Assembly (NCBI GenBank): GCA_900323505.1
Contig: OOIN01000028.1
Span: forward strand, 62,001-126,000
From: Ustilago trichophora
Taxonomy: Eukaryota > Basidiomycota > Ustilaginomycetes > Ustilaginales > Ustilaginaceae
Direction of reading: 5' to 3'
Length of the DNA: 64,000 nucleotides
Both the position numbers and the translations under genes were made by a program. Numbering within the stretch: position 1 is the first letter of the stretch; each line of letters opens with the position of its first letter. Positions 1 to 64,000 of this stretch are shown here, piece after piece. The notes under the pieces are model-generated. The model saw nothing but the letters and a program-made list of their open reading frames with translations, was not told the DNA's origin and did no database searches.

Positions 1-2496
1 CGACTGTGAGCATATTGTCGGTGTTTTGCGCTTCCCAAGTGAGCTCTCCTGAGCGGAGGAAGCAAGCAAAGGCGAGGCAAAAGGCGGCACGGAACATCCG
101 ACGGTTGTGTGGTGAGGGGCAGACTGTCGGCAGGGCACGGAGGAGTTGGCGCAGGAGGGGAAGGGTGATGGCGAGCTTGGCGACAGGGAGCGGAGCACCA
201 ACGACTCGCTTGAGGCCTCGAACGACTCTGGCCAGGCGTTCGGAGTCGAAAACAACTGTGGAGAGGCCGAGGTCGATGTGCCAAGACTTGATGATGGCGA
301 GGTCACGCTTGACTGTGCCGTAAGTCTTGTTGGCAAGGTGTTGGGCGGCCACCCATTCGATGAGGAGTGTCTCTGAGGACGGGAAGGGGTGGCAACGTCG
401 TGAAGCGGCGAAGGAGGCGAAGTCGAAGCACACCGTTGTGGAACGTGTGCGTGTGCTGGAGGCAAGTCCGTTCCAGAGGAGGAAGGCTGCTGGCGACGAG
501 AGGCCTGAGGCCGAGACAAAGGAGGCAGGGGGCTGGGAGCCGTATTGGCCGCGTTGAACCGCAGGAGAGCGTACGCTCGAGGATAGTGTTGCTGGACAAA
601 AGCAAAACGACGGCGAGAAAGAGCGTCAGCGAGAATGTTAGCTTCGGAGCTAACTCTAATCGGAACCAGGTCGATGTGCTGCTGCAAGCACAGAGAGAAG
701 ATGGCTCGAAAGAGCGCCTGGGTCTGCGGGTCGCGTATAGAGCCCTTACGGAGGCCGTACTCGACGTTCTCGTTGTCGACATGCACCACCACTTGGCGAG
801 GACCCGACCAGAGGGGGGCAAAGCGACGGAGAGCTTCGAGGACTGCCAGAGCCTCCAGGAAGCGAATGTCCTTGCGGCGGTGTCGACGAGCTAGCTCGTG
901 AGAGAAGGCGGCTACAGGTTCGTCCATGGTGCCCAGATGAGCACCAATACACCGCTTAGAGGCATCTGTCCATACATGCTCTACGACGAGCGGAGACGGC
1001 TGAAGAAGGGAGACGCCGTCCCATGTATTGAGCGTGGCGATCCACCAGAGCAATTCAGATCGAGTCGCCTTACTGATACGACGACCAAAAGGGGCCTTGT
1101 AGTGGGACCGGACGGCGTCATAGAGACGGCGAAGGAAAGCACGACCGTGAGGAGCAACTCGAGTTACAAACTGGAGATGGCCAGCTACTTGCTGTAACTC
1201 AAGCAGGGAGGCGCGTCCTCTGTCGACGATGCGGCCACACAGCTGAAGAATGCGCTGGCGGCGTTGATGTGTGATGGAGGCGGTCTGAGCAACTGAGTCC
1301 AGCTCGATGCCTAGCACCTCCAGTCTGGTGGTGTCCCAGAGAGTCTTCTTCCGGCTGATCCGGAAGCCCAGTGCAGCCGAGGCAAGGCTGAGGACCTGGA
1401 CTGGTGTCGCCGGATTGGCAGAAGCGTCAGACGCCCCAAAGAAGTCGTCGAGGTAGTGTGACACCTCGGAATGCGAGGTCGACGATGGTGTCACAGACTG
1501 CAGGGCAAAGGTGGTGAGCCAGTGCAGGAACTCGGCGAAAAGGTTGAAAAGGAATGGTGAAGAGCGTCCACCAAACGCCAGCGCGCATTCCTGGTAATGT
1601 CGTCCGTCGAAGTGGATACCCATGAGTCTGGCATCAGACTCGGATACAATGACGTGACGAAAGGCATCCTCCAAGTCTGCTTTCCACAGAGAGGCGCTAG
1701 GATGTTCGCGAATGAACTCCATGATGGCGTCGAGACTCTCATAGCGGATGGTGACGAAGGACGGATGTATGCCATCATTGACTGAAGGCAGTCGCGCACC
1801 TGGTTTTCGAGGGTGCGAGAGATGGTATATGGTCCGTCTCTTGTCAGAGTGAGGCTTGGGTACCACACCGACAGGAGAGCAGACCAGGCGTACGTCACTA
1901 GGGTTAGCAACGTGGCGAAGGCGACCTTCTTGCATGCGAGTTTCGATCTCGCGGCGAAGGTGTTGTACGTCGGCTGAATCCATGGGCAAGTTGTTGACGT
2001 CCGGTCGAGCATTGTGTCGCAGAGGACCGTCGTAACCGAGCTTAACCCCATGGCGCAAAGCGCCTCGCAGCTGAGTGGCGAAGGCTTGGTCGGGGTAGAG
2101 GTCTAAGAATTGTGACCAGTACCGCAGTTGGAGAGTGCCAACCGTTGCTGGAACGTCGGTGGCATCGAAGATGGGCCGTTCGCACAAGGTATTGGGTCTT
2201 GGCGGCGGCGGCGTGCCTGAAAGCAAGGCAGAGAGGAAAGTTGAGGCGGAGTCAGGGGACATGTCGACAATGCCGTTGGTGAGAGCGTCCAAGGACGGGC
2301 GGGAAAGAGGAGCTGAGGTTTGCTCAGTCCTAGCTGGTGCTACTGTGGGCGGCACGGGCCGGAGTGGTGCTACTGTGGGCGGCACAAGCGAAGGAGAAGG
2401 TGCTGGGGTTGGCCCAGACCTGAGGGGTGCTGTTGTGGGCGGCACGGGCAGCGGGGTTGGTGCTGTTCGGAGCGGCACGGGCTGAGGGCGAGGCAT
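1..2496 (-). CDS. DIRS reverse transcriptase / RNase H polyprotein (no stop within window)
   Basis: The frame begins at an ATG at 2496, just after the gag-like stop, although it is also open upstream into the gag end. After a proline-rich leader come YWSQFLDLYPDQAF and GVKLGYDGP, typical of the DIRS RT N-terminus, then SPVGVVPKPHSDKRRTI, LWKADLEDAFRHV, and the catalytic HYLDDFFGASD (near 1430-1450). The RNase H part shows VWTDASKRCIGAHLG (near 900-975), EALAVLEALRRFAP, VHVDNENV and EANILADALSRR (near 610-640). Downstream of about 600 the frame stays open to the window edge while running over the recombinase frame, so the true C-terminus cannot be stated. It copies element RNA into DNA. Confidence 0.88.
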   Translation of the reverse strand, partial: MPRPQPVPLRTAPTPLPVPPTTAPLRSGPTPAPSPSLVPPTVAPLRPVPPTVAPARTEQTSAPLSRPSLDALTNGIVDMSPDSASTFLSALLSGTPPPPRPNTLCERPIFDATDVPATVGTLQLRYWSQFLDLYPDQAFATQLRGALRHGVKLGYDGPLRHNARPDVNNLPMDSADVQHLRREIETRMQEGRLRHVANPSDVRLVCSPVGVVPKPHSDKRRTIYHLSHPRKPGARLPSVNDGIHPSFVTIRYESLDAIMEFIREHPSASLWKADLEDAFRHVIVSESDARLMGIHFDGRHYQECALAFGGRSSPFLFNLFAEFLHWLTTFALQSVTPSSTSHSEVSHYLDDFFGASDASANPATPVQVLSLASAALGFRISRKKTLWDTTRLEVLGIELDSVAQTASITHQRRQRILQLCGRIVDRGRASLLELQQVAGHLQFVTRVAPHGRAFLRRLYDAVRSHYKAPFGRRISKATRSELLWWIATLNTWDGVSLLQPSPLVVEHVWTDASKRCIGAHLGTMDEPVAAFSHELARRHRRKDIRFLEALAVLEALRRFAPLWSGPRQVVVHVDNENVEYGLRKGSIRDPQTQALFRAIFSLCLQQHIDLVPIRVSSEANILADALSRRRFAFVQQHYPRAYALLRFNAANTAPSPLPPLSRPQASRRQQPSSSGTDLPPAHAHVPQRCASTSPPSPLHDVATPSRPQRHSSSNGWPPNTLPTRLTAQSSVTSPSSSLGTSTSASPQLFSTPNAWPESFEASSESLVLRSLSPSSPSPFPSCANSSVPCRQSAPHHTTVGCSVPPFASPLLASSAQESSLGKRKTPTICSQS
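2..640 (-). CDS. DIRS tyrosine recombinase (N-terminal part, truncated by window edge)
   Basis: This frame is open on the minus strand from roughly 640 to the window edge and differs from the reverse transcriptase frame, which it overlaps. Recombinase-like content starts near 480 with LLWNGLASSTR, then FDFASFA, LLIEWVAAQHL, TVKRDLAIIKSWHIDLGLS, RVVRGLKRV and finally AFCLAFACFLRSGELTW. The arginine in the last motif is at the place of the first catalytic Arg of tyrosine recombinases. The catalytic His-x-x-Arg and Tyr would be outside the window. No start codon can be chosen; expression may depend on frameshifting or internal initiation from the overlapping frame. Confidence 0.8.
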
Positions 2497-2525
2497 GTCG
2501 CCTGAGTGAGTGGGCGTACTCACCA

Positions 2526-3794
2526 CTAGTTCGCCTTCTTGACGGGAACGTTGCTGGTGTTGGTGGTAGCCTTGTTGGCGAATGACGGGCATTGCGTCAA
2601 CGGGTGTCGACCTTGGCAGTGAAGACAAGTGTGTTGTCGTGTACAACCCGGGCAATGAGCGCCAGAGTTGTACTTCCTGCAGGGATCGGAGGAAGCGCCA
2701 GAGCCTGTGCGTGGAAGGCGCGTGGAACGCTGGTTGGAGGAAGGGTGGCGAGAGCTGGAGCTAGGCTCGCCACGAGTCGGGGGGAGGCTGACTGTCTTAT
2801 GGTAGGGCAAGAGTACCCTACCGGCAATCTGCGGGTCGTAATGAGACCACTCGATGACAGCGCCAGTGCCAAAGCGGAGCCTGCAGACGGCGAGGTGGTA
2901 GTCTGCGACAGCACGCCAAGTGTAGAGCTGGTTGAACTCGATGAGTTGCTCTAAGTGAGAGAGCAGAGCGTCGTTGAGTTCCCAGTTGTTGGTGTGACGA
3001 GCGCGGATAGCTACGTACACCAACCAGACTTGGGCGAGGGCGGCAATGGACGGGATGGCCTTGACAAACGCAGAGGTGCGCGACTCGGCAGACTCCTCGG
3101 AGATTCGGAGCTGTCCACCTTCAATGTTGAGGCTGGTGGACTGGACAGCAGCTTGAGAGACGCGTGACTCTGGGTTGCGAAGCTTGACCAACTGTTCTGG
3201 TCGGAGCTGGTCGCGTTCCACGAGGGCCACGACGTCGGCAGGGACCCAGGGGAAGCAGCGAGAGACGGACAGGAGAGGCAACTCACCTGCGGTTGTGTTT
3301 TGGTTACCAACAGAGGTGAGCGCCGTCGACGTCACTGGCTGAACCCGCGGTGTTGGTGGTAGGGCAGGGAGCGGCAGCGAGACCTGCAGAGCTGGCTGGG
3401 AGGGGAGCAGAGCTGGTGCTGGGTCTGTTGGCGGCTGTAAAGCCCGTATGGCGTCGAAGAGCTGGGTGAGTTGGCTGTCTAGACTGTGTTCTAGGCGGCC
3501 AAAGCGAGTTTCGAGCGCTCGAACTGATGCTGCTGACGCGAAATGGGCGTTGTCGCGGCGTGTACGACCGAGAGAAGGGGATGCGGTCGATGGCGAGCGA
3601 GCAGAAGGTGAAGAAGACCTAGAGCGGCGAACCAGATGGGGGGTCTGCACGTTCGGAGAGAAGGGAGAAACGGCTGTTGGTACTGGCCGCTTTCGACAGC
3701 TGGCGCAAGTCTTGGTCGGCCTGCCAGACACGCCAACGAAGTGTGTCGGCGGAAAAAGGACCTTGCAGCGGGCGCAAGACGTGTTCGAAGCCAT
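2526..3794 (-). CDS. DIRS gag-like protein with two zinc-binding motifs
   Basis: This is a 422-residue protein starting at the ATG at 3794. The N-terminus carries two CxxC pairs (C7, C10, C30, C33; spacing CX2CX19CX2C), which looks like a small zinc ribbon. A Ser/Pro/Arg-rich linker follows, then a predicted helical middle, and a C-terminal Cys/His cluster with CRKYN, CPGCTRQHTCLHC and HPLTQC, resembling the nucleic-acid-binding zinc motif of basidiomycete DIRS ORF1 products. Its TAG stop at 2526-2528 overlaps the open upstream part of the RT frame, so translational coupling or frameshifting is possible. An upstream in-frame extension to 4373 lacks an ATG start and is not included. Confidence 0.7.
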   Translation of the reverse strand: MASNTSCARCKVLFPPTHFVGVSGRPTKTCASCRKRPVPTAVSPFSPNVQTPHLVRRSRSSSPSARSPSTASPSLGRTRRDNAHFASAASVRALETRFGRLEHSLDSQLTQLFDAIRALQPPTDPAPALLPSQPALQVSLPLPALPPTPRVQPVTSTALTSVGNQNTTAGELPLLSVSRCFPWVPADVVALVERDQLRPEQLVKLRNPESRVSQAAVQSTSLNIEGGQLRISEESAESRTSAFVKAIPSIAALAQVWLVYVAIRARHTNNWELNDALLSHLEQLIEFNQLYTWRAVADYHLAVCRLRFGTGAVIEWSHYDPQIAGRVLLPYHKTVSLPPTRGEPSSSSRHPSSNQRSTRLPRTGSGASSDPCRKYNSGAHCPGCTRQHTCLHCQGRHPLTQCPSFANKATTNTSNVPVKKAN

Positions 3795-4761
3795 GAGGAA
3801 GGCTCTGGTGTACCTGATGTGGTGGCAATGAGGTACCGACCTACAGCAGAATCGCAACACAGAGTGGGGGTCGACCGGCGACTGTGAGGAAGCCGTGGAG
3901 AGCTTACTGGGCTTGCCCAAAGCCGCAAGTAAGGTGCACAGCAGGGTATAGAAAGAACGCTGGAGAGCGTGTGAGACGGTGTGCCAGACCAGTCCACCGG
4001 ATCGCAGAGGGAGAGGGTGCAGGGACTGTGGAGAGCTCACGAGGGCTTGCCAGGCCAGTCGTGAGATGCAGCAGTCGTCAGCGGCGGCTATGCCAGCACG
4101 CTCGCTCGCCGTACCAATGCTTGCCTCCACTGAGCTACGTGGAGATGGTGCTACACCGTTTGTGCTGACGGTGCCTGTCGCTGCTGGATCAACCAGCAGA
4201 TGAACCGAGATGTTTGAGCACCTCGGGCTCCGTCGAGACCTATTCTTGACGCTGTTGGAGCCCCAGCGAAAGTCGATCACCACGATGTCGGTGGTGCTGC
4301 TGCTGCGGGGATGAGTGCCGCAGTTGACAAAGTGCAAGGTGTGAGCTCGCGAGTGCTGAAAGCGAACCCTCAAGCCAATCGCACGCCGGCGAAAGCCACC
4401 ACACGAGGGTGTTCCCAGCTCGTCAAGCTGGGGGGGTGATACCTCTCCTTGTCGAGAGGCCTGCTGGGAACGGTTTCGCTACCGAACCGGTCGTGGCGAG
4501 CTGTTGTCAAGCAGCCGGGGCGACTAACCCTCACGGCACAGCGGTTGTCGACCAGGTACATGCAACCCAGTGTTACCTCTCAATAGTCGGAGAGGCCTGT
4601 CGATCTGCTCTGGTCAGCGAAGCCAGGTCCAGAGCTAGCCGGGGTATGCCTGACTGTGACCGTCGAATGAGCAGATATGAGCAGCGGTCGCAGAAGAGGG
4701 GGGGGGGGGGGAAGAGGAGCCGTCGTCGCAGAGAGAGCGACGACTGGTTTGAGAGAGAGGC
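3795..4761. other. Gene-free flank of the DIRS element
   Basis: No convincing gene is seen. The stretch probably includes the 5' leader and terminal repeat of the DIRS element, whose limit is unresolved. A short hairpin (CCTCTC...GAGAGG, 4442-4460) and a run of 14 G near 4700 are visible. Confidence 0.5.
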
Positions 4762-5092
4762 TTGGGAGCGCTGTGCTGTCGCTGAGCTGCTCGCAGAGGC
4801 CGTCGAGACCGTGGTGAGAGGAGGCTTGGGTGCGTCGTGCTGCACGCAGAGGCCTTCGTCGCCGGGGGAGAAGAGAATGAAGTTATTGAGAAAAAAAGGG
4901 TTTGGGAGCGCTGTGCCGTCGCTGAGCTGCTCGCAGAGGCCGTCGAGACCGTGGTGAGAGGAGGCTTGGGTGCGTCGTGCTGCACGCAGAGGCCTTCGTC
5001 GCCGGGGGAGAAGAGAATGAAGTTATTGAGAAAAAAGGCTTGGGAGCGCTGCGCCGTTGCTGAGCTGCTCGCAGAGGCCGTCGGGATCGTGG
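4762..5092. repeat. Tandem repeat, about 139-bp unit, 2.4 copies
   Basis: The units begin with TTGGGAGCGCTG at 4762, 4902 and 5040, giving periods of 140 and 138 bp, with the third copy incomplete. The first two copies are nearly identical, including the motif CTGCTCGCAGAGGCCGTCG and an A-rich end (TTATTGAGAAAAAA). Within each unit a GAGGCTTGGG...GCAGAGGCC block occurs twice in diverged form, so the unit itself seems to come from an older duplication of about 70 bp. Open frames through it are by-products of the repeat. Confidence 0.9.
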
Positions 5093-6348
5093 GGAGAAAG
5101 GAAGAGTCGAAAAACAGGTCGTAAGACCACAGGAACGAGCAGCGGTTGGGACTGCGAGGGGTGGTGATGGTGCTGGAGCGGCTTGTCGCTATCAGCCATG
5201 AGAATTGAGACGAAAAGACGAAAAGGAGCTGTCGACGACGTCGAGCAGCGAATGAGTGATGATGGTGAGGAGAAGGAAGAGTGTCGAGTGCGACAACTCT
5301 GAAAAGGACAAAGGGACACACGTGTACACCGATCACGTGCTCTCGGCCGAGTGAAGCTAGCGTCTGTTTCACATACGCTCTACAAACTGGATCTCAGAGC
5401 GAGAGACAATGGTTGGGGGAGAAGGCGGGGATTCATGCGAAGAATCGCAAGCGAAGCGCATGAATGGACGACTGCACCGCACGCCGCCTGCGATTGGATC
5501 GGAGAGACGGGTCTTTGGGGGGAAGAGCGGGGGGGTTGGCAGGCCTAAGAGCGGATGGTTAAGCGGTAGATAGTTCGACCGAAATCCGGTTTACGGAGAG
5601 GATGAGAGACTGCACATACCGAAGAGCGAATACGTACAACCTGGTTCCACATAGGCGAATCGGACCTCCAACGCAAACTTAAATAAGAATCCATCCCCAT
5701 CCATCCCAATGCAACATTCGACAGATCGTCATCTTTTCAAGGCCAAAGGGAGGAAGAATGTATTGCCGTTGTCTAGAATCCAGAAGCCCACACACACGAA
5801 ACCATCACATCGCAGCGATCAAAGATGTTCGGATCACGGACTTGCCTTTACAAGGAGGATCTCGGACGATCATGCTCTCCGCTACCAAAAAAAAAAAGAA
5901 AAAAAAAGGATAGCCGAACACCGTGCCTCTGCCAATTGTTGGTGATCTCCGTTCTTCCGGACTCTTTTATGCCAGAGTTACGCCGAAGCATCCAGATCCC
6001 GTCGGCTGCATCCCACGCCAACTTTCTTCCGAAGCACGCTATAGGAAGCAACACATTGAGCTCTTCTCCTATATCGCAGTGCGAACGTTGTGTGGCTGAT
6101 ATTTCAGATTGTGCTTCGTTGTTTCAGCCAACGTCAAACTCTGCCGGCACAAACCAAAGCTTGTCACACTGTGCCCGTTGAAAAGAAAACAAAAAAATTC
6201 CAGCGTTACAATGGGTTGACCTCAGTCGAGTTGTATCCATGTTGAAATGGTACGACGTTGAAGAGTGTGGGGAAAAGGCATAAGTCAAACTGCGGAAGCA
6301 GCAACTCCGACCGTCGAGGCAGAAATTGCTGCATCGGCAATCGCTTGC

Positions 6349-6390
6349 TACAGTACATACAAGTACTGTACTGTACAGTACTGTACAGTA
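6349..6390. repeat. TA-(CTG/CAG)-TA array
   Basis: TACAGTA at 6349 is followed by a strict 5-bp-period run at 6364-6390 that reads TA CTG TA CTG TA CAG TA CTG TA CAG TA. Triplet orientation is mixed, unlike an ordinary slipped microsatellite. Each unit equals the scar expected after excision of a Tc1/mariner element ending CAG...CTG. Confidence 0.85.
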
Positions 6391-6418
6391 CATGGGCGTG
6401 CATGAACAATGTAATCTC

Positions 6419-6445
6419 GGGGGGGGGGGGGGGGGGGGGGGGGGG
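6419..6445 (+). repeat. Poly-G tract (27 G)
   Basis: There are 27 consecutive G residues, 29 bp after the end of the TA-CTG/CAG-TA array. The true length is uncertain because such tracts are poorly sequenced. Confidence 0.9.
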
Positions 6446-7352
6446 TTCTGTCAACTTGTTTCGTTTGGTCGTCTGTTGTGCGGCTCACGTCGATCCGAAC
6501 TGCGCTAAAGCTCCCTTAGACGAGAGCCCTTTTTTGCCCTTCTCCCCACACACGTTTGTCTGTCAAACTTTGCCATCCAGATCTCGGAGAGATTTTCGTG
6601 ATCCCCGTGACACTCACGCTCTGCACGGTTGCAGGTTTGTCTTGACTGTCCTGAGGTCAGTCGGAAGAATTGCTCCGCACAAACCTTGATTGGGGCCCCT
6701 CTTCGCTTACGACCGATGTTTTGCAAATTTTGCATGGCGAATGAAGACGATCCAGTGAGGACAGCGCTCGCTCATCTCGGTGGGGTAGATGTCAGCGTCT
6801 GTGCGGAGAAATCACCGGTAACGAACCCCTGTTTTTCTCGTCGTGCGAGCCTCCTCTCCACACTCTGATTCGTTTGTGCCGCCGCTCGAGCCAGCGTTTG
6901 TTGTCTTTTATTTTGGATCTCGCCGCTGTAATACCATTCACCATCATCTCCTCGCTTGACATCTGCAGCTCCGAGTTTCTGCCTTTCCAATCCAACACTT
7001 TCGTATCGTCCTTTTTCGCCATCTCAACCAACTTGCCAAGTTGGTCTCATCAACGGAATCTTTTCTTCTGTCCAACACCCAGTTCTGTCGTGCCTTGTGT
7101 AACCTCGTTTCGCCATCGACCAACACCCTCGCTTGACAGTCTCACGTTGCCTTTTTTCGCCTGTGTCTTGGCCTTTCGGCTGCTCTTGTTATTCCGTCCC
7201 GGCTTTCTATTCCGGCAGCCCATCGCTTGCAGCCGAGCAGTGTAGCATCGCCTCAAGCCGTTTTAGCCGTCCTCTCAAGCAAGCTCGTTCGCTAGACTCT
7301 GCAAATTTCGTCTGACCGCTTGGATTGTCTCGATCATGGGATCGTCTGAAAG

Positions 7353-7360
7353 CATAAAAG
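7353..7360 (+). promoter_or_regulatory. Possible TATA-like box of the glucoamylase gene
   Basis: CATAAAAG lies about 130 bp before the preferred start at 7486 and downstream of an in-frame ATG at 7336, which argues against using that earlier ATG. Confidence 0.3.
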
Positions 7361-7485
7361 CAAGCCGTGAATCGAGCCATCTCCTCTCCTCGTCATCAAC
7401 GAACCAAACTCATCCGAGCTACACCTCCTTTCCTCGCACAACTCCTTTTCCCAATTCCAAAGAGTTCGATCTCGATCTTGAAGCC

Positions 7486-9079
7486 ATGTCCAAGAACACC
7501 ACTGAAAGGCGCTCCAAGCCCATGGTGCTGCTCGGCAGTGCCGGTCTCGCGCTGCTTTTGATTTGCTTCTGCGCTTTCAGCAGCAACGTCGAAGCCGCCT
7601 CGATCGCCAGGTCGTTGATTGGCATCGAGAACCAGGCCAGCCGTCTCATGCCTCGCGCTGTCACCTCCTCGTACGCTTACCAGCGCATGCTCGCCAACAG
7701 TAAGTTGACCAACATAGTCTTTTTCAACTTGAGCGATTCGATTGTTGTACTGAATTTTTCCTTTTTATTGCCCCGTTCACTATTCGACAGTTGGAGGTGC
7801 TTCGTCCACCGCCGGCGGAAACCAGGTCCCCGGTGTCCAGACTGGTGCCGTCATCGCCTCGCCCTCGACTGCCGGCCCCAACTACTTCTACAGCTGGGTT
7901 CGTGACGCTGCTCTTACCATGAAGGTCGCTGTCTCGCAGGGCACGCTCGATCGTACACTTCTGACCAACTATGCCAACGCCGAGAAGGTTCACCAGCAAA
8001 ACGCCGCCAGCTCGAGCTCCGGTCAGGGTGAGCCCAAGTTCAACCCCGATGGTTCGCTCTTCACTGGTCCTTGGGGTCGCCCGCAGAACGACAGTCCTGC
8101 CTTGAGAGCATCGACTCTCATCGCCTTTGCCAAACGAATCGGTCTCACTGACCCTTTCACCACCGGCACGCTGTACAAGTCTGACCTCAACGGCGGCAGC
8201 ATTATCAAGACCGATCTCGAATGGGTCTCGCACCACTGGCAAGACTCTTCTTTCGATCTGTGGGAGGAGGTTCAGGGCACCCACTTCTTTACTCTCATGG
8301 TTCAGTACCGTGCTCTGATCGACGGTGCCAAGTTCGCCACTTCGATGAACGACCCCGGTGCGGCTACTTACTACAACCAGCAGGCCGCTGCCATCAAGTC
8401 CAAGCTGCAGACTTTCTGGGATTCGACCAATGGATACATTCAGGCTTACCAGGGTGTTAGCGGACGATCTGGTCTCGACTGCTCGGTCATGCTCGGTGCT
8501 CTCAAGGGTTGGGACACGACTAACAACTCGGCTGCCGTCGACGCGACCGTTTTTGGACCCGCCTCGGACAAGGTGCTTGCCACGCACCAAAAGTATGTCG
8601 ACAGCTTCCGATCGCTCTATGCGATCAACAACAACGCTGCCGCTCCCAACGCTGTTGGCACTGGTCGCTACAAAGAGGACGTCTACAATGGCGTAGACAC
8701 TTCCCAGGGCAACCCTTGGTACATCTGCACGCTCGCCGCCGCCGAGGTCCTCAACACGGCCGTTTCTGTCGCCAACACCCGAGGCAGCCTCTCGGTCACT
8801 TCGACTTCGCTTCCCTTCTACAGGCAGTTCTCTTCTTCGGCTGCTACCGGTACGTTCAGCTCCGGATCGAGCCAGTACACTGCGCTCACCTCGGGTATGA
8901 AGGCCATGGCCAACGGGTTTGTCAACATTGTCAACTCGCATTCGTGGCCCAACGGATCGCTCAACGAGGAGTTTAACAGAAACACTGGCTTCAACCAAGG
9001 TGCTCGTGACCTTACTTGGTCTTACGCCGCCTTTGTCTCCAACGACCTTGCCTCGCAGGGCAAGTACTTGGTTGTGTAA
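7486..9079 (+). CDS. Secreted glucoamylase, GH15 family
   Basis: Glucan 1,4-alpha-glucosidase releasing glucose from non-reducing ends of starch and glycogen. Coding is 7486-7699 joined to 7791-9079; the 91-bp intron starts GTAAGT and ends CGACAG and restores the family sequence across the join. The 500-residue protein begins with a basic n-region and a long hydrophobic stretch ending near VEAA (residue 37), a signal peptide. GH15 hallmarks are ASPS...NYFYSWVRDAALT, DLWEEVQGTHFF (general acid Glu about 230) and GSLNEEFNR...ARDLTWSYAAF (general base Glu about 464). It ends right after the catalytic domain, with no CBM20 starch-binding domain, unlike the long Aspergillus form. An in-frame ATG at 7336 would add 50 residues ahead of the signal peptide and is less likely. 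Confidence 0.95.
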
Positions 9080-9572
9080 AGAGTTTTTCTTTTACTATAT
9101 AGCCACCTTCCACCTTCTCACTTTTAGTCGCCGATTTTCGCCCCAAAAACTTGTCTTCGCTTCATCGCTCCCAAGCAATTGACCATTCTTCCAGTACCTA
9201 CGCTACAGTCACGAGCTTCCTGAAATATAGAACTGCTCGTCGTGAGGTCGTCGTGTAAGAATGATGACATTGCTCGTTGGAGGTTTGAGGCGCGAAACGA
9301 GATGCTTGCGACGTAACAATTTTCGATTTTTTTTTTTATTTTTTTTTTTTATTTCTTATTTTCGCGTCAAAAGGTGCATATTGGAGCTGCTGTGTGACTT
9401 CAGTGCACGCATAGGCCGCGCTGCTGATTCATGTCAGGTGGAATTTTGGGCTCAGGGTCCTTTGTTTCTCACTATACAGTACAGTACTGTAGTACTTGCG
9501 ACGCTGTGCCCACCACCTTGCTACAGTACCACCACTTATACCGGCTCGCTCATCTCGTGGAATGCGCAAGCA
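9080..9572. other. Intergenic, with TA-CTG/CAG-TA arrays
   Basis: This is the glucoamylase 3' region and the F-box gene 5' region. An A/T-rich T-tract (9329-9361) and two scar-like arrays are present. The downstream frame is open from 9261, but nothing coding-like precedes 9573. Confidence 0.6.
9475..9528. repeat. TA-(CTG/CAG)-TA arrays
   Basis: 9475-9491 reads TA CAG TA CAG TA CTG TA, and a separate TACAGTA is at 9522-9528. Both lie in the leader just upstream of the F-box gene start at 9573. Confidence 0.85.
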
Positions 9573-12500
9573 ATGGTCGAACACAGCAAAGACGATGGCG
9601 ACGTCGGCGTCGACCTCGACGTCACACAACGTGGCCTCCTTGCCTTGCCCACCGAGTTGATACACACCATCTTGCTCGCCTTACCACCGCTGTGCATCGA
9701 GCATTTTTCACAGACTTGCAAGCTCGCTCGACACCATGTATACGGCAATGCTAGCGAAGACAGCAAACGCAGCAACGGTAAAGGAAATTCAAAAGGAAAA
9801 GGCAACACCCATCTATGGAAACAACTATACCTACAACGATTCGATGACTATCAGCCTCTCTGGGACGGACCGTCGGTCATGTCTCTCGTTCAGCTTCGAG
9901 ATCGTGCTGCTCGCCTCTACGCTGGTGAGCCTAGTGGACACTCTGTTTCTCTCAACTTTGATGCCGTCTTGTCAGCCTTGCTCTCAATCATCGACACCGC
10001 AGTGCCACTATCGTCATCTTCCGACTCTTCCAGTCGAAACGCGACATGGCTCGACGACTCAGTGCTCTCTTCTGGACAGGCAACTTGGAGTCAGTGGGTC
10101 TTTCCTCGATCCATCATTACCACTCTGGACGAACTCAAGAGGGAGACAGCTGCGACCGACCAGTCGGTCATCCAGGAACGCAAGCGTAGACGTCTATCCG
10201 ATAATCATCGTCCCGGTGGCACCTCGACATCTGCAATCGACAAAAGACCCGACCCAATACGACGACGTTCCGTCCGTCTACTGAAGTACATGTATCCCAA
10301 GGCGTTGCATGGCCTTGTGGACGAAGGTGTTGACATCGACGCACTCTCGCCGCCGCAAGTGCGACTCGCCGCACGTATCCACTGCCTCCATGGCATACGT
10401 GCATGGAAAGACGCTCAGAAGCAACGCTTGACCGAGAGCCCTCAAGAGATACCCGGTCAACGCCAGCACCAAGATGGATTGGCGAATGAAGGTGCCTCCC
10501 AAGCATCAGCGCAGAACGCAGCAGAAGACAGCGTCAGCCCCGATTCTCGTGTGCAAGAAGACGACAACGACGATGACGCCAGCGATGACGACGACGACGA
10601 TGCTGACGACGAAAGCTTCGACGACCCGCCCGAAGCCATCCTACGCTTTCGCTCCAGAATGTTTGGGCCTAGTTTTGGCTTTTGCAGTGCGCCAGCCGAA
10701 GAGGACGAGGTCAGAGCACGCATGCGTCACCGTGTCTACGATTCTGGATATTACGGCTGGTCCAACGGGTATGCGCCTCTGCATGCCTGGCGATACAGGC
10801 CTGGACACGTGGAAGACGAGGGCGGAGACGACGACGGAGATGTAGACGAGGATGAAACGGATGATGTAGGAAGTGCTGGCTCCGAGGACGGCGACAACGA
10901 TGCTTTACGCGAAGCTGTCGACTTGAGCGACGACGACGAAGACATCCCAGACGATCCAGTGCCCATCGAGATCGAAGTCAGCAACGAAGGAGATCGTCGG
11001 ACCTTTCAAGTAGCTGATCGTTATGGCAATCCTATAGAAGCTAGTCGACCAGTCAGTCAAGCCTCAGATTTGCAAGCAGCATCCGGTTGGGACTCGTCAG
11101 ACGAGGAGATGCAAAATACAACAAGGAACAATGCTCAGAACGGTACCAGTCGCTCGCCATACGATCCACCCGATCTCGGCACTTATGACGCCAACACAAG
11201 AACATATACGTACGAGGGTCACCTACCGATGGCGCTCCTCACCGGCAGCCGCATCCAAGTCACCATCGGCGACACCGTCGACTTTGTGGCCATTGGCGAA
11301 CTCAACGTCCGATTCATTCGACCTGGCATGCTCGCTGAGACTATGCGGGTGACAAGTGGACACGACGACACGAGTGATGATCCACCCGTTGTCGAAGAGG
11401 ATGTGGAAGAGGATGAGGATGATGACTTTGACGAAGATGCAGACGATTGGAACGAACATGACGACGTAGATGAAGAAGATGACGATGGCGACAATTTGGG
11501 CACCTTGTTTGATATGTTCAGGCCTCTAGCTGGAGCTGCTGGCTATCGCGGCTGTCATGCCGACAAGGAGATCGGGCATTTGATCGAACAACGCAATGCC
11601 GTCGAAGAGAACAAAGAGGAGCAACCACCACAGATTATCAGTCTTTGCCGCAAATCCATCCACTGGGAGCTCGTAGAAGCCATCATGGTCATCATGTATG
11701 CCAATCTCAAAGAGGCGATCTGGCTCGAGAATTGGGGAGTGGGTATTCGCATTCCCAAGGTCTACGACGACAGCGGAATGCTCATTCGCGATCCTATGGA
11801 GGCGCGAGAGTTCCTCGACTTCCCTACCGGCTGGATGTCGTCTCTTCCAAGCTCGCTTCCACCCAAATCCAACTCGAAGGACGTCGCAGCAGAAGACGCT
11901 TCCGACGGCGACAAGGGATCATCCATGGCGACGACAACGAGTGACGACGACAAGCCACATGACTGGGCACGATGCGAGAGCTTCTGGGCAGGCACGTATG
12001 CCTTTCTCGACTATTCCCACTTTGTCGACTTCAACATGCGCATGGCTAGGCGGCGAAGGGAAGCGCTCGCCCGAGCCGAGACCCACGGCGATGGCAGCAG
12101 TAGCAACACGCAAACGAGCCACTCTTACCTCGACGCTACTCCGGATCCAAGCCTAGTGGGACAGGAAGAAGCCGTGGGCGACTGTCTGCAGCTACGTCTG
12201 GAAGTACTGCCGAAATCACAATGCCCGGCTTACGACGCAGACGAAGAGGGACAGGAAGACGACTCGGACTATCCGACGCTCTTCTTCCGTGGTACAACGG
12301 TAACGTACTGGGGCAACGATGCACCTATGCCTCGAGGTGGAGTGCATGGCAAAGTGCGACCGGTCTATGCGAGGGAAGAGGATGTTGACGAGATACTTTC
12401 ACGTGGTCCTCGGGGTAAGAAGAAGATCGAAGGGCTACACTGGTCGCTGACCCATGTGTACGAGGGTGAGGATCGCTGGCAGCTGGAAGGCATTCAGCCA

Positions 12501-12683
12501 GGTCCACCCGGTACACGTGCACCCATCTTTGGTATCTGGACAGATGCATTGCACGAGCAAGAGAGTCCAAATGGACCGTTCGTATACTGGATGATGGACG
12601 AAAGGCCCTGGAAGGAGATCGAACAGCTCAATCGACAGGAAGCACACAACATCGTCACTGCGAGAGCTGCGGGCGACAGGTGA
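9573..12683 (+). CDS. Large F-box protein with acidic tracts
   Basis: This is a likely substrate-recognition subunit of an SCF ubiquitin ligase. From the ATG at 9573 it is 1036 residues without introns. An F-box lies near the N-terminus (LLALPTELIHTILLALPP...FSQTCKLARHHVY), followed by a long region with several Asp/Glu-rich tracts (10560-10620, 10810-10960 and 11390-11490). The C-terminus has a conserved module including FFRGTTVTYWG, GGVHGKVRPVY, LHWSLTHVYEGEDRWQLEGIQ and a GPFVYWMMDE end, which I recognise as the C-terminal domain of a family of fungal F-box proteins of unknown substrate. The frame is open upstream to 9261, but that part overlaps repeat arrays and a T-tract and lacks domain content. 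The acidic tracts could bind basic partners; this is inference. Confidence 0.8.
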   Translation: MVEHSKDDGDVGVDLDVTQRGLLALPTELIHTILLALPPLCIEHFSQTCKLARHHVYGNASEDSKRSNGKGNSKGKGNTHLWKQLYLQRFDDYQPLWDGPSVMSLVQLRDRAARLYAGEPSGHSVSLNFDAVLSALLSIIDTAVPLSSSSDSSSRNATWLDDSVLSSGQATWSQWVFPRSIITTLDELKRETAATDQSVIQERKRRRLSDNHRPGGTSTSAIDKRPDPIRRRSVRLLKYMYPKALHGLVDEGVDIDALSPPQVRLAARIHCLHGIRAWKDAQKQRLTESPQEIPGQRQHQDGLANEGASQASAQNAAEDSVSPDSRVQEDDNDDDASDDDDDDADDESFDDPPEAILRFRSRMFGPSFGFCSAPAEEDEVRARMRHRVYDSGYYGWSNGYAPLHAWRYRPGHVEDEGGDDDGDVDEDETDDVGSAGSEDGDNDALREAVDLSDDDEDIPDDPVPIEIEVSNEGDRRTFQVADRYGNPIEASRPVSQASDLQAASGWDSSDEEMQNTTRNNAQNGTSRSPYDPPDLGTYDANTRTYTYEGHLPMALLTGSRIQVTIGDTVDFVAIGELNVRFIRPGMLAETMRVTSGHDDTSDDPPVVEEDVEEDEDDDFDEDADDWNEHDDVDEEDDDGDNLGTLFDMFRPLAGAAGYRGCHADKEIGHLIEQRNAVEENKEEQPPQIISLCRKSIHWELVEAIMVIMYANLKEAIWLENWGVGIRIPKVYDDSGMLIRDPMEAREFLDFPTGWMSSLPSSLPPKSNSKDVAAEDASDGDKGSSMATTTSDDDKPHDWARCESFWAGTYAFLDYSHFVDFNMRMARRRREALARAETHGDGSSSNTQTSHSYLDATPDPSLVGQEEAVGDCLQLRLEVLPKSQCPAYDADEEGQEDDSDYPTLFFRGTTVTYWGNDAPMPRGGVHGKVRPVYAREEDVDEILSRGPRGKKKIEGLHWSLTHVYEGEDRWQLEGIQPGPPGTRAPIFGIWTDALHEQESPNGPFVYWMMDERPWKEIEQLNRQEAHNIVTARAAGDR

Positions 12684-12897
12684 AGGTCAGACACCAATGT
12701 GACAGCCTGCGTTCGAGTAATGCAGAGAAAAAAGCGAAACGTCGATCCGATGCTGAACAGACCGTGCTTGATCACAAGCTGAGCTTAAGAGTGAGCGAGT
12801 TTCTGGAGATAGCTTGTTTATGGGGAAGCATCAGAACAAGCATCTCTGTTTATCATGCGGTTGAGTGGTAGAGTAAAGTACAGTGACAAGGTAAGCC

Positions 12898-13527
12898 TCA
12901 AAGTTCGATATGAGCAGAGCCAGTGCGGGCGTCAGCAGTGGCTGACCAGTCATCAAAGTCTCCCGGCTGTCTCTGTTGCGACATGTCACCGTCGAAATAC
13001 TTTTCTTGCCGTGTTGTTGATGCAGGAGTTCTTCCTCTTGTCCAATTCCATTTGGCTACAGCTCTGGCGGTGTCGCCAGCCCAACCTACACCCGTGATGC
13101 CCAACGCTGGTGCGACGACGACCCTTGCGAAGATCTCACCAAAGCCGAGCATGACACCGTTGAGGAAAGGCAGGCCGAGATTGATGAAGATCGAACCGGA
13201 AATGAGTGCCAGTCGACGGGAAAGCGGGATGGAAGAGTACGGGTTGAAAGCTGCCAATGTAAGCGATCCTGTGGGCGGGTAATTTGGTTTGGTCGCTTCC
13301 TGATCTTCTTCATTGTCAGAGTCGAGCTCGTCCGATTCGTGATCTGCTTGGAGCTCCGATGGTGCAGAACCATCCTTCTCGTCGATCTCTTCTTGTTCGG
13401 AGGAAGATCGTGCGTCCTTGTGCCTATGGATGATTCGAGGCATGCCAGTGGCAGAGACGGTGGGGATGGCTTCAGTGTCGCCCTTTGCATCTGTGCGCGG
13501 TGCATGCTTCTCCTCGTGTGACGGCAT
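12898..13527 (-). CDS. MIM1: Mim1-like mitochondrial outer-membrane insertase subunit
   Basis: A 209-residue protein. The family signature is one hydrophobic segment, SIFINLGLPFLNGVMLGFGE, flanked by polar and acidic residues, matching the conserved core of Mim1/Tom13, which helps insert alpha-helical proteins in the outer membrane and assists TOM assembly. The Gly-rich face of the segment suits helix packing between subunits. The N-terminal half is acidic and Ser-rich (the residue 45-80 region) and probably cytosolic; the C-terminal tail is polar. It is longer than the yeast protein (about 113 residues) because of both tails. It converges with the F-box gene (214 bp between stops) and diverges from the CDC16 gene. 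A short minus-strand frame at 13551-13796 lies in its leader and cannot be joined in frame by a credible intron. Confidence 0.8.
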   Translation of the reverse strand: MPSHEEKHAPRTDAKGDTEAIPTVSATGMPRIIHRHKDARSSSEQEEIDEKDGSAPSELQADHESDELDSDNEEDQEATKPNYPPTGSLTLAAFNPYSSIPLSRRLALISGSIFINLGLPFLNGVMLGFGEIFARVVVAPALGITGVGWAGDTARAVAKWNWTRGRTPASTTRQEKYFDGDMSQQRQPGDFDDWSATADARTGSAHIEL

Positions 13528-14106
13528 TCTTTCGGGACGACAAAAAGTGATTACTTGGGCAGATCAAGGATGGAGATGATGCTGTTGGCTAGAGGATCGT
13601 GCTGCTCTTCGGAAGAAGGGTTTGAGGATAGTTGATCTTGGGTAGGGGCCAAAGCTGGTTGGTCGATTGGTTGCAGACGTGGTTTAATCAATGCTGTGTT
13701 TGAAGATGAACCGATCGCAGGTTGAGGGACTGTAGTAGGCGCGGTAGATGAGTGCGATGAGGTGTGTTTGGAGTCGTCCGAGGGCGATGCCTGCATGCTG
13801 CGAGCAAGATGATGGCAGGAAGGAGGAAGGAGGAGAGTTGTGGATCAGGGTCCAAGCTACCTCGACTACAACGTTGAAAGCCGGCGCGGATCCGACTAAC
13901 TGTATGTGGAGGTTGCTTTTTTGCTTAAAGTGTTAAATCGTGATACTCTCCGCGGCCAACCAAAGTCGCGTAAAGATCAACACCAAAAGAAACACACACA
14001 CAAGCCAACACATCATCCTTTCCACCTTTCTACCATCTCCAGACACAGTCACAGTCACAGTTACAGACACACACACTCACACACACACAGGCTCATCAAC
14101 GCGGTC
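13528..14106. promoter_or_regulatory. Shared divergent promoter region (MIM1 / CDC16)
   Basis: This 579-bp space lies between divergent starts. A CACAGT-type repeat merging into a CA-rich run occurs at 14040-14092, in the probable leader of the CDC16 gene. No firm TATA or CCAAT site is assigned. Confidence 0.5.
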
Positions 14107-17100
14107 ATGGTGCCAGCCGATGCTGCCTCCAGTCCAGGCTTTCCTTTTCGCAGCCCAAAACCGCGTCAGGTTACTAAGCTCGCTGTTGCAGGTCCTTCTG
14201 GCAGCCGCTCCGTTCCTCAATCGCCACATACACCCACCAACATCGGTATCCATCAGCTCGGTACAGGCAACTTCAATCCAGATGGTAGTCTAAGCGTGGT
14301 CCGTAACGATGACGATGCGAATAACAGTGGCCTGCTCGACTTGAGTCCAGCTCTCGCCAGGGTCATCAAGTCGAGACCCAACTTTGCTACCTCGAGGCCT
14401 GACGGTACGCCTTCCTCCAAACGCCAGCGTTCAAACCCTCGCGCATCATTATCGCACCATAAACTTGGATCGCTTGCCGACCAAGATGCTAGTGGACTCG
14501 GCACACACCACATCCTGCCAAAGCGACGCACGGCCAAGTCTCGGCTGAGCAGCCACGCGACCTTTGGCGAGGTCGTGCCATCATCGCAACCGACAGATGA
14601 CTATCTGCACACCGATCCGCTGGCCGCGAATGGACTCGCCACATCATCATCCGATGTCGAAGCGGAAAGTCAGAAAGACGTGGCTTCTTCATCACAAGCC
14701 CGCGCAGGTCTCGCTTTGGACTCGGCCGATGAAGCAGACAACATCTCCCTCGACGACGACGTTGAATCCAATTCAACCTTGACACGTCTCCGGAGATGGC
14801 GTCAAGATGCGATGCAACAGCATCTCTACGACACTGCCATCTTTTGGGGCTCCAAAGTGCTATCCCTCGAAACGACAGCTGCCGCCTTTAATGACGCCTA
14901 CCATCTCGCCCAGTGCTATTTCTACACGCATCAATACGCCCGCGCTGAACAACTGCTCACTACGCCACTCAGAACAGGTGCCTCTCATTCCGGACGACCT
15001 TCGAGAGCAACCGCTGCCTCTGGCGACTCTGCACCTTATTCAGCCAAACAGACGGGCGCAGAAGGCTTCCTCGCCTCCGACAACGTGCAAGAGGACGACG
15101 ATGCCCTACACGAAGTGCTCCGGCGCACCCGATCCTCGTCCATCTTACCAGCGAGCATCATGGCCCGTTCTACGACCAAAGACAGCTTGTACTCGGCCAC
15201 CTCTTCCACTACAGGCAAGCGGAAGAAGCGCGATTTCAACGTCACCGCCACGGGCACTGGTTCTTCCGATACCGACAGCAGCGGTCGAGATGCAGAATCC
15301 GACGAAGAGTTTCTCAAAGATGCCTCGATCGACCGTCATCGTCAGGAAGATGGCTCTGTTGTGTTTCGCGATCCTCCCAGCTCTCGACATGACGCGAAGA
15401 AGAAGGCTCAAGAGACGGTGGATTTGCAGTCGGATCTGGATGAGGTGAAACAGAGTACCTTGGCGCCCGCACACGGGCCTGTATTGGTGAACCACAGTCT
15501 GGCGTGTCGATACTTGGCTGCGCAGTGTCAAGTTCGACTGGGAAAGTACCACGAAGCGCTAGACCTCCTTGGAGAGACCGAACACTGGGGCAGCTCGACG
15601 AGCAACAAGCGACCCTCTGCCGATGGTGGCATCAAGCTCGGCTCCTCGGTCGCCTATCTTCGGGGTCAGATTCACCTTCGCCTTGAAGACTTACCCCGGG
15701 CACGCGATTCCTTCATGGCCGCGTTGGCGTTGGACGTCAAGAACTACGAAGCGTTTTCCGCCCTGATCGATGGCGAGATGCTGGGCACCGAGGAGCAGTG
15801 GAGCTTCATCCAGAGCTTAGAGTACGTTGCGCAGGCAGGGGATGAAGAAGGTGCAGAGGGGGATTATGAGATGGTACGATTGCTGTATACTACCCAATTG
15901 TCGAAGCAGGGGAAGACGTGGATAGAGACCACGGCGAGGGCGAGGAGACGTTTGGTGGACGAGTATGGGTTGGGGGAGGATGCGGATGTCCTGCTTGGAT
16001 TGGCGGAGGAGTTGTTTTCGAGGTTGCGGTTCGCTGATGCGTTCGTGGTGACGAGTAGGATTTTGGAGTTGTCGGCGGACCATCCTGCCACATTGCCGAT
16101 CCACATTGCCTGCACATACCATCTAAAGAATCTTCGACCGGCACTCTTCATGCTCGCGCATCGGTTGACGGAGCTACAACCTGAATCTCCGGTATCCTGG
16201 TATGCGGTAGGCACCTGGTATGCTAGCACGCGTCGATGGGCTGAAGCCAGACGCTATTTCAGCAAAGCGTCGCTTCTCGACCCGCGTTTCGCACCTGGAT
16301 GGATCGCATTCGGCCACACATTCGCCTTCGAAGGGGAATCCGATCAGGCGATCATCGCCTACTCGACCGCCTCTCGACTCTTCCCGCAATCGCACCTGCC
16401 CAAACTGTTTGTTGGGATGGAACATCTGCATCAGGATAACCTCTCGCTCGCTCGACTCTCTTTGGAAGGTTCGGCTTCCATCTGGCCCAACGATCCTTTA
16501 CTTGCCAATGAGCGAGGGATTGTCGCATTTCAAACCGGAGATTTGCAATCCGCCTCTCACTTCTTCTCCTCCTCCCTCAACCTAGCCAAACAGACCCAAC
16601 ATCCGTTGGCCTCTTGGAAGGCTACCTATCTCAACCTTGGCCTTAGCCTGATGCGACTTTGTCACGACAAAGATGCACAGGCAGCTTTTGAAAAAGCGAT
16701 CGAATTGGATCCCCACAACTACCAAGCCCATCTGTGTCTAGGCATGTTGGCACACAAGCAGGACGAGTTAGACGACGCGATACAGCACTATCACGTTGCA
16801 CTATTGATCAATCCAAGGGATGCATTCGCTACGGAATTGTTGGATTTCGTTCTCGACGAAAAAGTTCACTATGGCATTGGCGGATTTGTAAAATTCGACC
16901 CGCAGCACAAGTTGAAGTTGGCCAAGGATAAAGGTGATACTGGATCCAAAGGCAAAGAGAGAATGGTCGACGATGTTGATCAAGAAGCAAATTTGGCTAA
17001 GAGGACATTGGATTCTATCCCAGAATCTTCCTCCCCCTCAACTCGTCAAAACCACTTCTCTCCATCAAAACCAATCCCTCCGACATCATCACCACATCCC

Positions 17101-17226
17101 TCCACAAACAACTCTTCCCTACCACCCCCTCCAACAAACGACTTGTCATTCTCAACCACAGAAATGAGCCTAGATTCCTCCACACATCAAAACTCCTCCC
17201 TTCTAATGGACGAGTCATCTTCCTAA
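14107..17226 (+). CDS. CDC16: Anaphase-promoting complex TPR subunit Cdc16/Apc6 (Cut9)
   Basis: A structural TPR subunit of the APC/C ubiquitin ligase, acting in the nucleus at mitosis. From the ATG at 14107 it is 1039 residues with no intron; the open frame upstream to 13906 is leader. The N-terminal 215 residues are Ser/Pro-rich. Family sequence begins at LRRWRQDAMQQHLYDTAIFWGSKVL (start near residue 222) and continues with AYHLAQCYFYTHQYARAEQLL. A low-complexity insert then separates it from the main TPR array (LGKYHEALDLLGE, SWYAVGTWYASTRRWAEARRYF, WIAFGHTFAFEGESDQAIIAY, NERGIVAFQTGDL, NLGLSLMRLCHDKDAQAAFEKA). The mid-protein insert and the Ser/Pro-rich tail are longer than in yeasts. It converges with the carrier gene. 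Confidence 0.93.
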   Translation: MVPADAASSPGFPFRSPKPRQVTKLAVAGPSGSRSVPQSPHTPTNIGIHQLGTGNFNPDGSLSVVRNDDDANNSGLLDLSPALARVIKSRPNFATSRPDGTPSSKRQRSNPRASLSHHKLGSLADQDASGLGTHHILPKRRTAKSRLSSHATFGEVVPSSQPTDDYLHTDPLAANGLATSSSDVEAESQKDVASSSQARAGLALDSADEADNISLDDDVESNSTLTRLRRWRQDAMQQHLYDTAIFWGSKVLSLETTAAAFNDAYHLAQCYFYTHQYARAEQLLTTPLRTGASHSGRPSRATAASGDSAPYSAKQTGAEGFLASDNVQEDDDALHEVLRRTRSSSILPASIMARSTTKDSLYSATSSTTGKRKKRDFNVTATGTGSSDTDSSGRDAESDEEFLKDASIDRHRQEDGSVVFRDPPSSRHDAKKKAQETVDLQSDLDEVKQSTLAPAHGPVLVNHSLACRYLAAQCQVRLGKYHEALDLLGETEHWGSSTSNKRPSADGGIKLGSSVAYLRGQIHLRLEDLPRARDSFMAALALDVKNYEAFSALIDGEMLGTEEQWSFIQSLEYVAQAGDEEGAEGDYEMVRLLYTTQLSKQGKTWIETTARARRRLVDEYGLGEDADVLLGLAEELFSRLRFADAFVVTSRILELSADHPATLPIHIACTYHLKNLRPALFMLAHRLTELQPESPVSWYAVGTWYASTRRWAEARRYFSKASLLDPRFAPGWIAFGHTFAFEGESDQAIIAYSTASRLFPQSHLPKLFVGMEHLHQDNLSLARLSLEGSASIWPNDPLLANERGIVAFQTGDLQSASHFFSSSLNLAKQTQHPLASWKATYLNLGLSLMRLCHDKDAQAAFEKAIELDPHNYQAHLCLGMLAHKQDELDDAIQHYHVALLINPRDAFATELLDFVLDEKVHYGIGGFVKFDPQHKLKLAKDKGDTGSKGKERMVDDVDQEANLAKRTLDSIPESSSPSTRQNHFSPSKPIPPTSSPHPSTNNSSLPPPPTNDLSFSTTEMSLDSSTHQNSSLLMDESSS

Positions 17227-17469
17227 ACCCTCACCTGCCATCCACCTCCTCTTGATACGCATTTCTGTATTTGTAGACTTCTCTCGATCGAGTATTCTAA
17301 GGTCAATGCCGAAACAGCAAAGAGCCGGAGGCGGAAAGAGCCGCAAAGCACGTTTTGAAAAATAAAATTGGCTCGTGTATGTATAGATGTGCTGTGCATA
17401 TGACAAGATGGAATTCTGGCAACAAGGGTTGTATGCGCATGCACCACGGCTGTCGCTTCTTTTTCTTCT

Positions 17470-18575
17470 TTAGTTGTTGGTTCGCACATCGGCGTTGAGT
17501 TTAGCCTCGCGGCTTCGGTCGACGAGATGCTTGAACTGTTCAAAGAAGAGGAAGAGGAGGGTGGTCTGGGGTTGGAGACGGAGCCAAGCGGGGGTCCATC
17601 CGCGGAAGAATACGGTGGGACCGTCTTTGGCGAGCGCCTCCTTGATGACGTGCGAGACACCAATGTTGGCGCCTGCGCCCTTTTTGAGGTTCTGAACGCG
17701 CGACTTGACGACGTCGATAGGGGTGCAGAGGGTGGTGCTGAGGGTTCCTGCACAGAAGCTGGCGGCGGTTTGCAGTACGGGACCATCGGGAATCACGTCG
17801 AGCTTTTGAAGGATGCCTTTGAAGAGATCGTACGAGCCGAGTTGCGAAATGTTCATGACGACGGAGCGAAAGACGTTGGGAGCGAGACCGCGGAAGAGCG
17901 TGGCTGCACCGTCGTCCTTGACGATGCGAACGAGGCCGTCGATGCAGTTCCTGTAGCCGTAACGCGATTCCTTAGGCAGATTGAGATCGGAACACATTCG
18001 TACCAGTACAATCTCGGCAGGATTGCCGACGACACCAGCCACCGCACCTGCAGTACCCGAGCAGAGCGCCAGCTCACCTGTAGTGGACGCCTTGCCCGAA
18101 CGAGCAGTCATGCGCGACTTCATGTCCTCGTAGACGGCGAATCGGGTGACCGAGTAGGTGAACTGACGCAGCAGGGTCGCCGTCAAACCGTGCCATAGAC
18201 TGGTGACGCCTTCGTTGCGAACCGAAAGCACAATGGTTCGGAACATGCCTTGCTTGACTGTGGCCGTCTGCAAACGGTACTTGGTCAAGTCAAGTGGATG
18301 TGTGATACTAGCAGCGCAGCAGCCAGCGGCACCTGCAAGACGAATCACCAGGGGTGTTGTCAGGGATCATAGTTTCAAGAGGCTTTCGGCAGAGCATGGA
18401 GAGAGAAGAAATCAGACTTACCACCGAGCCAGAAGGGATATGTCTTGGGACCAGTCTTGTTGGAGGAAGAGCCAGCTGCCGCTCCAACACCAGCACCAGC
18501 CAGGGCGCCCTTGGCAGCGTTAAGGGTGCCGGCGTTGGCACCCGATGCAGTTGGAATGCGAAGGGTCGACGACAT
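17470..18575 (-). CDS. DIC1: Mitochondrial dicarboxylate carrier (Dic1-type)
   Basis: An inner-membrane mitochondrial carrier family protein, predicted to exchange malate or succinate for phosphate. Coding is 18422-18575 joined to 17470-18332 on the minus strand; the 89-bp intron (GTAAGT...TTGCAG) gives a 338-residue protein in frame, joining WLGG to AAGCCAAS. The three carrier repeats show HPLDLTKYRLQ, NPAEIVLVRM and TPIDVVKSRVQ, the PX[DE]XX[KR] signature in each repeat. The segment YPFWLGGAAG before the first helix and the second-repeat sequence with LFRGLAPNVFR fit the Dic1 subgroup rather than ADP/ATP or citrate carriers. Substrate assignment is by subgroup resemblance. The N-terminal 45 residues are Ala/Gly-rich. 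Confidence 0.85.
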
Positions 18576-19909
18576 TGTAGTTCAAGCAGTGAAGGATGCA
18601 GATGTGCTCTGTTCGAATGCAGTCTTTTGAAAGAGATGCGATTGGACGATGCGATGACGACGAGTCCCTCTAAATAGTGCGAGCGTGTCGAGGTAGCAAG
18701 TGACGATGAAGGCGAAGATGCAGAGAAGTAAAGACTTTGAAGTTTAAGGCCGGATGAAGACGCGGGAAGGATTTCGAGGAAGATGAAGGAAAGGATGGCA
18801 GCAAGCAAGGTGAGGGGAGGAGGCGGCAGCGCTTATATGGGATGAGGAGATGCGGCGAGGGGCGAGGAGAGCGGGACGAAGGGATTTCCGAAGCTAGTAG
18901 ATTGTAGCGGCGGTATAGCAGAGGCCAAGAGCAAGAGCAGGAGGAGGAGTGAGACCAAAGTGGCGGCAATCAAGGCAAGCAAAACCAAAGAAAGCGCAGT
19001 CCGTCGCGTCGGCCTTGTCTCGCAAACAGACGGAGAGAGTGTGGATGAAATAGGTTAGGGAAAGAACCGGAACACGAACACACGCTAATCAGCACCCCGC
19101 TCTACCTCTGACAGAAAGCTGAATCAGGATCGGCGGAAGCATGCAACAACGCAGAGCAACGGACGGATGGACCGGAGAATGGCAAAAGCGGGCGGATGAG
19201 AGACACCAAGGTGCAACGGCATCAGAGCACAGTTGTCACTTCTTTGTGTGTGACGGGTGTCCCGACCAACGGACACGGCGACTCTCTCTGCCTCACCCTC
19301 TACCTTTCCCACGGCAAGCGCCTATCTCACTTGGCATGGTGTTGTGATTGCCTCATGAAACAAGAAGGAATGGTCACTCTGACGGCAGCGCCGATCGATC
19401 TCCCCAACAGCTGCTCTTGAGTTTTCAATCTTTCACTCTTTTGGGCAAGAGAGACACACTTTCGGCCTCTCTCTGTTCTTTGAGATCCTTAACACCGTCC
19501 GTGCCAACTTTGACAATACAGGGCCGCGTGACCCCCTTTTGCCTTACAAAAAAAAGAGTCGAGTGCTTTCCCGCATGCACCCTGCGTCCACAACAGAAGA
19601 GAAAGAGAAAAAAAGAGCGACTGCACGAGCCATGGTTCAAGCAAAAGCGCTTGAGCTTGACTGTCAAAGTGCCGAGCGAGCGTAACAATGATAAGGCTGG
19701 GCTGTACCCTGCAGGAGCGCGCAGCAAAATGCGGGGTAAAAAAAGAGGGTCTTGTGAAGCGAACCTGGACACTCTTGCGTTGCGGCAGGCGATTGAAGGT
19801 CAGGGTTTCGAAAGCATCACCGATGCGCCGCCCAATCGAAACGTCGGCGGTTGGCGATTTGCTCCCCAGAGGCCTAACAAACCCCACAGCTCGGAAATTC
19901 GCGGCAACT

Positions 19910-19999
19910 TACTGTACTGTAACTAACCACTTCGAAAATAGGGAATTTCCTTGGAACAACAGCGAAAAGCATCGGCGTATCTATATCAACAATACTGTA
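19910..19999. repeat. TA-(CTG/CAG)-TA units
   Basis: 19910-19921 reads TA CTG TA CTG TA; a single TACTGTA is at 19993-19999. Confidence 0.8.
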
Positions 20000-20105
20000 A
20001 GGACACCCCATCTCATCCGTGATGCCAAAGACAGGTCGCGGAGAGATCCGTGTTGTGGCTAGCCCTACGTTCAGGCTGACGAGCATTCGGGAAACGAGCA
20101 AAAGT

Positions 20106-20117
20106 ACAGTACTGTAC
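20106..20117. repeat. TA-(CTG/CAG)-TA array
   Basis: The site reads TA CAG TA CTG TA, mixed orientation. A single TACAGTA follows at 20511-20517. Confidence 0.8.
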
Positions 20118-20380
20118 AATCACCAACATATCGTTGCGTAACTGTAGCTTCGTAACAAGGTGCACAGATTGCCATATCAGATGCTACGCCACACCATATG
20201 GCTACTTCTTATCGATATCACCTTTTCCTCTCCCTCGCAACGTCTGAGCTTCCCACATGGAGCTAGTGTGTGTCTAAAGCCGTCCCCTCCGTTGAATCGG
20301 ACTCAAGGTTATCATCACACCAATGCTCGATTACAAATCACAGAGTAGCTATAGTAGCACGGCAGCAGCAGCTGTGATCT

Positions 20381-20413
20381 CTCTCTCTGTCTCTCTCTCT
20401 CTCTCTTTCTCTC
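20381..20413 (+). repeat. CT-dinucleotide microsatellite
   Basis: A mostly CT repeat interrupted by GT and TT, in the 3' flank of the dehydrogenase gene. Confidence 0.85.
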
Positions 20414-20526
20414 AAGAAGGTCAGTCAATATTGGGACAGAATAAAGTTTTGAAGAAGCCGGCTGTGGAAGGCACGGCTAACTGTCAAGGACCCTGAAGGT
20501 TGTGCCTAACTACAGTATTACGAAAT

Positions 20527-22077
20527 TTAGAGCTCGGCCTCCATCACCGACTCTTTACCTGGCTCTTCGCGCAGGCCAAGCGCACCCAAGAGGTTCTGCA
20601 TCGTCATATCCGCCATAGCCTGACGAGTCTCTGTCGTTCCACTGCCAATGTGAGGGAGCAGCGCAACCTTGTCTCTGCAGTCAGGAGCCAGCAATGGATG
20701 GTCTGCATGGATCACTGCAATTCGTCCAAGCCGTCAAAAAATTCAAGGAAGAATAAAAAAAATCAACGTCAGCTTCGCGGAAAAAAAGGCCACGCGGGTA
20801 TGCGGACAAGGCGGAGCAACGGATACAGCGGCTGGACAAAGCACCACAAGCAGCAGCAGCAGCAGCAGCAACAACAACAACATCATTCCACTGACAATAT
20901 CGTGACCACCTTTGACGTGATCCACAACGTCGAACGGAATGCTTCGGATCTTGCCGTCCTGGCTCTTTCCGCTCTCGCTGAATTGTCAACTTACCTGGCT
21001 CGCCTTCGATGACGTCCAATCCAGCTCCAGCGATGAGGTTGTTCCGCAGCGCTTCGACGAGGGCTTCTGTGTCGACGGTGCCGCCGCGCGAGGCGTTGAT
21101 GATGTACGCGGAGCTCCTGCGCGGGTCAATCCACCCAATTCGGAACGGGATAACATGGATCATGACCGGTTACAATGTAGCAAGTTCGCCGTCACACCCG
21201 ACGGTGTGAGCCAAACAATACGAGCGGCGTAGCAAAAAACGGAAACGATTGTGGTCAGTAAACCTTGAATCGGCCTCGCTTCTCTCCACAACCGCAGTAG
21301 AAAGCTGAGCAATACGTACTTCATAGCCTCCAAAAACTTCTTGCTTACAATGTGTTTGGTGCTTGGGTTCAGATCCACAAGCACAAACACCAAATCAGCC
21401 GATCGAGCCATCTCGATCGGGTCCACCTCGTTCTCAATCCTGATTCGATCCGTAGGGAATCCACCGCTCATCAGCGAGCTAAAGTACTTGTCGTTGGCGT
21501 CGAATTTTCGTGCCCTCGAGGTTGTGTAGAGGATTTTGGCAGGCTTAAAAGGTACGAGCAAATTGGACAGCGACTGACTGATGTTGCCGAATCCAAGGAA
21601 GCCAATGGTTTTGTCCTTGATGCTGGGACCCATGAAGCATGTTGGCGTCCAGGGGAAGTTAGGCCACTGACCCTCGCGCACTGTCCTCGTTGCAATTGGT
21701 ACTTGACGGGTCACCATCAGAGCCAGAAGCAGGCATAGTTCGGCAACAGCTTCGTCTAGCACTCGAGGAGTGTTGCCCACTCGAACACCGCGCTTCTTGA
21801 CGAGCGCCAGGTCAATGTGATCGTATCCAACACTCATAGTGCTGATCACCTTGAGAGAGGGTCCTGCTGCATCGAGAAACTCTTCATCGACTCGCTCAGT
21901 GAGGCAGATAACAGCACCATCGACGCCCTTGAGATTGGTCAACACCCACTCGCGCGACGGTGCTTGCTCGCCTTCCTCTTCAGCTCGCGTGATGAGTTCG
22001 ACCTTGCCTGCTGCCTCTGCTCGCTTGAGCACTTCTGTTGGCATGGAACGGCATACGAGAATCTTCGGAACTGCCAT
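20527..22077 (-). CDS. D-isomer 2-hydroxyacid dehydrogenase (glyoxylate/hydroxypyruvate reductase-like)
   Basis: An NAD(P)H-dependent reductase of 2-keto acids such as glyoxylate or hydroxypyruvate. Coding is 21320-22077, 20995-21116 and 20527-20714 on the minus strand; introns of 203 bp (GTACGT...GCGCAG) and 280 bp (GTAAGT...TTGCAG) restore a continuous 355-residue family sequence. The nucleotide-binding loop is GFLGFGNI; catalytic Arg is in NASRGG (exon 2), Glu in GLDVIEGEP (end of exon 2), and His in LLPHIGSGT (exon 3). All three catalytic residues are kept. The second intron contains a CAG/CAA trinucleotide tract. The C-terminus ends soon after the last helix with no targeting tripeptide that I recognise. 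Substrate cannot be fixed from sequence. It diverges from the 2H phosphoesterase gene. Confidence 0.92.
20849..20884 (+). repeat. CAG/CAA trinucleotide tract inside intron 2 of the dehydrogenase gene
   Basis: About seven CAG units are followed by CAA units, read on the plus strand; on the transcribed strand it is CTG then TTG. It lies within the 280-bp intron at 20715-20994. Confidence 0.9.
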
Positions 22078-22503
22078 GCTGATGTTGAAGTTGATGCTGA
22101 TGCGATGTTTGTAATATTGTCGAGATGATCTATGGTGGATGATGTTGGTCGCGGTGAGACGAAGCTCTCTCTCTCAAAAGGCTCAATACAAATATCTGTG
22201 GGGAAGAAAATCGGCGTGGGGGTTCGGGAAGCCCGTGCGTAGGTGCGGCTTTGCAATTTTTTTTGCGGCGACTTCTCACATGTGGAGATGCTGCCACAAA
22301 CAAAGCATGTACCCTTGTCACTGCCATCTCAGTCGCGAAGTCTGTACACATAGCTTCATGAACATCTTGCAAACAGTCTTTGCATCGACTGCCGGACTGC
22401 GCTAAGTCGCAGTTGGCAGGGCGTCCCTCTGTGGCCCAAAATCAACTCGATCCCAGCCTTCCGCAGGTCCGCCAGCCTCGCCAGTCACCGGCTCAACCTT
22501 CGC
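22078..22503. promoter_or_regulatory. Divergent promoter region (dehydrogenase / 2H phosphoesterase)
   Basis: This is a 426-bp space between divergent starts. No specific regulatory site is assigned. Confidence 0.4.
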
Positions 22504-23343
22504 ATGATGCAGACCTCCGCTACGGCCCAAGCTCCAACCTCTGCAGCTTCTCAAGATCTCGTTGGAGTCCTCGTCATCCTCATCAAGCCCAGCAACAAGC
22601 AAGACAAGCAGCGATACGACCAACTCCAGCAGCTGCGTCGCAAGCACGACCAAGCATTCTCTCGCTGGCTGCCGCACATTACGCTCATCCCCCCCTTCAC
22701 TCTAGCAAACCCTTCAAAGATCGAAGATTCCAACTCGATCCTGGACGAGCTCATCAAGATCCACGAGCTGAAGCTGTCGCAGATTGCAGAAGCGGCTCTT
22801 CAGGTATGCGCAAAACACGAAACGCATTCGCTGCTCATTGATCAAGTCTCCACCTTCCCGCTGCGCAAGTATACCAACGTTCACCTGCGGCCCTTTCCGA
22901 CCAACTTCCAGGATAAGAGCACGCGAGGATCTTGGCAAGCTGTGAATGGATCGAGCTCACAGGACAAAGATGCGGATCACTCCTCGCGGCGCATTGTTGG
23001 ATTGCAAACGGAACTAGCCGATGCCGTCACGCCACTGCTGCGTCCAAGTGCGAATACGACATCGGGAGATGGGAGCAGCTCCGGTAAGGACCAGAAAGAC
23101 AGGTCGTCACGCAGGAAAGAAAACGTATTCAAACCGCATGTCAGCGTCGGACAGTCGACTAGCTCCAAGGCCACATGGCAACTGTGTAGGAGCGCAGAGA
23201 AGGTCCTCAGCGGCGATTCCAAGGCGGGTGAACAAAGTCATGGTTTGCTGTGCGATATCGATAGCGTCCAACTCATGATCAAACAAAAGGGTCAGGAAGG
23301 ACCATACCACATACACAAGCAGCTGCTTCTGTCGCAGCGCTAG
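22504..23343 (+). CDS. 2H phosphoesterase (LigT / 2'-5' RNA ligase-like)
   Basis: A 279-residue protein of the 2H phosphoesterase superfamily, which hydrolyses or ligates 2',3'-cyclic or 2'-5' phosphodiester bonds. The two signature motifs are HIT (H58, T60; in LPHITLIPPF) and HVS (H212, S214; in FKPHVSVGQ), separated by the usual beta-rich domain with an added Ser/Lys-rich insert near residues 140-200. The start at 22504 is the first in-frame ATG, followed by a second one directly. The precise substrate (tRNA splicing product, cyclic nucleotide or other) cannot be told. A single-exon gene. Confidence 0.85.
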   Translation: MMQTSATAQAPTSAASQDLVGVLVILIKPSNKQDKQRYDQLQQLRRKHDQAFSRWLPHITLIPPFTLANPSKIEDSNSILDELIKIHELKLSQIAEAALQVCAKHETHSLLIDQVSTFPLRKYTNVHLRPFPTNFQDKSTRGSWQAVNGSSSQDKDADHSSRRIVGLQTELADAVTPLLRPSANTTSGDGSSSGKDQKDRSSRRKENVFKPHVSVGQSTSSKATWQLCRSAEKVLSGDSKAGEQSHGLLCDIDSVQLMIKQKGQEGPYHIHKQLLLSQR

Positions 23344-23742
23344 CCACCCAACCTTCTGCATGTATCTATCATGAATTCCACTGCATGGCCTTTCATGCGT
23401 TTCGGCGACATTCGCAACATCTCTCCTCCACTACGTCTCTGCTGCTGCGTGGTTCTTTTGTCCAAGCAATGCTCGAACCTGCATTTGATGATGGATGTTG
23501 CATGGCAAGCGGCACACCGAGCATGGTTCGGAAACCACAAAATATTCGGAGCGAGCGGTAATCTTATAATTGACAGTGATGACCGGCGGTGGTGGCTCGA
23601 GCGCGTCGGTGAAAGTCGGTAATCCACAATCTCGCTCTCTCTCTCTCGTCTGAGCTCGTACAAACTATCCTACTGCTCATCCCTCCCCACTTCCACCATC
23701 GCAGTTCTCTGACATCAAGTACATTCCGAAAAGCAGCCCAGC
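23344..23742. other. Intergenic, 399 bp
   Basis: A tandem gene spacing that holds the promoter of the SDR gene. A short CT repeat (23630-23648) is visible and nothing else is assigned. Confidence 0.4.
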
Positions 23743-24795
23743 ATGTCAGGTCCATTGGTTCTCATCACCGGTATTACCGGTTTCCTCTCCGCCCACGTCC
23801 TCGATGCGGTTCTTGCCTCGCCTGCCAACTACCGCGTTCGAGGAACCCTCCGCTCCGTCTCCAAGAAAGACGACATCGTCGCTCGCTTGAGCGCAGAGGA
23901 TCGCAAGAGAGTCGAATTCGTCGAGATCGCCGACACTGCCACTTCCGACCTGTTGCCTGCCGTACGAGGCGTCGAAATCATCCACCATGTAGCTTCACCT
24001 TACCAGCTCAACGTGCAAGATGCCGAGCGCGATCTGCTTATCCCTGCGGTGGAAGGGACTCTCAACCTCCTGCGCTTTGCCAAGCACGAGAAGAGTGTCA
24101 AGAAGATCGTCATCACCTCGTCCTTTGCCGCAGTCACAAGCCTGAAGGAAGGCGGTCCGAACCGTCCAGGCTACACGTATACTGCTGAGCACTGGAACCC
24201 TGCCACCTACCAAGATGCTATCGAAGCTGGTGGTGCTGGTGCCTTCTCCTACTCGGTCAGCAAGAAGCTCGCCGAACAAGCGGCTTGGGACTATGTCGCC
24301 AACGAGAAGCCATCGTTCGAAATCGCCTGCATCAACCCTCCCATGATCTACGGCCCTACCCTCCAACCCGGCGTCAGACTGTCCAACCTCAACACCTCGA
24401 GCAAAACCATCTACGGTCTCATTAGCTCCGCCGATCAGATGCCCGAAGACCGTCTGCCCCTCTTCTGCCATGCACGAGACGTAGGCGATGCCCACGTGGC
24501 TGCAACCGAGAAGCCCAACGGCATGGGTCAGCGATACTTGCTCTGCGGTGGCAAATTCACCTGGGCCCACGCGGTCAAGTTCATCGCCGAGCAGTATCCT
24601 GACTTGCAAGATCGCCTGCCCAAGGGTTGGAAGGAGACGACCAATAACTTGAGGGATCTGGACTCGATCGCCAGCCTCGACACTAAGCCTGCAGAGACTG
24701 TGTTGGGCATCCACTTTAGGGACTGGCAGACGACGCTCAAGGAATCGGTCGATAGCTTGCTACAGCTGGAGAAGGGTTCGAGCTGGAAGAACTGA
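23743..24795 (+). CDS. Extended short-chain dehydrogenase/reductase (Gre2 / dihydroflavonol-reductase-like)
   Basis: A 350-residue NADPH-dependent ketone or aldehyde reductase of the extended SDR group. The N-terminal cofactor loop is ITGITGFLSAHV, followed by VRGTLRS, where the Arg favours NADP(H). The Asp/His-containing strand VEIIHHVASPY, the active-site Ser region VITSSFAAVTS and the catalytic YSVSKKLAEQAAWDY (YxxxK) are all present, with NPPMIYGPTLQPG marking the substrate-binding region. Relatives include yeast Gre2 methylglyoxal reductase and plant dihydroflavonol reductases; the physiological substrate is unknown. A single exon. Confidence 0.9.
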   Translation: MSGPLVLITGITGFLSAHVLDAVLASPANYRVRGTLRSVSKKDDIVARLSAEDRKRVEFVEIADTATSDLLPAVRGVEIIHHVASPYQLNVQDAERDLLIPAVEGTLNLLRFAKHEKSVKKIVITSSFAAVTSLKEGGPNRPGYTYTAEHWNPATYQDAIEAGGAGAFSYSVSKKLAEQAAWDYVANEKPSFEIACINPPMIYGPTLQPGVRLSNLNTSSKTIYGLISSADQMPEDRLPLFCHARDVGDAHVAATEKPNGMGQRYLLCGGKFTWAHAVKFIAEQYPDLQDRLPKGWKETTNNLRDLDSIASLDTKPAETVLGIHFRDWQTTLKESVDSLLQLEKGSSWKN

Positions 24796-25851
24796 GACCG
24801 ATTGTTCATGCCAGCACAAGAATTAGATGAGATACGTTTGGCTTCTTGCTTTCGCGCCTATGAATAGACTGTGATAAGAGTAACGCTACAGGATTGAGTT
24901 AGACCCCTTGAGTAGACAACCGCGCCAACCCGAGCCATTGCCCGCCAAGCTGACCCTGGTCGAGCGAGAACGTCGAAATCTCCCTCTCATTGCATGATAT
25001 TTGTGTTGCCTGCCAAGACAATGCTGCCTGCCCAACAGTTTGTCAGATATGCGGCATGAACACGGCTCGACAGGGGGTCTCACGTATATTCGGCCGGGAA
25101 ATTCCATCGTGAAACTGTTAGATCAACGCCTTGAGAAAGAGCTGAGGTGTCGCATCCAACCTTTTTCTTTGGTCAAACAAATCGCCGTCACTCGTCGCAA
25201 TCCATTCTTACCTCTCAACCACATCATTCCACCCACGACACATTCGGCATATTGTGTCCTCAACGCATCGTGCTTTCTAGCTTGAGCACCACATCGCTTT
25301 CTTCCGCTCGCTCTCTCTCTCTCTCTCTCCCTCTCCCCCTTTTTTGCACTTTCACCACCCCAGTGCTGAAAAACTGTTGTCTTACACACTGACGTTTTCA
25401 TTTGACAGTGTCTTGAGAGTCGTAGAAAACAAGTGGTACCTTTGTTTTGCCTTGTTGCCGTGATCTCGTTTCGTGTCACTGGACTGTCTTCCTCTCTCTG
25501 CTAGGAAAGAAAAGGATTCTAGGTAGGGCTAGTCGCTAGAGGTTGTGGTCGTTGCAGGTGATCGTACTTTCGACTTCACACAATTCAGAGAGTCTGGAGT
25601 ATCGCAGTTTCCACATTCTGCTCAAAGTGGTTGTTCGACTCTCGTCTGCATTGGGTGTCCATTTCCACTTTCTCCCTCCCCCCCTTCTTCCTTTCTCCGC
25701 TGGTCGTGCTCCCCTACTTCTTTGCTCCGCCTCAGGGTTGGTGATAGTGTCAGGCTCATTGCTGTTGCTGCTGCTGTTGCTGTTGCGCTGCGCCAAGTGA
25801 TAGAACAGATTCGCTGTGTGGCCAACGTGTGAGCAAGCTTCTTCTCTCATC
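24796..25851. other. Intergenic, 1.06 kb, upstream of PCF11
   Basis: No coding region is supported. The downstream half is pyrimidine-rich, with a CT microsatellite at 25311-25331 and a CTGTTG-rich stretch at 25760-25785, probably the leader of the PCF11 gene. Confidence 0.5.
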
Positions 25852-27780
25852 ATGTACGGTGCTCCTCCTCCTCAGCATGGCTACGCCGCTCCCGCTCCGC
25901 AGTATGGCGCCCATGCGCAAGCCTATCCCGCCCAACCACCACAGCAGCCCGTTGATCCCAATCTCGCCATAGCGACCGACCCAAACGCGTTTGCCAAGAT
26001 GTACAACTCGCACCTCAAGTCGCTGACCTTCAACTCGAAACCCATCATCACCAATCTCACCGTCATTGCGCACGATCACGCTGCTCGCATGTCTGCTGTC
26101 GTCGCCAAATGCCTCGACGACCACATCATGCAGTCGCATCCCTCGGTGCGCTTGCCTGCGCTGTACACGCTCGATTCCATCTCCAAGAACATCGGCCACC
26201 CTTACACTCAGCTCTGGTCCGCTCGCATCGTCCCCATCTTCCTCGAATCGTATCGACTGGTAGACCAACCCACCAAGATGCGCATGGAAGAGCTGCTCGG
26301 AACCTGGAAGACCGCAGGTCCCGGTGCACGACCTCTGTTCGGTGACAATGCACAGTGGAGCATCGAGCGCGCCCTCTTTGGCAGTCAAGGTATGCCTCAG
26401 GCCAACGCAGCACCCGCTCCAGTCGCAGATCCACGTGCCAATGCGGCTCGGTCCAAATCCAAGGCCATCGAAAACATCGACAAGCTGCTCGCTGTGGACG
26501 GCCAGTCCCTCGCTGCCAACCCTTCCGATACCGCCCTGCACGAGAGAGTCGACTCGTTGGCCCAGCTCAAACAGGTCATCTTGACGGCGGATCTGTCTTC
26601 CGAGGAGATGGCACAGATCCATGCCCAGCTCGATAGTCTTTCTGCTGCAGCGCAACGTTCGAATCCGTCAGGACACGCTGCTGCTATGCATGGGCAGCCG
26701 CTTCCTGCTGTCGCACCTGCTAGTGCCCCTACTCCTGCACCTGCACCTGCATCCGCAGCACCGGCAGCGCTTCCTCAGGGTCTGTCTGGCGCCCTCGCAA
26801 GTCTCTCCGCTCTGACAGCTCCAGCACCGACTGCTGCATCGAATGGCCAAGCTTCTGCCGGCGGCAATAACGCAGCTGCATCGTCTCTGATCGCATCGCT
26901 CATGCAAGCCGGTCTGCTCCCCGGATCCGCCACGCCTTCCGCCGCCGCTACACCACCTCCACCCGCAATCGAGCGGGATCAAGACGAAGACTACATCAAC
27001 GCGATCCTCGCTCTCGACATCAAGACCTCCGGTCCCGATTTTAATCGCGAGCCCGTCTCCTCTTACGAGCTCATCCTCCACAAGCATCTGCCCTTACAAT
27101 GCCGACAATGCGCCAACCGCTATCCGACCGGAAACAAGGGTCAAGGGCGAATGGATGACCACCTCGATTGGCATTTCACGCAAAACCGACGCGCCAAAGA
27201 CTCGGCCGCCCGAGGACAGTCTCGCTCGTGGTTTGACCGTCTGGAGAGCTTCATCCGTGGTGGATTCGACGATTCCGCGCCTGCCTCCAGATCCGCCAAC
27301 GCCACATCCGGTTCTGGAATCGATGGCGATACAAAGGGCCTAACCGCAGCCCAAGATAAAGCGCTCAAGGAAAAGTTCGCAAAATCCTTCGTCATCACGC
27401 CTACAGATCCGGATCTAGCCTCGCAACCCTGCCCGATTTGCAAGGAGTCGTTCAAATCGCAATGGAGCGAAGACGAGGAAGAGTGGATCTGGTTGAACGC
27501 GATCAAGGTCGACAACAGTGCTGGAGAAGGGGTGGTGTACTACCATGCCAGTTGTCACTATTCTGCCAAGAGTTTGACGGATAGCGTTGCGGGAGGTGAG
27601 AGAAGGACGGCCAGTGTAGGGGTGATAAAGAGGAGAAGTGCCAGTCGGACGGTGACGCCTTCGTTGTCGACGAGTGGTGGCGCGAGCGGGGGCAGGAAGA
27701 GGAAGTCGGGGATCGAGGAGGAGCACGAGGAGGATTTGGGTGAGGAAGCTGGACCACAAGCGAAGAAGTCTGCTTTGTAA
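25852..27780 (+). CDS. PCF11: mRNA 3'-end processing factor Pcf11 (CID protein)
   Basis: A subunit of cleavage factor IA that binds the RNA polymerase II C-terminal domain and promotes cleavage and termination in the nucleus. From the ATG at 25852 it has 642 residues and no intron. After a Pro/Ala/Tyr-rich start, the CTD-interacting domain covers about residues 40-165 (YNSHLKSLTFNSKPIITNLT, YTLDSISKN, YTQLW). An Ala/Pro-rich linker follows. The C-terminal half has the first zinc finger (CRQCANRYP...HLDWHF), then RSWFDRLESF, and a second zinc module (CPICKESF...EWIWLNAI...YYHASC), matching the Clp1-binding and zinc-finger part of Pcf11. It ends in a basic and acidic tail. An in-frame upstream ATG at 25816 is less likely. 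Confidence 0.93.
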   Translation: MYGAPPPQHGYAAPAPQYGAHAQAYPAQPPQQPVDPNLAIATDPNAFAKMYNSHLKSLTFNSKPIITNLTVIAHDHAARMSAVVAKCLDDHIMQSHPSVRLPALYTLDSISKNIGHPYTQLWSARIVPIFLESYRLVDQPTKMRMEELLGTWKTAGPGARPLFGDNAQWSIERALFGSQGMPQANAAPAPVADPRANAARSKSKAIENIDKLLAVDGQSLAANPSDTALHERVDSLAQLKQVILTADLSSEEMAQIHAQLDSLSAAAQRSNPSGHAAAMHGQPLPAVAPASAPTPAPAPASAAPAALPQGLSGALASLSALTAPAPTAASNGQASAGGNNAAASSLIASLMQAGLLPGSATPSAAATPPPPAIERDQDEDYINAILALDIKTSGPDFNREPVSSYELILHKHLPLQCRQCANRYPTGNKGQGRMDDHLDWHFTQNRRAKDSAARGQSRSWFDRLESFIRGGFDDSAPASRSANATSGSGIDGDTKGLTAAQDKALKEKFAKSFVITPTDPDLASQPCPICKESFKSQWSEDEEEWIWLNAIKVDNSAGEGVVYYHASCHYSAKSLTDSVAGGERRTASVGVIKRRSASRTVTPSLSTSGGASGGRKRKSGIEEEHEEDLGEEAGPQAKKSAL

Positions 27781-27954
27781 AAATAAAGAAAAGGAAGATG
27801 CTTTTGTTGCGATGGACCGTTTCAGCAAGCTACATATCTATAATTCAGGATCAATCATACGCATTTCAAGGATCATCCCATCCCATCTGAACATTGTCGA
27901 TACAGAAGCACAAGCACAGACAGTATCAAACCAAGTACACATGACATGCAGGAT

Positions 27955-27956
<2 letters not shown>

Positions 27957-27990
<34 letters not shown>
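27957..27990 (+). repeat. TA-dinucleotide microsatellite
   Basis: About 15 TA units between the convergent PCF11 and NBP35 genes, 12 bp from the NBP35 stop. Confidence 0.9.
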
Positions 27991-27991
<1 letters not shown>

Positions 27992-28001
27992 CGTGTGTTT
28001 T

Positions 28002-29168
28002 TTAGTCGACGAGGGTTCTGACTCTTTCGATGACTTTTAGATAAGCTGTTGTTGCTGGACTATCCGGATACTCATCCGTGAAGCTGATGCCTAAATCGCA
28101 ACTCTTCCCTATGCGTGGATCTAGCGGGATGCTACCCAAAAAGTTCAACTCCAACTCTTGGCAGAGAGCCTTTGCACCACCTGTGCTCGGGTGGAAGATC
28201 TCGCTGTAACCCGTGCAACTGGGACAGACGAATCCAGCCATATTCTCGACAATACCGAGAATGGGAACGTTCATCTTGCGACAAAACGAGATTTCTTTTC
28301 GTACATCTTGGAGCGATACTTCCTGCGGTGTGGTGAGCAGGATAGCACCCGTAATGCCGGATTCTTTGAGGTAGGAGACGATGGATAGATGCTCATCCGA
28401 CGTTCCGGGTGGTGTATCTATGAGCATGTAATCGATGAGATGTGATGGAGTGGATGTGGAATCGTTTCTGATGGAGACTTGGTCCTCTTGGTCTTCTTCC
28501 AGACCTGCAGTCCAATCTACGTCCTTGAGAAACTGCTTGATGAGTCCGTTCTTCTTGGGACCCCTCCAAATCACAGCCGAAGATGCCGAGGGGAGTAGGA
28601 ATCCGATGCTCATCGCACACAGATTATCGGATACGTAAACGGGCGACCAACCTTGAGATGTCGAATGGATGCTCTGACCCGCCAGACCGAGGATGGTAGG
28701 GATCGAAGGACCACAAATGTCAATATCCATGATTGCGACCTGCTTCTCTGCTTCTCCTTGCTCGTTTTCCTCCTTCTGGGTTGTCTCTTCGGTATGCTTT
28801 TCGTCTTCGGCAACGTCAAAGTGACCGGAGAAGCGCGAACTGAACGCCCATCCAAGCTGGGCAGTGAAGGTACTCTTTCCAACACCTCCCTTGCCGCTCA
28901 TGATGAGGATCTTGTGCTTGATCCTAGACATTCGCTGTTTGATCAGTGGCAGGTCCGGATCGGGTCCCTTGGGTGCGGATGCACATGCATCTTGGTTTGG
29001 ACAGCCAGCGCAGGCATCAGCTTTGCCGGCTTGTTCGGACTCGGTTCCTGGACAGTGGGCGGGTGCGTTCTCGGGAACCTGGTCGGGTAGCGCTCGTGCG
29101 ATCGAGTCGCCTGCCAGAGCTGTGGATGTTACTGCGGGTGTACTTGGTGGTTGCTGTACCGCCAGCAT
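28002..29168 (-). CDS. NBP35: Cytosolic Fe-S cluster assembly scaffold Nbp35 (NUBP1)
   Basis: A P-loop NTPase of the MRP/Nbp35 family that, with Cfd1, forms the CIA scaffold for cytosolic and nuclear Fe-S proteins. It is 388 residues and a single exon. The N-terminal ferredoxin-like motif has cysteines at 39, 53, 56 and 62 with the exact CX13CX2CX5C spacing of Nbp35, which Cfd1 lacks. The deviant Walker A is [10 protein letters not shown] at residues 91-100, and the Walker-B-like region reads [14 protein letters not shown]. The C-terminal bridging-cluster motif CPSC (in [14 protein letters not shown]) is present. An acidic, Glu/Gln-rich insert of about 25 residues after the Walker A helix is longer than in yeast. 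It diverges from the cystathionine gamma-synthase gene. Confidence 0.95.
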
Positions 29169-29520
29169 CGTGTATGGTGATAAGGGTGATGGTGGAGCAG
29201 AGCAAGTGACTCACGGTAATCTAAAATCATCAAAAGCTACCAGAGCTTTCCTCGCAGCTTTATCTCCGCTCAGCCACAGCTCTCCGCGAAATTTTCTTGC
29301 TGTGAGGATATATACGATGTAACAGCCTGGAAAAATAAAACGCGTACGATAAGAAGAACGGCCCCACACTTTTCTCTGCCAATGAGTCACTTTTACGGCG
29401 TTATTCCGAACACAGGCTCTGCGGAGACATCCAATCGCAAATCAATCTCGAATCAGCGCACCATCTTCTTTTACACCCACCATCATCCCCATCATTGCCA
29501 CAGCAACATATACCATCACC
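29169..29520. promoter_or_regulatory. Divergent promoter region (NBP35 / cystathionine gamma-synthase)
   Basis: A 352-bp space with a CA-rich leader (29470-29520) before the plus-strand start. No binding site is assigned. Confidence 0.4.
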
Positions 29521-31839
29521 ATGCAGATGGCTACATCCGTACCACTGCCCACGCCACCTGCACCTGCCAACGGCGCAGCAGCGTGCAAAAAGGACTATGC
29601 CGTCGGTACCTCGATCCCCGCCAACTTGGCCCATGCCGTTTCGGTCTCTCTCCCTCTTTGGAGCGACAATATCGACTACGAAGAAGGTCGTCTTTCCGAG
29701 TCGATGGAGACGGGTTATCCTCGCTTCTTCATCCATCGCTCCATCCAGCGTCTCGCCAGCTTGCTCTGTAAAAGATTCGCCCGACCTCACGAGGCGTGCA
29801 TTCTCTTCCCCTCGGCTAGGATCGCCGAAAGATGCCGTGACTTTATGCGTACCCAGTCGACCGCTTCTACGCCTTTGCCTATCCGCATCGTCCGCTTCTC
29901 CATGCTTGAGCATACAGTCCCCAACCCAGCTGGTGCGGCCAACAATGCTTCTGCCAACTCTAGCTCCAGCACCGCCGAACACGTTTCGGACCAACTCGAG
30001 ACGACCCACTATCAGACATCGAGTACTACGGCCCATTACATCTTTATCGTCTTCTTCCCAGAGGACGTCTTTCCGCTCGCAAAGAGCTTTTGGCAGCATA
30101 CGGGAGATGGAATCTCTAGCAGACAGGCAGATCGCTGCTTGTCGTTGCTCGAACAGTCGAAGAGCGCCGGCGAGGATGGTGTTTCCTCGCTCGACAGCGC
30201 CGCTTCGACGACAAAGGCTCCTGGTGGAGAGACTGTTGCAGGAAATACCGATGACATCTACAAAAAGCCTTCGGCAGCCGCTTCGGCAGGTAAGCGCTTC
30301 TACAACCGTTACACGCGCACCAACAGCTCCGCTTCGGCTCTCACTGCCACCCCATCGCCCACCTCTAGCGTGCCCCAGACACCTTCCAGCAGTGGTATCC
30401 TTCAACGACCTTCCAGCGCCAACACCAACGATGAAGCAGCTACAAACACTCTCTCAGCCAGCGTCACCAGCCTATCCGGTGTCCGTCCCGCCTCCACTGT
30501 CCGTTCCTCTTCCTCGATCGAACACGACGACATCTCCGAACCCGCCTCTTCCGACCTCGTCACCTATGTCGAGGAGAGATACGGTCGCAACCTGCCTCTC
30601 ACTTCGGCACCTTCTGCAAAGCTCGCCCTCCGTCGCCGCATTGCTGGTACACTGCTCTCCGACCGATTCGAGCAGTCGGCCACCGAAGCTCCCGGTGATC
30701 AAGTTGGCGAATCCGGCCGCACCGGCACGGGCGTTACCGAGGACGACGTCTACCTCTTCCCCTCCGGTATGAGCGCCATCTTCCACGCGCACCAACTAGC
30801 TATGCGGGCCGCGCCCAAGCTGCCGCTTTGCTCTGGTTCGAATCTGACCCAACGTCAAGTCGGAAAGAGCGTCTGTTTCGGCTTTCCTTACACCGACACG
30901 CTCAAGATTCTGCAAAAATTCGGTCCCGGCTGTCACTTTTTTGGTCTCGGCGTCGACTCTGATCTCGAACCACTCGAACAGATCCTTCAAGAGCAGTCTA
31001 CGAGCGAAGCACCGGTGCTGGCGCTCTTCTGCGAATTCCCATCGAACCCTCTCCTCCGTTCTCCCAACCTGCGTCGGATTCGACAACTCGCCGATCGCTA
31101 CAACTTCCTCGTCTGTGTCGATGAGACGATTGGAAACTTTGTCAATGTCGAAGTTCTCCCCTACGCCGACGTTCTCGTCAGCTCGTTGACCAAGGTATTT
31201 TCGGGTGATGCCAACGTTATGGGCGGAAGCCTTGTTCTCAATCCGCACAGCCGTCACTACACCGCTTTGCGAACTACACTCTCGGACTACTATGAAGACA
31301 CGTACTTTGACGAAGATGCGATTTTCATGGAGCGGAACAGTCGAGATTTCATCCGTCGAATTGTAGGCATCGACCGCAATACGCGCGTTGTCACCTCGAT
31401 GCTGTGGAACGAGAAGCAAGGTTTGGGTGAATTTCCGGGTGTGATCAAGGATGTATTCTACCCACGGTATCAGACTCGGGAGAACTACGACGTGTGTAGG
31501 AGGAAGAAGGGTTTTACGGCGTTGGGGGATATGGGCGAGGAGGGAGGATATGGTGGTTTGTTCTCGATCACGTTTCACAGTGAGAGGGCAAGTCAGGCGT
31601 TCTATGACGCTCTGAGCTGCGCAAAAGGTCCCAGTTTGGGCACCAATCTGACGCTCGCTAGTCCGTATACGATCCTGGCCCATTACGGCGAGTTGGACTG
31701 GGCAGCACAGTTCGGCGTGGAAAGAGGATTGGTAAGGGTATCGGTGGGATTGGAGGAGGAGCAATTTTTGGTCAACATGTTTGGCGAGAGTTTGGCTGCT
31801 GCTGCTCGGGCTCATGCTGCAGCTGCGATAGAGCAGTAA
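29521..31839 (+). CDS. Cystathionine gamma-synthase (fungal type)
   Basis: A PLP-dependent Cys/Met-metabolism enzyme joining an activated homoserine with cysteine in transsulfuration. It is 772 residues and a single exon. The N-terminal part keeps fungal landmarks: the AHAVSVSLPLWSDNIDYEEG and GYPRFFIH regions. Ser/Thr-rich unstructured segments follow (roughly residues 140-165 and 255-340) before VEERYGRNL and ALRRRIAGTL resume the fold. The PLP-binding lysine is about K558 in SSLTKVFSGDANVMGGS; LYLFPSGM-type sequence (VYLFPSGMSAIF) and CVDETIGNF mark the PLP domain. It is larger than the usual fungal enzyme (about 550-650 residues) because of the inserts. It converges with BUB3. Confidence 0.88.
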   Translation: MQMATSVPLPTPPAPANGAAACKKDYAVGTSIPANLAHAVSVSLPLWSDNIDYEEGRLSESMETGYPRFFIHRSIQRLASLLCKRFARPHEACILFPSARIAERCRDFMRTQSTASTPLPIRIVRFSMLEHTVPNPAGAANNASANSSSSTAEHVSDQLETTHYQTSSTTAHYIFIVFFPEDVFPLAKSFWQHTGDGISSRQADRCLSLLEQSKSAGEDGVSSLDSAASTTKAPGGETVAGNTDDIYKKPSAAASAGKRFYNRYTRTNSSASALTATPSPTSSVPQTPSSSGILQRPSSANTNDEAATNTLSASVTSLSGVRPASTVRSSSSIEHDDISEPASSDLVTYVEERYGRNLPLTSAPSAKLALRRRIAGTLLSDRFEQSATEAPGDQVGESGRTGTGVTEDDVYLFPSGMSAIFHAHQLAMRAAPKLPLCSGSNLTQRQVGKSVCFGFPYTDTLKILQKFGPGCHFFGLGVDSDLEPLEQILQEQSTSEAPVLALFCEFPSNPLLRSPNLRRIRQLADRYNFLVCVDETIGNFVNVEVLPYADVLVSSLTKVFSGDANVMGGSLVLNPHSRHYTALRTTLSDYYEDTYFDEDAIFMERNSRDFIRRIVGIDRNTRVVTSMLWNEKQGLGEFPGVIKDVFYPRYQTRENYDVCRRKKGFTALGDMGEEGGYGGLFSITFHSERASQAFYDALSCAKGPSLGTNLTLASPYTILAHYGELDWAAQFGVERGLVRVSVGLEEEQFLVNMFGESLAAAARAHAAAAIEQ

Positions 31840-31976
31840 CTTAGTAGCGATCTCGACAAGCCTACCAAGTTTTTTTCCCACAGTGGTTTCCACCTATAGG
31901 GTGTGCATCGATCCTCACAGCCTCGTCATGTTGCAAATCAAGATGATATTTTTACCCTTGCAAAATCATCAGAGCG

Positions 31977-33328
31977 TCACTTTTTAGATGTCTTTGAACT
32001 AGACTTGATCTTGGGCTTACACTCTTCCCAAGCATTCCTTTTCAACACCAATGCCACCTCACCTGCCTCATCCTCCATCCCTACACCATCCAGTGAATCG
32101 TTGCCAGTCGCAACCACCAACAGCTTTCCCGAAGGATCGAAGCATCCTGCTGTGATGGCTGCTTGGAGCTTTGGATATTGTCGGATACGCTTTTTCGCCG
32201 CGGCGTCCCAGACGCTGATCACGGCGTCTCCACCTAAGCTTGCAAAAGTTCCGTGTCTGTTTTTTCCCCCCCCACAGGTGAAGAATGAATCGTCAGTATA
32301 TGTATCCTCCTTCTCTGTATTGAATTTTTGAAAAAAACATACCTAGGGTGAAAAGCCATCCCATGAACCGGATACACCACATCATGAGGCGCACTCTCCT
32401 GATCCCTTTCATCCATCGCCCCATCCACCGTCTCCCTATGGCACTTGAACGCATACTTCATCGCCTGACTTTCGGCACTAGGATCGAAAAACTCGACCGC
32501 AATCCGACCTTCAATACTGCTCGTCGCATATCCGTCTCCCGCTGGCATGCATCTTAGATCTCGTGCCATGAATTTCAAGCTCGACTCTCGTTTTTGATCC
32601 GGTTGGAAGTCTCGTTCTGCCACTGTTTCACCTGCCAACAGACGGACTAGGGCGGATTTGAGCGGTTGAAGATTGTAGACGTAGACGTGACGGCCGGCCA
32701 TACATATGACCAGGCGAGGGGTGGGGTCGAGGGGAGATGGTTGTCCTGGACGCGAAGCAGAGTAGATGGGGAGGGAGGCCGAGGTAGAAGGGTAAAAAGG
32801 TGGGGAGATGTCCATGGCGATCACCTTATCTGCAACATCCAGGCTTTTTATCAATCCCACTTGGCCACCGTCGAGACCGACATTCCAAAAGCAGAGCTTC
32901 CTATCAGCCCCACCAGAAACAAGGAGTTGCGTCTGGGAACACCATCGAAGTTTCAGAACCGAATCATCGTGTTTGCCCACAATCAAGCTTTTGCCCGTGG
33001 TAAGGTCCAACAGCCTCACCCGCCGGTCGACACTTGCACTGGCTGCAAGCGTGTTAGAGATAAAACATACGTCCAGCACCGGTGCCTCATGCGGGAAAGT
33101 TTGTACTTTTGCCACAGTTCCATCATCACTCGTCGAAGACGACACCCCGAGTGGATTCGAGATATGGTAGTGGTGGACGTAGTGATCCCAACTGCTCACG
33201 AGCACATCTGTGCTACCTTCCGGTGAAGGTGTGGGGGAGAATACGAGTGCTGAGACGATACCCTTGGGTGGATCGGTAAATGTGAGGTCGATCAAAGGTG
33301 ATGTTGAGGATGAGGTTGGGCGTGACAT
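31977..33328 (-). CDS. BUB3: Spindle assembly checkpoint WD40 protein Bub3
   Basis: A kinetochore-bound WD40 propeller that recruits Bub1 and BubR1/Mad3. Coding is 32343-33328 joined to 31977-32256 on the minus strand; the 86-bp intron (GTATGT...AAACAG) gives a 421-residue frame with the join inside the conserved FHPRHGTFASLGGD. Diagnostic Bub3 sequences are LVSSWDHYV, EAPVLDVCF, HDDSVLKLRW, GRIAVEFFD, KYAFKCHR and YPVHGMAFHP. The start at 33328 opens with MSRPTSSS just before the first blade; the frame is open upstream to 33511, but without conserved sequence. GTT and GAT trinucleotide repeats lie immediately upstream of the start (33334-33367). It is longer than yeast Bub3 because of Ser-rich loops. 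Confidence 0.93.
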
Positions 33329-33613
33329 GATGAATGCTGTTGTTGTTGTTGATGATGATGATGAGGATGAAAGAGGTGATGGTGGTGGGGAGGAGGTGTT
33401 GTTTAATGAAGGTGTTGGTCTCTGCCGAAGGTGTTGTTTCGACGCGTCGCTAGAAAAAAAAACGTGCCAATTTGTTAGATTGAGCGAATTTGGCTGTCCG
33501 ACTTCCGACATTTTGCATGAAGAAAGTGCTCTCTTTCTGTTTCAACGTTGCCGTTGGCCACCGCTCCACCGTTACACTTTCCTTCTTCTGGGAATCGTCA
33601 TCCTATTAGACAA

Positions 33614-34525
33614 ATGCGACCTCCATCAGCAGCTTTGCGAGCAGCAGCTCGTAGCACCATCATTCCTGCCGCACCTTTTCTCGCTACAGCTCGTGCTACT
33701 GCCGCCTTATCACCTCGACATCTCCCCACCCGCAACTTGACCTCTACCTCACACCGCCTCCTCCCGAACGCCTCCTCATCCTCCGCACCACCCGCCCCCA
33801 TCTCCAAAGGTCCCATACGAGACGAGTCCATCCTCGAAAAATCCACCCATGTCCGATTGGTAGATCCCAAATCAGGCGCTCTTGCAGGACCCTTCCACAC
33901 CAAAACCATCCTAACCAAGCTGGATCGATCCAAATTCTTCCTCCAGCAAGTTGCGCCTCCTCAACCGTCGCGTGCCACCGTATCCTACGATCCCGATTTC
34001 CCTCCCTCCAACGTCGACGTTTCAGCCCTGGTCCAATTCCCCATCTGCAAACTCATAGATAAGAAGGAAGAATTCGACAAGGCACGCAATGCCAAACGCA
34101 AGTCCTCTTCGGAATCCTCCACCACTGCCTCGGCACCAAGTGGAGCAGCTGGAAGTAAAGAAGTTCAACTAACGTGGAGTGTTAGTCCCAACGATCTTTC
34201 GCACAAACTTAGCAAGGCGAGGAAGGAAATGATCAAGGGAGCTAGGATCAACGTGATCGTAACGACAAAGAGTGGGGGGAGGAAGTACATTAAAGGATTT
34301 AATGCCAAGGAGGACGCGAGGAGGGAGGAGCTTCTGGTCGAGATCGAGAGATTCTTGTGCAGTGCTGGCGATACCGCTACAACAGCACAGGAAACACGCG
34401 AAGGAGAGGCAGAGAAAGAAGCTGCGGTAAAAGAGGCAGCACCGATAGCTAGGAGGTTGCAAGAAGTCGATTGGCAGCGTGGAGGCAGCGCTGCTGTTAT
34501 GTCGTTCGAGTGCTTCCGAAAGTGA
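33614..34525 (+). CDS. Mitochondrial translation initiation factor IF-3
   Basis: A 303-residue protein whose first 45 residues are rich in Arg, Ala, Ser and Thr without acids, a mitochondrial presequence. The IF-3 N-domain follows (GPIRDESI...VRLVDPKSGAL...LQQV), then FPICKLIDKKEEFDK, equivalent to the PVCKI-(x)-KYxYxxxK linker, and the C-domain (EVQLTWSVSPNDLSHKLSKARKEMIKGARINVIV), which corresponds to the ribosome-binding half that keeps subunits apart. A Lys/Ser-rich insert separates the two halves. An upstream in-frame ATG at 33548 would bury the presequence and is less likely. It diverges from BUB3 and converges with GUA1. Confidence 0.85.
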   Translation: MRPPSAALRAAARSTIIPAAPFLATARATAALSPRHLPTRNLTSTSHRLLPNASSSSAPPAPISKGPIRDESILEKSTHVRLVDPKSGALAGPFHTKTILTKLDRSKFFLQQVAPPQPSRATVSYDPDFPPSNVDVSALVQFPICKLIDKKEEFDKARNAKRKSSSESSTTASAPSGAAGSKEVQLTWSVSPNDLSHKLSKARKEMIKGARINVIVTTKSGGRKYIKGFNAKEDARREELLVEIERFLCSAGDTATTAQETREGEAEKEAAVKEAAPIARRLQEVDWQRGGSAAVMSFECFRK

Positions 34526-34725
34526 TGGCGCTCCCTTCCCAAAAAGCAACACTAGCAATCTCAGCACACTCCATGTCACACACATGCTTGAACCATGCAC
34601 AACAAACTCACAGAGCACTGTAAAGCACGAAAAAAAAAAAACACATGTTTAACACTGGGCAACTATTTCAAACCGAAACCCGACTCTTTCTACAAAAGCT
34701 AAAACATTCGCAGCCGCTTGGATTT

Positions 34726-36357
34726 TTACAACCACTCAATGGTAGCAGGAGGCTTGCTCGAAATGTCGAGGACGACCCTGTTGACGCCCTGAACTTCGTT
34801 GGTGATTCTGTTGCTGACCTTGCTCAAAAAGTCGGCGGGGAAAGGGTACCAAGTTGCGGTCATGAAATCGGTGGTAGCTGCAGCCCTAAGAGCGATGACC
34901 TGGTCGTAAGTCCTCTTGTCACCCTGAACACCTACGGCTCGGACGGGGAGGAGAACGGCGAAAGCCTGCGAGATCTGATCGTACAATCCCGCCGCACGAA
35001 TCTCTTCAATGTAGATGCTATCGGCATGCTGGAGGATCTTGACCTGTTCCTTGGTGACAGGGCCCAAGATTCGAATCGCCAGACCGGGTCCGGGGAATGG
35101 GTGTCGACCAACCAAGTGCGCCGGGATACCGAGCAATCGTCCCAAGGCACGTACTTCGTCCTTGAACAACTCGCGCAAGGGCTCGATCAGTTTGAGCTTC
35201 ATGTCCTCGAGCAATCCACCGACGTTGTGGTGAGTCTTGATGGTCGCACTGGGACCCTTGAACGAGATGCTCTCGATAACGTCGGGGTAAAGCGTACCCT
35301 GAAGGAGGTATTCGAACTTGCCTTTGGCCTCCTGAGGCTTACCAGCGGCGAGGGCGGCAGCTTCCTCGTCCTCGGCCTGCTTCTCGAGCTTGGCCACTTC
35401 GGCCTCAAAGACATGGATAAAAGTGTTGCCAATGATCTTTCGCTTCTGCTCGGGGTCTTCGACGTCCTTGAGCTTGCTCAAGAACTGTTCCGAGGCATCG
35501 ACGACGGTAAGGTTAACACCAAGATCCTTGGAAAGCATGTCGTACACCTGGGCAGCTTCGTTGGTTCGCAACACACCATTGTCGACCATGACGGCGTGGA
35601 ATCGATCACCAATAGCCTCGTGCATCAACTTGGCAGCAACGGAAGAATCGACACCACCCGAGATGGCACCAAGCACCTGACCCTTGGGACCGACGATCTC
35701 ACGAATACGCTTGATCTCCTTGTCGATAAAGGTCTCCATGGTCCAGTCACGACGGCACTCGCAGATGGCAACAAAGTTGTCAAAGAGCTCTACACCACGG
35801 ACCGAGTGGGTGACCTCGGGGTGGAACTGGACGCCGTAGATGGGCTTGGTCTTGTGGGCCATAGCGGCAAAGGGAGCGGTGGGAGTCTTTCCGATGACGA
35901 CAAAATCCTCGGGAGCCTTGGAGAGCTGGTCACCGTGCGACATCCAAACCTGGACGCTGCCCTCCCAGTTCTTGAAGAGGGCGTCCAAGTGAGCAACGCC
36001 AGTCTTGACCACTTCGACCTCGGCATGGCCGTACTCGCGCTTGTCGTGGGGGTCTACTTTACCGCCGTGGTTCCAGGCGATCTCTTGAAGGCCGTAACAG
36101 ATGCCCAAAACGGGCACGCCGGCGGTAAAGACATCGGGATCGACACGAGGGGCAATGTCGTCGTAGACCGAGTAGGGGGAACCGGAGAGAATGATACCCT
36201 TGGGAGTCCAGTCGAGATCCTTGATCTTTTGAGTGCAAGGAAGCATCTCACAGTAGACGTTGAGCTCTCGGCATCGTCGAGTGATGAGGTGCGAGTACTG
36301 GGATCCGAAATCCAGGATGAGGATCGAGTCGTACTGCGAGTGGATGGCCTCGGACAT
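34726..36357 (-). CDS. GUA1: GMP synthetase (glutamine-hydrolysing)
   Basis: Converts XMP, ATP and glutamine to GMP in the cytosol. From MSEAIHSQ at 36357 it has 543 residues and no intron, close to the usual length. The class I amidotransferase domain has [14 protein letters not shown], the nucleophile Cys87 in VLGICYGLQ, and the His/Glu pair in [11 protein letters not shown]. The ATP-pyrophosphatase loop is [11 protein letters not shown]. The C-terminal dimerisation domain includes [15 protein letters not shown] and ends with [23 protein letters not shown], the conserved C-terminus. An in-frame upstream extension to 36411 is not conserved. Confidence 0.97.
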
Positions 36358-36854
36358 GATTGGCTGTTGGAGAGGGTGTTGGATGGTGAGGGTATCGAAG
36401 CGAGAAAGCAAAGGAAGCGATTCGCTTTTGTATAGAGGTTGGGTCTAAGGAACGCCGAACGGAGGAAGGTTGCGGAGGAGGGTGGGTCGGACGATGTCCA
36501 AGAAGAGAAGAGGCAAGATAGGAATGGAGCAGACTTGTCAACCTTGTCCGTGGCTGAGAAGGGTCTCTCTCTCTCAAAGCCTCAAAATCCAAATTCCAAA
36601 TTTTTCAATTTCTTCTTGACAGTAAAAAATTGATTTGACGCAGTTCGAGTCGCGCGACGTTTTAGAATGTTAGACCGTGATTGCTGTTTCATTTTCATTT
36701 TTGTATACGCCGAATTTCAAGCGCTTTTGTCCAGTCCTGCATAAGCTGCAGGTGGCGACTGGAGAACAAGACTCCACTTCCACCCTCCTTCTTCTTTGCT
36801 TCCTCAACATCATGCCCAAGGTTCGAGTATCAAGTCCAACGGAAGAGAAAAGGC
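36358..36854. promoter_or_regulatory. Divergent promoter region (GUA1 / mutase-like gene)
   Basis: A 497-bp space, AT-rich around 36590-36710. No site is assigned. Confidence 0.4.
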
Positions 36855-37793
36855 ATGCAGCATGCCATTCTAACACTCATACGTCACGCCGAGACCACTG
36901 GCAACCTTAATCGTCTCCTTCAAGGCATCACCGATTCTCCCGTCACAGTCTTTGGTCAGGCGCAGATCGATGCCCTCGCTCGCACTTGGGCTACCACTGT
37001 AGCAGATGATGGCAAGCAGAGTTCACCAAAGCTGGACTTACCACCGCCAACGCTGATAGTATGCAGCCCGATCGGTAGGGCGAGAAAGACGGCTGAAGCT
37101 GTACACCGAGCCTGTATCTCCGCTCCTCACCCAAACGCCGGCGTGTTTGAAGATGTTCTCAAAGATGGCGCCTCTACAAGATCACACATCGCTGCTGAGA
37201 GGCACACTCAAGCAGGGATGGCACTCGTTGTAGACCCAGGACTAGCAGAGAAAGATTTTGGATGGAAAGAATCGACCCGTGGCGGAGTGCATGTAGCTGG
37301 ATACCCCAAAGGTCACGGTGCTGGCGAGTCTCGCTCGGACTTTTTGCAACGGGTACACAAGGTCGGTGCTGATTGGCTCTACGCAGCCTCTTCGCTAGCC
37401 TCAACTACCTCCAACGCAGGTAATGGAGAAACGGTTCCGCACATAGTATTGGTATCGCACGGAATGTGGATCTCGACTTTCCTCTCAGCACATCCTCCAA
37501 CGAGCATCACGCAGGTATCGGGCCAGCCGGGATTCTTGCCTTTTGCTGCCAACACTGGTATGTTCTGTCTCAAAGTGCAGCCATCAGTCGAGGAGGTCAA
37601 CAAGCACGAAATAAGACCAATCACAGAGCTATTCAGAGCGAACGATATACGCCATCTGGCCAACGTAAAACGGCAAAAGGGTGGCATTGGCCGAGGTGCC
37701 TTTGACGCCAAGCAGTTGAAGTTGAGTTCCTTCTTTGAAAAGAAACAGGATGGCTCAATAGAGGGCTCTCCGAATAAGAAGCGCAAGACATAA
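36855..37793 (+). CDS. Phosphoglycerate-mutase-like (histidine phosphatase superfamily) protein
   Basis: A 312-residue member of the histidine phosphatase superfamily. The catalytic motif is LIRHAETTGN (His10), followed by LLQGITDSPVTVFGQAQ, the usual Q-G-x-x-D-S-P-L-T-x-x-G-x-x-Q element, the VCSPIGRARKTAE region carrying the second Arg, and SHGMW with the second catalytic His. The Glu donor is probably in DPGLAEKDFGWKE. The C-terminus ends in a Lys/Arg cluster (NKKRKT), a possible nuclear signal. The start at 36855 places the catalytic His ten residues in; the frame is open upstream to 36681 without conserved content. The substrate is unknown. Confidence 0.85.
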   Translation: MQHAILTLIRHAETTGNLNRLLQGITDSPVTVFGQAQIDALARTWATTVADDGKQSSPKLDLPPPTLIVCSPIGRARKTAEAVHRACISAPHPNAGVFEDVLKDGASTRSHIAAERHTQAGMALVVDPGLAEKDFGWKESTRGGVHVAGYPKGHGAGESRSDFLQRVHKVGADWLYAASSLASTTSNAGNGETVPHIVLVSHGMWISTFLSAHPPTSITQVSGQPGFLPFAANTGMFCLKVQPSVEEVNKHEIRPITELFRANDIRHLANVKRQKGGIGRGAFDAKQLKLSSFFEKKQDGSIEGSPNKKRKT

Positions 37794-37867
37794 AGTCATA
37801 CCCTCCCCTTCAAGCCTAGTCTTTTTATTATACCCCTTGCACAGTACATCAGAGTCTTGCACAGGGT

Positions 37868-37889
37868 ACTGTACTGTACTGTACAGTAC
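37868..37889. repeat. TA-(CTG/CAG)-TA array at left end of the Tc1/mariner element
   Basis: TA CTG TA CTG TA CTG TA directly precedes the element terminus CAGTACGTGTCC at 37885. Confidence 0.85.
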
Positions 37890-37949
37890 GTGTCCAAAAG
37901 TGTGTGAACGGGTCTAAATTGTTGAATTATTTTCTAATTTTTTCAAGCT

Positions 37950-38900
37950 TGTACACCATCAATTTTGGTCCATTCTGACCGCAAAGGTGTTACTCAACAC
38001 ATCTATAACTTGGTACAGGCAATGTCAGACAGGCTGTTCAGCCTACCATGGAGTCATAATGGCAGATTGCAAGAGTAAAGAGGTGATTTGGGCCAGTTGT
38101 CCGACATCACTTCATCAACCGTGTTTGAGGCAGGCTGAATTCACCCCCCACAGCTCCATGGCTGCCCAGGCAGTAATATATGAGTTGATCTGGTCAGCTA
38201 AGCCCACAGACAGCTTGCCAATGTGATCCAGTTGGTGTGCAGATAAGTCATTCAGGACCTGTGCAGCATTGCCCGGTGCTAGGGTCTTTCAAACCAACGG
38301 CAGCATATGGATACTGAGAAAGATTGTTGATCCTGATCAGGCCTCCTGTGCTTTGGCTTCAATTCTGGCTTTGCAAGTGGTCATCTCGATGAAGCAATTG
38401 CATTGTGCAAACAACCACCTTCCAAGGTAGCTACCATGAGCTTATATCCATTCACAGAGACCATATGGCTGGACAGGGATTCCTGGAAGCTGGTGACACA
38501 AAAACAGCTTCAAAGATGGTTTGGTTGTTTGAACCTTCACCTTGCTTCCGATGTCTCTGTACTTAGGTTGAGCTTATGAATCAACTTGTGAAGCATGCCA
38601 GGATAAGACTGTGGTTCCAACATCCTTAAAAAGCTGCAGAGAAGCCCAAAGCATGCTTCACAACAAGCCTGAGGCCATGTCCAAGCTCATGGGTAGTGTT
38701 TGAGGAAGGCACAGTGGCTGGACAAGAAGATTCAGCTTCACACCCCATTCTGTGCTGTCAGAATACCCCTGTACAGCAAGCAAGTACATGGAATGTTTCA
38801 TTGGATGCCTGTCCACAACATCCTTGAGTCTGACAGCGGGTTTAGTAGTGATATGATGGGTGTTGAGTCCACTCAAGCTGTTCCCCACAATTTTGAGGTA
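37950..38900 (-). pseudogene. Tc1/mariner transposase remnant
   Basis: No intact frame survives. On the minus strand, fragments in changing frames and separated by stops resemble Tc1 transposases: TTKPAVRLKD near 38840-38870; a SMLWASLQLFKDVG fragment near 38600-38660, at the place of the GSVMVWG region; and AQVLNDLSAHQLDHIGKLS followed by AWAAMEL near 38160-38280, at the place of the region between the second and third catalytic acids. The SPDLNPIE motif expected there is replaced by leucine, isoleucine and serine codons compatible with C-to-T changes. The assignment rests on this partial resemblance plus the inverted repeats. Confidence 0.6.
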
Positions 38901-38930
38901 TGGTGAAAAATAGAATTTAATTAGACCCGT

Positions 38931-39190
38931 TGTAGCGAGTTCAGGAAGATAAGATGAAGGTAAGCTCAAGTCCGAGCTTCGCACGAAGGTAGTATGAAGA
39001 TAGGCTGATTATAAGATGATGGTAGTTGGAGACGAAACTGAGCTAATCGTGAAGGAGAATATTTGATCACACGCGACGAGTGCGCGCGGACCACATTTGG
39101 ACTTGGTCACCGGATCCGACCTCGATAATTAATCGGCTGGATCGGATAGATCGGCGAACTCGCGATGATCATCGACCTTGACTCGGAACA
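38931..39190 (-). repeat. 3' LTR (260 bp)
   Basis: It matches 46209-46468 at 258 of 260 positions. No clear polypurine tract is seen in the adjoining 39191-39230. Confidence 0.97.
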
Positions 39191-39418
39191 GTGCCAACTA
39201 AAAAGAAGGCTTCGTCCCAAAGTCGGTACGAAAGAAGAAAAGAAGCAGCTACGATACAGGAGACAAGAAACCCATGGCCAGTGAGGGTATGAGACTAACG
39301 GGTATAAATGTGTAGAGAAACGAGACGAGAAACCGTAACCAGAGACCGAAACGAGAAACGAAACATATTGTCTGTGAGATGAGTGGTGGTGAAAAGGTAT
39401 TGTCCATAAGAGGGATGA
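39191..39418 (-). other. 3' non-coding part of the LTR retrotransposon
   Basis: 228 bp between the integrase stop and the 3' LTR; no frame or tract is assigned. Confidence 0.6.
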
Positions 39419-41167
39419 CTAATCCCTAAGCTCGTCTTCCCCGGCGATGATTGCCTGCAACTCTTCAGTTGGAGTTCGAACGACTGGAGTAGATGGTTCA
39501 GTGTCTTCGACAATGTTGATAGAAGTGGTGGAAGGATAATATCTCTTTAGTCGATCGAGATGCACCCGTTCTTCCTTTCCGTCGATGATGCTCTTGATCA
39601 AGAAAGTTTTGCGCTTCTTCGACATCACCATGAACGGACCAACCCACCTCGGTGCAAGCTTTGCACGAGTGGAGTATGTTGACTCATAGAGAGTTTGATG
39701 CCGAAGTACGAGATCCCCAAGTTCGATACTTGCACCCAAAGCCCTAGGTTTGCTTTTGTCGGACCTAATCGCTTGTGCTGTCTCCAAAGTTGACAAGGCT
39801 TCTACCCGGCGTACGTCGATGAAAGCTCGTTGCATTTGCACATCACTCAACGTTGGAGTGCCAGTGGCTGCGGGAACACGATCAGCCATAACGTAGCCGA
39901 AGAGTAGCTCCGTTGGGGAGAGATTGGAGAAGTCGTTTATAGGACGGCGATTGAGCTCTCGCGTGGCTGATGAGAGGTGTTCGGTCCATGGGAAAGCAAG
40001 CGACGTCGTTACAGCATTCTCCATGGCGGCAGCGCAGAGACGTCGAAGAGTTTGCAGGATTAAGCCGTTATTTCGCTCGACAAGACCGTTGACCCAAGGT
40101 GCATAGGCGGGTGTGATCTGTTGATCAACACCGTGCTCGGTCAGGAAATCGTAAACTTCTGCGCAGTCGAAGTGGCTCCCACCGTCTGTAATGATGGTAG
40201 ACGGTAGGGTAGAGAGAGTGTTGTGGAGTGTTTGAAGACTCGCGACAACATCGACTCCACGAGCCTGTGACAAAGGAAACGTCCACAAGTAGCGCGAGAA
40301 ATAGTCAACGATGACCAAGAGCTTTGACTTGCCATGTGAATTCGGTAGAGAGACGAAGTCCATAGCCCAGGTTTCCATGGGAGCTGCAACAACGATAGGA
40401 TCCACTTGCGATCGATGACGCGGACCATAGAGTTGACAGGCCTGACACGTCCTGAGGACCCCTTTGGCATCGGCGTACAGCTTTGGCCAGGTAACCATCT
40501 CTTGTATCCTGAGCTTTTTTACCAACATGTTGACCCCGGCGTGTCCAAGTTGATGTACTTGCGCGAGCTTGTGTATACCTTGTGAGCGTGGCAACACATC
40601 GAGTAAGAGACCATCCTGTTCGTAGACAAGCTTGCTGTCCACCAACCGATATCTTTTTAGTCGTCGCAGCTTGTCTCGTTGAGCTTGAGTACTGGGCATT
40701 TCGAGCAGAAGCAAGAATCGGAGGATAGGTTCCAGCTCGTCTCCTTCGAACCGTTGCAAGAGAGGGCCAGCTTCCTTATCGATGACCAGGTAATGATTCA
40801 CAATATCTTGGGTAGAAGATTGTGGTTCGTAAGCGAGAGGGGAGCTTGCCTCGTTGAAGGAAGCAGGTTGATCATGGCTGACGTTATAAGCAGGGAGGTA
40901 CGACTCGCAGACCATGAGGTCTCTGTCATCTGGGAGGACGGGGACAAGAGGCTCGTCGTCATCCGGTGCTACTGGCCGATGTGAGAGACCGTGTGCCAGT
41001 TGGTGACGTCGACCAGCACAGTGTTCGACTTTGATGATATTATGAGCCAACAGTTGCTCTCGCCAACGAGCATGGGCAACTGGCATCTTGTCGTTGCGCA
41101 AGATATCTCGTAGTGCAATACAATCGGTTACCAAGATGATAGGTTGTCCGAAAGTAAAGGCTGAGAA
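39419..41167 (-). pseudogene. Ty3/gypsy RNase H end and integrase (pol, third segment)
   Basis: This segment continues the RT/RNase H frame after an in-frame TGA at 41168-41170. The RNase H end shows FGQPIILVTDC and HCAGRRHQLAHGLSHRP. The integrase zinc site (HQLGH...CQAC), then the catalytic core with Asp in WAMDFVSLPN, Asp in IITDGGSHFD and Glu in NGLVERNNG, are all kept. A C-terminal GPF-like module (LAPRWVGPFMVMSKKRKTF) follows, and no chromodomain is visible. The stop separates it from RT, so the product needs readthrough or is lost. Confidence 0.85.
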
Positions 41168-42487
41168 TCAACAGAGCGCGAACTTTGCAGCAACCAGTTC
41201 TCCGAGATGAGCAGAGTATCGTGATTCGGCGTCAGTGCATTTCTTGGAAGCGTAGGAAATAGGGAAAACGACTTTCTTGAGGGTGACGCCAGGGGACGGG
41301 ATGACTTCGGGATCGTTGAGCAAGTTCCATCGACCATCAGGACCTTTCTGCATGACGTGCTCTTGAAGCAATGCGGCACCGATGCCTTCAGAGCTCCAAT
41401 CAGAATGAACAATAAATGGTCTATCCCAACGTGGCTCCTTGAGAACACGACTGTTGACAAGCGCATTTTTTACTCGTAGGAAAGCCGCGGTGTGGTCTGG
41501 CGTCCAAGCTTCAACTAGTCCAGCATCATAATCTACGATGCCGACAGTGAGCGAGTCGAGCGGTGCAAAGACCTTAGCAAAGTCTGGGACTTTGGAGCGC
41601 AAATAGGAGCACACTCCTCGGAAAGTCATAAGCTCGCGAACCGTCTTGGGAACCGGCCAGTTGAGGATGGCTTTGAGACGAGAAGGATCTGCACGGATAC
41701 CGTCAAGTCCAATCAATTGTCCACAGAAAGTGATGTTCTCGTGCAGGAACTGACACTTCTGTACCGAAAGAGTGAAACCGGTGTCAATGGCGCGGTCTAA
41801 GAAGGCTCGAAGCCAGCAGAAGTAGGAATCGAAGTCTTGATGACCCGTAGCCACGTCGTCCATCCAAAAGTCCGAATCTCTGTCGAAGAGGTCTTCGAAG
41901 GCTGTAGTAATGAACCTATAGTAAAGCGAAGGTCCAACCTTGAAACCAAAAGGCATGACAGTATATCCGACGAAACCGAAGTCTTCAACGTAGGTTACCG
42001 AGAGAAGAGTCGCAAGTCGCGAGTTTGCCATGATGAAGAAACCAGCGCAGCCATCGCCTTTGAAAAGAAATCGCTTTCCAGACAATTTGGAAGCCTTGAC
42101 TTCGATGTCACCGGGCACGAACGGATTATCCTTCATGTAGTGGTTAACTGGTGCATAGTTGTGCACAAGACGATAGCGACCTTTGGAAGCTTCCACAGTT
42201 GGAGGAGTGGCAACAATGCTTGGAGGAGGCAGAGACGCGTCGTACTCAAGTCCAGCTTCTTTGAGCGCTGCATTAGCTTGGAGCTTGAGCTCTTCAAGAG
42301 AGACGTTTGAGTCGATCTCTGCTGCTGGTTTCGGGACGATCCTTGTCTCGGAGATCCATCGTACCTCATTCTCAGGGATTTTAACCATGAAACCGTTGTC
42401 GAGGAGTTCTCTAACTTTGGAGTGTAAGAAGTCCTTTTGCGGCGGCAACAACGCTTGAGTCTTCGACCTTCGCTTGGTAGGTGGTGG
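41168..42487 (-). pseudogene. Ty3/gypsy reverse transcriptase and RNase H (pol, second segment)
   Basis: It follows an in-frame TAG (42488-42490) and ends at an in-frame TGA (41168-41170); no ATG starts it, so it would only be made by readthrough. RT motifs are LLDNGFMVKIPE, YRLVHNYAPVN, LFKGDGCAGFF, GYTVMPFGFKVGPSLYYRF and the catalytic WMDDVATG (a YxDD-type box with Trp in place of Tyr), then FLHENITFCGQLIG. The RNase H start is FIVHSDWSSEGIGAALLQ, with ISYASKKCTDAESRYS and HLGELVAAKFAL. All core acids are kept. Confidence 0.88.
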
Positions 42488-44310
42488 CTAACTCGTCAGG
42501 ATAGGATCACAGATGACCTCGGCATTCTGCTTGCACTCAGCTGTTGTTTCGGCAAATGCCAAGTGCTTAGCACGGAGAAGGGCTGCGAGATGCCGACGTT
42601 GAGCTTGTGTACCGACTGTTCCGAAGCGAGTGAGAAGACTCTCTAAGACCCGTTCGGACCTCTCTTCAGAATCGTCGTCAGGTTTGCCATTGACTCGATA
42701 AGGACGGAAGCGTCGATAGATCCGAGAACGAGTGTCGAGGTAGTCTGGGTCTTCGTTGACCACTGGTAGACGGCGTTGCAAATCTTGGAGCTCTTGCTCG
42801 TCGACAGGAAGATCAAACCGTACTGAGAGTGATACCATGGGTTTGTGATCCATATCAACTAGCTCGTCGAAAGGAGTAAGATCAAGTGCTTCGTCTACCT
42901 CATCCTCCAGTTCCTCGTGCAAGTCATCGTCCAAGGAAAGGGACGACATATCGAGCATAGTGTGGGAGGAAGAGAGGGCTTCCAACTGCTCTACACTAGC
43001 ATACGGCTGGGCCGCAATGAGGAGCTTGACAGCCGACATCGGCGTGTCAGGAACCAAGTCGGGATTCGCTTGCTGATGGGTGGGAATGAGTCTAGCCCAT
43101 CGGCGGAAGAGAGAACCAGAGTTGTATTGAGGGACGAAGAGCAGATCGAGCTCATAGAAGTGCAAAGCACCAACCTTTACCTTCCAAGGTCGTCCAAGTA
43201 GCATAGCCGTGATGGTGCTTGGCATGACTTCGTACTCGACTTCGACAGGATCAGTATTGATGCCATCAACGTCTCGTACGGTGATCTGCAGCTTTACGAC
43301 ACCAAGAGACTGTACAACTTGACCGCTCGCCATCCTAAGGTGGATATCAGATGGCGTCGGCTCGAGACCTGTTAGCGCGACCAAAGATTGAGAAATCGTA
43401 TTGACCATCGCTCCTTCATCCACACCGGCAATGCAGGCGTAATCATTGGACTCCGTAGAAAATTGCACTGCGACGGTGAAAAGTTGATTCTTACTTGCGT
43501 GTGCTTTGTGTTGAAGGGCACGAAGATCAACTTGAGGCCGGGGATGAGATTGTCGGCGAGGAAGATTTACGGCTGGAGGAGGTGGAACGAGCGATTCAGG
43601 TAAAGGTGGTGTAACCACCGAAGGAGAACGAGAAATGCGAGGCGAAGGTGGCGGTGTCGTGGGTATGGAAGTAACAGTTTGTTCGGCAAGAGAGTCCAAA
43701 ACAGGCTGAGATGCAGGAGAGAGAGCAGAAAGAGGGCTCATCTCAGCATGAGAGTGTTCGTCAGAGAGGGACGAAATGTTATGTCCAACACCAGACGAAT
43801 CACCGAGACCAGTTCGCAAATCATAAGTAGGGGAAAGGAAAGGGGAAGACGGAACAGATCGAGTGTGCGACACAAGCGCATCATCTTGCTCCTTTTCAGG
43901 AGCTGCTTTATCGAGAGAAGTGCTCTTGCCTTCCTCAACGTCAGCTAAGGTACACTCACTTCTTAATCCGACGAACAGAGATTCTCTCCTTTCCTCAGAG
44001 GAAGGGGGCATGGCTCGCACTGCGGTGCCAGCACCAGTCAGCAAACGAGCACCTTTTTGAGAAGATACTCGAGGGAGAAGTAAGTGTTCTTGACGAACGT
44101 GAGGAGTGGGCTTGAGACACTCCAACTTATTGGCAGGAATGGAATCATAAACAGGAACAGTAGCAGGGAACGAGGAAGACTGCTGCGTCGACGCAGGAGA
44201 AGTAACCGTAGCAAGAGGAACAGTCGACGAGCCAATGAGGAGACCCAGAGTAGCGTGAACGGCCGAGCGAGTAGGGTCTTGATAGATCGCCGGCCTTACT
44301 GGTTTCCCTG
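42488..44310 (-). pseudogene. Ty3/gypsy protease region (pol, first segment)
   Basis: The frame is -1 relative to gag and is open back into the gag end near 44310, so a -1 frameshift would join them. The N-terminal 190 residues are Ser/Pro-rich. The retropepsin-like domain has ACIAGVDEGAMVNTISQSL, ASGQVVQSLGVVKL and AMLLGRPW. The D-S/T-G active-site triad of the family reads DEG here, so activity is doubtful unless this is a family variant. An acidic linker follows and the frame ends at a TAG that is in the same frame as RT. Confidence 0.75.
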
Positions 44311-45570
44311 GCCCCTTTGCTGCATGACGGCCTGAGAGAACATACGACGATAGTTCTGTTCAGCTTGGTCAAGAGCTCGTTCGTTGGTGTCTTTGCAGAA
44401 GCGGTATTGATGACCCTTTTTGCCACATCGATGACACTCGCCAGTACCCAGATGCTCCGTACCAGGGTAAAGGGGATAGGCATGAGTCAAGGGCGGTTGA
44501 AGGTGCACACGAGGATGCTGCATCCTATACTTCTTGAGAGCCTCCTGATAATCCTGATGGCCTTTGTCCGTGTCAGGGAACATCAGCTGTGGGATCGTAC
44601 TAACGTTGACGGGGAGGGTGGGTGGAGGCATGATTCAAAGAGTATCACCCTTACCATCACTGCCAGAAGGAGACGGCGAAGGGGAAAGAGTCTCGAAGCG
44701 AGGTCGTTTCTCCTCGGGAGGGGTAGGGGGAAGGGAGCCACGACGACGAAGATTGTTGAGGATGACCGTGATGTCATTAAGACGAGTACTGACTTTGGCC
44801 AGCTCGTCGTGAGTAGCAACGACCTTCTCATAGACCGTGGTTGGCAGAGCTCGGCAAAGGTTGACCGCCTCGGAGATCGATTTGGGCATGGTGCCGAGAT
44901 GAGAGAGTAGACCTTCGGGAAGGGCAGTCCAAAACTGAATAGTCATGTATTCCTCGGAGACAAAGGAAGTGTCGACTTTGGTGGCGAGATCCAGTACATC
45001 AGCGAGCCACAGACGCCAAGCCTTGACATCGCGAAGATCTTCGATCGTCTTGGGTGTCTTGACGGTGTCTTGAAAGTCCTGGTAACGTGTAGCTGGAGTG
45101 TCGCGGACTTTACGAGCATCACCGTATTGGAGGAGAAAAGCCGCTTCGAGCAACTCAAAGTCCCCTTTGGTCGAGGGACTCTGCTTGCTGAGCCAGTCGC
45201 GTGCGGATTCGGTCATAAGAGCCTTGAAGTACTTCAGCTTTTGAGCTGGATGATCGTCAATACCCCTGTCGAGACAAAAGATTTCAAAGTCCTCGAGCCA
45301 AGACTGTGCATCGACGTCGCGAACACCACCCGTGAACTTGGGGATCATGCTGTTGACGGCGACGGTCGGTTTTGAGACAGGAGGTGACAGCGACATCTTG
45401 AAACCTTTAAGTTCTTCTGACAGACAAGGGATAGTGAGAGGGACTTGAAGATCTTGTTGCGGATCGTAAGACGGGGCGAAGTATCGAGGGAAAGAATGTC
45501 GTCGAGGCGGCGAAAGTGGAGCAACCTCGGGATTAAGACCTGCCAGTCGCCTTGAGTGACGATCAGGCAT
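44296..45570 (-). pseudogene. Ty3/gypsy gag with an in-frame stop between capsid and nucleocapsid parts
   Basis: The capsid part starts at an ATG at 45570 (311 residues) and has PKFTGGVRDVDAQSWLEDFE and KYFKALMTESARDWLS, typical of retrotransposon gag. An in-frame TGA at 44635-44637 is followed directly by ATC ATG and a further 111 codons in the same frame, ending with one zinc knuckle, CHRCGKKGHQYRFC (CX2CX4HX4C). One nonsense change would account for the split; alternatively the ATG at 44631 restarts a separate nucleocapsid. Confidence 0.85.
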
Positions 45571-46208
45571 GCGTTTGGGACGTAGGAAGGAGGTTGAATG
45601 AAGTCAACGGCGCAAGCAGCAGCCAACGTCGTTGAAGAAGCGATGAGAGCGAACACAAGTAGTAGTCAAAAGTAATTGCCGATTAGAATGTGTCACCGAC
45701 CGAGAAAAAGGATAACGGCGATGCGAAGACGAGAAGATTGAAGACCGTGAAGAGAGTTCAAAACGGCTTCGAAAAGGTCTTGAAGCGATTGCGAGACGAA
45801 GGTCAAAATTGGACAGTCAAGGATGCAATGAGATCTTGAGAAAACCGTATTGAGACCTAGAAGAGGTCTAGAAACGGGTTGAAAGCGATTAAGGAGCAAG
45901 TGTTGACTCGCCGCGATCGATGAGATTGCAAAGAAGCGGATGGATTCGCCGCTAGTAGTCGAAAAGTAGTCGTAATGAACAGATTGAAAGTCGAGAGAAG
46001 GGAGACGAGGTCGTAGGCCTCCGGATCAGAGCAATCACGGAGATAGTAGAGAGTGAGAGAAAGGATAAGTTTGTCGCGATCCTAAGCTTAAGATCGCGAG
46101 AGCAGAAGTGGATGGATTCGCGATACAATCGCGAAGAGATGTCGTATTGAAGGAGGAAAAAGACGTCGAATAAGGTGAAGACCGCCGTTTCCGGGTTGGC
46201 CCCCCAAA
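45571..46208 (-). other. 5' leader of the LTR retrotransposon with candidate primer-binding site
   Basis: A 638-bp non-coding leader. Immediately inside the 5' LTR, on the minus strand, is TTTGGGGGGCCAACCCGG (46191-46208), a TGG-containing candidate primer-binding site; I cannot match it to a specific tRNA. Confidence 0.5.
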
Positions 46209-46468
46209 TGTAGCGAGTTCAGGAAGATAAGATGAAGGTAAGCTCAAGTCCGAGCTTCGCACGAAGGTAGTATGAAGATAGGCTGATTATAAGATGATGG
46301 TAGTTGGAGACGAAACTGAGCTAATCGTGAAGGAGAATATTTGATCACACGCGACGAGTGTGCGCGGACCACATTTGGACTTGGTCACCGGATCCGACCT
46401 CGATAATTAATCGGCTGGATCGGATAGATCGGCGAACTCGCGATGATCATCGACCTCGACTCGGAACA
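46209..46468 (-). repeat. 5' LTR (260 bp)
   Basis: It matches 38931-39190 at 258 of 260 positions and is followed on the plus strand by the CCGT duplication and the interrupted inverted repeat of the Tc1/mariner element. Confidence 0.97.
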
Positions 46469-46491
46469 CCGTTCACACACTTTTGGACACG

Positions 46492-46508
46492 TACTGTACT
46501 GTACTGTA
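46492..46508. repeat. TA-(CTG/CAG)-TA array at right end of the Tc1/mariner element
   Basis: The element ends with CTG at 46494-46496 and is followed by TA CTG TA CTG TA, ending at 46508. Confidence 0.85.
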
Positions 46509-46817
46509 CCTTACCGAGTTGCAATGAGAGAGTGTGGTAACTGTGTATCGAGATATGAAATTCTGTATCCTACCCCGATCTGAACCTCCACTTTGCAGCG
46601 TATTGTGTGCGTGTCTGTGCACTTCTGCGTGGCGCTGCATTTGGTGAGAGTGACAGAGAGAGTGAGAGAGAGTGCATCAGCACAGTGCGCATTTCACAAT
46701 TCCAACAAATAGAGAGCCCACACGACAGCCATAAGCGTTTCTACTCTTTCCTTCAAACACCATCATCTCTTTCAAACACACACGGCAAACACCAGCCGAC
46801 AATCTCATACCGCCATA
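46509..46817. other. Intergenic, 309 bp, upstream of the RING gene
   Basis: A GA-rich microsatellite-like stretch (46645-46674) and a CA-rich leader; nothing else is assigned. Confidence 0.4.
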
Positions 46818-48755
46818 ATGGATCCACCATCCTCAGACCGCCGCGACGGCGGCGCCGGCGGTGACACGGCTTCTCGCAACATCAACCAGATGGCTTTTTG
46901 TCACGAATGCGGTATCGAGATCCGTCCACTCATGACTCCAGATCCTACCTGTCCTCGTTGCAACGGTCAATTTGTCGAGATCATCGACGAGAACTCGAGT
47001 TCAAATGCGGATGGGCTTGGAGACGATGATGATCCGTTTGCCGCTGTTCATGGTGATCCATTTCCGGGGTTCAGCTTCCGCACGGGGGGAATAGGTGGTT
47101 CTGCCGCTCCACCACTTTCCTTTGTCCAAGGTGGATCGGGTGGTCAGCTCCCAGGCGGACTAGGAGAGCTGCTCATGGCGCTTGCTACTGGTGCTGCACG
47201 ACCGCCTTCTGCTGCTGCTAGTGGTGGCGCGGCGAGAGGGCCTCAATCGCCTGGATCCGAAACAGATCGTACATCGACCTCGGAGCAGGATGGCGACAGA
47301 GCACGTAGTGGCAGCGGTAGCAGCCAAGCACAAGATCAAAACACCACCCGCTCTGGCTCTACATCCTTCGGCCCCTTGGGTTTGCAGTGGAATATTCAAT
47401 ACGGCTCTGGTGGAGGTGATCCGTATCAGCGAGCCGCTCAACACCAAGCGGAACACAATGCCCGCTCGCAACAACAGCAACAGTCAGACTTCCGCTCGCC
47501 ACCTACACTCTCTAATTTTCTCCGCTTCGCCTTTGGCCCTGACTCTGACACCGATCCTATCCCTCGGCCCAACCAAGACACTTATTTCCACGACGACGGT
47601 ATGGGCGGAGCAGGCGGAGTCGCAGATGGTCGCCATTTCAACCACGACAATCGAGGCACATACCACCAGCCTCCACAGTCACCCAACAGCAGCACCAACA
47701 ACAATAACAACAACAACACTCGTGCAGATGCAGACCTGCCACCGGAGCTCTCTGCCCTGCGTAACCTGTTCACGGGGCTGTTTGGCGAACCGGGCGCACA
47801 GGGCGGGTCGCTGTTGGACATTCTAGCATCCGGCGCACATGGTGGAGGCGTGGGACCGAGGGGTCAATGGGGAGACTATGTGCTAGGCCAGCAAGGCTTG
47901 GATGACATTATCAGCCAGCTCATGGAACAGACACAGGGCAGCAACGCACCCCCGCCTGCGACCGAGGATGTCATCGACAAGTTGGAAAGATTCACGTTGA
48001 ACGACAAGCAGAGGATCGAGAAGGCCAAGAATCAAGATTGTCCCACTTGCAAAGATGAATTCCTACCTTCTTCCGACTCGAACGAAGAAAAGCAGGACGA
48101 GGAAGAGGAACAGCAACAAGACCTCATTTCGATGCCATGCGGGCACATCTTCCACGTCGACTGCCTCGTCCCTTGGCTACGACTGCATGGAACATGCCCC
48201 GTTTGCCGAATCTCGATCGCCAAACCTAGCGAAAATGAAACATCATCGAACAGCAACAGCGCCAACCAGAGTTGGCAGGCAAGCAATCCAACCGATGACC
48301 CATCCGAAACGGTCCCTGGCAGCTGGCCATCCCCACCCAACCCGTTTGCGTCGTTGTTTGGTGCTATTCCTGTCGCCAATCCTGGCGTGACCATTCCGCG
48401 TGATTCCCCCTCGGCAACAGCAACAGAGACTCAGAGATTTCATCCTCAACCTGCGACAAGCACTACCGTTACTAGCACCATTTATGCATCTCCACCTCCT
48501 ACCGCAGGAAACGTCCAGGTGGTTAACAGCATCGTTTCCAGTCCACCCATTGTAAGCGATCGAGACGAGTTTTTTGCAACATCGACACCGACAGCAGAAC
48601 AAGAGGATGAGATGAGTGGAGGTGCGGGAAGGGAGGATATGAGGGAGCGGATGAGAAGGGCAGCTGAATCGAGGATTGGTGGGGTGGAGCAAGGTCAAGA
48701 TCACAATCGGCAAAGGGGAGGACTTGCTAATTTGGAGCCGGACGAACTTGATTGA
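46818..48755 (+). CDS. RING-H2 E3 ubiquitin ligase (RNF115/126-like)
   Basis: A 645-residue protein from the ATG at 46818, single exon. The N-terminal zinc ribbon FCHECGIEIRPL...CPRCNGQFVE (two CxxC pairs, residues about 28-50) resembles the BZF of RNF115/126, which binds ubiquitin. A long Gly/Ser/Asn-rich region follows. The RING-H2 domain is at about residues 407-462 with CPTC, CGHIFHVDC and CPVC in the C3H2C3 order; an acidic Gln/Glu-rich insert lies between the first and second Cys pairs. The rest is Ser/Thr/Pro-rich and disordered. It probably adds ubiquitin to unknown substrates. It converges with MAD2. Confidence 0.88.
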   Translation: MDPPSSDRRDGGAGGDTASRNINQMAFCHECGIEIRPLMTPDPTCPRCNGQFVEIIDENSSSNADGLGDDDDPFAAVHGDPFPGFSFRTGGIGGSAAPPLSFVQGGSGGQLPGGLGELLMALATGAARPPSAAASGGAARGPQSPGSETDRTSTSEQDGDRARSGSGSSQAQDQNTTRSGSTSFGPLGLQWNIQYGSGGGDPYQRAAQHQAEHNARSQQQQQSDFRSPPTLSNFLRFAFGPDSDTDPIPRPNQDTYFHDDGMGGAGGVADGRHFNHDNRGTYHQPPQSPNSSTNNNNNNNTRADADLPPELSALRNLFTGLFGEPGAQGGSLLDILASGAHGGGVGPRGQWGDYVLGQQGLDDIISQLMEQTQGSNAPPPATEDVIDKLERFTLNDKQRIEKAKNQDCPTCKDEFLPSSDSNEEKQDEEEEQQQDLISMPCGHIFHVDCLVPWLRLHGTCPVCRISIAKPSENETSSNSNSANQSWQASNPTDDPSETVPGSWPSPPNPFASLFGAIPVANPGVTIPRDSPSATATETQRFHPQPATSTTVTSTIYASPPPTAGNVQVVNSIVSSPPIVSDRDEFFATSTPTAEQEDEMSGGAGREDMRERMRRAAESRIGGVEQGQDHNRQRGGLANLEPDELD

Positions 48756-49018
48756 TAGCAAGGGGCTAGGGAGAAGTGATGAAGGAATGTGTTTTAGCAA
48801 TTTGTCAATGTCATTCCTGTTCGTCTTTTTGTGCATTTGTTATTTGTCTACGGCTTTGCAAGGGGGGTTTGGGAGGGATAGCTGTGAGAATTTGATACTT
48901 TGTTTTCCAACTTTGCCAACCTCCCTCCTCCTCGCACATCTCATCTTTCACATTGCACTCACACTCACTCGTCTAGATATTTAAAAAAAAATAAAAAATT
49001 CTGAACTCCTACAACAAT

Positions 49019-49693
49019 TTATTCATCATCTTCTTCCCTTCTATACGCAACCATGGCATCTACTCTATGAACATGTGTGCTGAAGCTTCTCAATCTAACC
49101 TGTTCTGCCTGACCTTCTGCAATGAGTCTCGCATCGCTATCGATCCATTCTGCCGGAGCTTCTGCGTCTTTATTGGTATAAGCTAGGATTTGAAATGCAC
49201 AAGGTTCCTCCAGTACTGGAAGGAAGGTGCAACTTGCTGTGATTTGTTTGATGATAGCTGCGATTTCGGCTCTCACCTGTGCATCTGTTTTTTTAACCGC
49301 TGATGTCTTTTCTCCCCCTTCCGTTGCTTTTGAATTGATTGAATCTTCAGAGAGACCAGGGTTGAGAACTTCAACGTCGAATTGCCATCTTTCCCTAGTT
49401 TCTCCCGAATCTTTTTCCACAATGACGACTACCAAACGCGTAACATCGCCCCTTTCAAGCCAGGTCTTGAGTTGGGACATGGCGGTTTCGAGATACTCGG
49501 CAAGACCGTCATCGGTGGTAACGAGCATTTGAAGACCGTACTTTTTCACCGTCTTAAAGTCGTCGGATGGATAGATGTTGCGTTGGTACAGAATCGACTG
49601 CACCGAATAGTTGAAGAATTCATGCACCAACGCGGTTGACCCTTTGAGGGTGAGATGCGTTCGAGTTGCGGCTGTTGCTTGAGCGGTGGCCAT
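49019..49693 (-). CDS. MAD2: Spindle assembly checkpoint HORMA protein Mad2
   Basis: A 224-residue protein from the ATG at 49693; the frame is open upstream to 49954 without conserved sequence. The HORMA domain spans nearly the whole protein: LKGSTALVHEFFNYSVQSILYQRNIYP, KKYGLQMLVTTD, LERGDVTRLVVVI, WQFDVEV, then FLPVLEEPCAFQILAYTN and LRSFSTHVHRVDAMVAYR, the safety-belt C-terminus that closes around Mad1 or Cdc20. An insert of about 20 residues rich in Ser, Lys and Glu (after WQFDVEVLNP) makes it slightly longer than yeast Mad2 (about 200 residues). No intron is needed. Confidence 0.95.
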   Translation of the reverse strand: MATAQATAATRTHLTLKGSTALVHEFFNYSVQSILYQRNIYPSDDFKTVKKYGLQMLVTTDDGLAEYLETAMSQLKTWLERGDVTRLVVVIVEKDSGETRERWQFDVEVLNPGLSEDSINSKATEGGEKTSAVKKTDAQVRAEIAAIIKQITASCTFLPVLEEPCAFQILAYTNKDAEAPAEWIDSDARLIAEGQAEQVRLRSFSTHVHRVDAMVAYRREEDDE

Positions 49694-50709
49694 TTTTCGA
49701 ATGAGGATAACGAGCGAGCGAGCGAGGTTGGCCAAGCAGATTGGATGAAAAGGGGAGGGCTTGTAGATGCGAAGTCTTGGTGTGTATTTGTGCGAGCGCG
49801 GCGCTGAGGAGTAGTCGAATGGCGCAGAGGTCAACGTGAAGCAGCGAGTTGATAGCAATGTGCTCGAGTAACTGAATGACCGAGTAAGGTGGAGAAGAGA
49901 TGGTAGAGAGGACGAAGAATCAGCATTCTCCCCCAACAAAGAAAAGATCAACACTGCCGCCCTGCGCCTTATGAAAGTAACACAAAGTCTAACTTACCCC
50001 ACAACAACCGGCCGACTGATCTCGTGTCATCTTCCATCACGTGCATCTGAATTTTCCCATCTATCTGTTAGATCAAGTGATTTGTTTGGAATAGCGCTCG
50101 CGTGGCATTTCGAATTGCTGTCCGTTAATGTAACGTTTTGTTGTTGTTGTTGATCCTTCTTCCGACGTCTAACTTTGTCTTGTCTCTTTTCGCTCGTGGC
50201 GAAGCTACGCCTTGAGCTACACCTTCACAAGCTCCAATACGGATGAAGCTGGATTTGCGGGGAAACAACGCCTTTGTGACAAAGAACGACAGTAGCAGTA
50301 GCAAGAGAGGGTGATGCTAAGTCATGCGCATCTAGCCGAGCAAAGTGCAACAAAAACGAAAAACGCGGGAAAGAACCCTGAACACCTTCGGAAGTCGCGG
50401 CGTTGTTGTTTGACCATTCGAAACCATCCCCTTTCGCTTCCCTTTCTTTCACCATCGAGTGATTCGAATGAAGCCAAACAAAAACTCGAGCTTCCTTTTT
50501 GACATGTAGCAAAGACTTACTCGACGCGAGAGAGGAAGCAACATGTGGCCCCACCCCAGAGATGAAAAGCGAGCGACCGTTGATGGAAGCAAATCCCTTC
50601 CTTGCTACACTAACCACCCCGTTTCATCTCTTCAAAAGCTGGTATGAGGTTGAAACGATCTTCGCCTTCTCCCAGCTTTAGCCAAATGAACAAAAAGTAT
50701 ATGGAGGGA

Positions 50710-50733
50710 AAAAAAAAAAAAAAAAAAAAAAAA
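50710..50733 (+). repeat. Poly-A tract
   Basis: About 24 consecutive A, followed by GACACTAGTGTG, which contains a 10-bp palindrome ACACTAGTGT. Confidence 0.9.
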
Positions 50734-51013
50734 GACACTAGTGTGGGACCCGAACGTCGGGGATGCATTGCCGTGCGCCGGTTTGCTAACAGCGCCACGA
50801 CAACGCTTCATCACTTTCATCAGGGAGCGAGTGCCGGGAAAGCAGGTGTTTGTTTGATACTCTCAGAGTGTCTGTGAGTGCGAATGCTGGAGGACAGAGG
50901 ATACACGCTGCTGACATGGTAGCGGGGGAATACTGGGATGGTATGTGGAGCCGAAAAAATAGATGCAAGAGAAACAATGCGTCGCTAAACCCCGAATGGC
51001 CAACACTGCTATA

Positions 51014-51040
51014 GTTACTGTCACTGTCACTGTCACTGTC
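51014..51040 (+). repeat. Hexanucleotide repeat (TCACTG)
   Basis: About four copies of TCACTG, 150 bp upstream of the aldehyde dehydrogenase start. Confidence 0.85.
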
Positions 51041-51087
51041 ACTCTGTTACTGCACAACATGACTGTCCGTGCATTCACATTTGGCCC

Positions 51088-51095
51088 TTTTATAC
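51088..51095 (+). promoter_or_regulatory. Possible TATA box of the aldehyde dehydrogenase gene
   Basis: TTTTATAC lies about 100 bp before the start at 51192, a usual distance for a fungal TATA element. Confidence 0.35.
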
Positions 51096-51191
51096 AGCTC
51101 CTCCCTCTTCATTCTGCCTTACCATCCTTACCCTTGCTTCCACCATCCCATCCATTTCATCACCCCGCCCCCTCGCACATCAATCGTAACA

Positions 51192-52721
51192 ATGTCCGAC
51201 GCCTCACCCAACTTTATCAACCAATCCATCCTACCCTGCATCGTCGACAATGCCCCCTTCACTCCTCAAAACACCTATTCTGTCTACCGCACCGATCAGC
51301 CCACCGTCGCCTCTGCCACACGCCATGTAACGCACAAGGTCCATTCCATCTCCCCCTCGGACGTCGAAAACGTCGTCTCTTCCAGCTATGCAGCTTTCCC
51401 CGCTTGGAAAGCTACCCCCGTTGCCCGTCGTCGCCAGATCCTCCTCAAAGCCGCAACTCTGCTCCAGGAGCGCGTTCCCGAGTATGCCAAGAACACGATG
51501 GAGGAGACCGTCCTCTCTCGTGGTATGGCCGGATTCGAACTCGCCGTGCTGGCTACCGGTCATTTGCAGAGCGCAGCTGAATCCATGACCACTGCCCTCA
51601 AGAGCGAGGTGTTGCCTGCGGGAGATGACGGTGCCTTGAAAATCGTCCGTAGAGAGCCTTACGGTGTCGTACTTGGTATTGCACCTTGGAATGCTCCTTT
51701 CATTTTGGGATTGAGAAGCGTGCTGTATGCTATTGCGGCTGGTAACACGGCGATCTTGAAAACTTCGGAATTCGCTCCTCGTGTCCATCTCTCGGTGGCT
51801 CAGATCTTGATCGACGCCGGCCTGCCCAAGGGAGTCCTCAACGTCGTTCATGTCGACCCCCAGCACGCAGCTGAGGTCACCGAGGCACTCATCTCCCACC
51901 CTCGTGTTCGCAAGATCAACTTCACCGGCTCCACTCGAGTCGGTCGAATCATCGCCTCTACCGCCGCCAAGCATCTCAAACCTGTTGTCCTTGAACTGGG
52001 CGGAAAAGCACCCTTCATCGTCCTCGAGGATGCCGACCTTGACCTTGCCGCCAACGGTATTCTTTTCGGTGGCTATTTGAACTCTAACCAAATCTGCATG
52101 GCCGTCAACAACATTCTCGTCCACGAGAAGGTGGCCAAGAAGCTCGAGCAAACTCTGCAGACGCTCTTCAACCAGCACAAGGAAGTGTTCACTGCCAAGC
52201 TCGCTCAAGGTATGGAAGACAAACACGCCTTGCGTTCCTTGTTCACCGCTGCTAGCGGAGACCGTCTCAAAGTGCTCTACGAGGACGCTGTTTCCAAAGG
52301 TGCCAAAGTTGTCGTTGGTCAAGCCGGATTCGAAGGAGCCCTCGTCCAACCTATCATCCTCTCCCCCGTTACCGAATCCATGCGAATCTACACCGAGGAA
52401 ACTTTCGGCCCCGTCCTCTCCCTCATCACCTTTACCTCGGTTTCTCAGGCAGTCGAAATCGCAAACACCCCAGAATACGGTCTAGCCGCCTCGATCTACA
52501 CCCGCAACCAGATGCTCGGTCTCCAGTTGGCTGACCAGATCGACGCCGGTCAAGTGCACATCAACGCCCAGCCCGTACACGATGATCCGACCATGCCTCA
52601 TGGTGGTTGGAAGAACAGCGGCTATGGCAGGTTCAACGGAGTCGAGGGCGTTCGAGAGTTCACCCAGACAAAGGGTGTCACCGTTCAGGAGGGACATGCG
52701 ATGCCCTTCCAGTACGTCTAG
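51192..52721 (+). CDS. Aldehyde dehydrogenase (salicylaldehyde/vanillin dehydrogenase-like)
   Basis: A 509-residue NAD(P)-dependent aldehyde dehydrogenase, single exon, starting MSDASPNF at 51192. The general base is Glu268 in LELGGKAPF and the nucleophile Cys302 in NSNQICMAV; both fall at the canonical numbers. The cofactor loop is FTGSTRVGR, and GIAPWNAPF is the conserved N-terminal motif. The C-terminal EETFGPVLSL and GWKNSGYGRFNG motifs are present. Resemblance is greatest to the aromatic-aldehyde (salicylaldehyde or vanillin) subgroup; the substrate is inferred. It converges, 84 bp apart, with a Zn2Cys6 regulator gene, which might control it, though this is only context. Confidence 0.9.
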   Translation: MSDASPNFINQSILPCIVDNAPFTPQNTYSVYRTDQPTVASATRHVTHKVHSISPSDVENVVSSSYAAFPAWKATPVARRRQILLKAATLLQERVPEYAKNTMEETVLSRGMAGFELAVLATGHLQSAAESMTTALKSEVLPAGDDGALKIVRREPYGVVLGIAPWNAPFILGLRSVLYAIAAGNTAILKTSEFAPRVHLSVAQILIDAGLPKGVLNVVHVDPQHAAEVTEALISHPRVRKINFTGSTRVGRIIASTAAKHLKPVVLELGGKAPFIVLEDADLDLAANGILFGGYLNSNQICMAVNNILVHEKVAKKLEQTLQTLFNQHKEVFTAKLAQGMEDKHALRSLFTAASGDRLKVLYEDAVSKGAKVVVGQAGFEGALVQPIILSPVTESMRIYTEETFGPVLSLITFTSVSQAVEIANTPEYGLAASIYTRNQMLGLQLADQIDAGQVHINAQPVHDDPTMPHGGWKNSGYGRFNGVEGVREFTQTKGVTVQEGHAMPFQYV

Positions 52722-52805
52722 CTGCAAAGTGTAATACTGATCTCTCACCTACGTGTCAGAATATCATCCGATTGTGTATAAGATTAGTGTACATGTGCAG
52801 GTGTG

Positions 52806-55800
52806 TTAACCGTCTAGGAAGCGTAGAAGCATACGCAGGGTCTCATCTGCCTGTTCCCTATTCTGTGTCTGCTGTGATTGCTGTTGGCCAAAATCGCCAT
52901 TTGCGCCCTGCGCAAAGTTATCGTTGATCCCGTTTTGCGCAGCACTGCTAAACACAAGACTGTTCCAAGGCGTAGTATTCCCCCAATTGACGTTTGTCAT
53001 ATCCATGTGACCGTTATTCTGCGGTGCAGCTGCAACGTCCAACCCCGTGGCGTTGAAGAGCAGGTTCGAACCAGTGTCCTGGTTGAACCACCTACCGTTT
53101 CCGTTGGGAGCGTTGCTGCTGTAAAACATGTCGGTGTTGTTCGAGAGGAGCGTAAAGTTGGCGAGGGTGTTGTTGACGTTGGTGGGGATGGTGTTGAGGC
53201 TGTGGAGGTTGGAGGTGATTCCGACCGAGCTGTTGGTGAGGATGGGTGTGCTTTGCGATGTTGCGAGTGGAACGGATGCGGATGTGGAGGATGTGCCGAT
53301 AGCAGTGCCGCGAGGCTGTTGCGTGCGTGAGCTTGGAGCGACGGCAGTGGTTCGACCAGCGTGCGTAGGAGCAGCGTTCTTTGGCCGCAAGAGCGATTCG
53401 AGGTACATAGCAATGTGCAAAACTGTATCCTCTTCCGTAATACTAGCACGACGGAACGCAGCACTAGTCTGATCAATCAGCTGAATGTTGGAGCGCAAAT
53501 AACCCGGCCCCAACGGAGGCTGTGACTTGACCGTGGCGAGACTGCACAGCAGCACCGCAGCATGCGTTGTCTGCATAATCGTCGCATCCGGTGCCGACAA
53601 CAACCTCTCCGGTGGGAAAGCACACACCGCCTCCAACACCCCCCTCGCACCTTCAACACACGGCCAGAACGCAGGCATCGCCATAAGGTTGACCATCCCC
53701 GGCTCTAACCCGCTCGAGAGGTGCGACTTGCCCGACACCGAGTCGCGATCTTCGGTTCCGCGCGTGGTGGATCGGCGATGGTGGTTGCGAACAATCTCCT
53801 GATGTTCTTGGAGCGCAGCTTGCTTGAGACTGGATTTGAGGACGAGCGACGAGACGTAGGTCTTGATGTTATCCTTCCAAAGCTTGAGGCAGAGGCGTTG
53901 ACAGCGGCGTTGATAGGCAGCGGTTTCATCGAGATGGCTGTCTTCGTCCATGTCCTCGCGCAGTCCAAGTGCTTCGTGCCAGCGTGCGCTCCACTCGTAC
54001 AGATCGGATAGGAACGCAGGCATCATGATGCTGGGACCATCGGATGTGGCCGATGTCAATGCTTCGATGCGGTCGTAGAGCTCTACATACTTGCCCTGGA
54101 TGCGACGGATGTCGGCCGAGGCGCAGACAAAGGCGTCTGTGGGAATGGAACCATCATGTCTCCACCATGTCTGACATCGACGAATCAGCACATTGTCCGC
54201 CGAGATCGAGTGGGTAGTGATCTTGTTCGAGATCTGCTGCGACTTGTCTTGGACAAAGAGCATGAGGAATGTCCTCTGTCGGTTGCGGAATCGTCTCTGC
54301 ACAGCTTCGTATCGCTGTCGGCCTGCTTGATCGAGGTTGGTCTCGTTGGGCTTGACGCAGTTGGGCATTTCTGCATGTAGCTGAATATCCATGGCAAGAC
54401 GGAACGCATAGCCCACCTGGATGACACTCAATCCATCGTCGAGAGGTTTCCAGCTAGCAAGAATAAAGAAGGCTTGGCAGCAAAGAACGGTGCGGTCGCC
54501 GTCCACAAAAGCACGTGCGGCATGTTCGCGTGCCTGATCGTGGATACGACGACGGATCTGACGAGCATATTCGTCGGCTGCCTTGGGCGTGCGGTCGCTC
54601 ATGGGGTCGGAGTATGCGACATCCCAGTCACCTTCTGGGATGATTTCTTGTCGCTGCTCCCGCACGATGAGGTGTTGAGCTGTGGGTTTCTTGGAGTATC
54701 TCGAACCAACGTAGAGCAGTACGGTATAGAGGAAGGAAGAGCGTTTCCTAACAAAGTCGTGTGTGTGGAGCGAAGGGTCGAATACGCCGCTCCAGGCGTT
54801 GCAATGATGCATAAAGAGGTCGAAGAGCGCACGGGCGGCAGGTTCGGTAAGGATACCTTCGGTGATAGGATCGTTGAGCTGAGGTTGAGTGGGCTGAGAT
54901 GCCAACGGGTTGCGATCGTCAGCCAAGATGCCGGGCGTCTCGCAGTCGGGTTGGTCGGAAACCTCGAAAGGCTTGAGCATGACGCGCAGTGTCAAAGGTT
55001 GCTCAGCGATCAGTTCGAAACTCTCGTTGACAGCGTTGGTGTCTGCAGCAGTAGCGGCACCTGGAGCAGGAGGGGTGGCTCCAATGTCGCTATTGGCATC
55101 GTCGTCGTTGCCGTCTAAATTGGTGATCTCGTTGTTGGTGACGAGAGTATATGGTGCGCCTCTTCTTCTTTCGAGCGATCGCATAGCCTGTTGCATGGCT
55201 TGGGTCATGCGCGTAACATCGACACCAAACAAGTTCTTGGGGTCGAGTGCAGCGCGACTGTCGCTGTTGGGTGCAAAAGCAGACAGAGGCTGCTTCTTAG
55301 AATAGAATGTAGATGTGGGAGAGGCTTCACGACGTCTGTCAGCGTCAATGTCCATGGCATGCTGTGAATCCGAGGCTTGCACCCTGTCATTGTAGTCGCC
55401 CGAGTGGGGAGGAGGCGCAGGGAAAGCGCTGTCGGGTGCCGAGCTCCACCGCACGCCAGGAGAAGCGGCGGAGGAGGTGGACGCGGCCTTGTTGGCCAAC
55501 GAAGAAGCGACTGGATTAGATGAAGGAGTGGTGATGCTGTTGGTGGATGCAGACTTGCGCGCACTTGGGCGGTCAGTCTGTTGAAGCGGAGATGCATTAG
55601 TGGCATAGGCGGCCTCGGCGAGCAGAGTGAGATCGCGACCTTGGAGCTTGCTCTTTGGCTTCCTGCCTCGCTTGTGCTGGACAAAGAGACACTCAAAGTT
55701 GAATCGCTGGCATCTTTGACAGTTGTCAGATTCGTTTGAGGGTAGACATCGGACCTTGGCGAGACGACATTCGAGACAGGCTTGGCCACCACGAGGCTTT

Positions 55801-56744
55801 TCAGAGGGAGTGCCTTGCTCCTTTTTCACTTCGGCCAGCGTAGATGAGGCGTCAGCTGATTCGTCTGTCTTGATCGATTCCATCTTGCGACTGGATGTGA
55901 CGGGTGTCTGAGGCGTCGAGCTGGAGGAAGCGCGCTGATGAGGCGAGGTGATGGAGGCAAGGTCGCTCTTGAGGTCGGAGAGGTGGGATGATTCGAGTGC
56001 AGCCAAGGCTCGAGCTGCCTTTGCAGATGACTTGGACGTAGAGGTTGAGGATGCAGCAGTAGATGTAGCTGAAGCATGGTACTGCGCGGGCGATCGTGGA
56101 CGGTAGTGAAGGGAGGCGGATGGCGACGAAAGGTCGTCGTTCCGCGAAGAGGTGGCCGAGAAGGTGTGGGAAGAGGAATGCGCTAAGCCAGAATAAGCCG
56201 CTGAAGGGTGACCAATACCATGATGATGCTGAGCCAGATACCGCGCGGATGGGCCAGAGGTGACGGCGGTCGCGGAGGATGACGAGGAAGGCGGTCGCGG
56301 AGCAATAAGCGAGTGCGGACGTGTCGAGGGTGACGCGGAGGGGTCGATGGCAGTGGATGGTGAGCCACGGAGATCGCTGGTGGCGTAAGGAGATCTTACC
56401 TGTCGTGGAGAAAGGGGAGCTTCGTTGTCGTGATCCTCGCGTTCCGAATCAGAGTGATGCTGGGAATAGGCTGAAGAGTGTGATCGTGAATGGATCGATC
56501 GAGAATACGGCTCACCGTCGTCGATGCCTCTGGATGGATGTGTCGATGAATGGGAATAAGCGTGGGAATGGTGATGAAGATGATGATGGGGATGTGGTTG
56601 TGTTTCACGCTGCTGTTTCGCATTCAGTTCGTGAAAGTGGGGCAGCTGTGTCTGCAAGTTCATGACAGCTGCAGCAGCAGCAGCAGTCGGAGAGGAGGAG
56701 CGTTTGCGCTTAGCAATGCGCGACTCTGTGGTCGGTGAATCCAT
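52806..56744 (-). CDS. Zn2Cys6 fungal transcription factor
   Basis: A 1312-residue nuclear regulator, single exon. The N-terminal third is Ser/His-rich. The binuclear zinc cluster is at about residues 323-350: CLECRLAKVRC...CQRCQRFNFEC, spacing CX2CX6CX8CX2CX6C, followed by the basic KRGRKPKSK linker. The middle holds the fungal-specific transcription factor domain (LFDLFMHHCNAWSGVFDPSLH, SFLYTVLLYVGSRYSK, CCQAFFILASWKPLDDGLSVIQVGYAFRLAMDI), a ligand-sensing or regulatory module. The C-terminus is Asn/Gln/Ser-rich and may activate transcription. An in-protein stretch with GNDDDANSD is acidic. Regulated genes are unknown. Confidence 0.92.
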   Translation of the reverse strand: MDSPTTESRIAKRKRSSSPTAAAAAAVMNLQTQLPHFHELNAKQQRETQPHPHHHLHHHSHAYSHSSTHPSRGIDDGEPYSRSIHSRSHSSAYSQHHSDSEREDHDNEAPLSPRQVRSPYATSDLRGSPSTAIDPSASPSTRPHSLIAPRPPSSSSSATAVTSGPSARYLAQHHHGIGHPSAAYSGLAHSSSHTFSATSSRNDDLSSPSASLHYRPRSPAQYHASATSTAASSTSTSKSSAKAARALAALESSHLSDLKSDLASITSPHQRASSSSTPQTPVTSSRKMESIKTDESADASSTLAEVKKEQGTPSEKPRGGQACLECRLAKVRCLPSNESDNCQRCQRFNFECLFVQHKRGRKPKSKLQGRDLTLLAEAAYATNASPLQQTDRPSARKSASTNSITTPSSNPVASSLANKAASTSSAASPGVRWSSAPDSAFPAPPPHSGDYNDRVQASDSQHAMDIDADRRREASPTSTFYSKKQPLSAFAPNSDSRAALDPKNLFGVDVTRMTQAMQQAMRSLERRRGAPYTLVTNNEITNLDGNDDDANSDIGATPPAPGAATAADTNAVNESFELIAEQPLTLRVMLKPFEVSDQPDCETPGILADDRNPLASQPTQPQLNDPITEGILTEPAARALFDLFMHHCNAWSGVFDPSLHTHDFVRKRSSFLYTVLLYVGSRYSKKPTAQHLIVREQRQEIIPEGDWDVAYSDPMSDRTPKAADEYARQIRRRIHDQAREHAARAFVDGDRTVLCCQAFFILASWKPLDDGLSVIQVGYAFRLAMDIQLHAEMPNCVKPNETNLDQAGRQRYEAVQRRFRNRQRTFLMLFVQDKSQQISNKITTHSISADNVLIRRCQTWWRHDGSIPTDAFVCASADIRRIQGKYVELYDRIEALTSATSDGPSIMMPAFLSDLYEWSARWHEALGLREDMDEDSHLDETAAYQRRCQRLCLKLWKDNIKTYVSSLVLKSSLKQAALQEHQEIVRNHHRRSTTRGTEDRDSVSGKSHLSSGLEPGMVNLMAMPAFWPCVEGARGVLEAVCAFPPERLLSAPDATIMQTTHAAVLLCSLATVKSQPPLGPGYLRSNIQLIDQTSAAFRRASITEEDTVLHIAMYLESLLRPKNAAPTHAGRTTAVAPSSRTQQPRGTAIGTSSTSASVPLATSQSTPILTNSSVGITSNLHSLNTIPTNVNNTLANFTLLSNNTDMFYSSNAPNGNGRWFNQDTGSNLLFNATGLDVAAAPQNNGHMDMTNVNWGNTTPWNSLVFSSAAQNGINDNFAQGANGDFGQQQSQQTQNREQADETLRMLLRFLDG

Positions 56745-57530
56745 GGCGGCAATGCCGACGACGAGTCACTTTTTTTAAGAGAAGAGAGGATAGGAAGGTC
56801 GGAGGTGCCGATGGAATCTTCGGATGAAGCGAAGCGAGTCGAGTCAGCAATGCAGTCCTAAGTCCAATTGAAGAGATGTGAATGTCGTACTGTAGCCTTT
56901 AAGCCGGCATTTGAGTTTGACTCTGGCAATGGTGACTGCGCAAGTCGGATCAGCGCCGACAATGGGTGATGGCTTGCGTGAACCTTGTTGGCCACTAAAA
57001 CAGTGGAGTTTGAATAGGATGGATGGTACCAGCAGCCGTCAACGTGATGGTGACAAGCCTCAACTTTGGGAGTCACAAAAGAGCCAGGAATCCACTCGCT
57101 CTCTCTCTGACACGGTGCTTTGTTCGGACTCTTTCCGGCTTCTTTTTTTTCTTTTTCTTTTCTTCGCTTCTGAACTGAGCTTTTTGGCATCGTTCTGCTG
57201 TCGCCGGGCGGACTCGAATTTAGCCGCGCAGCACTGGCAGCGACTCAGCCAAATCTCTCACACAACGCGTTTGGCGCTTCGTGCAAAGTCTCCGGAACTC
57301 GGATGTCTTCAATACCTTCCAAAGTGTCACTTCAGCAAACCTAACCGTCACTGCCATCGACCAACATTGGACTGACAGCGCTACTCAGCGTGCACTGCTC
57401 AGTGTAAGAGTCTCACCGGAGGCGCTATGGTAAATCGAGTCGAATCGTGACACCGATAGGCGCTCCTTCAAGCTTAATACAGAAGCACCACCCCGATAAA
57501 AGGAGGCGGCGACGCTTTCAAATCCTCACC
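56745..57530. promoter_or_regulatory. Divergent promoter region (Zn2Cys6 regulator / WD40 gene)
   Basis: A 786-bp space between divergent starts. A single TACTGTA lies at 56888-56894. No other signal is assigned. Confidence 0.4.
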
Positions 57531-60500
57531 ATGGTGACCACACGAAAGCGAGTGCGCAGCGACAGCGCTGTGATGCTGACAGGGACATCCAAAGATGCTG
57601 ATGATGGCGCATCTCCGAGAAATACGCCTTCCAAAGCCAAGCGTACCAAAGGGAAAGCGGCTGAGAGCACCAACGACATTGTCCAAATTTGGCAGCATGG
57701 CGTGTCGATTGCGGATCTAGATGGCGACACAATAGACCCTGACTGGGTGCCGCCGAAATCCAATATCAGTTCAGCCTTCAATGCGACTCTCTTGCCACGG
57801 ACTGGCACATCCTATGATGCCCGCATGGCGTCTCGTCTTCCGTTCGGTGGCTCTCTTCATGCCCTAGGTCAATCACTGGGCAATCGGTTTTCTTCTCAGC
57901 AGCGCCATTTCCAAAATTCTCAGTTCCGATATACCGAGGATATCAGCGGTCACACTTCGTGCGTCAATGCACTGGCCCTTTCCCGTGACCAAGGCAGATG
58001 GCTCGCAAGTGCAGGCGACGACAAAGAGATCCACATCAGAGACATGTTTGTCGATCTTCGCGATGGCACTCAAACCATCCCTTTGCTCATCCTCAAGGGC
58101 CACGAATCCAATATCTTTTCGCTCGACTGGTCCGCACAGAACAAGTATCTCTTCTCAACCGGCAACGACAGTCAGATCCTCTACTACGACGTCGAGCATT
58201 CCGCCATTCCAGTACGCGGCAACACCTTCACCGAACCCCAATTCAGATCGCCTATCAACTCGGGTCCACTCGGTGACCACGATGACTCGGTCCCCGAACT
58301 TTCAGCTCATCCGACCAACCCCAATCTGCTGCTCAGCTGCGACGATGGCGGCAATCTCAAACTCGTCGACATTCGCACACCGCATCACGGCGTTGCCGCA
58401 GCTCGTTCCGACGCCGTCTCTGGTTTCTCGTCTGTCCAATGGAACCCCAACCCGTCGGATGGCAACACTTTTGCCGCAGCTACCTGCGGTCGCATCACTG
58501 GCAGCACGCGCCTCTACGACGTCCGCTCGTGCTTCTCTTCCGACGACAACAGACCTTTGTCTACCAAGGATGCTGTCCTCAGCTACCACACTGCTCTCAT
58601 GCAGAATTCTTCCACCAGAGGCCTTATCGCCGCTTCTGCAGAGACCAACAGCATTTGCTTTGATCCACAAGGTCGCTTCCTAGCTTCCAGCATCTCGCGC
58701 TACCATCCCACCATCTATGCCGTCAACGATCCAGATCCGCTCGCCACACTTGAATCCACGGTCGCCGACGATGTTGTCGACAAAGGCTACTACCAATTCA
58801 GAGGAGTCCCTTTTGGAACGCCTACCGCGCCCAAGAAGCTTTCCTCGTGCTGTACCATCAAGCACGGCTCGTTTGGGCTGGAAGCTCAGACTGGAAAGCT
58901 CCACTACGCCATCGGAAGCGACGACTTCCGCGCCTACGTCTTCGAGATCCCTTCCAAGGAGGAGCTTATGCGCAGGCGTGAGTTTGTCAGCCGTAGCGAC
59001 TGGCTGCACCAAACAGCACAACTGCATTCACAACATCATACCACCTCCAGCCAATCCGCCGAGCAGCGTAACACCGAGGACCGAGGTCGGCACATAGAGG
59101 CTGGCAACGAAGACAGTGACGATGACATGGTTGAAGAAAGCCAAGTCGATCACGAGTCCGAAGTGGCCTACTGCGCCGGTTCCATTCTTCGCGCTCAGAG
59201 CATTGTGCGTCCTGCCAGAATCACTCAACAAGCCTATGTACTCTGTGGCAGTCGGAGCATCATCAACACGGCTCTGATCCATCCTACCTTACCCCTCGTC
59301 CTCACCGCTGGCATCGTATCCGAGATCAAGGTGCACTCGGCGGGGCCTTTAAGCTCCATTGACGTGCGCCCCCATGACAAGTGGGGAGATGGTCCTGACA
59401 ATCGAGTCGGCGGCACACGGCCTCGCTTCCTTCTTCCGCCGACCAGCGACTCCCTACTGGCTGGCGATTCCGATTCGTTTGATGAGGATGACGAGGAAGG
59501 TGAAGATTCTAGCAGCGATGGGGAAGACAACGATGCGGCTGAGGGCGACACAGGTCCGGATGAGGTCCCCGCCGATGTGGAAGACGAGAATCACGCAGAC
59601 TCGGGAAGCGAACAGAACGAGTACACCGGTTCAGGCTCAGGTGACCATGATAACGACGATACAGAAGAGGAAGACGCCGAATCCGAGGTTCAAGGCTTTG
59701 CAGAGTCCGGGAACGAGTCGGACGATCAGATGGTGTCAAACAGCTCCGATAGCAGCGCATCCAGCTCCAATACCTCCAAATACCCCTACCGCCGATCCAG
59801 CTCCAACGAAGAGTTTCTGTACGGTCCTCCACCAACCTGCTCTACAGAGAGCCAGGAACGCGAGAACAACCGGTTGCACGACAGGTTGCGCGCTTTCATG
59901 GCAGAGAATGCAGCAGCAATGCCATCATCAGCTGCAGATTCCGACGAAGAAGAGGCCTCCTCGCAAGAATACGTGACTGGGGACGATCAAGGCATAGAGT
60001 CACGGTCACAATCGGACGCGTCAGATGGTGAATATCAAGAGCCACAGGGTACCGTGCAGGATTTCCTCTCGGCTATGCGAAGCGACCCTATGTATAGTGG
60101 TACTTCTCCCTTAGACTACCATCATGATCGTCACATTGGCACTTACTCGCTCTCACACGTGTCTTCGAGCCTTATACCCGCCGAGAATGCCTCGCCGTCC
60201 ACAGACGAGGGTGTCAATCCTACGGCATCGAACTCACGCAATCTCATCAGCGAGCAAGCCGACGAAGACGAAGACGAATACGACGAAGATGATCCCATGG
60301 ACGACTACTCCCAACAATCCATGAGCATGCACACCCCAGATCCCTATGCCAACGATGGATACGGCTCGACGTATGCCGACTCTGAAGATCTCGAGGAGCG
60401 CATGGCCGACGATGTGCGCCAAAACTTCCAGCCGGACAGAGACTACTTGGACCCGGGCAGATTCTGGGCGATCTCTCGCTCCATGGGGAGTACGCGCCGA

Positions 60501-60614
60501 GAGCAACAACGCATGTTCCTGTTTGACGAGCTACTCAGGAGGGACGAATTGCGATCTCTGACGGCGGGCTTCAGAAAGGTCCCCAAGAGTGCAGGTGGCA
60601 AGGGGGGGCGGTAG
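57531..60614 (+). CDS. WD40 protein, DCAF5/WDR22-like, with acidic region
   Basis: A 1027-residue protein starting at an ATG in good context (ACCATGG, 57531), single exon. After a basic N-terminus (RKRVRSD...KAKRTKGK) come WD repeats: GHTSCVNALALSRDQGRWLASAGDDKEI, GHESNIFSLDWSAQNKYLFSTGNDSQI, LLLSCDDGGNLKLVDIRTP and SSVQWNPNPSDGN, arranged as in DCAF5-type CUL4-DDB1 substrate receptors. Later blades include ASSISRYHPTIYAV and HYAIGSDDFRAYVFEIP. A long Asp/Glu/Ser-rich tract (about 59480-59740) follows, and the C-terminus has a conserved-looking basic end. Membership in a CUL4 ligase is inference from family resemblance. Confidence 0.75.
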   Translation: MVTTRKRVRSDSAVMLTGTSKDADDGASPRNTPSKAKRTKGKAAESTNDIVQIWQHGVSIADLDGDTIDPDWVPPKSNISSAFNATLLPRTGTSYDARMASRLPFGGSLHALGQSLGNRFSSQQRHFQNSQFRYTEDISGHTSCVNALALSRDQGRWLASAGDDKEIHIRDMFVDLRDGTQTIPLLILKGHESNIFSLDWSAQNKYLFSTGNDSQILYYDVEHSAIPVRGNTFTEPQFRSPINSGPLGDHDDSVPELSAHPTNPNLLLSCDDGGNLKLVDIRTPHHGVAAARSDAVSGFSSVQWNPNPSDGNTFAAATCGRITGSTRLYDVRSCFSSDDNRPLSTKDAVLSYHTALMQNSSTRGLIAASAETNSICFDPQGRFLASSISRYHPTIYAVNDPDPLATLESTVADDVVDKGYYQFRGVPFGTPTAPKKLSSCCTIKHGSFGLEAQTGKLHYAIGSDDFRAYVFEIPSKEELMRRREFVSRSDWLHQTAQLHSQHHTTSSQSAEQRNTEDRGRHIEAGNEDSDDDMVEESQVDHESEVAYCAGSILRAQSIVRPARITQQAYVLCGSRSIINTALIHPTLPLVLTAGIVSEIKVHSAGPLSSIDVRPHDKWGDGPDNRVGGTRPRFLLPPTSDSLLAGDSDSFDEDDEEGEDSSSDGEDNDAAEGDTGPDEVPADVEDENHADSGSEQNEYTGSGSGDHDNDDTEEEDAESEVQGFAESGNESDDQMVSNSSDSSASSSNTSKYPYRRSSSNEEFLYGPPPTCSTESQERENNRLHDRLRAFMAENAAAMPSSAADSDEEEASSQEYVTGDDQGIESRSQSDASDGEYQEPQGTVQDFLSAMRSDPMYSGTSPLDYHHDRHIGTYSLSHVSSSLIPAENASPSTDEGVNPTASNSRNLISEQADEDEDEYDEDDPMDDYSQQSMSMHTPDPYANDGYGSTYADSEDLEERMADDVRQNFQPDRDYLDPGRFWAISRSMGSTRREQQRMFLFDELLRRDELRSLTAGFRKVPKSAGGKGGR

Positions 60615-61223
60615 CGGATTCGGCTGTGGAAGTTGCGAGAGTCGAATCGATTCCGATCCGTAGATACACTGGCTGACACTGCGCAATACGATCAACAAGT
60701 TCCGATTCATCTTGTCGCTGCTCAATCAATGTGTGCTGAGTTGGTCGTTTGACAGGGATCGTGCTGAAACCAAGTGGGATGTGCTGTTGCCGTTCATATC
60801 CTAAAAAAAGGAAATATCCACCTCGAAGCCACCCCCCGTAGCCACCCGGGTGGCTACATTGCGAGGCCAGCTTTGGAGCCACCCGGGGTGGCTCTAGGAG
60901 GTGGCTCCGGGGTGGATTTTTCCTTTTTTTAGGATATGGTTCTTGAGCACGCGAAGGGAGAAAAAAAAAAAACGTGAAAAATGTCGAGCAAAAAAAATGA
61001 GCTTGCAAAAGGGAAGTATTCACATCCCACACCCACTCGTTCTACTGTATCAACACAATCGCACATCAAAACCCCAGAAGAGAGCCTGCTCAAGAATCAA
61101 ATGGAGCGCAAGACCAGAACATGAGCATGCATTGCGTAAAAGAAAAACAAAGCGGAAATCAACAAAAAAAGGAATCATAAAAAAGGTCGTCATCCGGAAT
61201 CCGTCGTGAAAAGGGAAGCAAGA
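60615..61223. other. Intergenic, 609 bp, between convergent genes
   Basis: It contains a hairpin element (60795-60938) and a single TACTGTA at 61043-61049, near A-rich sequence. No gene is supported. Confidence 0.6.
60795..60938. repeat. 144-bp inverted-repeat element (MITE-like)
   Basis: The arms are 28 bp, CATATCCTAAAAAAAGGAAA... at 60795-60822 and the reverse complement at 60911-60938, with a single mismatch. Both ends are flanked by GTT, a possible 3-bp target duplication. The interior contains a perfect 20-bp palindrome (60838-60857; GCCACCCGGGTGGC core) and further GGAGCCACC/GGTGGCTC repeats, so the whole element can fold. It has no coding capacity. Confidence 0.85.
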
Positions 61224-64000
61224 TTAGTCGCGATAGTATTCAAATTGAAACTGGCTTCTTCTCTGTTGTCCGTCCAACTGAGGGTGTTGAGGCTGGTACT
61301 GAGGTGGGGGAGGGTTGCTTTGTCTTCCTTGCTGGTGGTGGTGGTGGGGCGAGGGTTGGAAGGGTTGTTGCGGGTGTTGCTGCGGGTAGAATTGCTGCTG
61401 AGGAGGTGGCATGGGTCGAGCGACAACTCCAATCCTGTGAGAGTTTTCGTACTGAGCCTGACTCACCCCTCTCTGCTGTTGACTCTGCTGCGGAGCCTGA
61501 GGCTGAGTTCGTGGGTGGTACATCTGGCTAGGATGAGCAGGCAGCATCGGCGGAACTTGTCTGATTCCCCCATTCGAACTCGGCGTATAGGAATTTCTCT
61601 GGCCAACACCCAACTGTGAGCCATTTGCAAGGCTCGAGTGTCGTAAAGAGTCATAGTATCCCCTCAAAGGAGCGACTCCCGCGGGAAGTGATGCCCGCAC
61701 AACCGCTTCACGCGGTACAATGCTGCCTACTTCGAAAGCCGTCCCTGCAATCGAAGTCTTCGTTGCCGATGACGTGGCTACACTGCCTCCCATAACACCG
61801 CTGATCTTGCGTGTACCTCTATCTTTGCGAGATGATGAGGAAGAGGGAGGAAGGACGTTGGCGCTTTGACCAGCTCGATAGGGGTCTTCAGGCTCAACAG
61901 AGGCCATCTGGGACGGTGCGGGGAGGACTAGTTTGCCACCCTTTTTGTCTGTGGTTGACGTGCGGTGGAGGATGGATTTGGTCGACACTGCGGCATTTCG
62001 CTGTGGCTGTGGTGGTGGTGGAAGAGAGGCTCGGCTCTGAGCTTGTCGAAGACGCTCTTGGGCGGCTTCAGCTTCAGCGGCTGCTTTAGCAGCTTTGGCT
62101 TGGGTCAAAGACATTCCCCCGACAGTGATCATGTTTTTGCCTGTAGGTAGCTTCGCTACAACTCCTGAGATCGGCTCCTCCTTAGGTTTGAGAGGCCTCG
62201 GCGGCTGATTGGCCCACTTCAGTGATCCATCGGCATCGTTTGCGCCTGTGCTGGGTCCTCTGCGATCGACTACCGAGGTTTCACTCTCCTGCTGCTGCTG
62301 CTGCGAGGGCGGCGCCGCGTCCCCCTCCTGACCGTATGGATAACGAGCGGGGGACAGCGGCGAAGGGAGAACAAGATTAAACAATTTGCCCTTTGGTCCG
62401 ACTGCCGGTGGCAAAGCCTTGTTCTTCTCTGCCGGGCTCGCCACAGCTTCCTCCTCAGCAATGGGCTCCGTCGGCACCAGTGCATCGACAAACACGATCG
62501 GGTGTCGGGTGGAACTCGAGTCTGTGGAAGAGAGCATCTCTTGCACTGCCGATGCGTATGCCGTCGAGGCAGCAGAAGTGCTCGGTGTGGCGGTGGTCTT
62601 GGGCGCAGAACGGGTGGTGGCAGACGTGACTCGACTGACACTGGCATTGTTCGAAGAAGGTGCGAGGGAATGGTTGCGGGGTGCCAGCGTTGGGCGTGTT
62701 GCCGAAACCGCCTGTACTGCCGGCATGGGTGACGCGCTACTAATCGCAACAGCTCGAGATCGTGCAGGCGACCCTGTCGAAGCACCCATCATCGACTCAC
62801 GAATCTCATCCCTGCTCAACGAGCTGAAAGAATCCCTCGAAGTCTGTATCAACCTCGACAAGGGTGAATCGACATGTGGGCTGATCCTCGAGGATGGCGA
62901 AGTTGTGCTGTCAGTGCTACCCTCCCCACCAGCGTTGTGATTCTGGGTGGCTGTGGTGGTTGTTTCGATCTTGAGCGCTGGTGGAGTTGGAAGTGACCTC
63001 TGCTGCTGTTGCGATTGTTGGTGTTGAGGGCTGTCGAGACCCCAAGAACCAGCCGTGACCTGACGCATCACTGCAGGACGAGCAGGTGTAAGCGGCTCTT
63101 TTTCTTCCTCCTCCATCCCGCCAATGATGGACGGCTCGCGACTGCCAGGATTGGAGACTCGATCCCAGTAGTTGCGCCACCATCCAGTGCCCTCTGCGTC
63201 GGGTGTGCGGGATCGAGCCATATCAGCGCCGTACTGTTGGCCCGGATAGCTGTTGCCCGGTCGAAGGTAGCCGTTATAACTCGCATCGAAATTGAGGTTG
63301 GTATGAGGTGGCTGATGCGATTGCTGATGGTCTTGAGGGGTGTTGTTGCCCCATCCGAACCAAGAAGCAATACCAAAGGCACCCACACCAGGAGCTACAC
63401 CTTTCGATCCTTGCCTTCCATGCACCGCCTCCTCCTCTTCTGCCTCCTCAGCTACAGCACTAAGATCCTGACCCCTCCTGACACTGCCCGAACCCGAATC
63501 TTGGTCGTATGTTAGCGAAGGCACATTGGCGAGCTGAATCGTAGGCGTGTGGTATTGGGTCAATTCCGGATGTGTATCGCTTTCCTTTGTCGACGTGTCG
63601 AGATCTTTTGTGCCAAAGGTCCTGGTAGGGACACTCGACTGATTATGACCATGCATCAACCCAGCACGTTCATACTTTTCATCCTCGTATCCATACTCGT
63701 GATCTTCAGCACCGACAATCGACTGATCCACATCCTGCTGCAAATCGAGCTCTGCCACCAATCTCTGCAGCTCAGCGGCACGTTGGGCGTGCGAGTCGCG
63801 AGAGGCGGTGGTACCCGACTTGTCCGTGGCGGCGAACTTGCTTCCCTGCCTACCTCCCCTACCCGCTGCTGGATTGGGAAGCGGGCTATATGCGTCACCG
63901 CCACCACCACCGCTGTTGCTCGGATGAGAAGAAGATCTTGCATCAGAGCCACTATTATGCTTGCCATCACCGTAGCCCGAATCGGATTCATCTCCAGGAG
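61224..64000 (-). CDS. Unrecognised low-complexity protein, N-terminus beyond window
   Basis: A minus-strand frame open from the window edge to a stop at 61224, at least 925 residues, with no family recognised. It starts in the window with Gly/Ser-rich sequence and a helical stretch (AQRAAELQRLVAELDLQQDV), then a segment with aromatic residues (ASWFGWGNN, GWWRNYWDRVSN) and long Ser/Thr/Pro/Gln-rich regions, and a possible coiled segment (AKAAKAAAEAEAAQERLRQAQ). The tail is very rich in Gln, His and Pro. The pattern suggests a disordered scaffold or regulator; no membrane segment is visible in this part. The upstream coding sequence would show whether a domain is present. Confidence 0.6.
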   Translation of the reverse strand, partial: PGDESDSGYGDGKHNSGSDARSSSHPSNSGGGGGDAYSPLPNPAAGRGGRQGSKFAATDKSGTTASRDSHAQRAAELQRLVAELDLQQDVDQSIVGAEDHEYGYEDEKYERAGLMHGHNQSSVPTRTFGTKDLDTSTKESDTHPELTQYHTPTIQLANVPSLTYDQDSGSGSVRRGQDLSAVAEEAEEEEAVHGRQGSKGVAPGVGAFGIASWFGWGNNTPQDHQQSHQPPHTNLNFDASYNGYLRPGNSYPGQQYGADMARSRTPDAEGTGWWRNYWDRVSNPGSREPSIIGGMEEEEKEPLTPARPAVMRQVTAGSWGLDSPQHQQSQQQQRSLPTPPALKIETTTTATQNHNAGGEGSTDSTTSPSSRISPHVDSPLSRLIQTSRDSFSSLSRDEIRESMMGASTGSPARSRAVAISSASPMPAVQAVSATRPTLAPRNHSLAPSSNNASVSRVTSATTRSAPKTTATPSTSAASTAYASAVQEMLSSTDSSSTRHPIVFVDALVPTEPIAEEEAVASPAEKNKALPPAVGPKGKLFNLVLPSPLSPARYPYGQEGDAAPPSQQQQQESETSVVDRRGPSTGANDADGSLKWANQPPRPLKPKEEPISGVVAKLPTGKNMITVGGMSLTQAKAAKAAAEAEAAQERLRQAQSRASLPPPPQPQRNAAVSTKSILHRTSTTDKKGGKLVLPAPSQMASVEPEDPYRAGQSANVLPPSSSSSRKDRGTRKISGVMGGSVATSSATKTSIAGTAFEVGSIVPREAVVRASLPAGVAPLRGYYDSLRHSSLANGSQLGVGQRNSYTPSSNGGIRQVPPMLPAHPSQMYHPRTQPQAPQQSQQQRGVSQAQYENSHRIGVVARPMPPPQQQFYPQQHPQQPFQPSPHHHHQQGRQSNPPPPQYQPQHPQLDGQQRRSQFQFEYYRD

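Follow-up and report, generated by a model that had tools for sequence, protein, structure and literature searches.

What left the short arrays of TA-CTG-TA and TA-CAG-TA, with the two triplets in mixed order, that are scattered through the window (the whole stretch of DNA that was analysed, 64 kb long)? According to the original prediction they are excision scars of a Tc1/mariner transposon, stacked at re-used sites. Searching for the unit TACWGTA, in which the central W is A or T, revealed 25 units in 12 maximal runs, and arrays were present at every position that had been named, with small coordinate corrections. Those given as 20106-20117 and 37868-37889 run from TA to TA at 20105-20116 and 37867-37888, and the single units at 19993, 20511, 56888 and 61043 were all recovered. 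The units at 6349-6390 are present but do not form one run, since the single unit at 6349-6355 is separated by an 8-bp interruption from the run at 6364-6390; similarly, 9475-9528 holds a run of three (9475-9491), with a single unit standing apart at 9522-9528. The features are as follows, with the central base of each unit given in order.

6349-6355, no strand: single unit, followed by the interruption of 8 bp.
6364-6390, no strand: run of five units, T T A T A, after the 8-bp interruption.
9475-9491, no strand: run of three units, A A T, inside the ORF at 9261, in its 5' part.
9522-9528, no strand: single unit TACAGTA, from the word search.
19910-19921, no strand: run of two units, T T, from the word search.
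19993-19999, no strand: single unit TACTGTA, from the word search.
20105-20116, no strand: run of two units, A T, from the word search.
20511-20517, no strand: single unit TACAGTA, also found in the homeologous region.
37867-37883, no strand: three units, T T T, left of a transposon copy, the last TA being its TA duplicate.
37884-46496, no strand: 1,071-bp non-autonomous Tc1-like copy with ends CAGTACGTGTCC...GGACACGTACTG, split by an LTR element.
38931-46468, minus strand: LTR retroelement in the transposon copy, with 260-bp LTRs that are 99% identical.
46497-46508, no strand: two units, T T, right of the transposon copy, the first TA being its TA duplicate.
56888-56894, no strand: single unit TACTGTA, from the word search.
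61043-61049, no strand: single unit TACTGTA, from the word search.

The number of units in the window far exceeded the mean of 1.63 obtained from 100 dinucleotide-preserving shuffles, none of which reached 25, and the overlapping double unit TACWGTACWGTA occurred 13 times versus 0.00 in the shuffles. CAG or CTG accounted for 25 of the 80 TA-NNN-TA words, and the runner-up triplet for 5. The same triplets ranked first (37 of 179; second, 12) in 30 loci chosen for their DDE_3 transposases without regard to units. The units at 37882-37888 and 46492-46498, two of the 25, are not scars but consist of the end triplet of the transposon itself between TAs. All single units and arrays had been described as lying outside genes. 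With ATG-started ORFs of at least 300 aa as a rough gene proxy, which spans 62% of the window, this was true for 10 of the 12 runs, but those at 9475 and 9522 lie inside the ORF at 9261. Both fall within its first 90 codons, upstream of its third in-frame ATG (9573), and may therefore belong to a 5' UTR. Rfam gave no match in the window at the gathering score. The window also contains, at 4749-5097, a direct repeat whose period is roughly 140 bp (201 bp, 95% identical).

The genome scan for (TA[CTG/CAG])nTA that had been suggested along with the original prediction covered 38,820,965 bases in 45 contigs, with the pattern read backwards as the control, and showed a large excess. At least one unit was detected at 13,973 places (4,129 in the control), two units at 3,762 (11), three at 1,756 (1) and six at 129 (0), and the longest stacks had up to nine units in succession. 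The number of runs of at least two units is thus 2,006 (3,762 minus 1,756), and an estimated 2.2% of the TA dinucleotides of the genome lie within units. The word with C or G at its centre, TACSGTA, was not in excess genome-wide (2,120 versus 6,031 in the reversed control). By simple arithmetic, this ratio gives about 1,450 expected TACWGTA and hence a surplus of roughly 12,500 units.

The probable source of the units is one Tc1-like DD34E transposon with the ends CAGTACGTGTCC. A genome-wide search for the transposon end CAGTACGTGTCCAAAAG with at most two mismatches found 30 places, versus 3 per strand in the reversed control; 20 were exact and made ten pairs, and 10 had one or two mismatches. 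The ten copies with both ends comprise two of 1,371 bp, seven of 1,071 bp and the split copy of the window, and each is flanked by TA on both sides. The 1,371-bp copies carry an open transposase frame of 353 aa from its ATG, which matched the profiles DDE_3 (E 3.5e-11), HTH_Tnp_Tc3_2 (E 3.6e-10) and HTH_23 (E 2e-6) and resembles Sleeping Beauty SB100X (E 7.7e-15); its best protein match is 99% identical and labelled Ustilago trichophora. The catalytic residues are D146, D255 and E290, with 34 residues between the last two, which is the DD34E spacing. The inverted repeats measure 27 bp in the 1,371-bp class and 34 bp in the 1,071-bp class (97% in one copy). A DD34E transposase, a Tc1/Tc3-type helix-turn-helix, terminal inverted repeats and TA duplication are accordingly all present, as in Tc1/mariner elements.

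Copies of one size class are 99.3-100% identical, indicating recent movement, and the presence of near-identical copies at different sites suggests cut-and-paste mobility. The 1,071-bp copies are non-autonomous. At the sensitivity used, the two classes have the ends alone in common, so that the short copies were probably moved by the long ones. As predicted, the window contains an element with CAG...CTG ends inside an array, with units on both sides; it is not decayed, however, because it matches a sister copy at 99.8% identity over 1,048 bp and is merely interrupted by the LTR retroelement. The latter sits 28 bp from the right end of the copy and has integrase, reverse transcriptase and RNase H domains in separate ORFs.

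Two other definitions of the element were rejected. A boundary at the inner TA (start CGTGTCC) was discarded as the outside triplet reads CAG inwards at 20 of 20 exact ends, a count set by the search pattern itself; the search with two mismatches gave no further full end pair. A 5-bp target duplication was discarded as the bases beside the transposon ends repeat as TA alone. At two loci (around base 1500 of L048 and L057), single ends that look truncated or altered lie in or beside units and may have been left by imprecise excision; the other eight inexact matches to CAGTACGTGTCCAAAAG may be due to chance.

All ten copies of this transposon are bordered by one or more units on one or both sides, three of them having none on the left, whereas no unit was touched by any of 20 copies from other DDE_3 families. 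The genome has 45 DDE_3 matches, two of which belong to the CAGTACGTGTCC family; the loci of 30 further matches were sampled, and 20 had TA-flanked inverted ends by set criteria. As three loci (L077, L078 and L084) have common flanks, these 20 copies represent about 18 separate sites. Their ends start with TTC, CAC, CTC or TCG, and once with CAG, in a 1,881-bp element with CAG...CTG ends (L075) that touches no unit. Among the loci L058-L087, these other Tc1-like families include several with the ends TTCCTTT, CACCTTTTT, CTCTATTTTT and CAGTGAACTC, mostly in AT-rich sequence and not in units. Two loci on contigs C32 and C36 (L088 and L089) were rejected as relatives, as the transposase of the CAGTACGTGTCC transposon had no match in them at E 1e-5 and their ends were dissimilar.

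The sites at which runs began were analysed from the outer flanks of 76 runs of at least two units, 60 of them from contig C1. These flanks are symmetric, with G at -1 in 66%, T at -2 in 41% and A at -4 in 40%, and the palindrome GTAC was the seed in 33 of the 76 runs, compared with 11.9% of the TA sites in the loci and the window. Single units showed a weak preference (G in 36%; GTAC in 9 of 71). Since each scar restores G-TA-C, scars should be favoured targets, and this feedback would stack them. The palindromic seeds, together with the independent orientations of short runs, mostly on C1, agree with the prediction of re-used hot spots. A trend towards A in the first unit (48 of 76 runs) and T in the last (45 of 76) was dropped, as the genome-wide counts of neighbouring AT (685) and TA (772) were unsupportive.

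These data also bear on whether a single family was involved. Several CAG-ended Tc1-like families, some of them since lost, could have made most of the scars, with the CAGTACGTGTCC family as a survivor; this variant is compatible with stacked scars of one element. The number of DDE_3 matches in the genome, the CAG...CTG ends of the 1,881-bp element and the low number of copies (10) for so many scars speak for it, but none of the 20 other copies with detectable ends touches a unit, the 1,881-bp element included, and the seeds fit a single GTAC-type preference. We regard it as unlikely.

The orientation of neighbouring units was predicted to be random within arrays, and this was true for short runs: in 73 runs of two to five units, mostly from C1, 91 of 174 neighbour pairs were alike and 20 runs were pure (17.7 expected), and in the 50 runs of at least three units on C1, 74 of 146 pairs were alike. 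Genome-wide it failed, with 1,191 AA, 1,114 TT, 685 AT and 772 TA pairs (the last by difference), so that 2,305 of 3,762 pairs (61.3%) were alike. Pure triples numbered 788 of 1,756 (44.9% versus 25% expected) and pure five-unit windows 141; among the runs of at least six units that were listed, 17 of 34 were pure (0.9 expected), and in the other 17, which were mixed, like units clustered (P 0.027). Pure triples counted from the listing number 28 on C1 and 69 on C2, two contigs of nearly equal length, and therefore the independence seen mainly on C1 is not valid for all contigs; the putative subgenomes perhaps differ in how runs grow.

Mixed orientation had been taken to exclude replication slippage. 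This does not hold genome-wide, since the excess of like pairs, pure triples and pure long runs implies that slippage or a bias also acts. We attribute the excess to slippage in addition to scar formation; it may also come from a local repair bias. Could the runs then be mainly a pentanucleotide microsatellite that grew by replication slippage and that the transposon merely favours? The genome-wide surplus of like pairs and pure triples, the purity of half of the listed runs of at least six units and the clustering of like units in the others would fit. Homogeneous units, as in a microsatellite, were found in many long runs, and the runs of two to five, mostly on C1, were mixed. Against such an origin, A and T centres mix as if at random in short runs, the centre is W and not S, the thousands of single units require a different origin, the seeds are palindromic, and the unit equals the end triplet of the transposon plus TA. 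As the main process, slippage is thus quite improbable; as a second process, it is probably real. That TACWGTA is instead a pre-existing functional non-coding motif, such as the site of a regulatory protein, which the transposon evolved to target, is very improbable. The possibly non-coding position of all 12 window runs (10 outside long ORFs and two near an ORF start) and the unit common to the window and its diverged homeolog would fit, but such a motif accounts neither for the strict 5-bp stacking, the random centre and the succession of up to nine units nor for the identity of the unit with the exact transposon end triplet between TAs.

The homeolog is a single diverged counterpart to a 2.6-kb stretch with four unit sites: window positions 18600-21200 match C21:634842-637436 piecewise at 69-74% identity. 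Window and homeolog both carry the single TACAGTA at 20511. The homeolog lacks the unit at 19993, whose flanks align better without it (score 41) than with it (36; best of 100 shuffles, 35), although no clean empty TA was seen at the equivalent position in the C21 homeolog. For the runs at 19910 and 20105, the flank alignment scores were inside the shuffle range. At 20059-20062 the window reads GC-TA-GC (TA at 20060-20061) and the homeolog GC-TACTGTA-GC, with 19 of 23 bases equal; the match aligns on one side, with a score of 34 versus 35 for the best of 100 shuffles, and the difference is suggestive of the change expected from one scar. A search for empty alleles of 116 sites (flank-TA-flank against the locus set) gave none among the matches listed, which were same-locus overlaps, transposon-end matches and two weak matches of site 6349. 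At 38.8 Mb, the assembly has roughly double the size listed for U. trichophora RK089 in an excerpt of PMC5897528 (20.68 Mb). On the basis of this one region and the size, it may hold two subgenomes, as in a hybrid, or two organisms.

In summary, the units are very probably stacked scars of a Tc1-like transposon that re-entered its own scars, with slippage as a second force. As predicted for Tc1/mariner scars, the unit is TA plus the transposon end triplet, and it resembles a Sleeping Beauty-type footprint: TA, three end bases in either orientation and TA, with W and not S at the centre. The transposon with the ends 5'-CAGTACGTGTCC would enter at TA, ideally in GTAC, and duplicate the TA. On excision, its last three bases would presumably remain as 3' overhangs, as with Sleeping Beauty, and two CAG overhangs would pair at their outer bases, leaving an A:A mismatch at the centre. 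Its repair would yield CAG or CTG, which would explain the A/T centre and the mixed orientations, and each cycle would add 5 bp, turning TA into TA-CAG-TA or TA-CTG-TA. The new TA would again lie between G and C, a preferred target, so that the element could return and the runs grow, some of them extending further through the copying of identical units. Several findings sit less easily with this scheme, namely the striking ratio of only 10 copies to the surplus units, the single unit at 20511 that a diverged homeolog has in common, the like pairs, pure triples and pure long runs above independence, and the empty-site match that aligns on one side and scores no higher than the best shuffle.

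The chemistry has precedents. As described in parts of PMC7827188, the transposases of Sleeping Beauty and mariner cut one of the strands at a point three bases within the element, which leaves 3' overhangs of three bases, and the footprints are identical to those overhangs; in an extract of PMC3432063, the words TACAGTA and TACTGTA serve to detect Sleeping Beauty footprints. The overhangs, the footprints and a related transposase are the likeness to the Sleeping Beauty and Tc1-Tc3 systems (PMC7827188 and PMC3432063, in the same excerpts), but those systems show single experimental footprints, whereas here a single genome has thousands, frequently arranged in tandem and apparently serving as preferred targets. 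For Stowaway elements in Triticeae, a section of PMC1925063 describes one intron site that was repeatedly entered and lost, with an element inserted next to an earlier footprint. The common feature is that elements were inserted and lost again repeatedly at a single site, but that case concerns one locus with ragged footprints, unlike the regular genome-wide 5-bp stacking reported here. No description of stacked Tc1 scars was found in a search covering part of the literature, and with the one-site precedent in that section of PMC1925063, the genome-wide regular stacking of scars seems to be new. Pentanucleotide microsatellites have tandem 5-bp units in common with the runs, and the pure long runs are similar; the units here differ in their mixed A/T centres, palindromic seeds and link to one transposon family.

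Cut-and-paste transposons generally leave few traces of earlier movement. If stacked scars are the correct reading, the surplus of about 12,500 units and the roughly 2,000 runs of at least two log the jumps of an element that now has only 10 copies retaining both ends. It is rather probable that the scar is itself the preferred target of the transposon, which would make the genome a self-seeding recorder of past jumps. This feedback would let a low-copy element jump often and yet revisit mostly non-coding spots. The runs would serve as markers in 5-bp steps for tracing fungal lineages, and the genome seems to hold a countable record of jumps, from which excision, repair bias and target choice could be read and compared among isolates.
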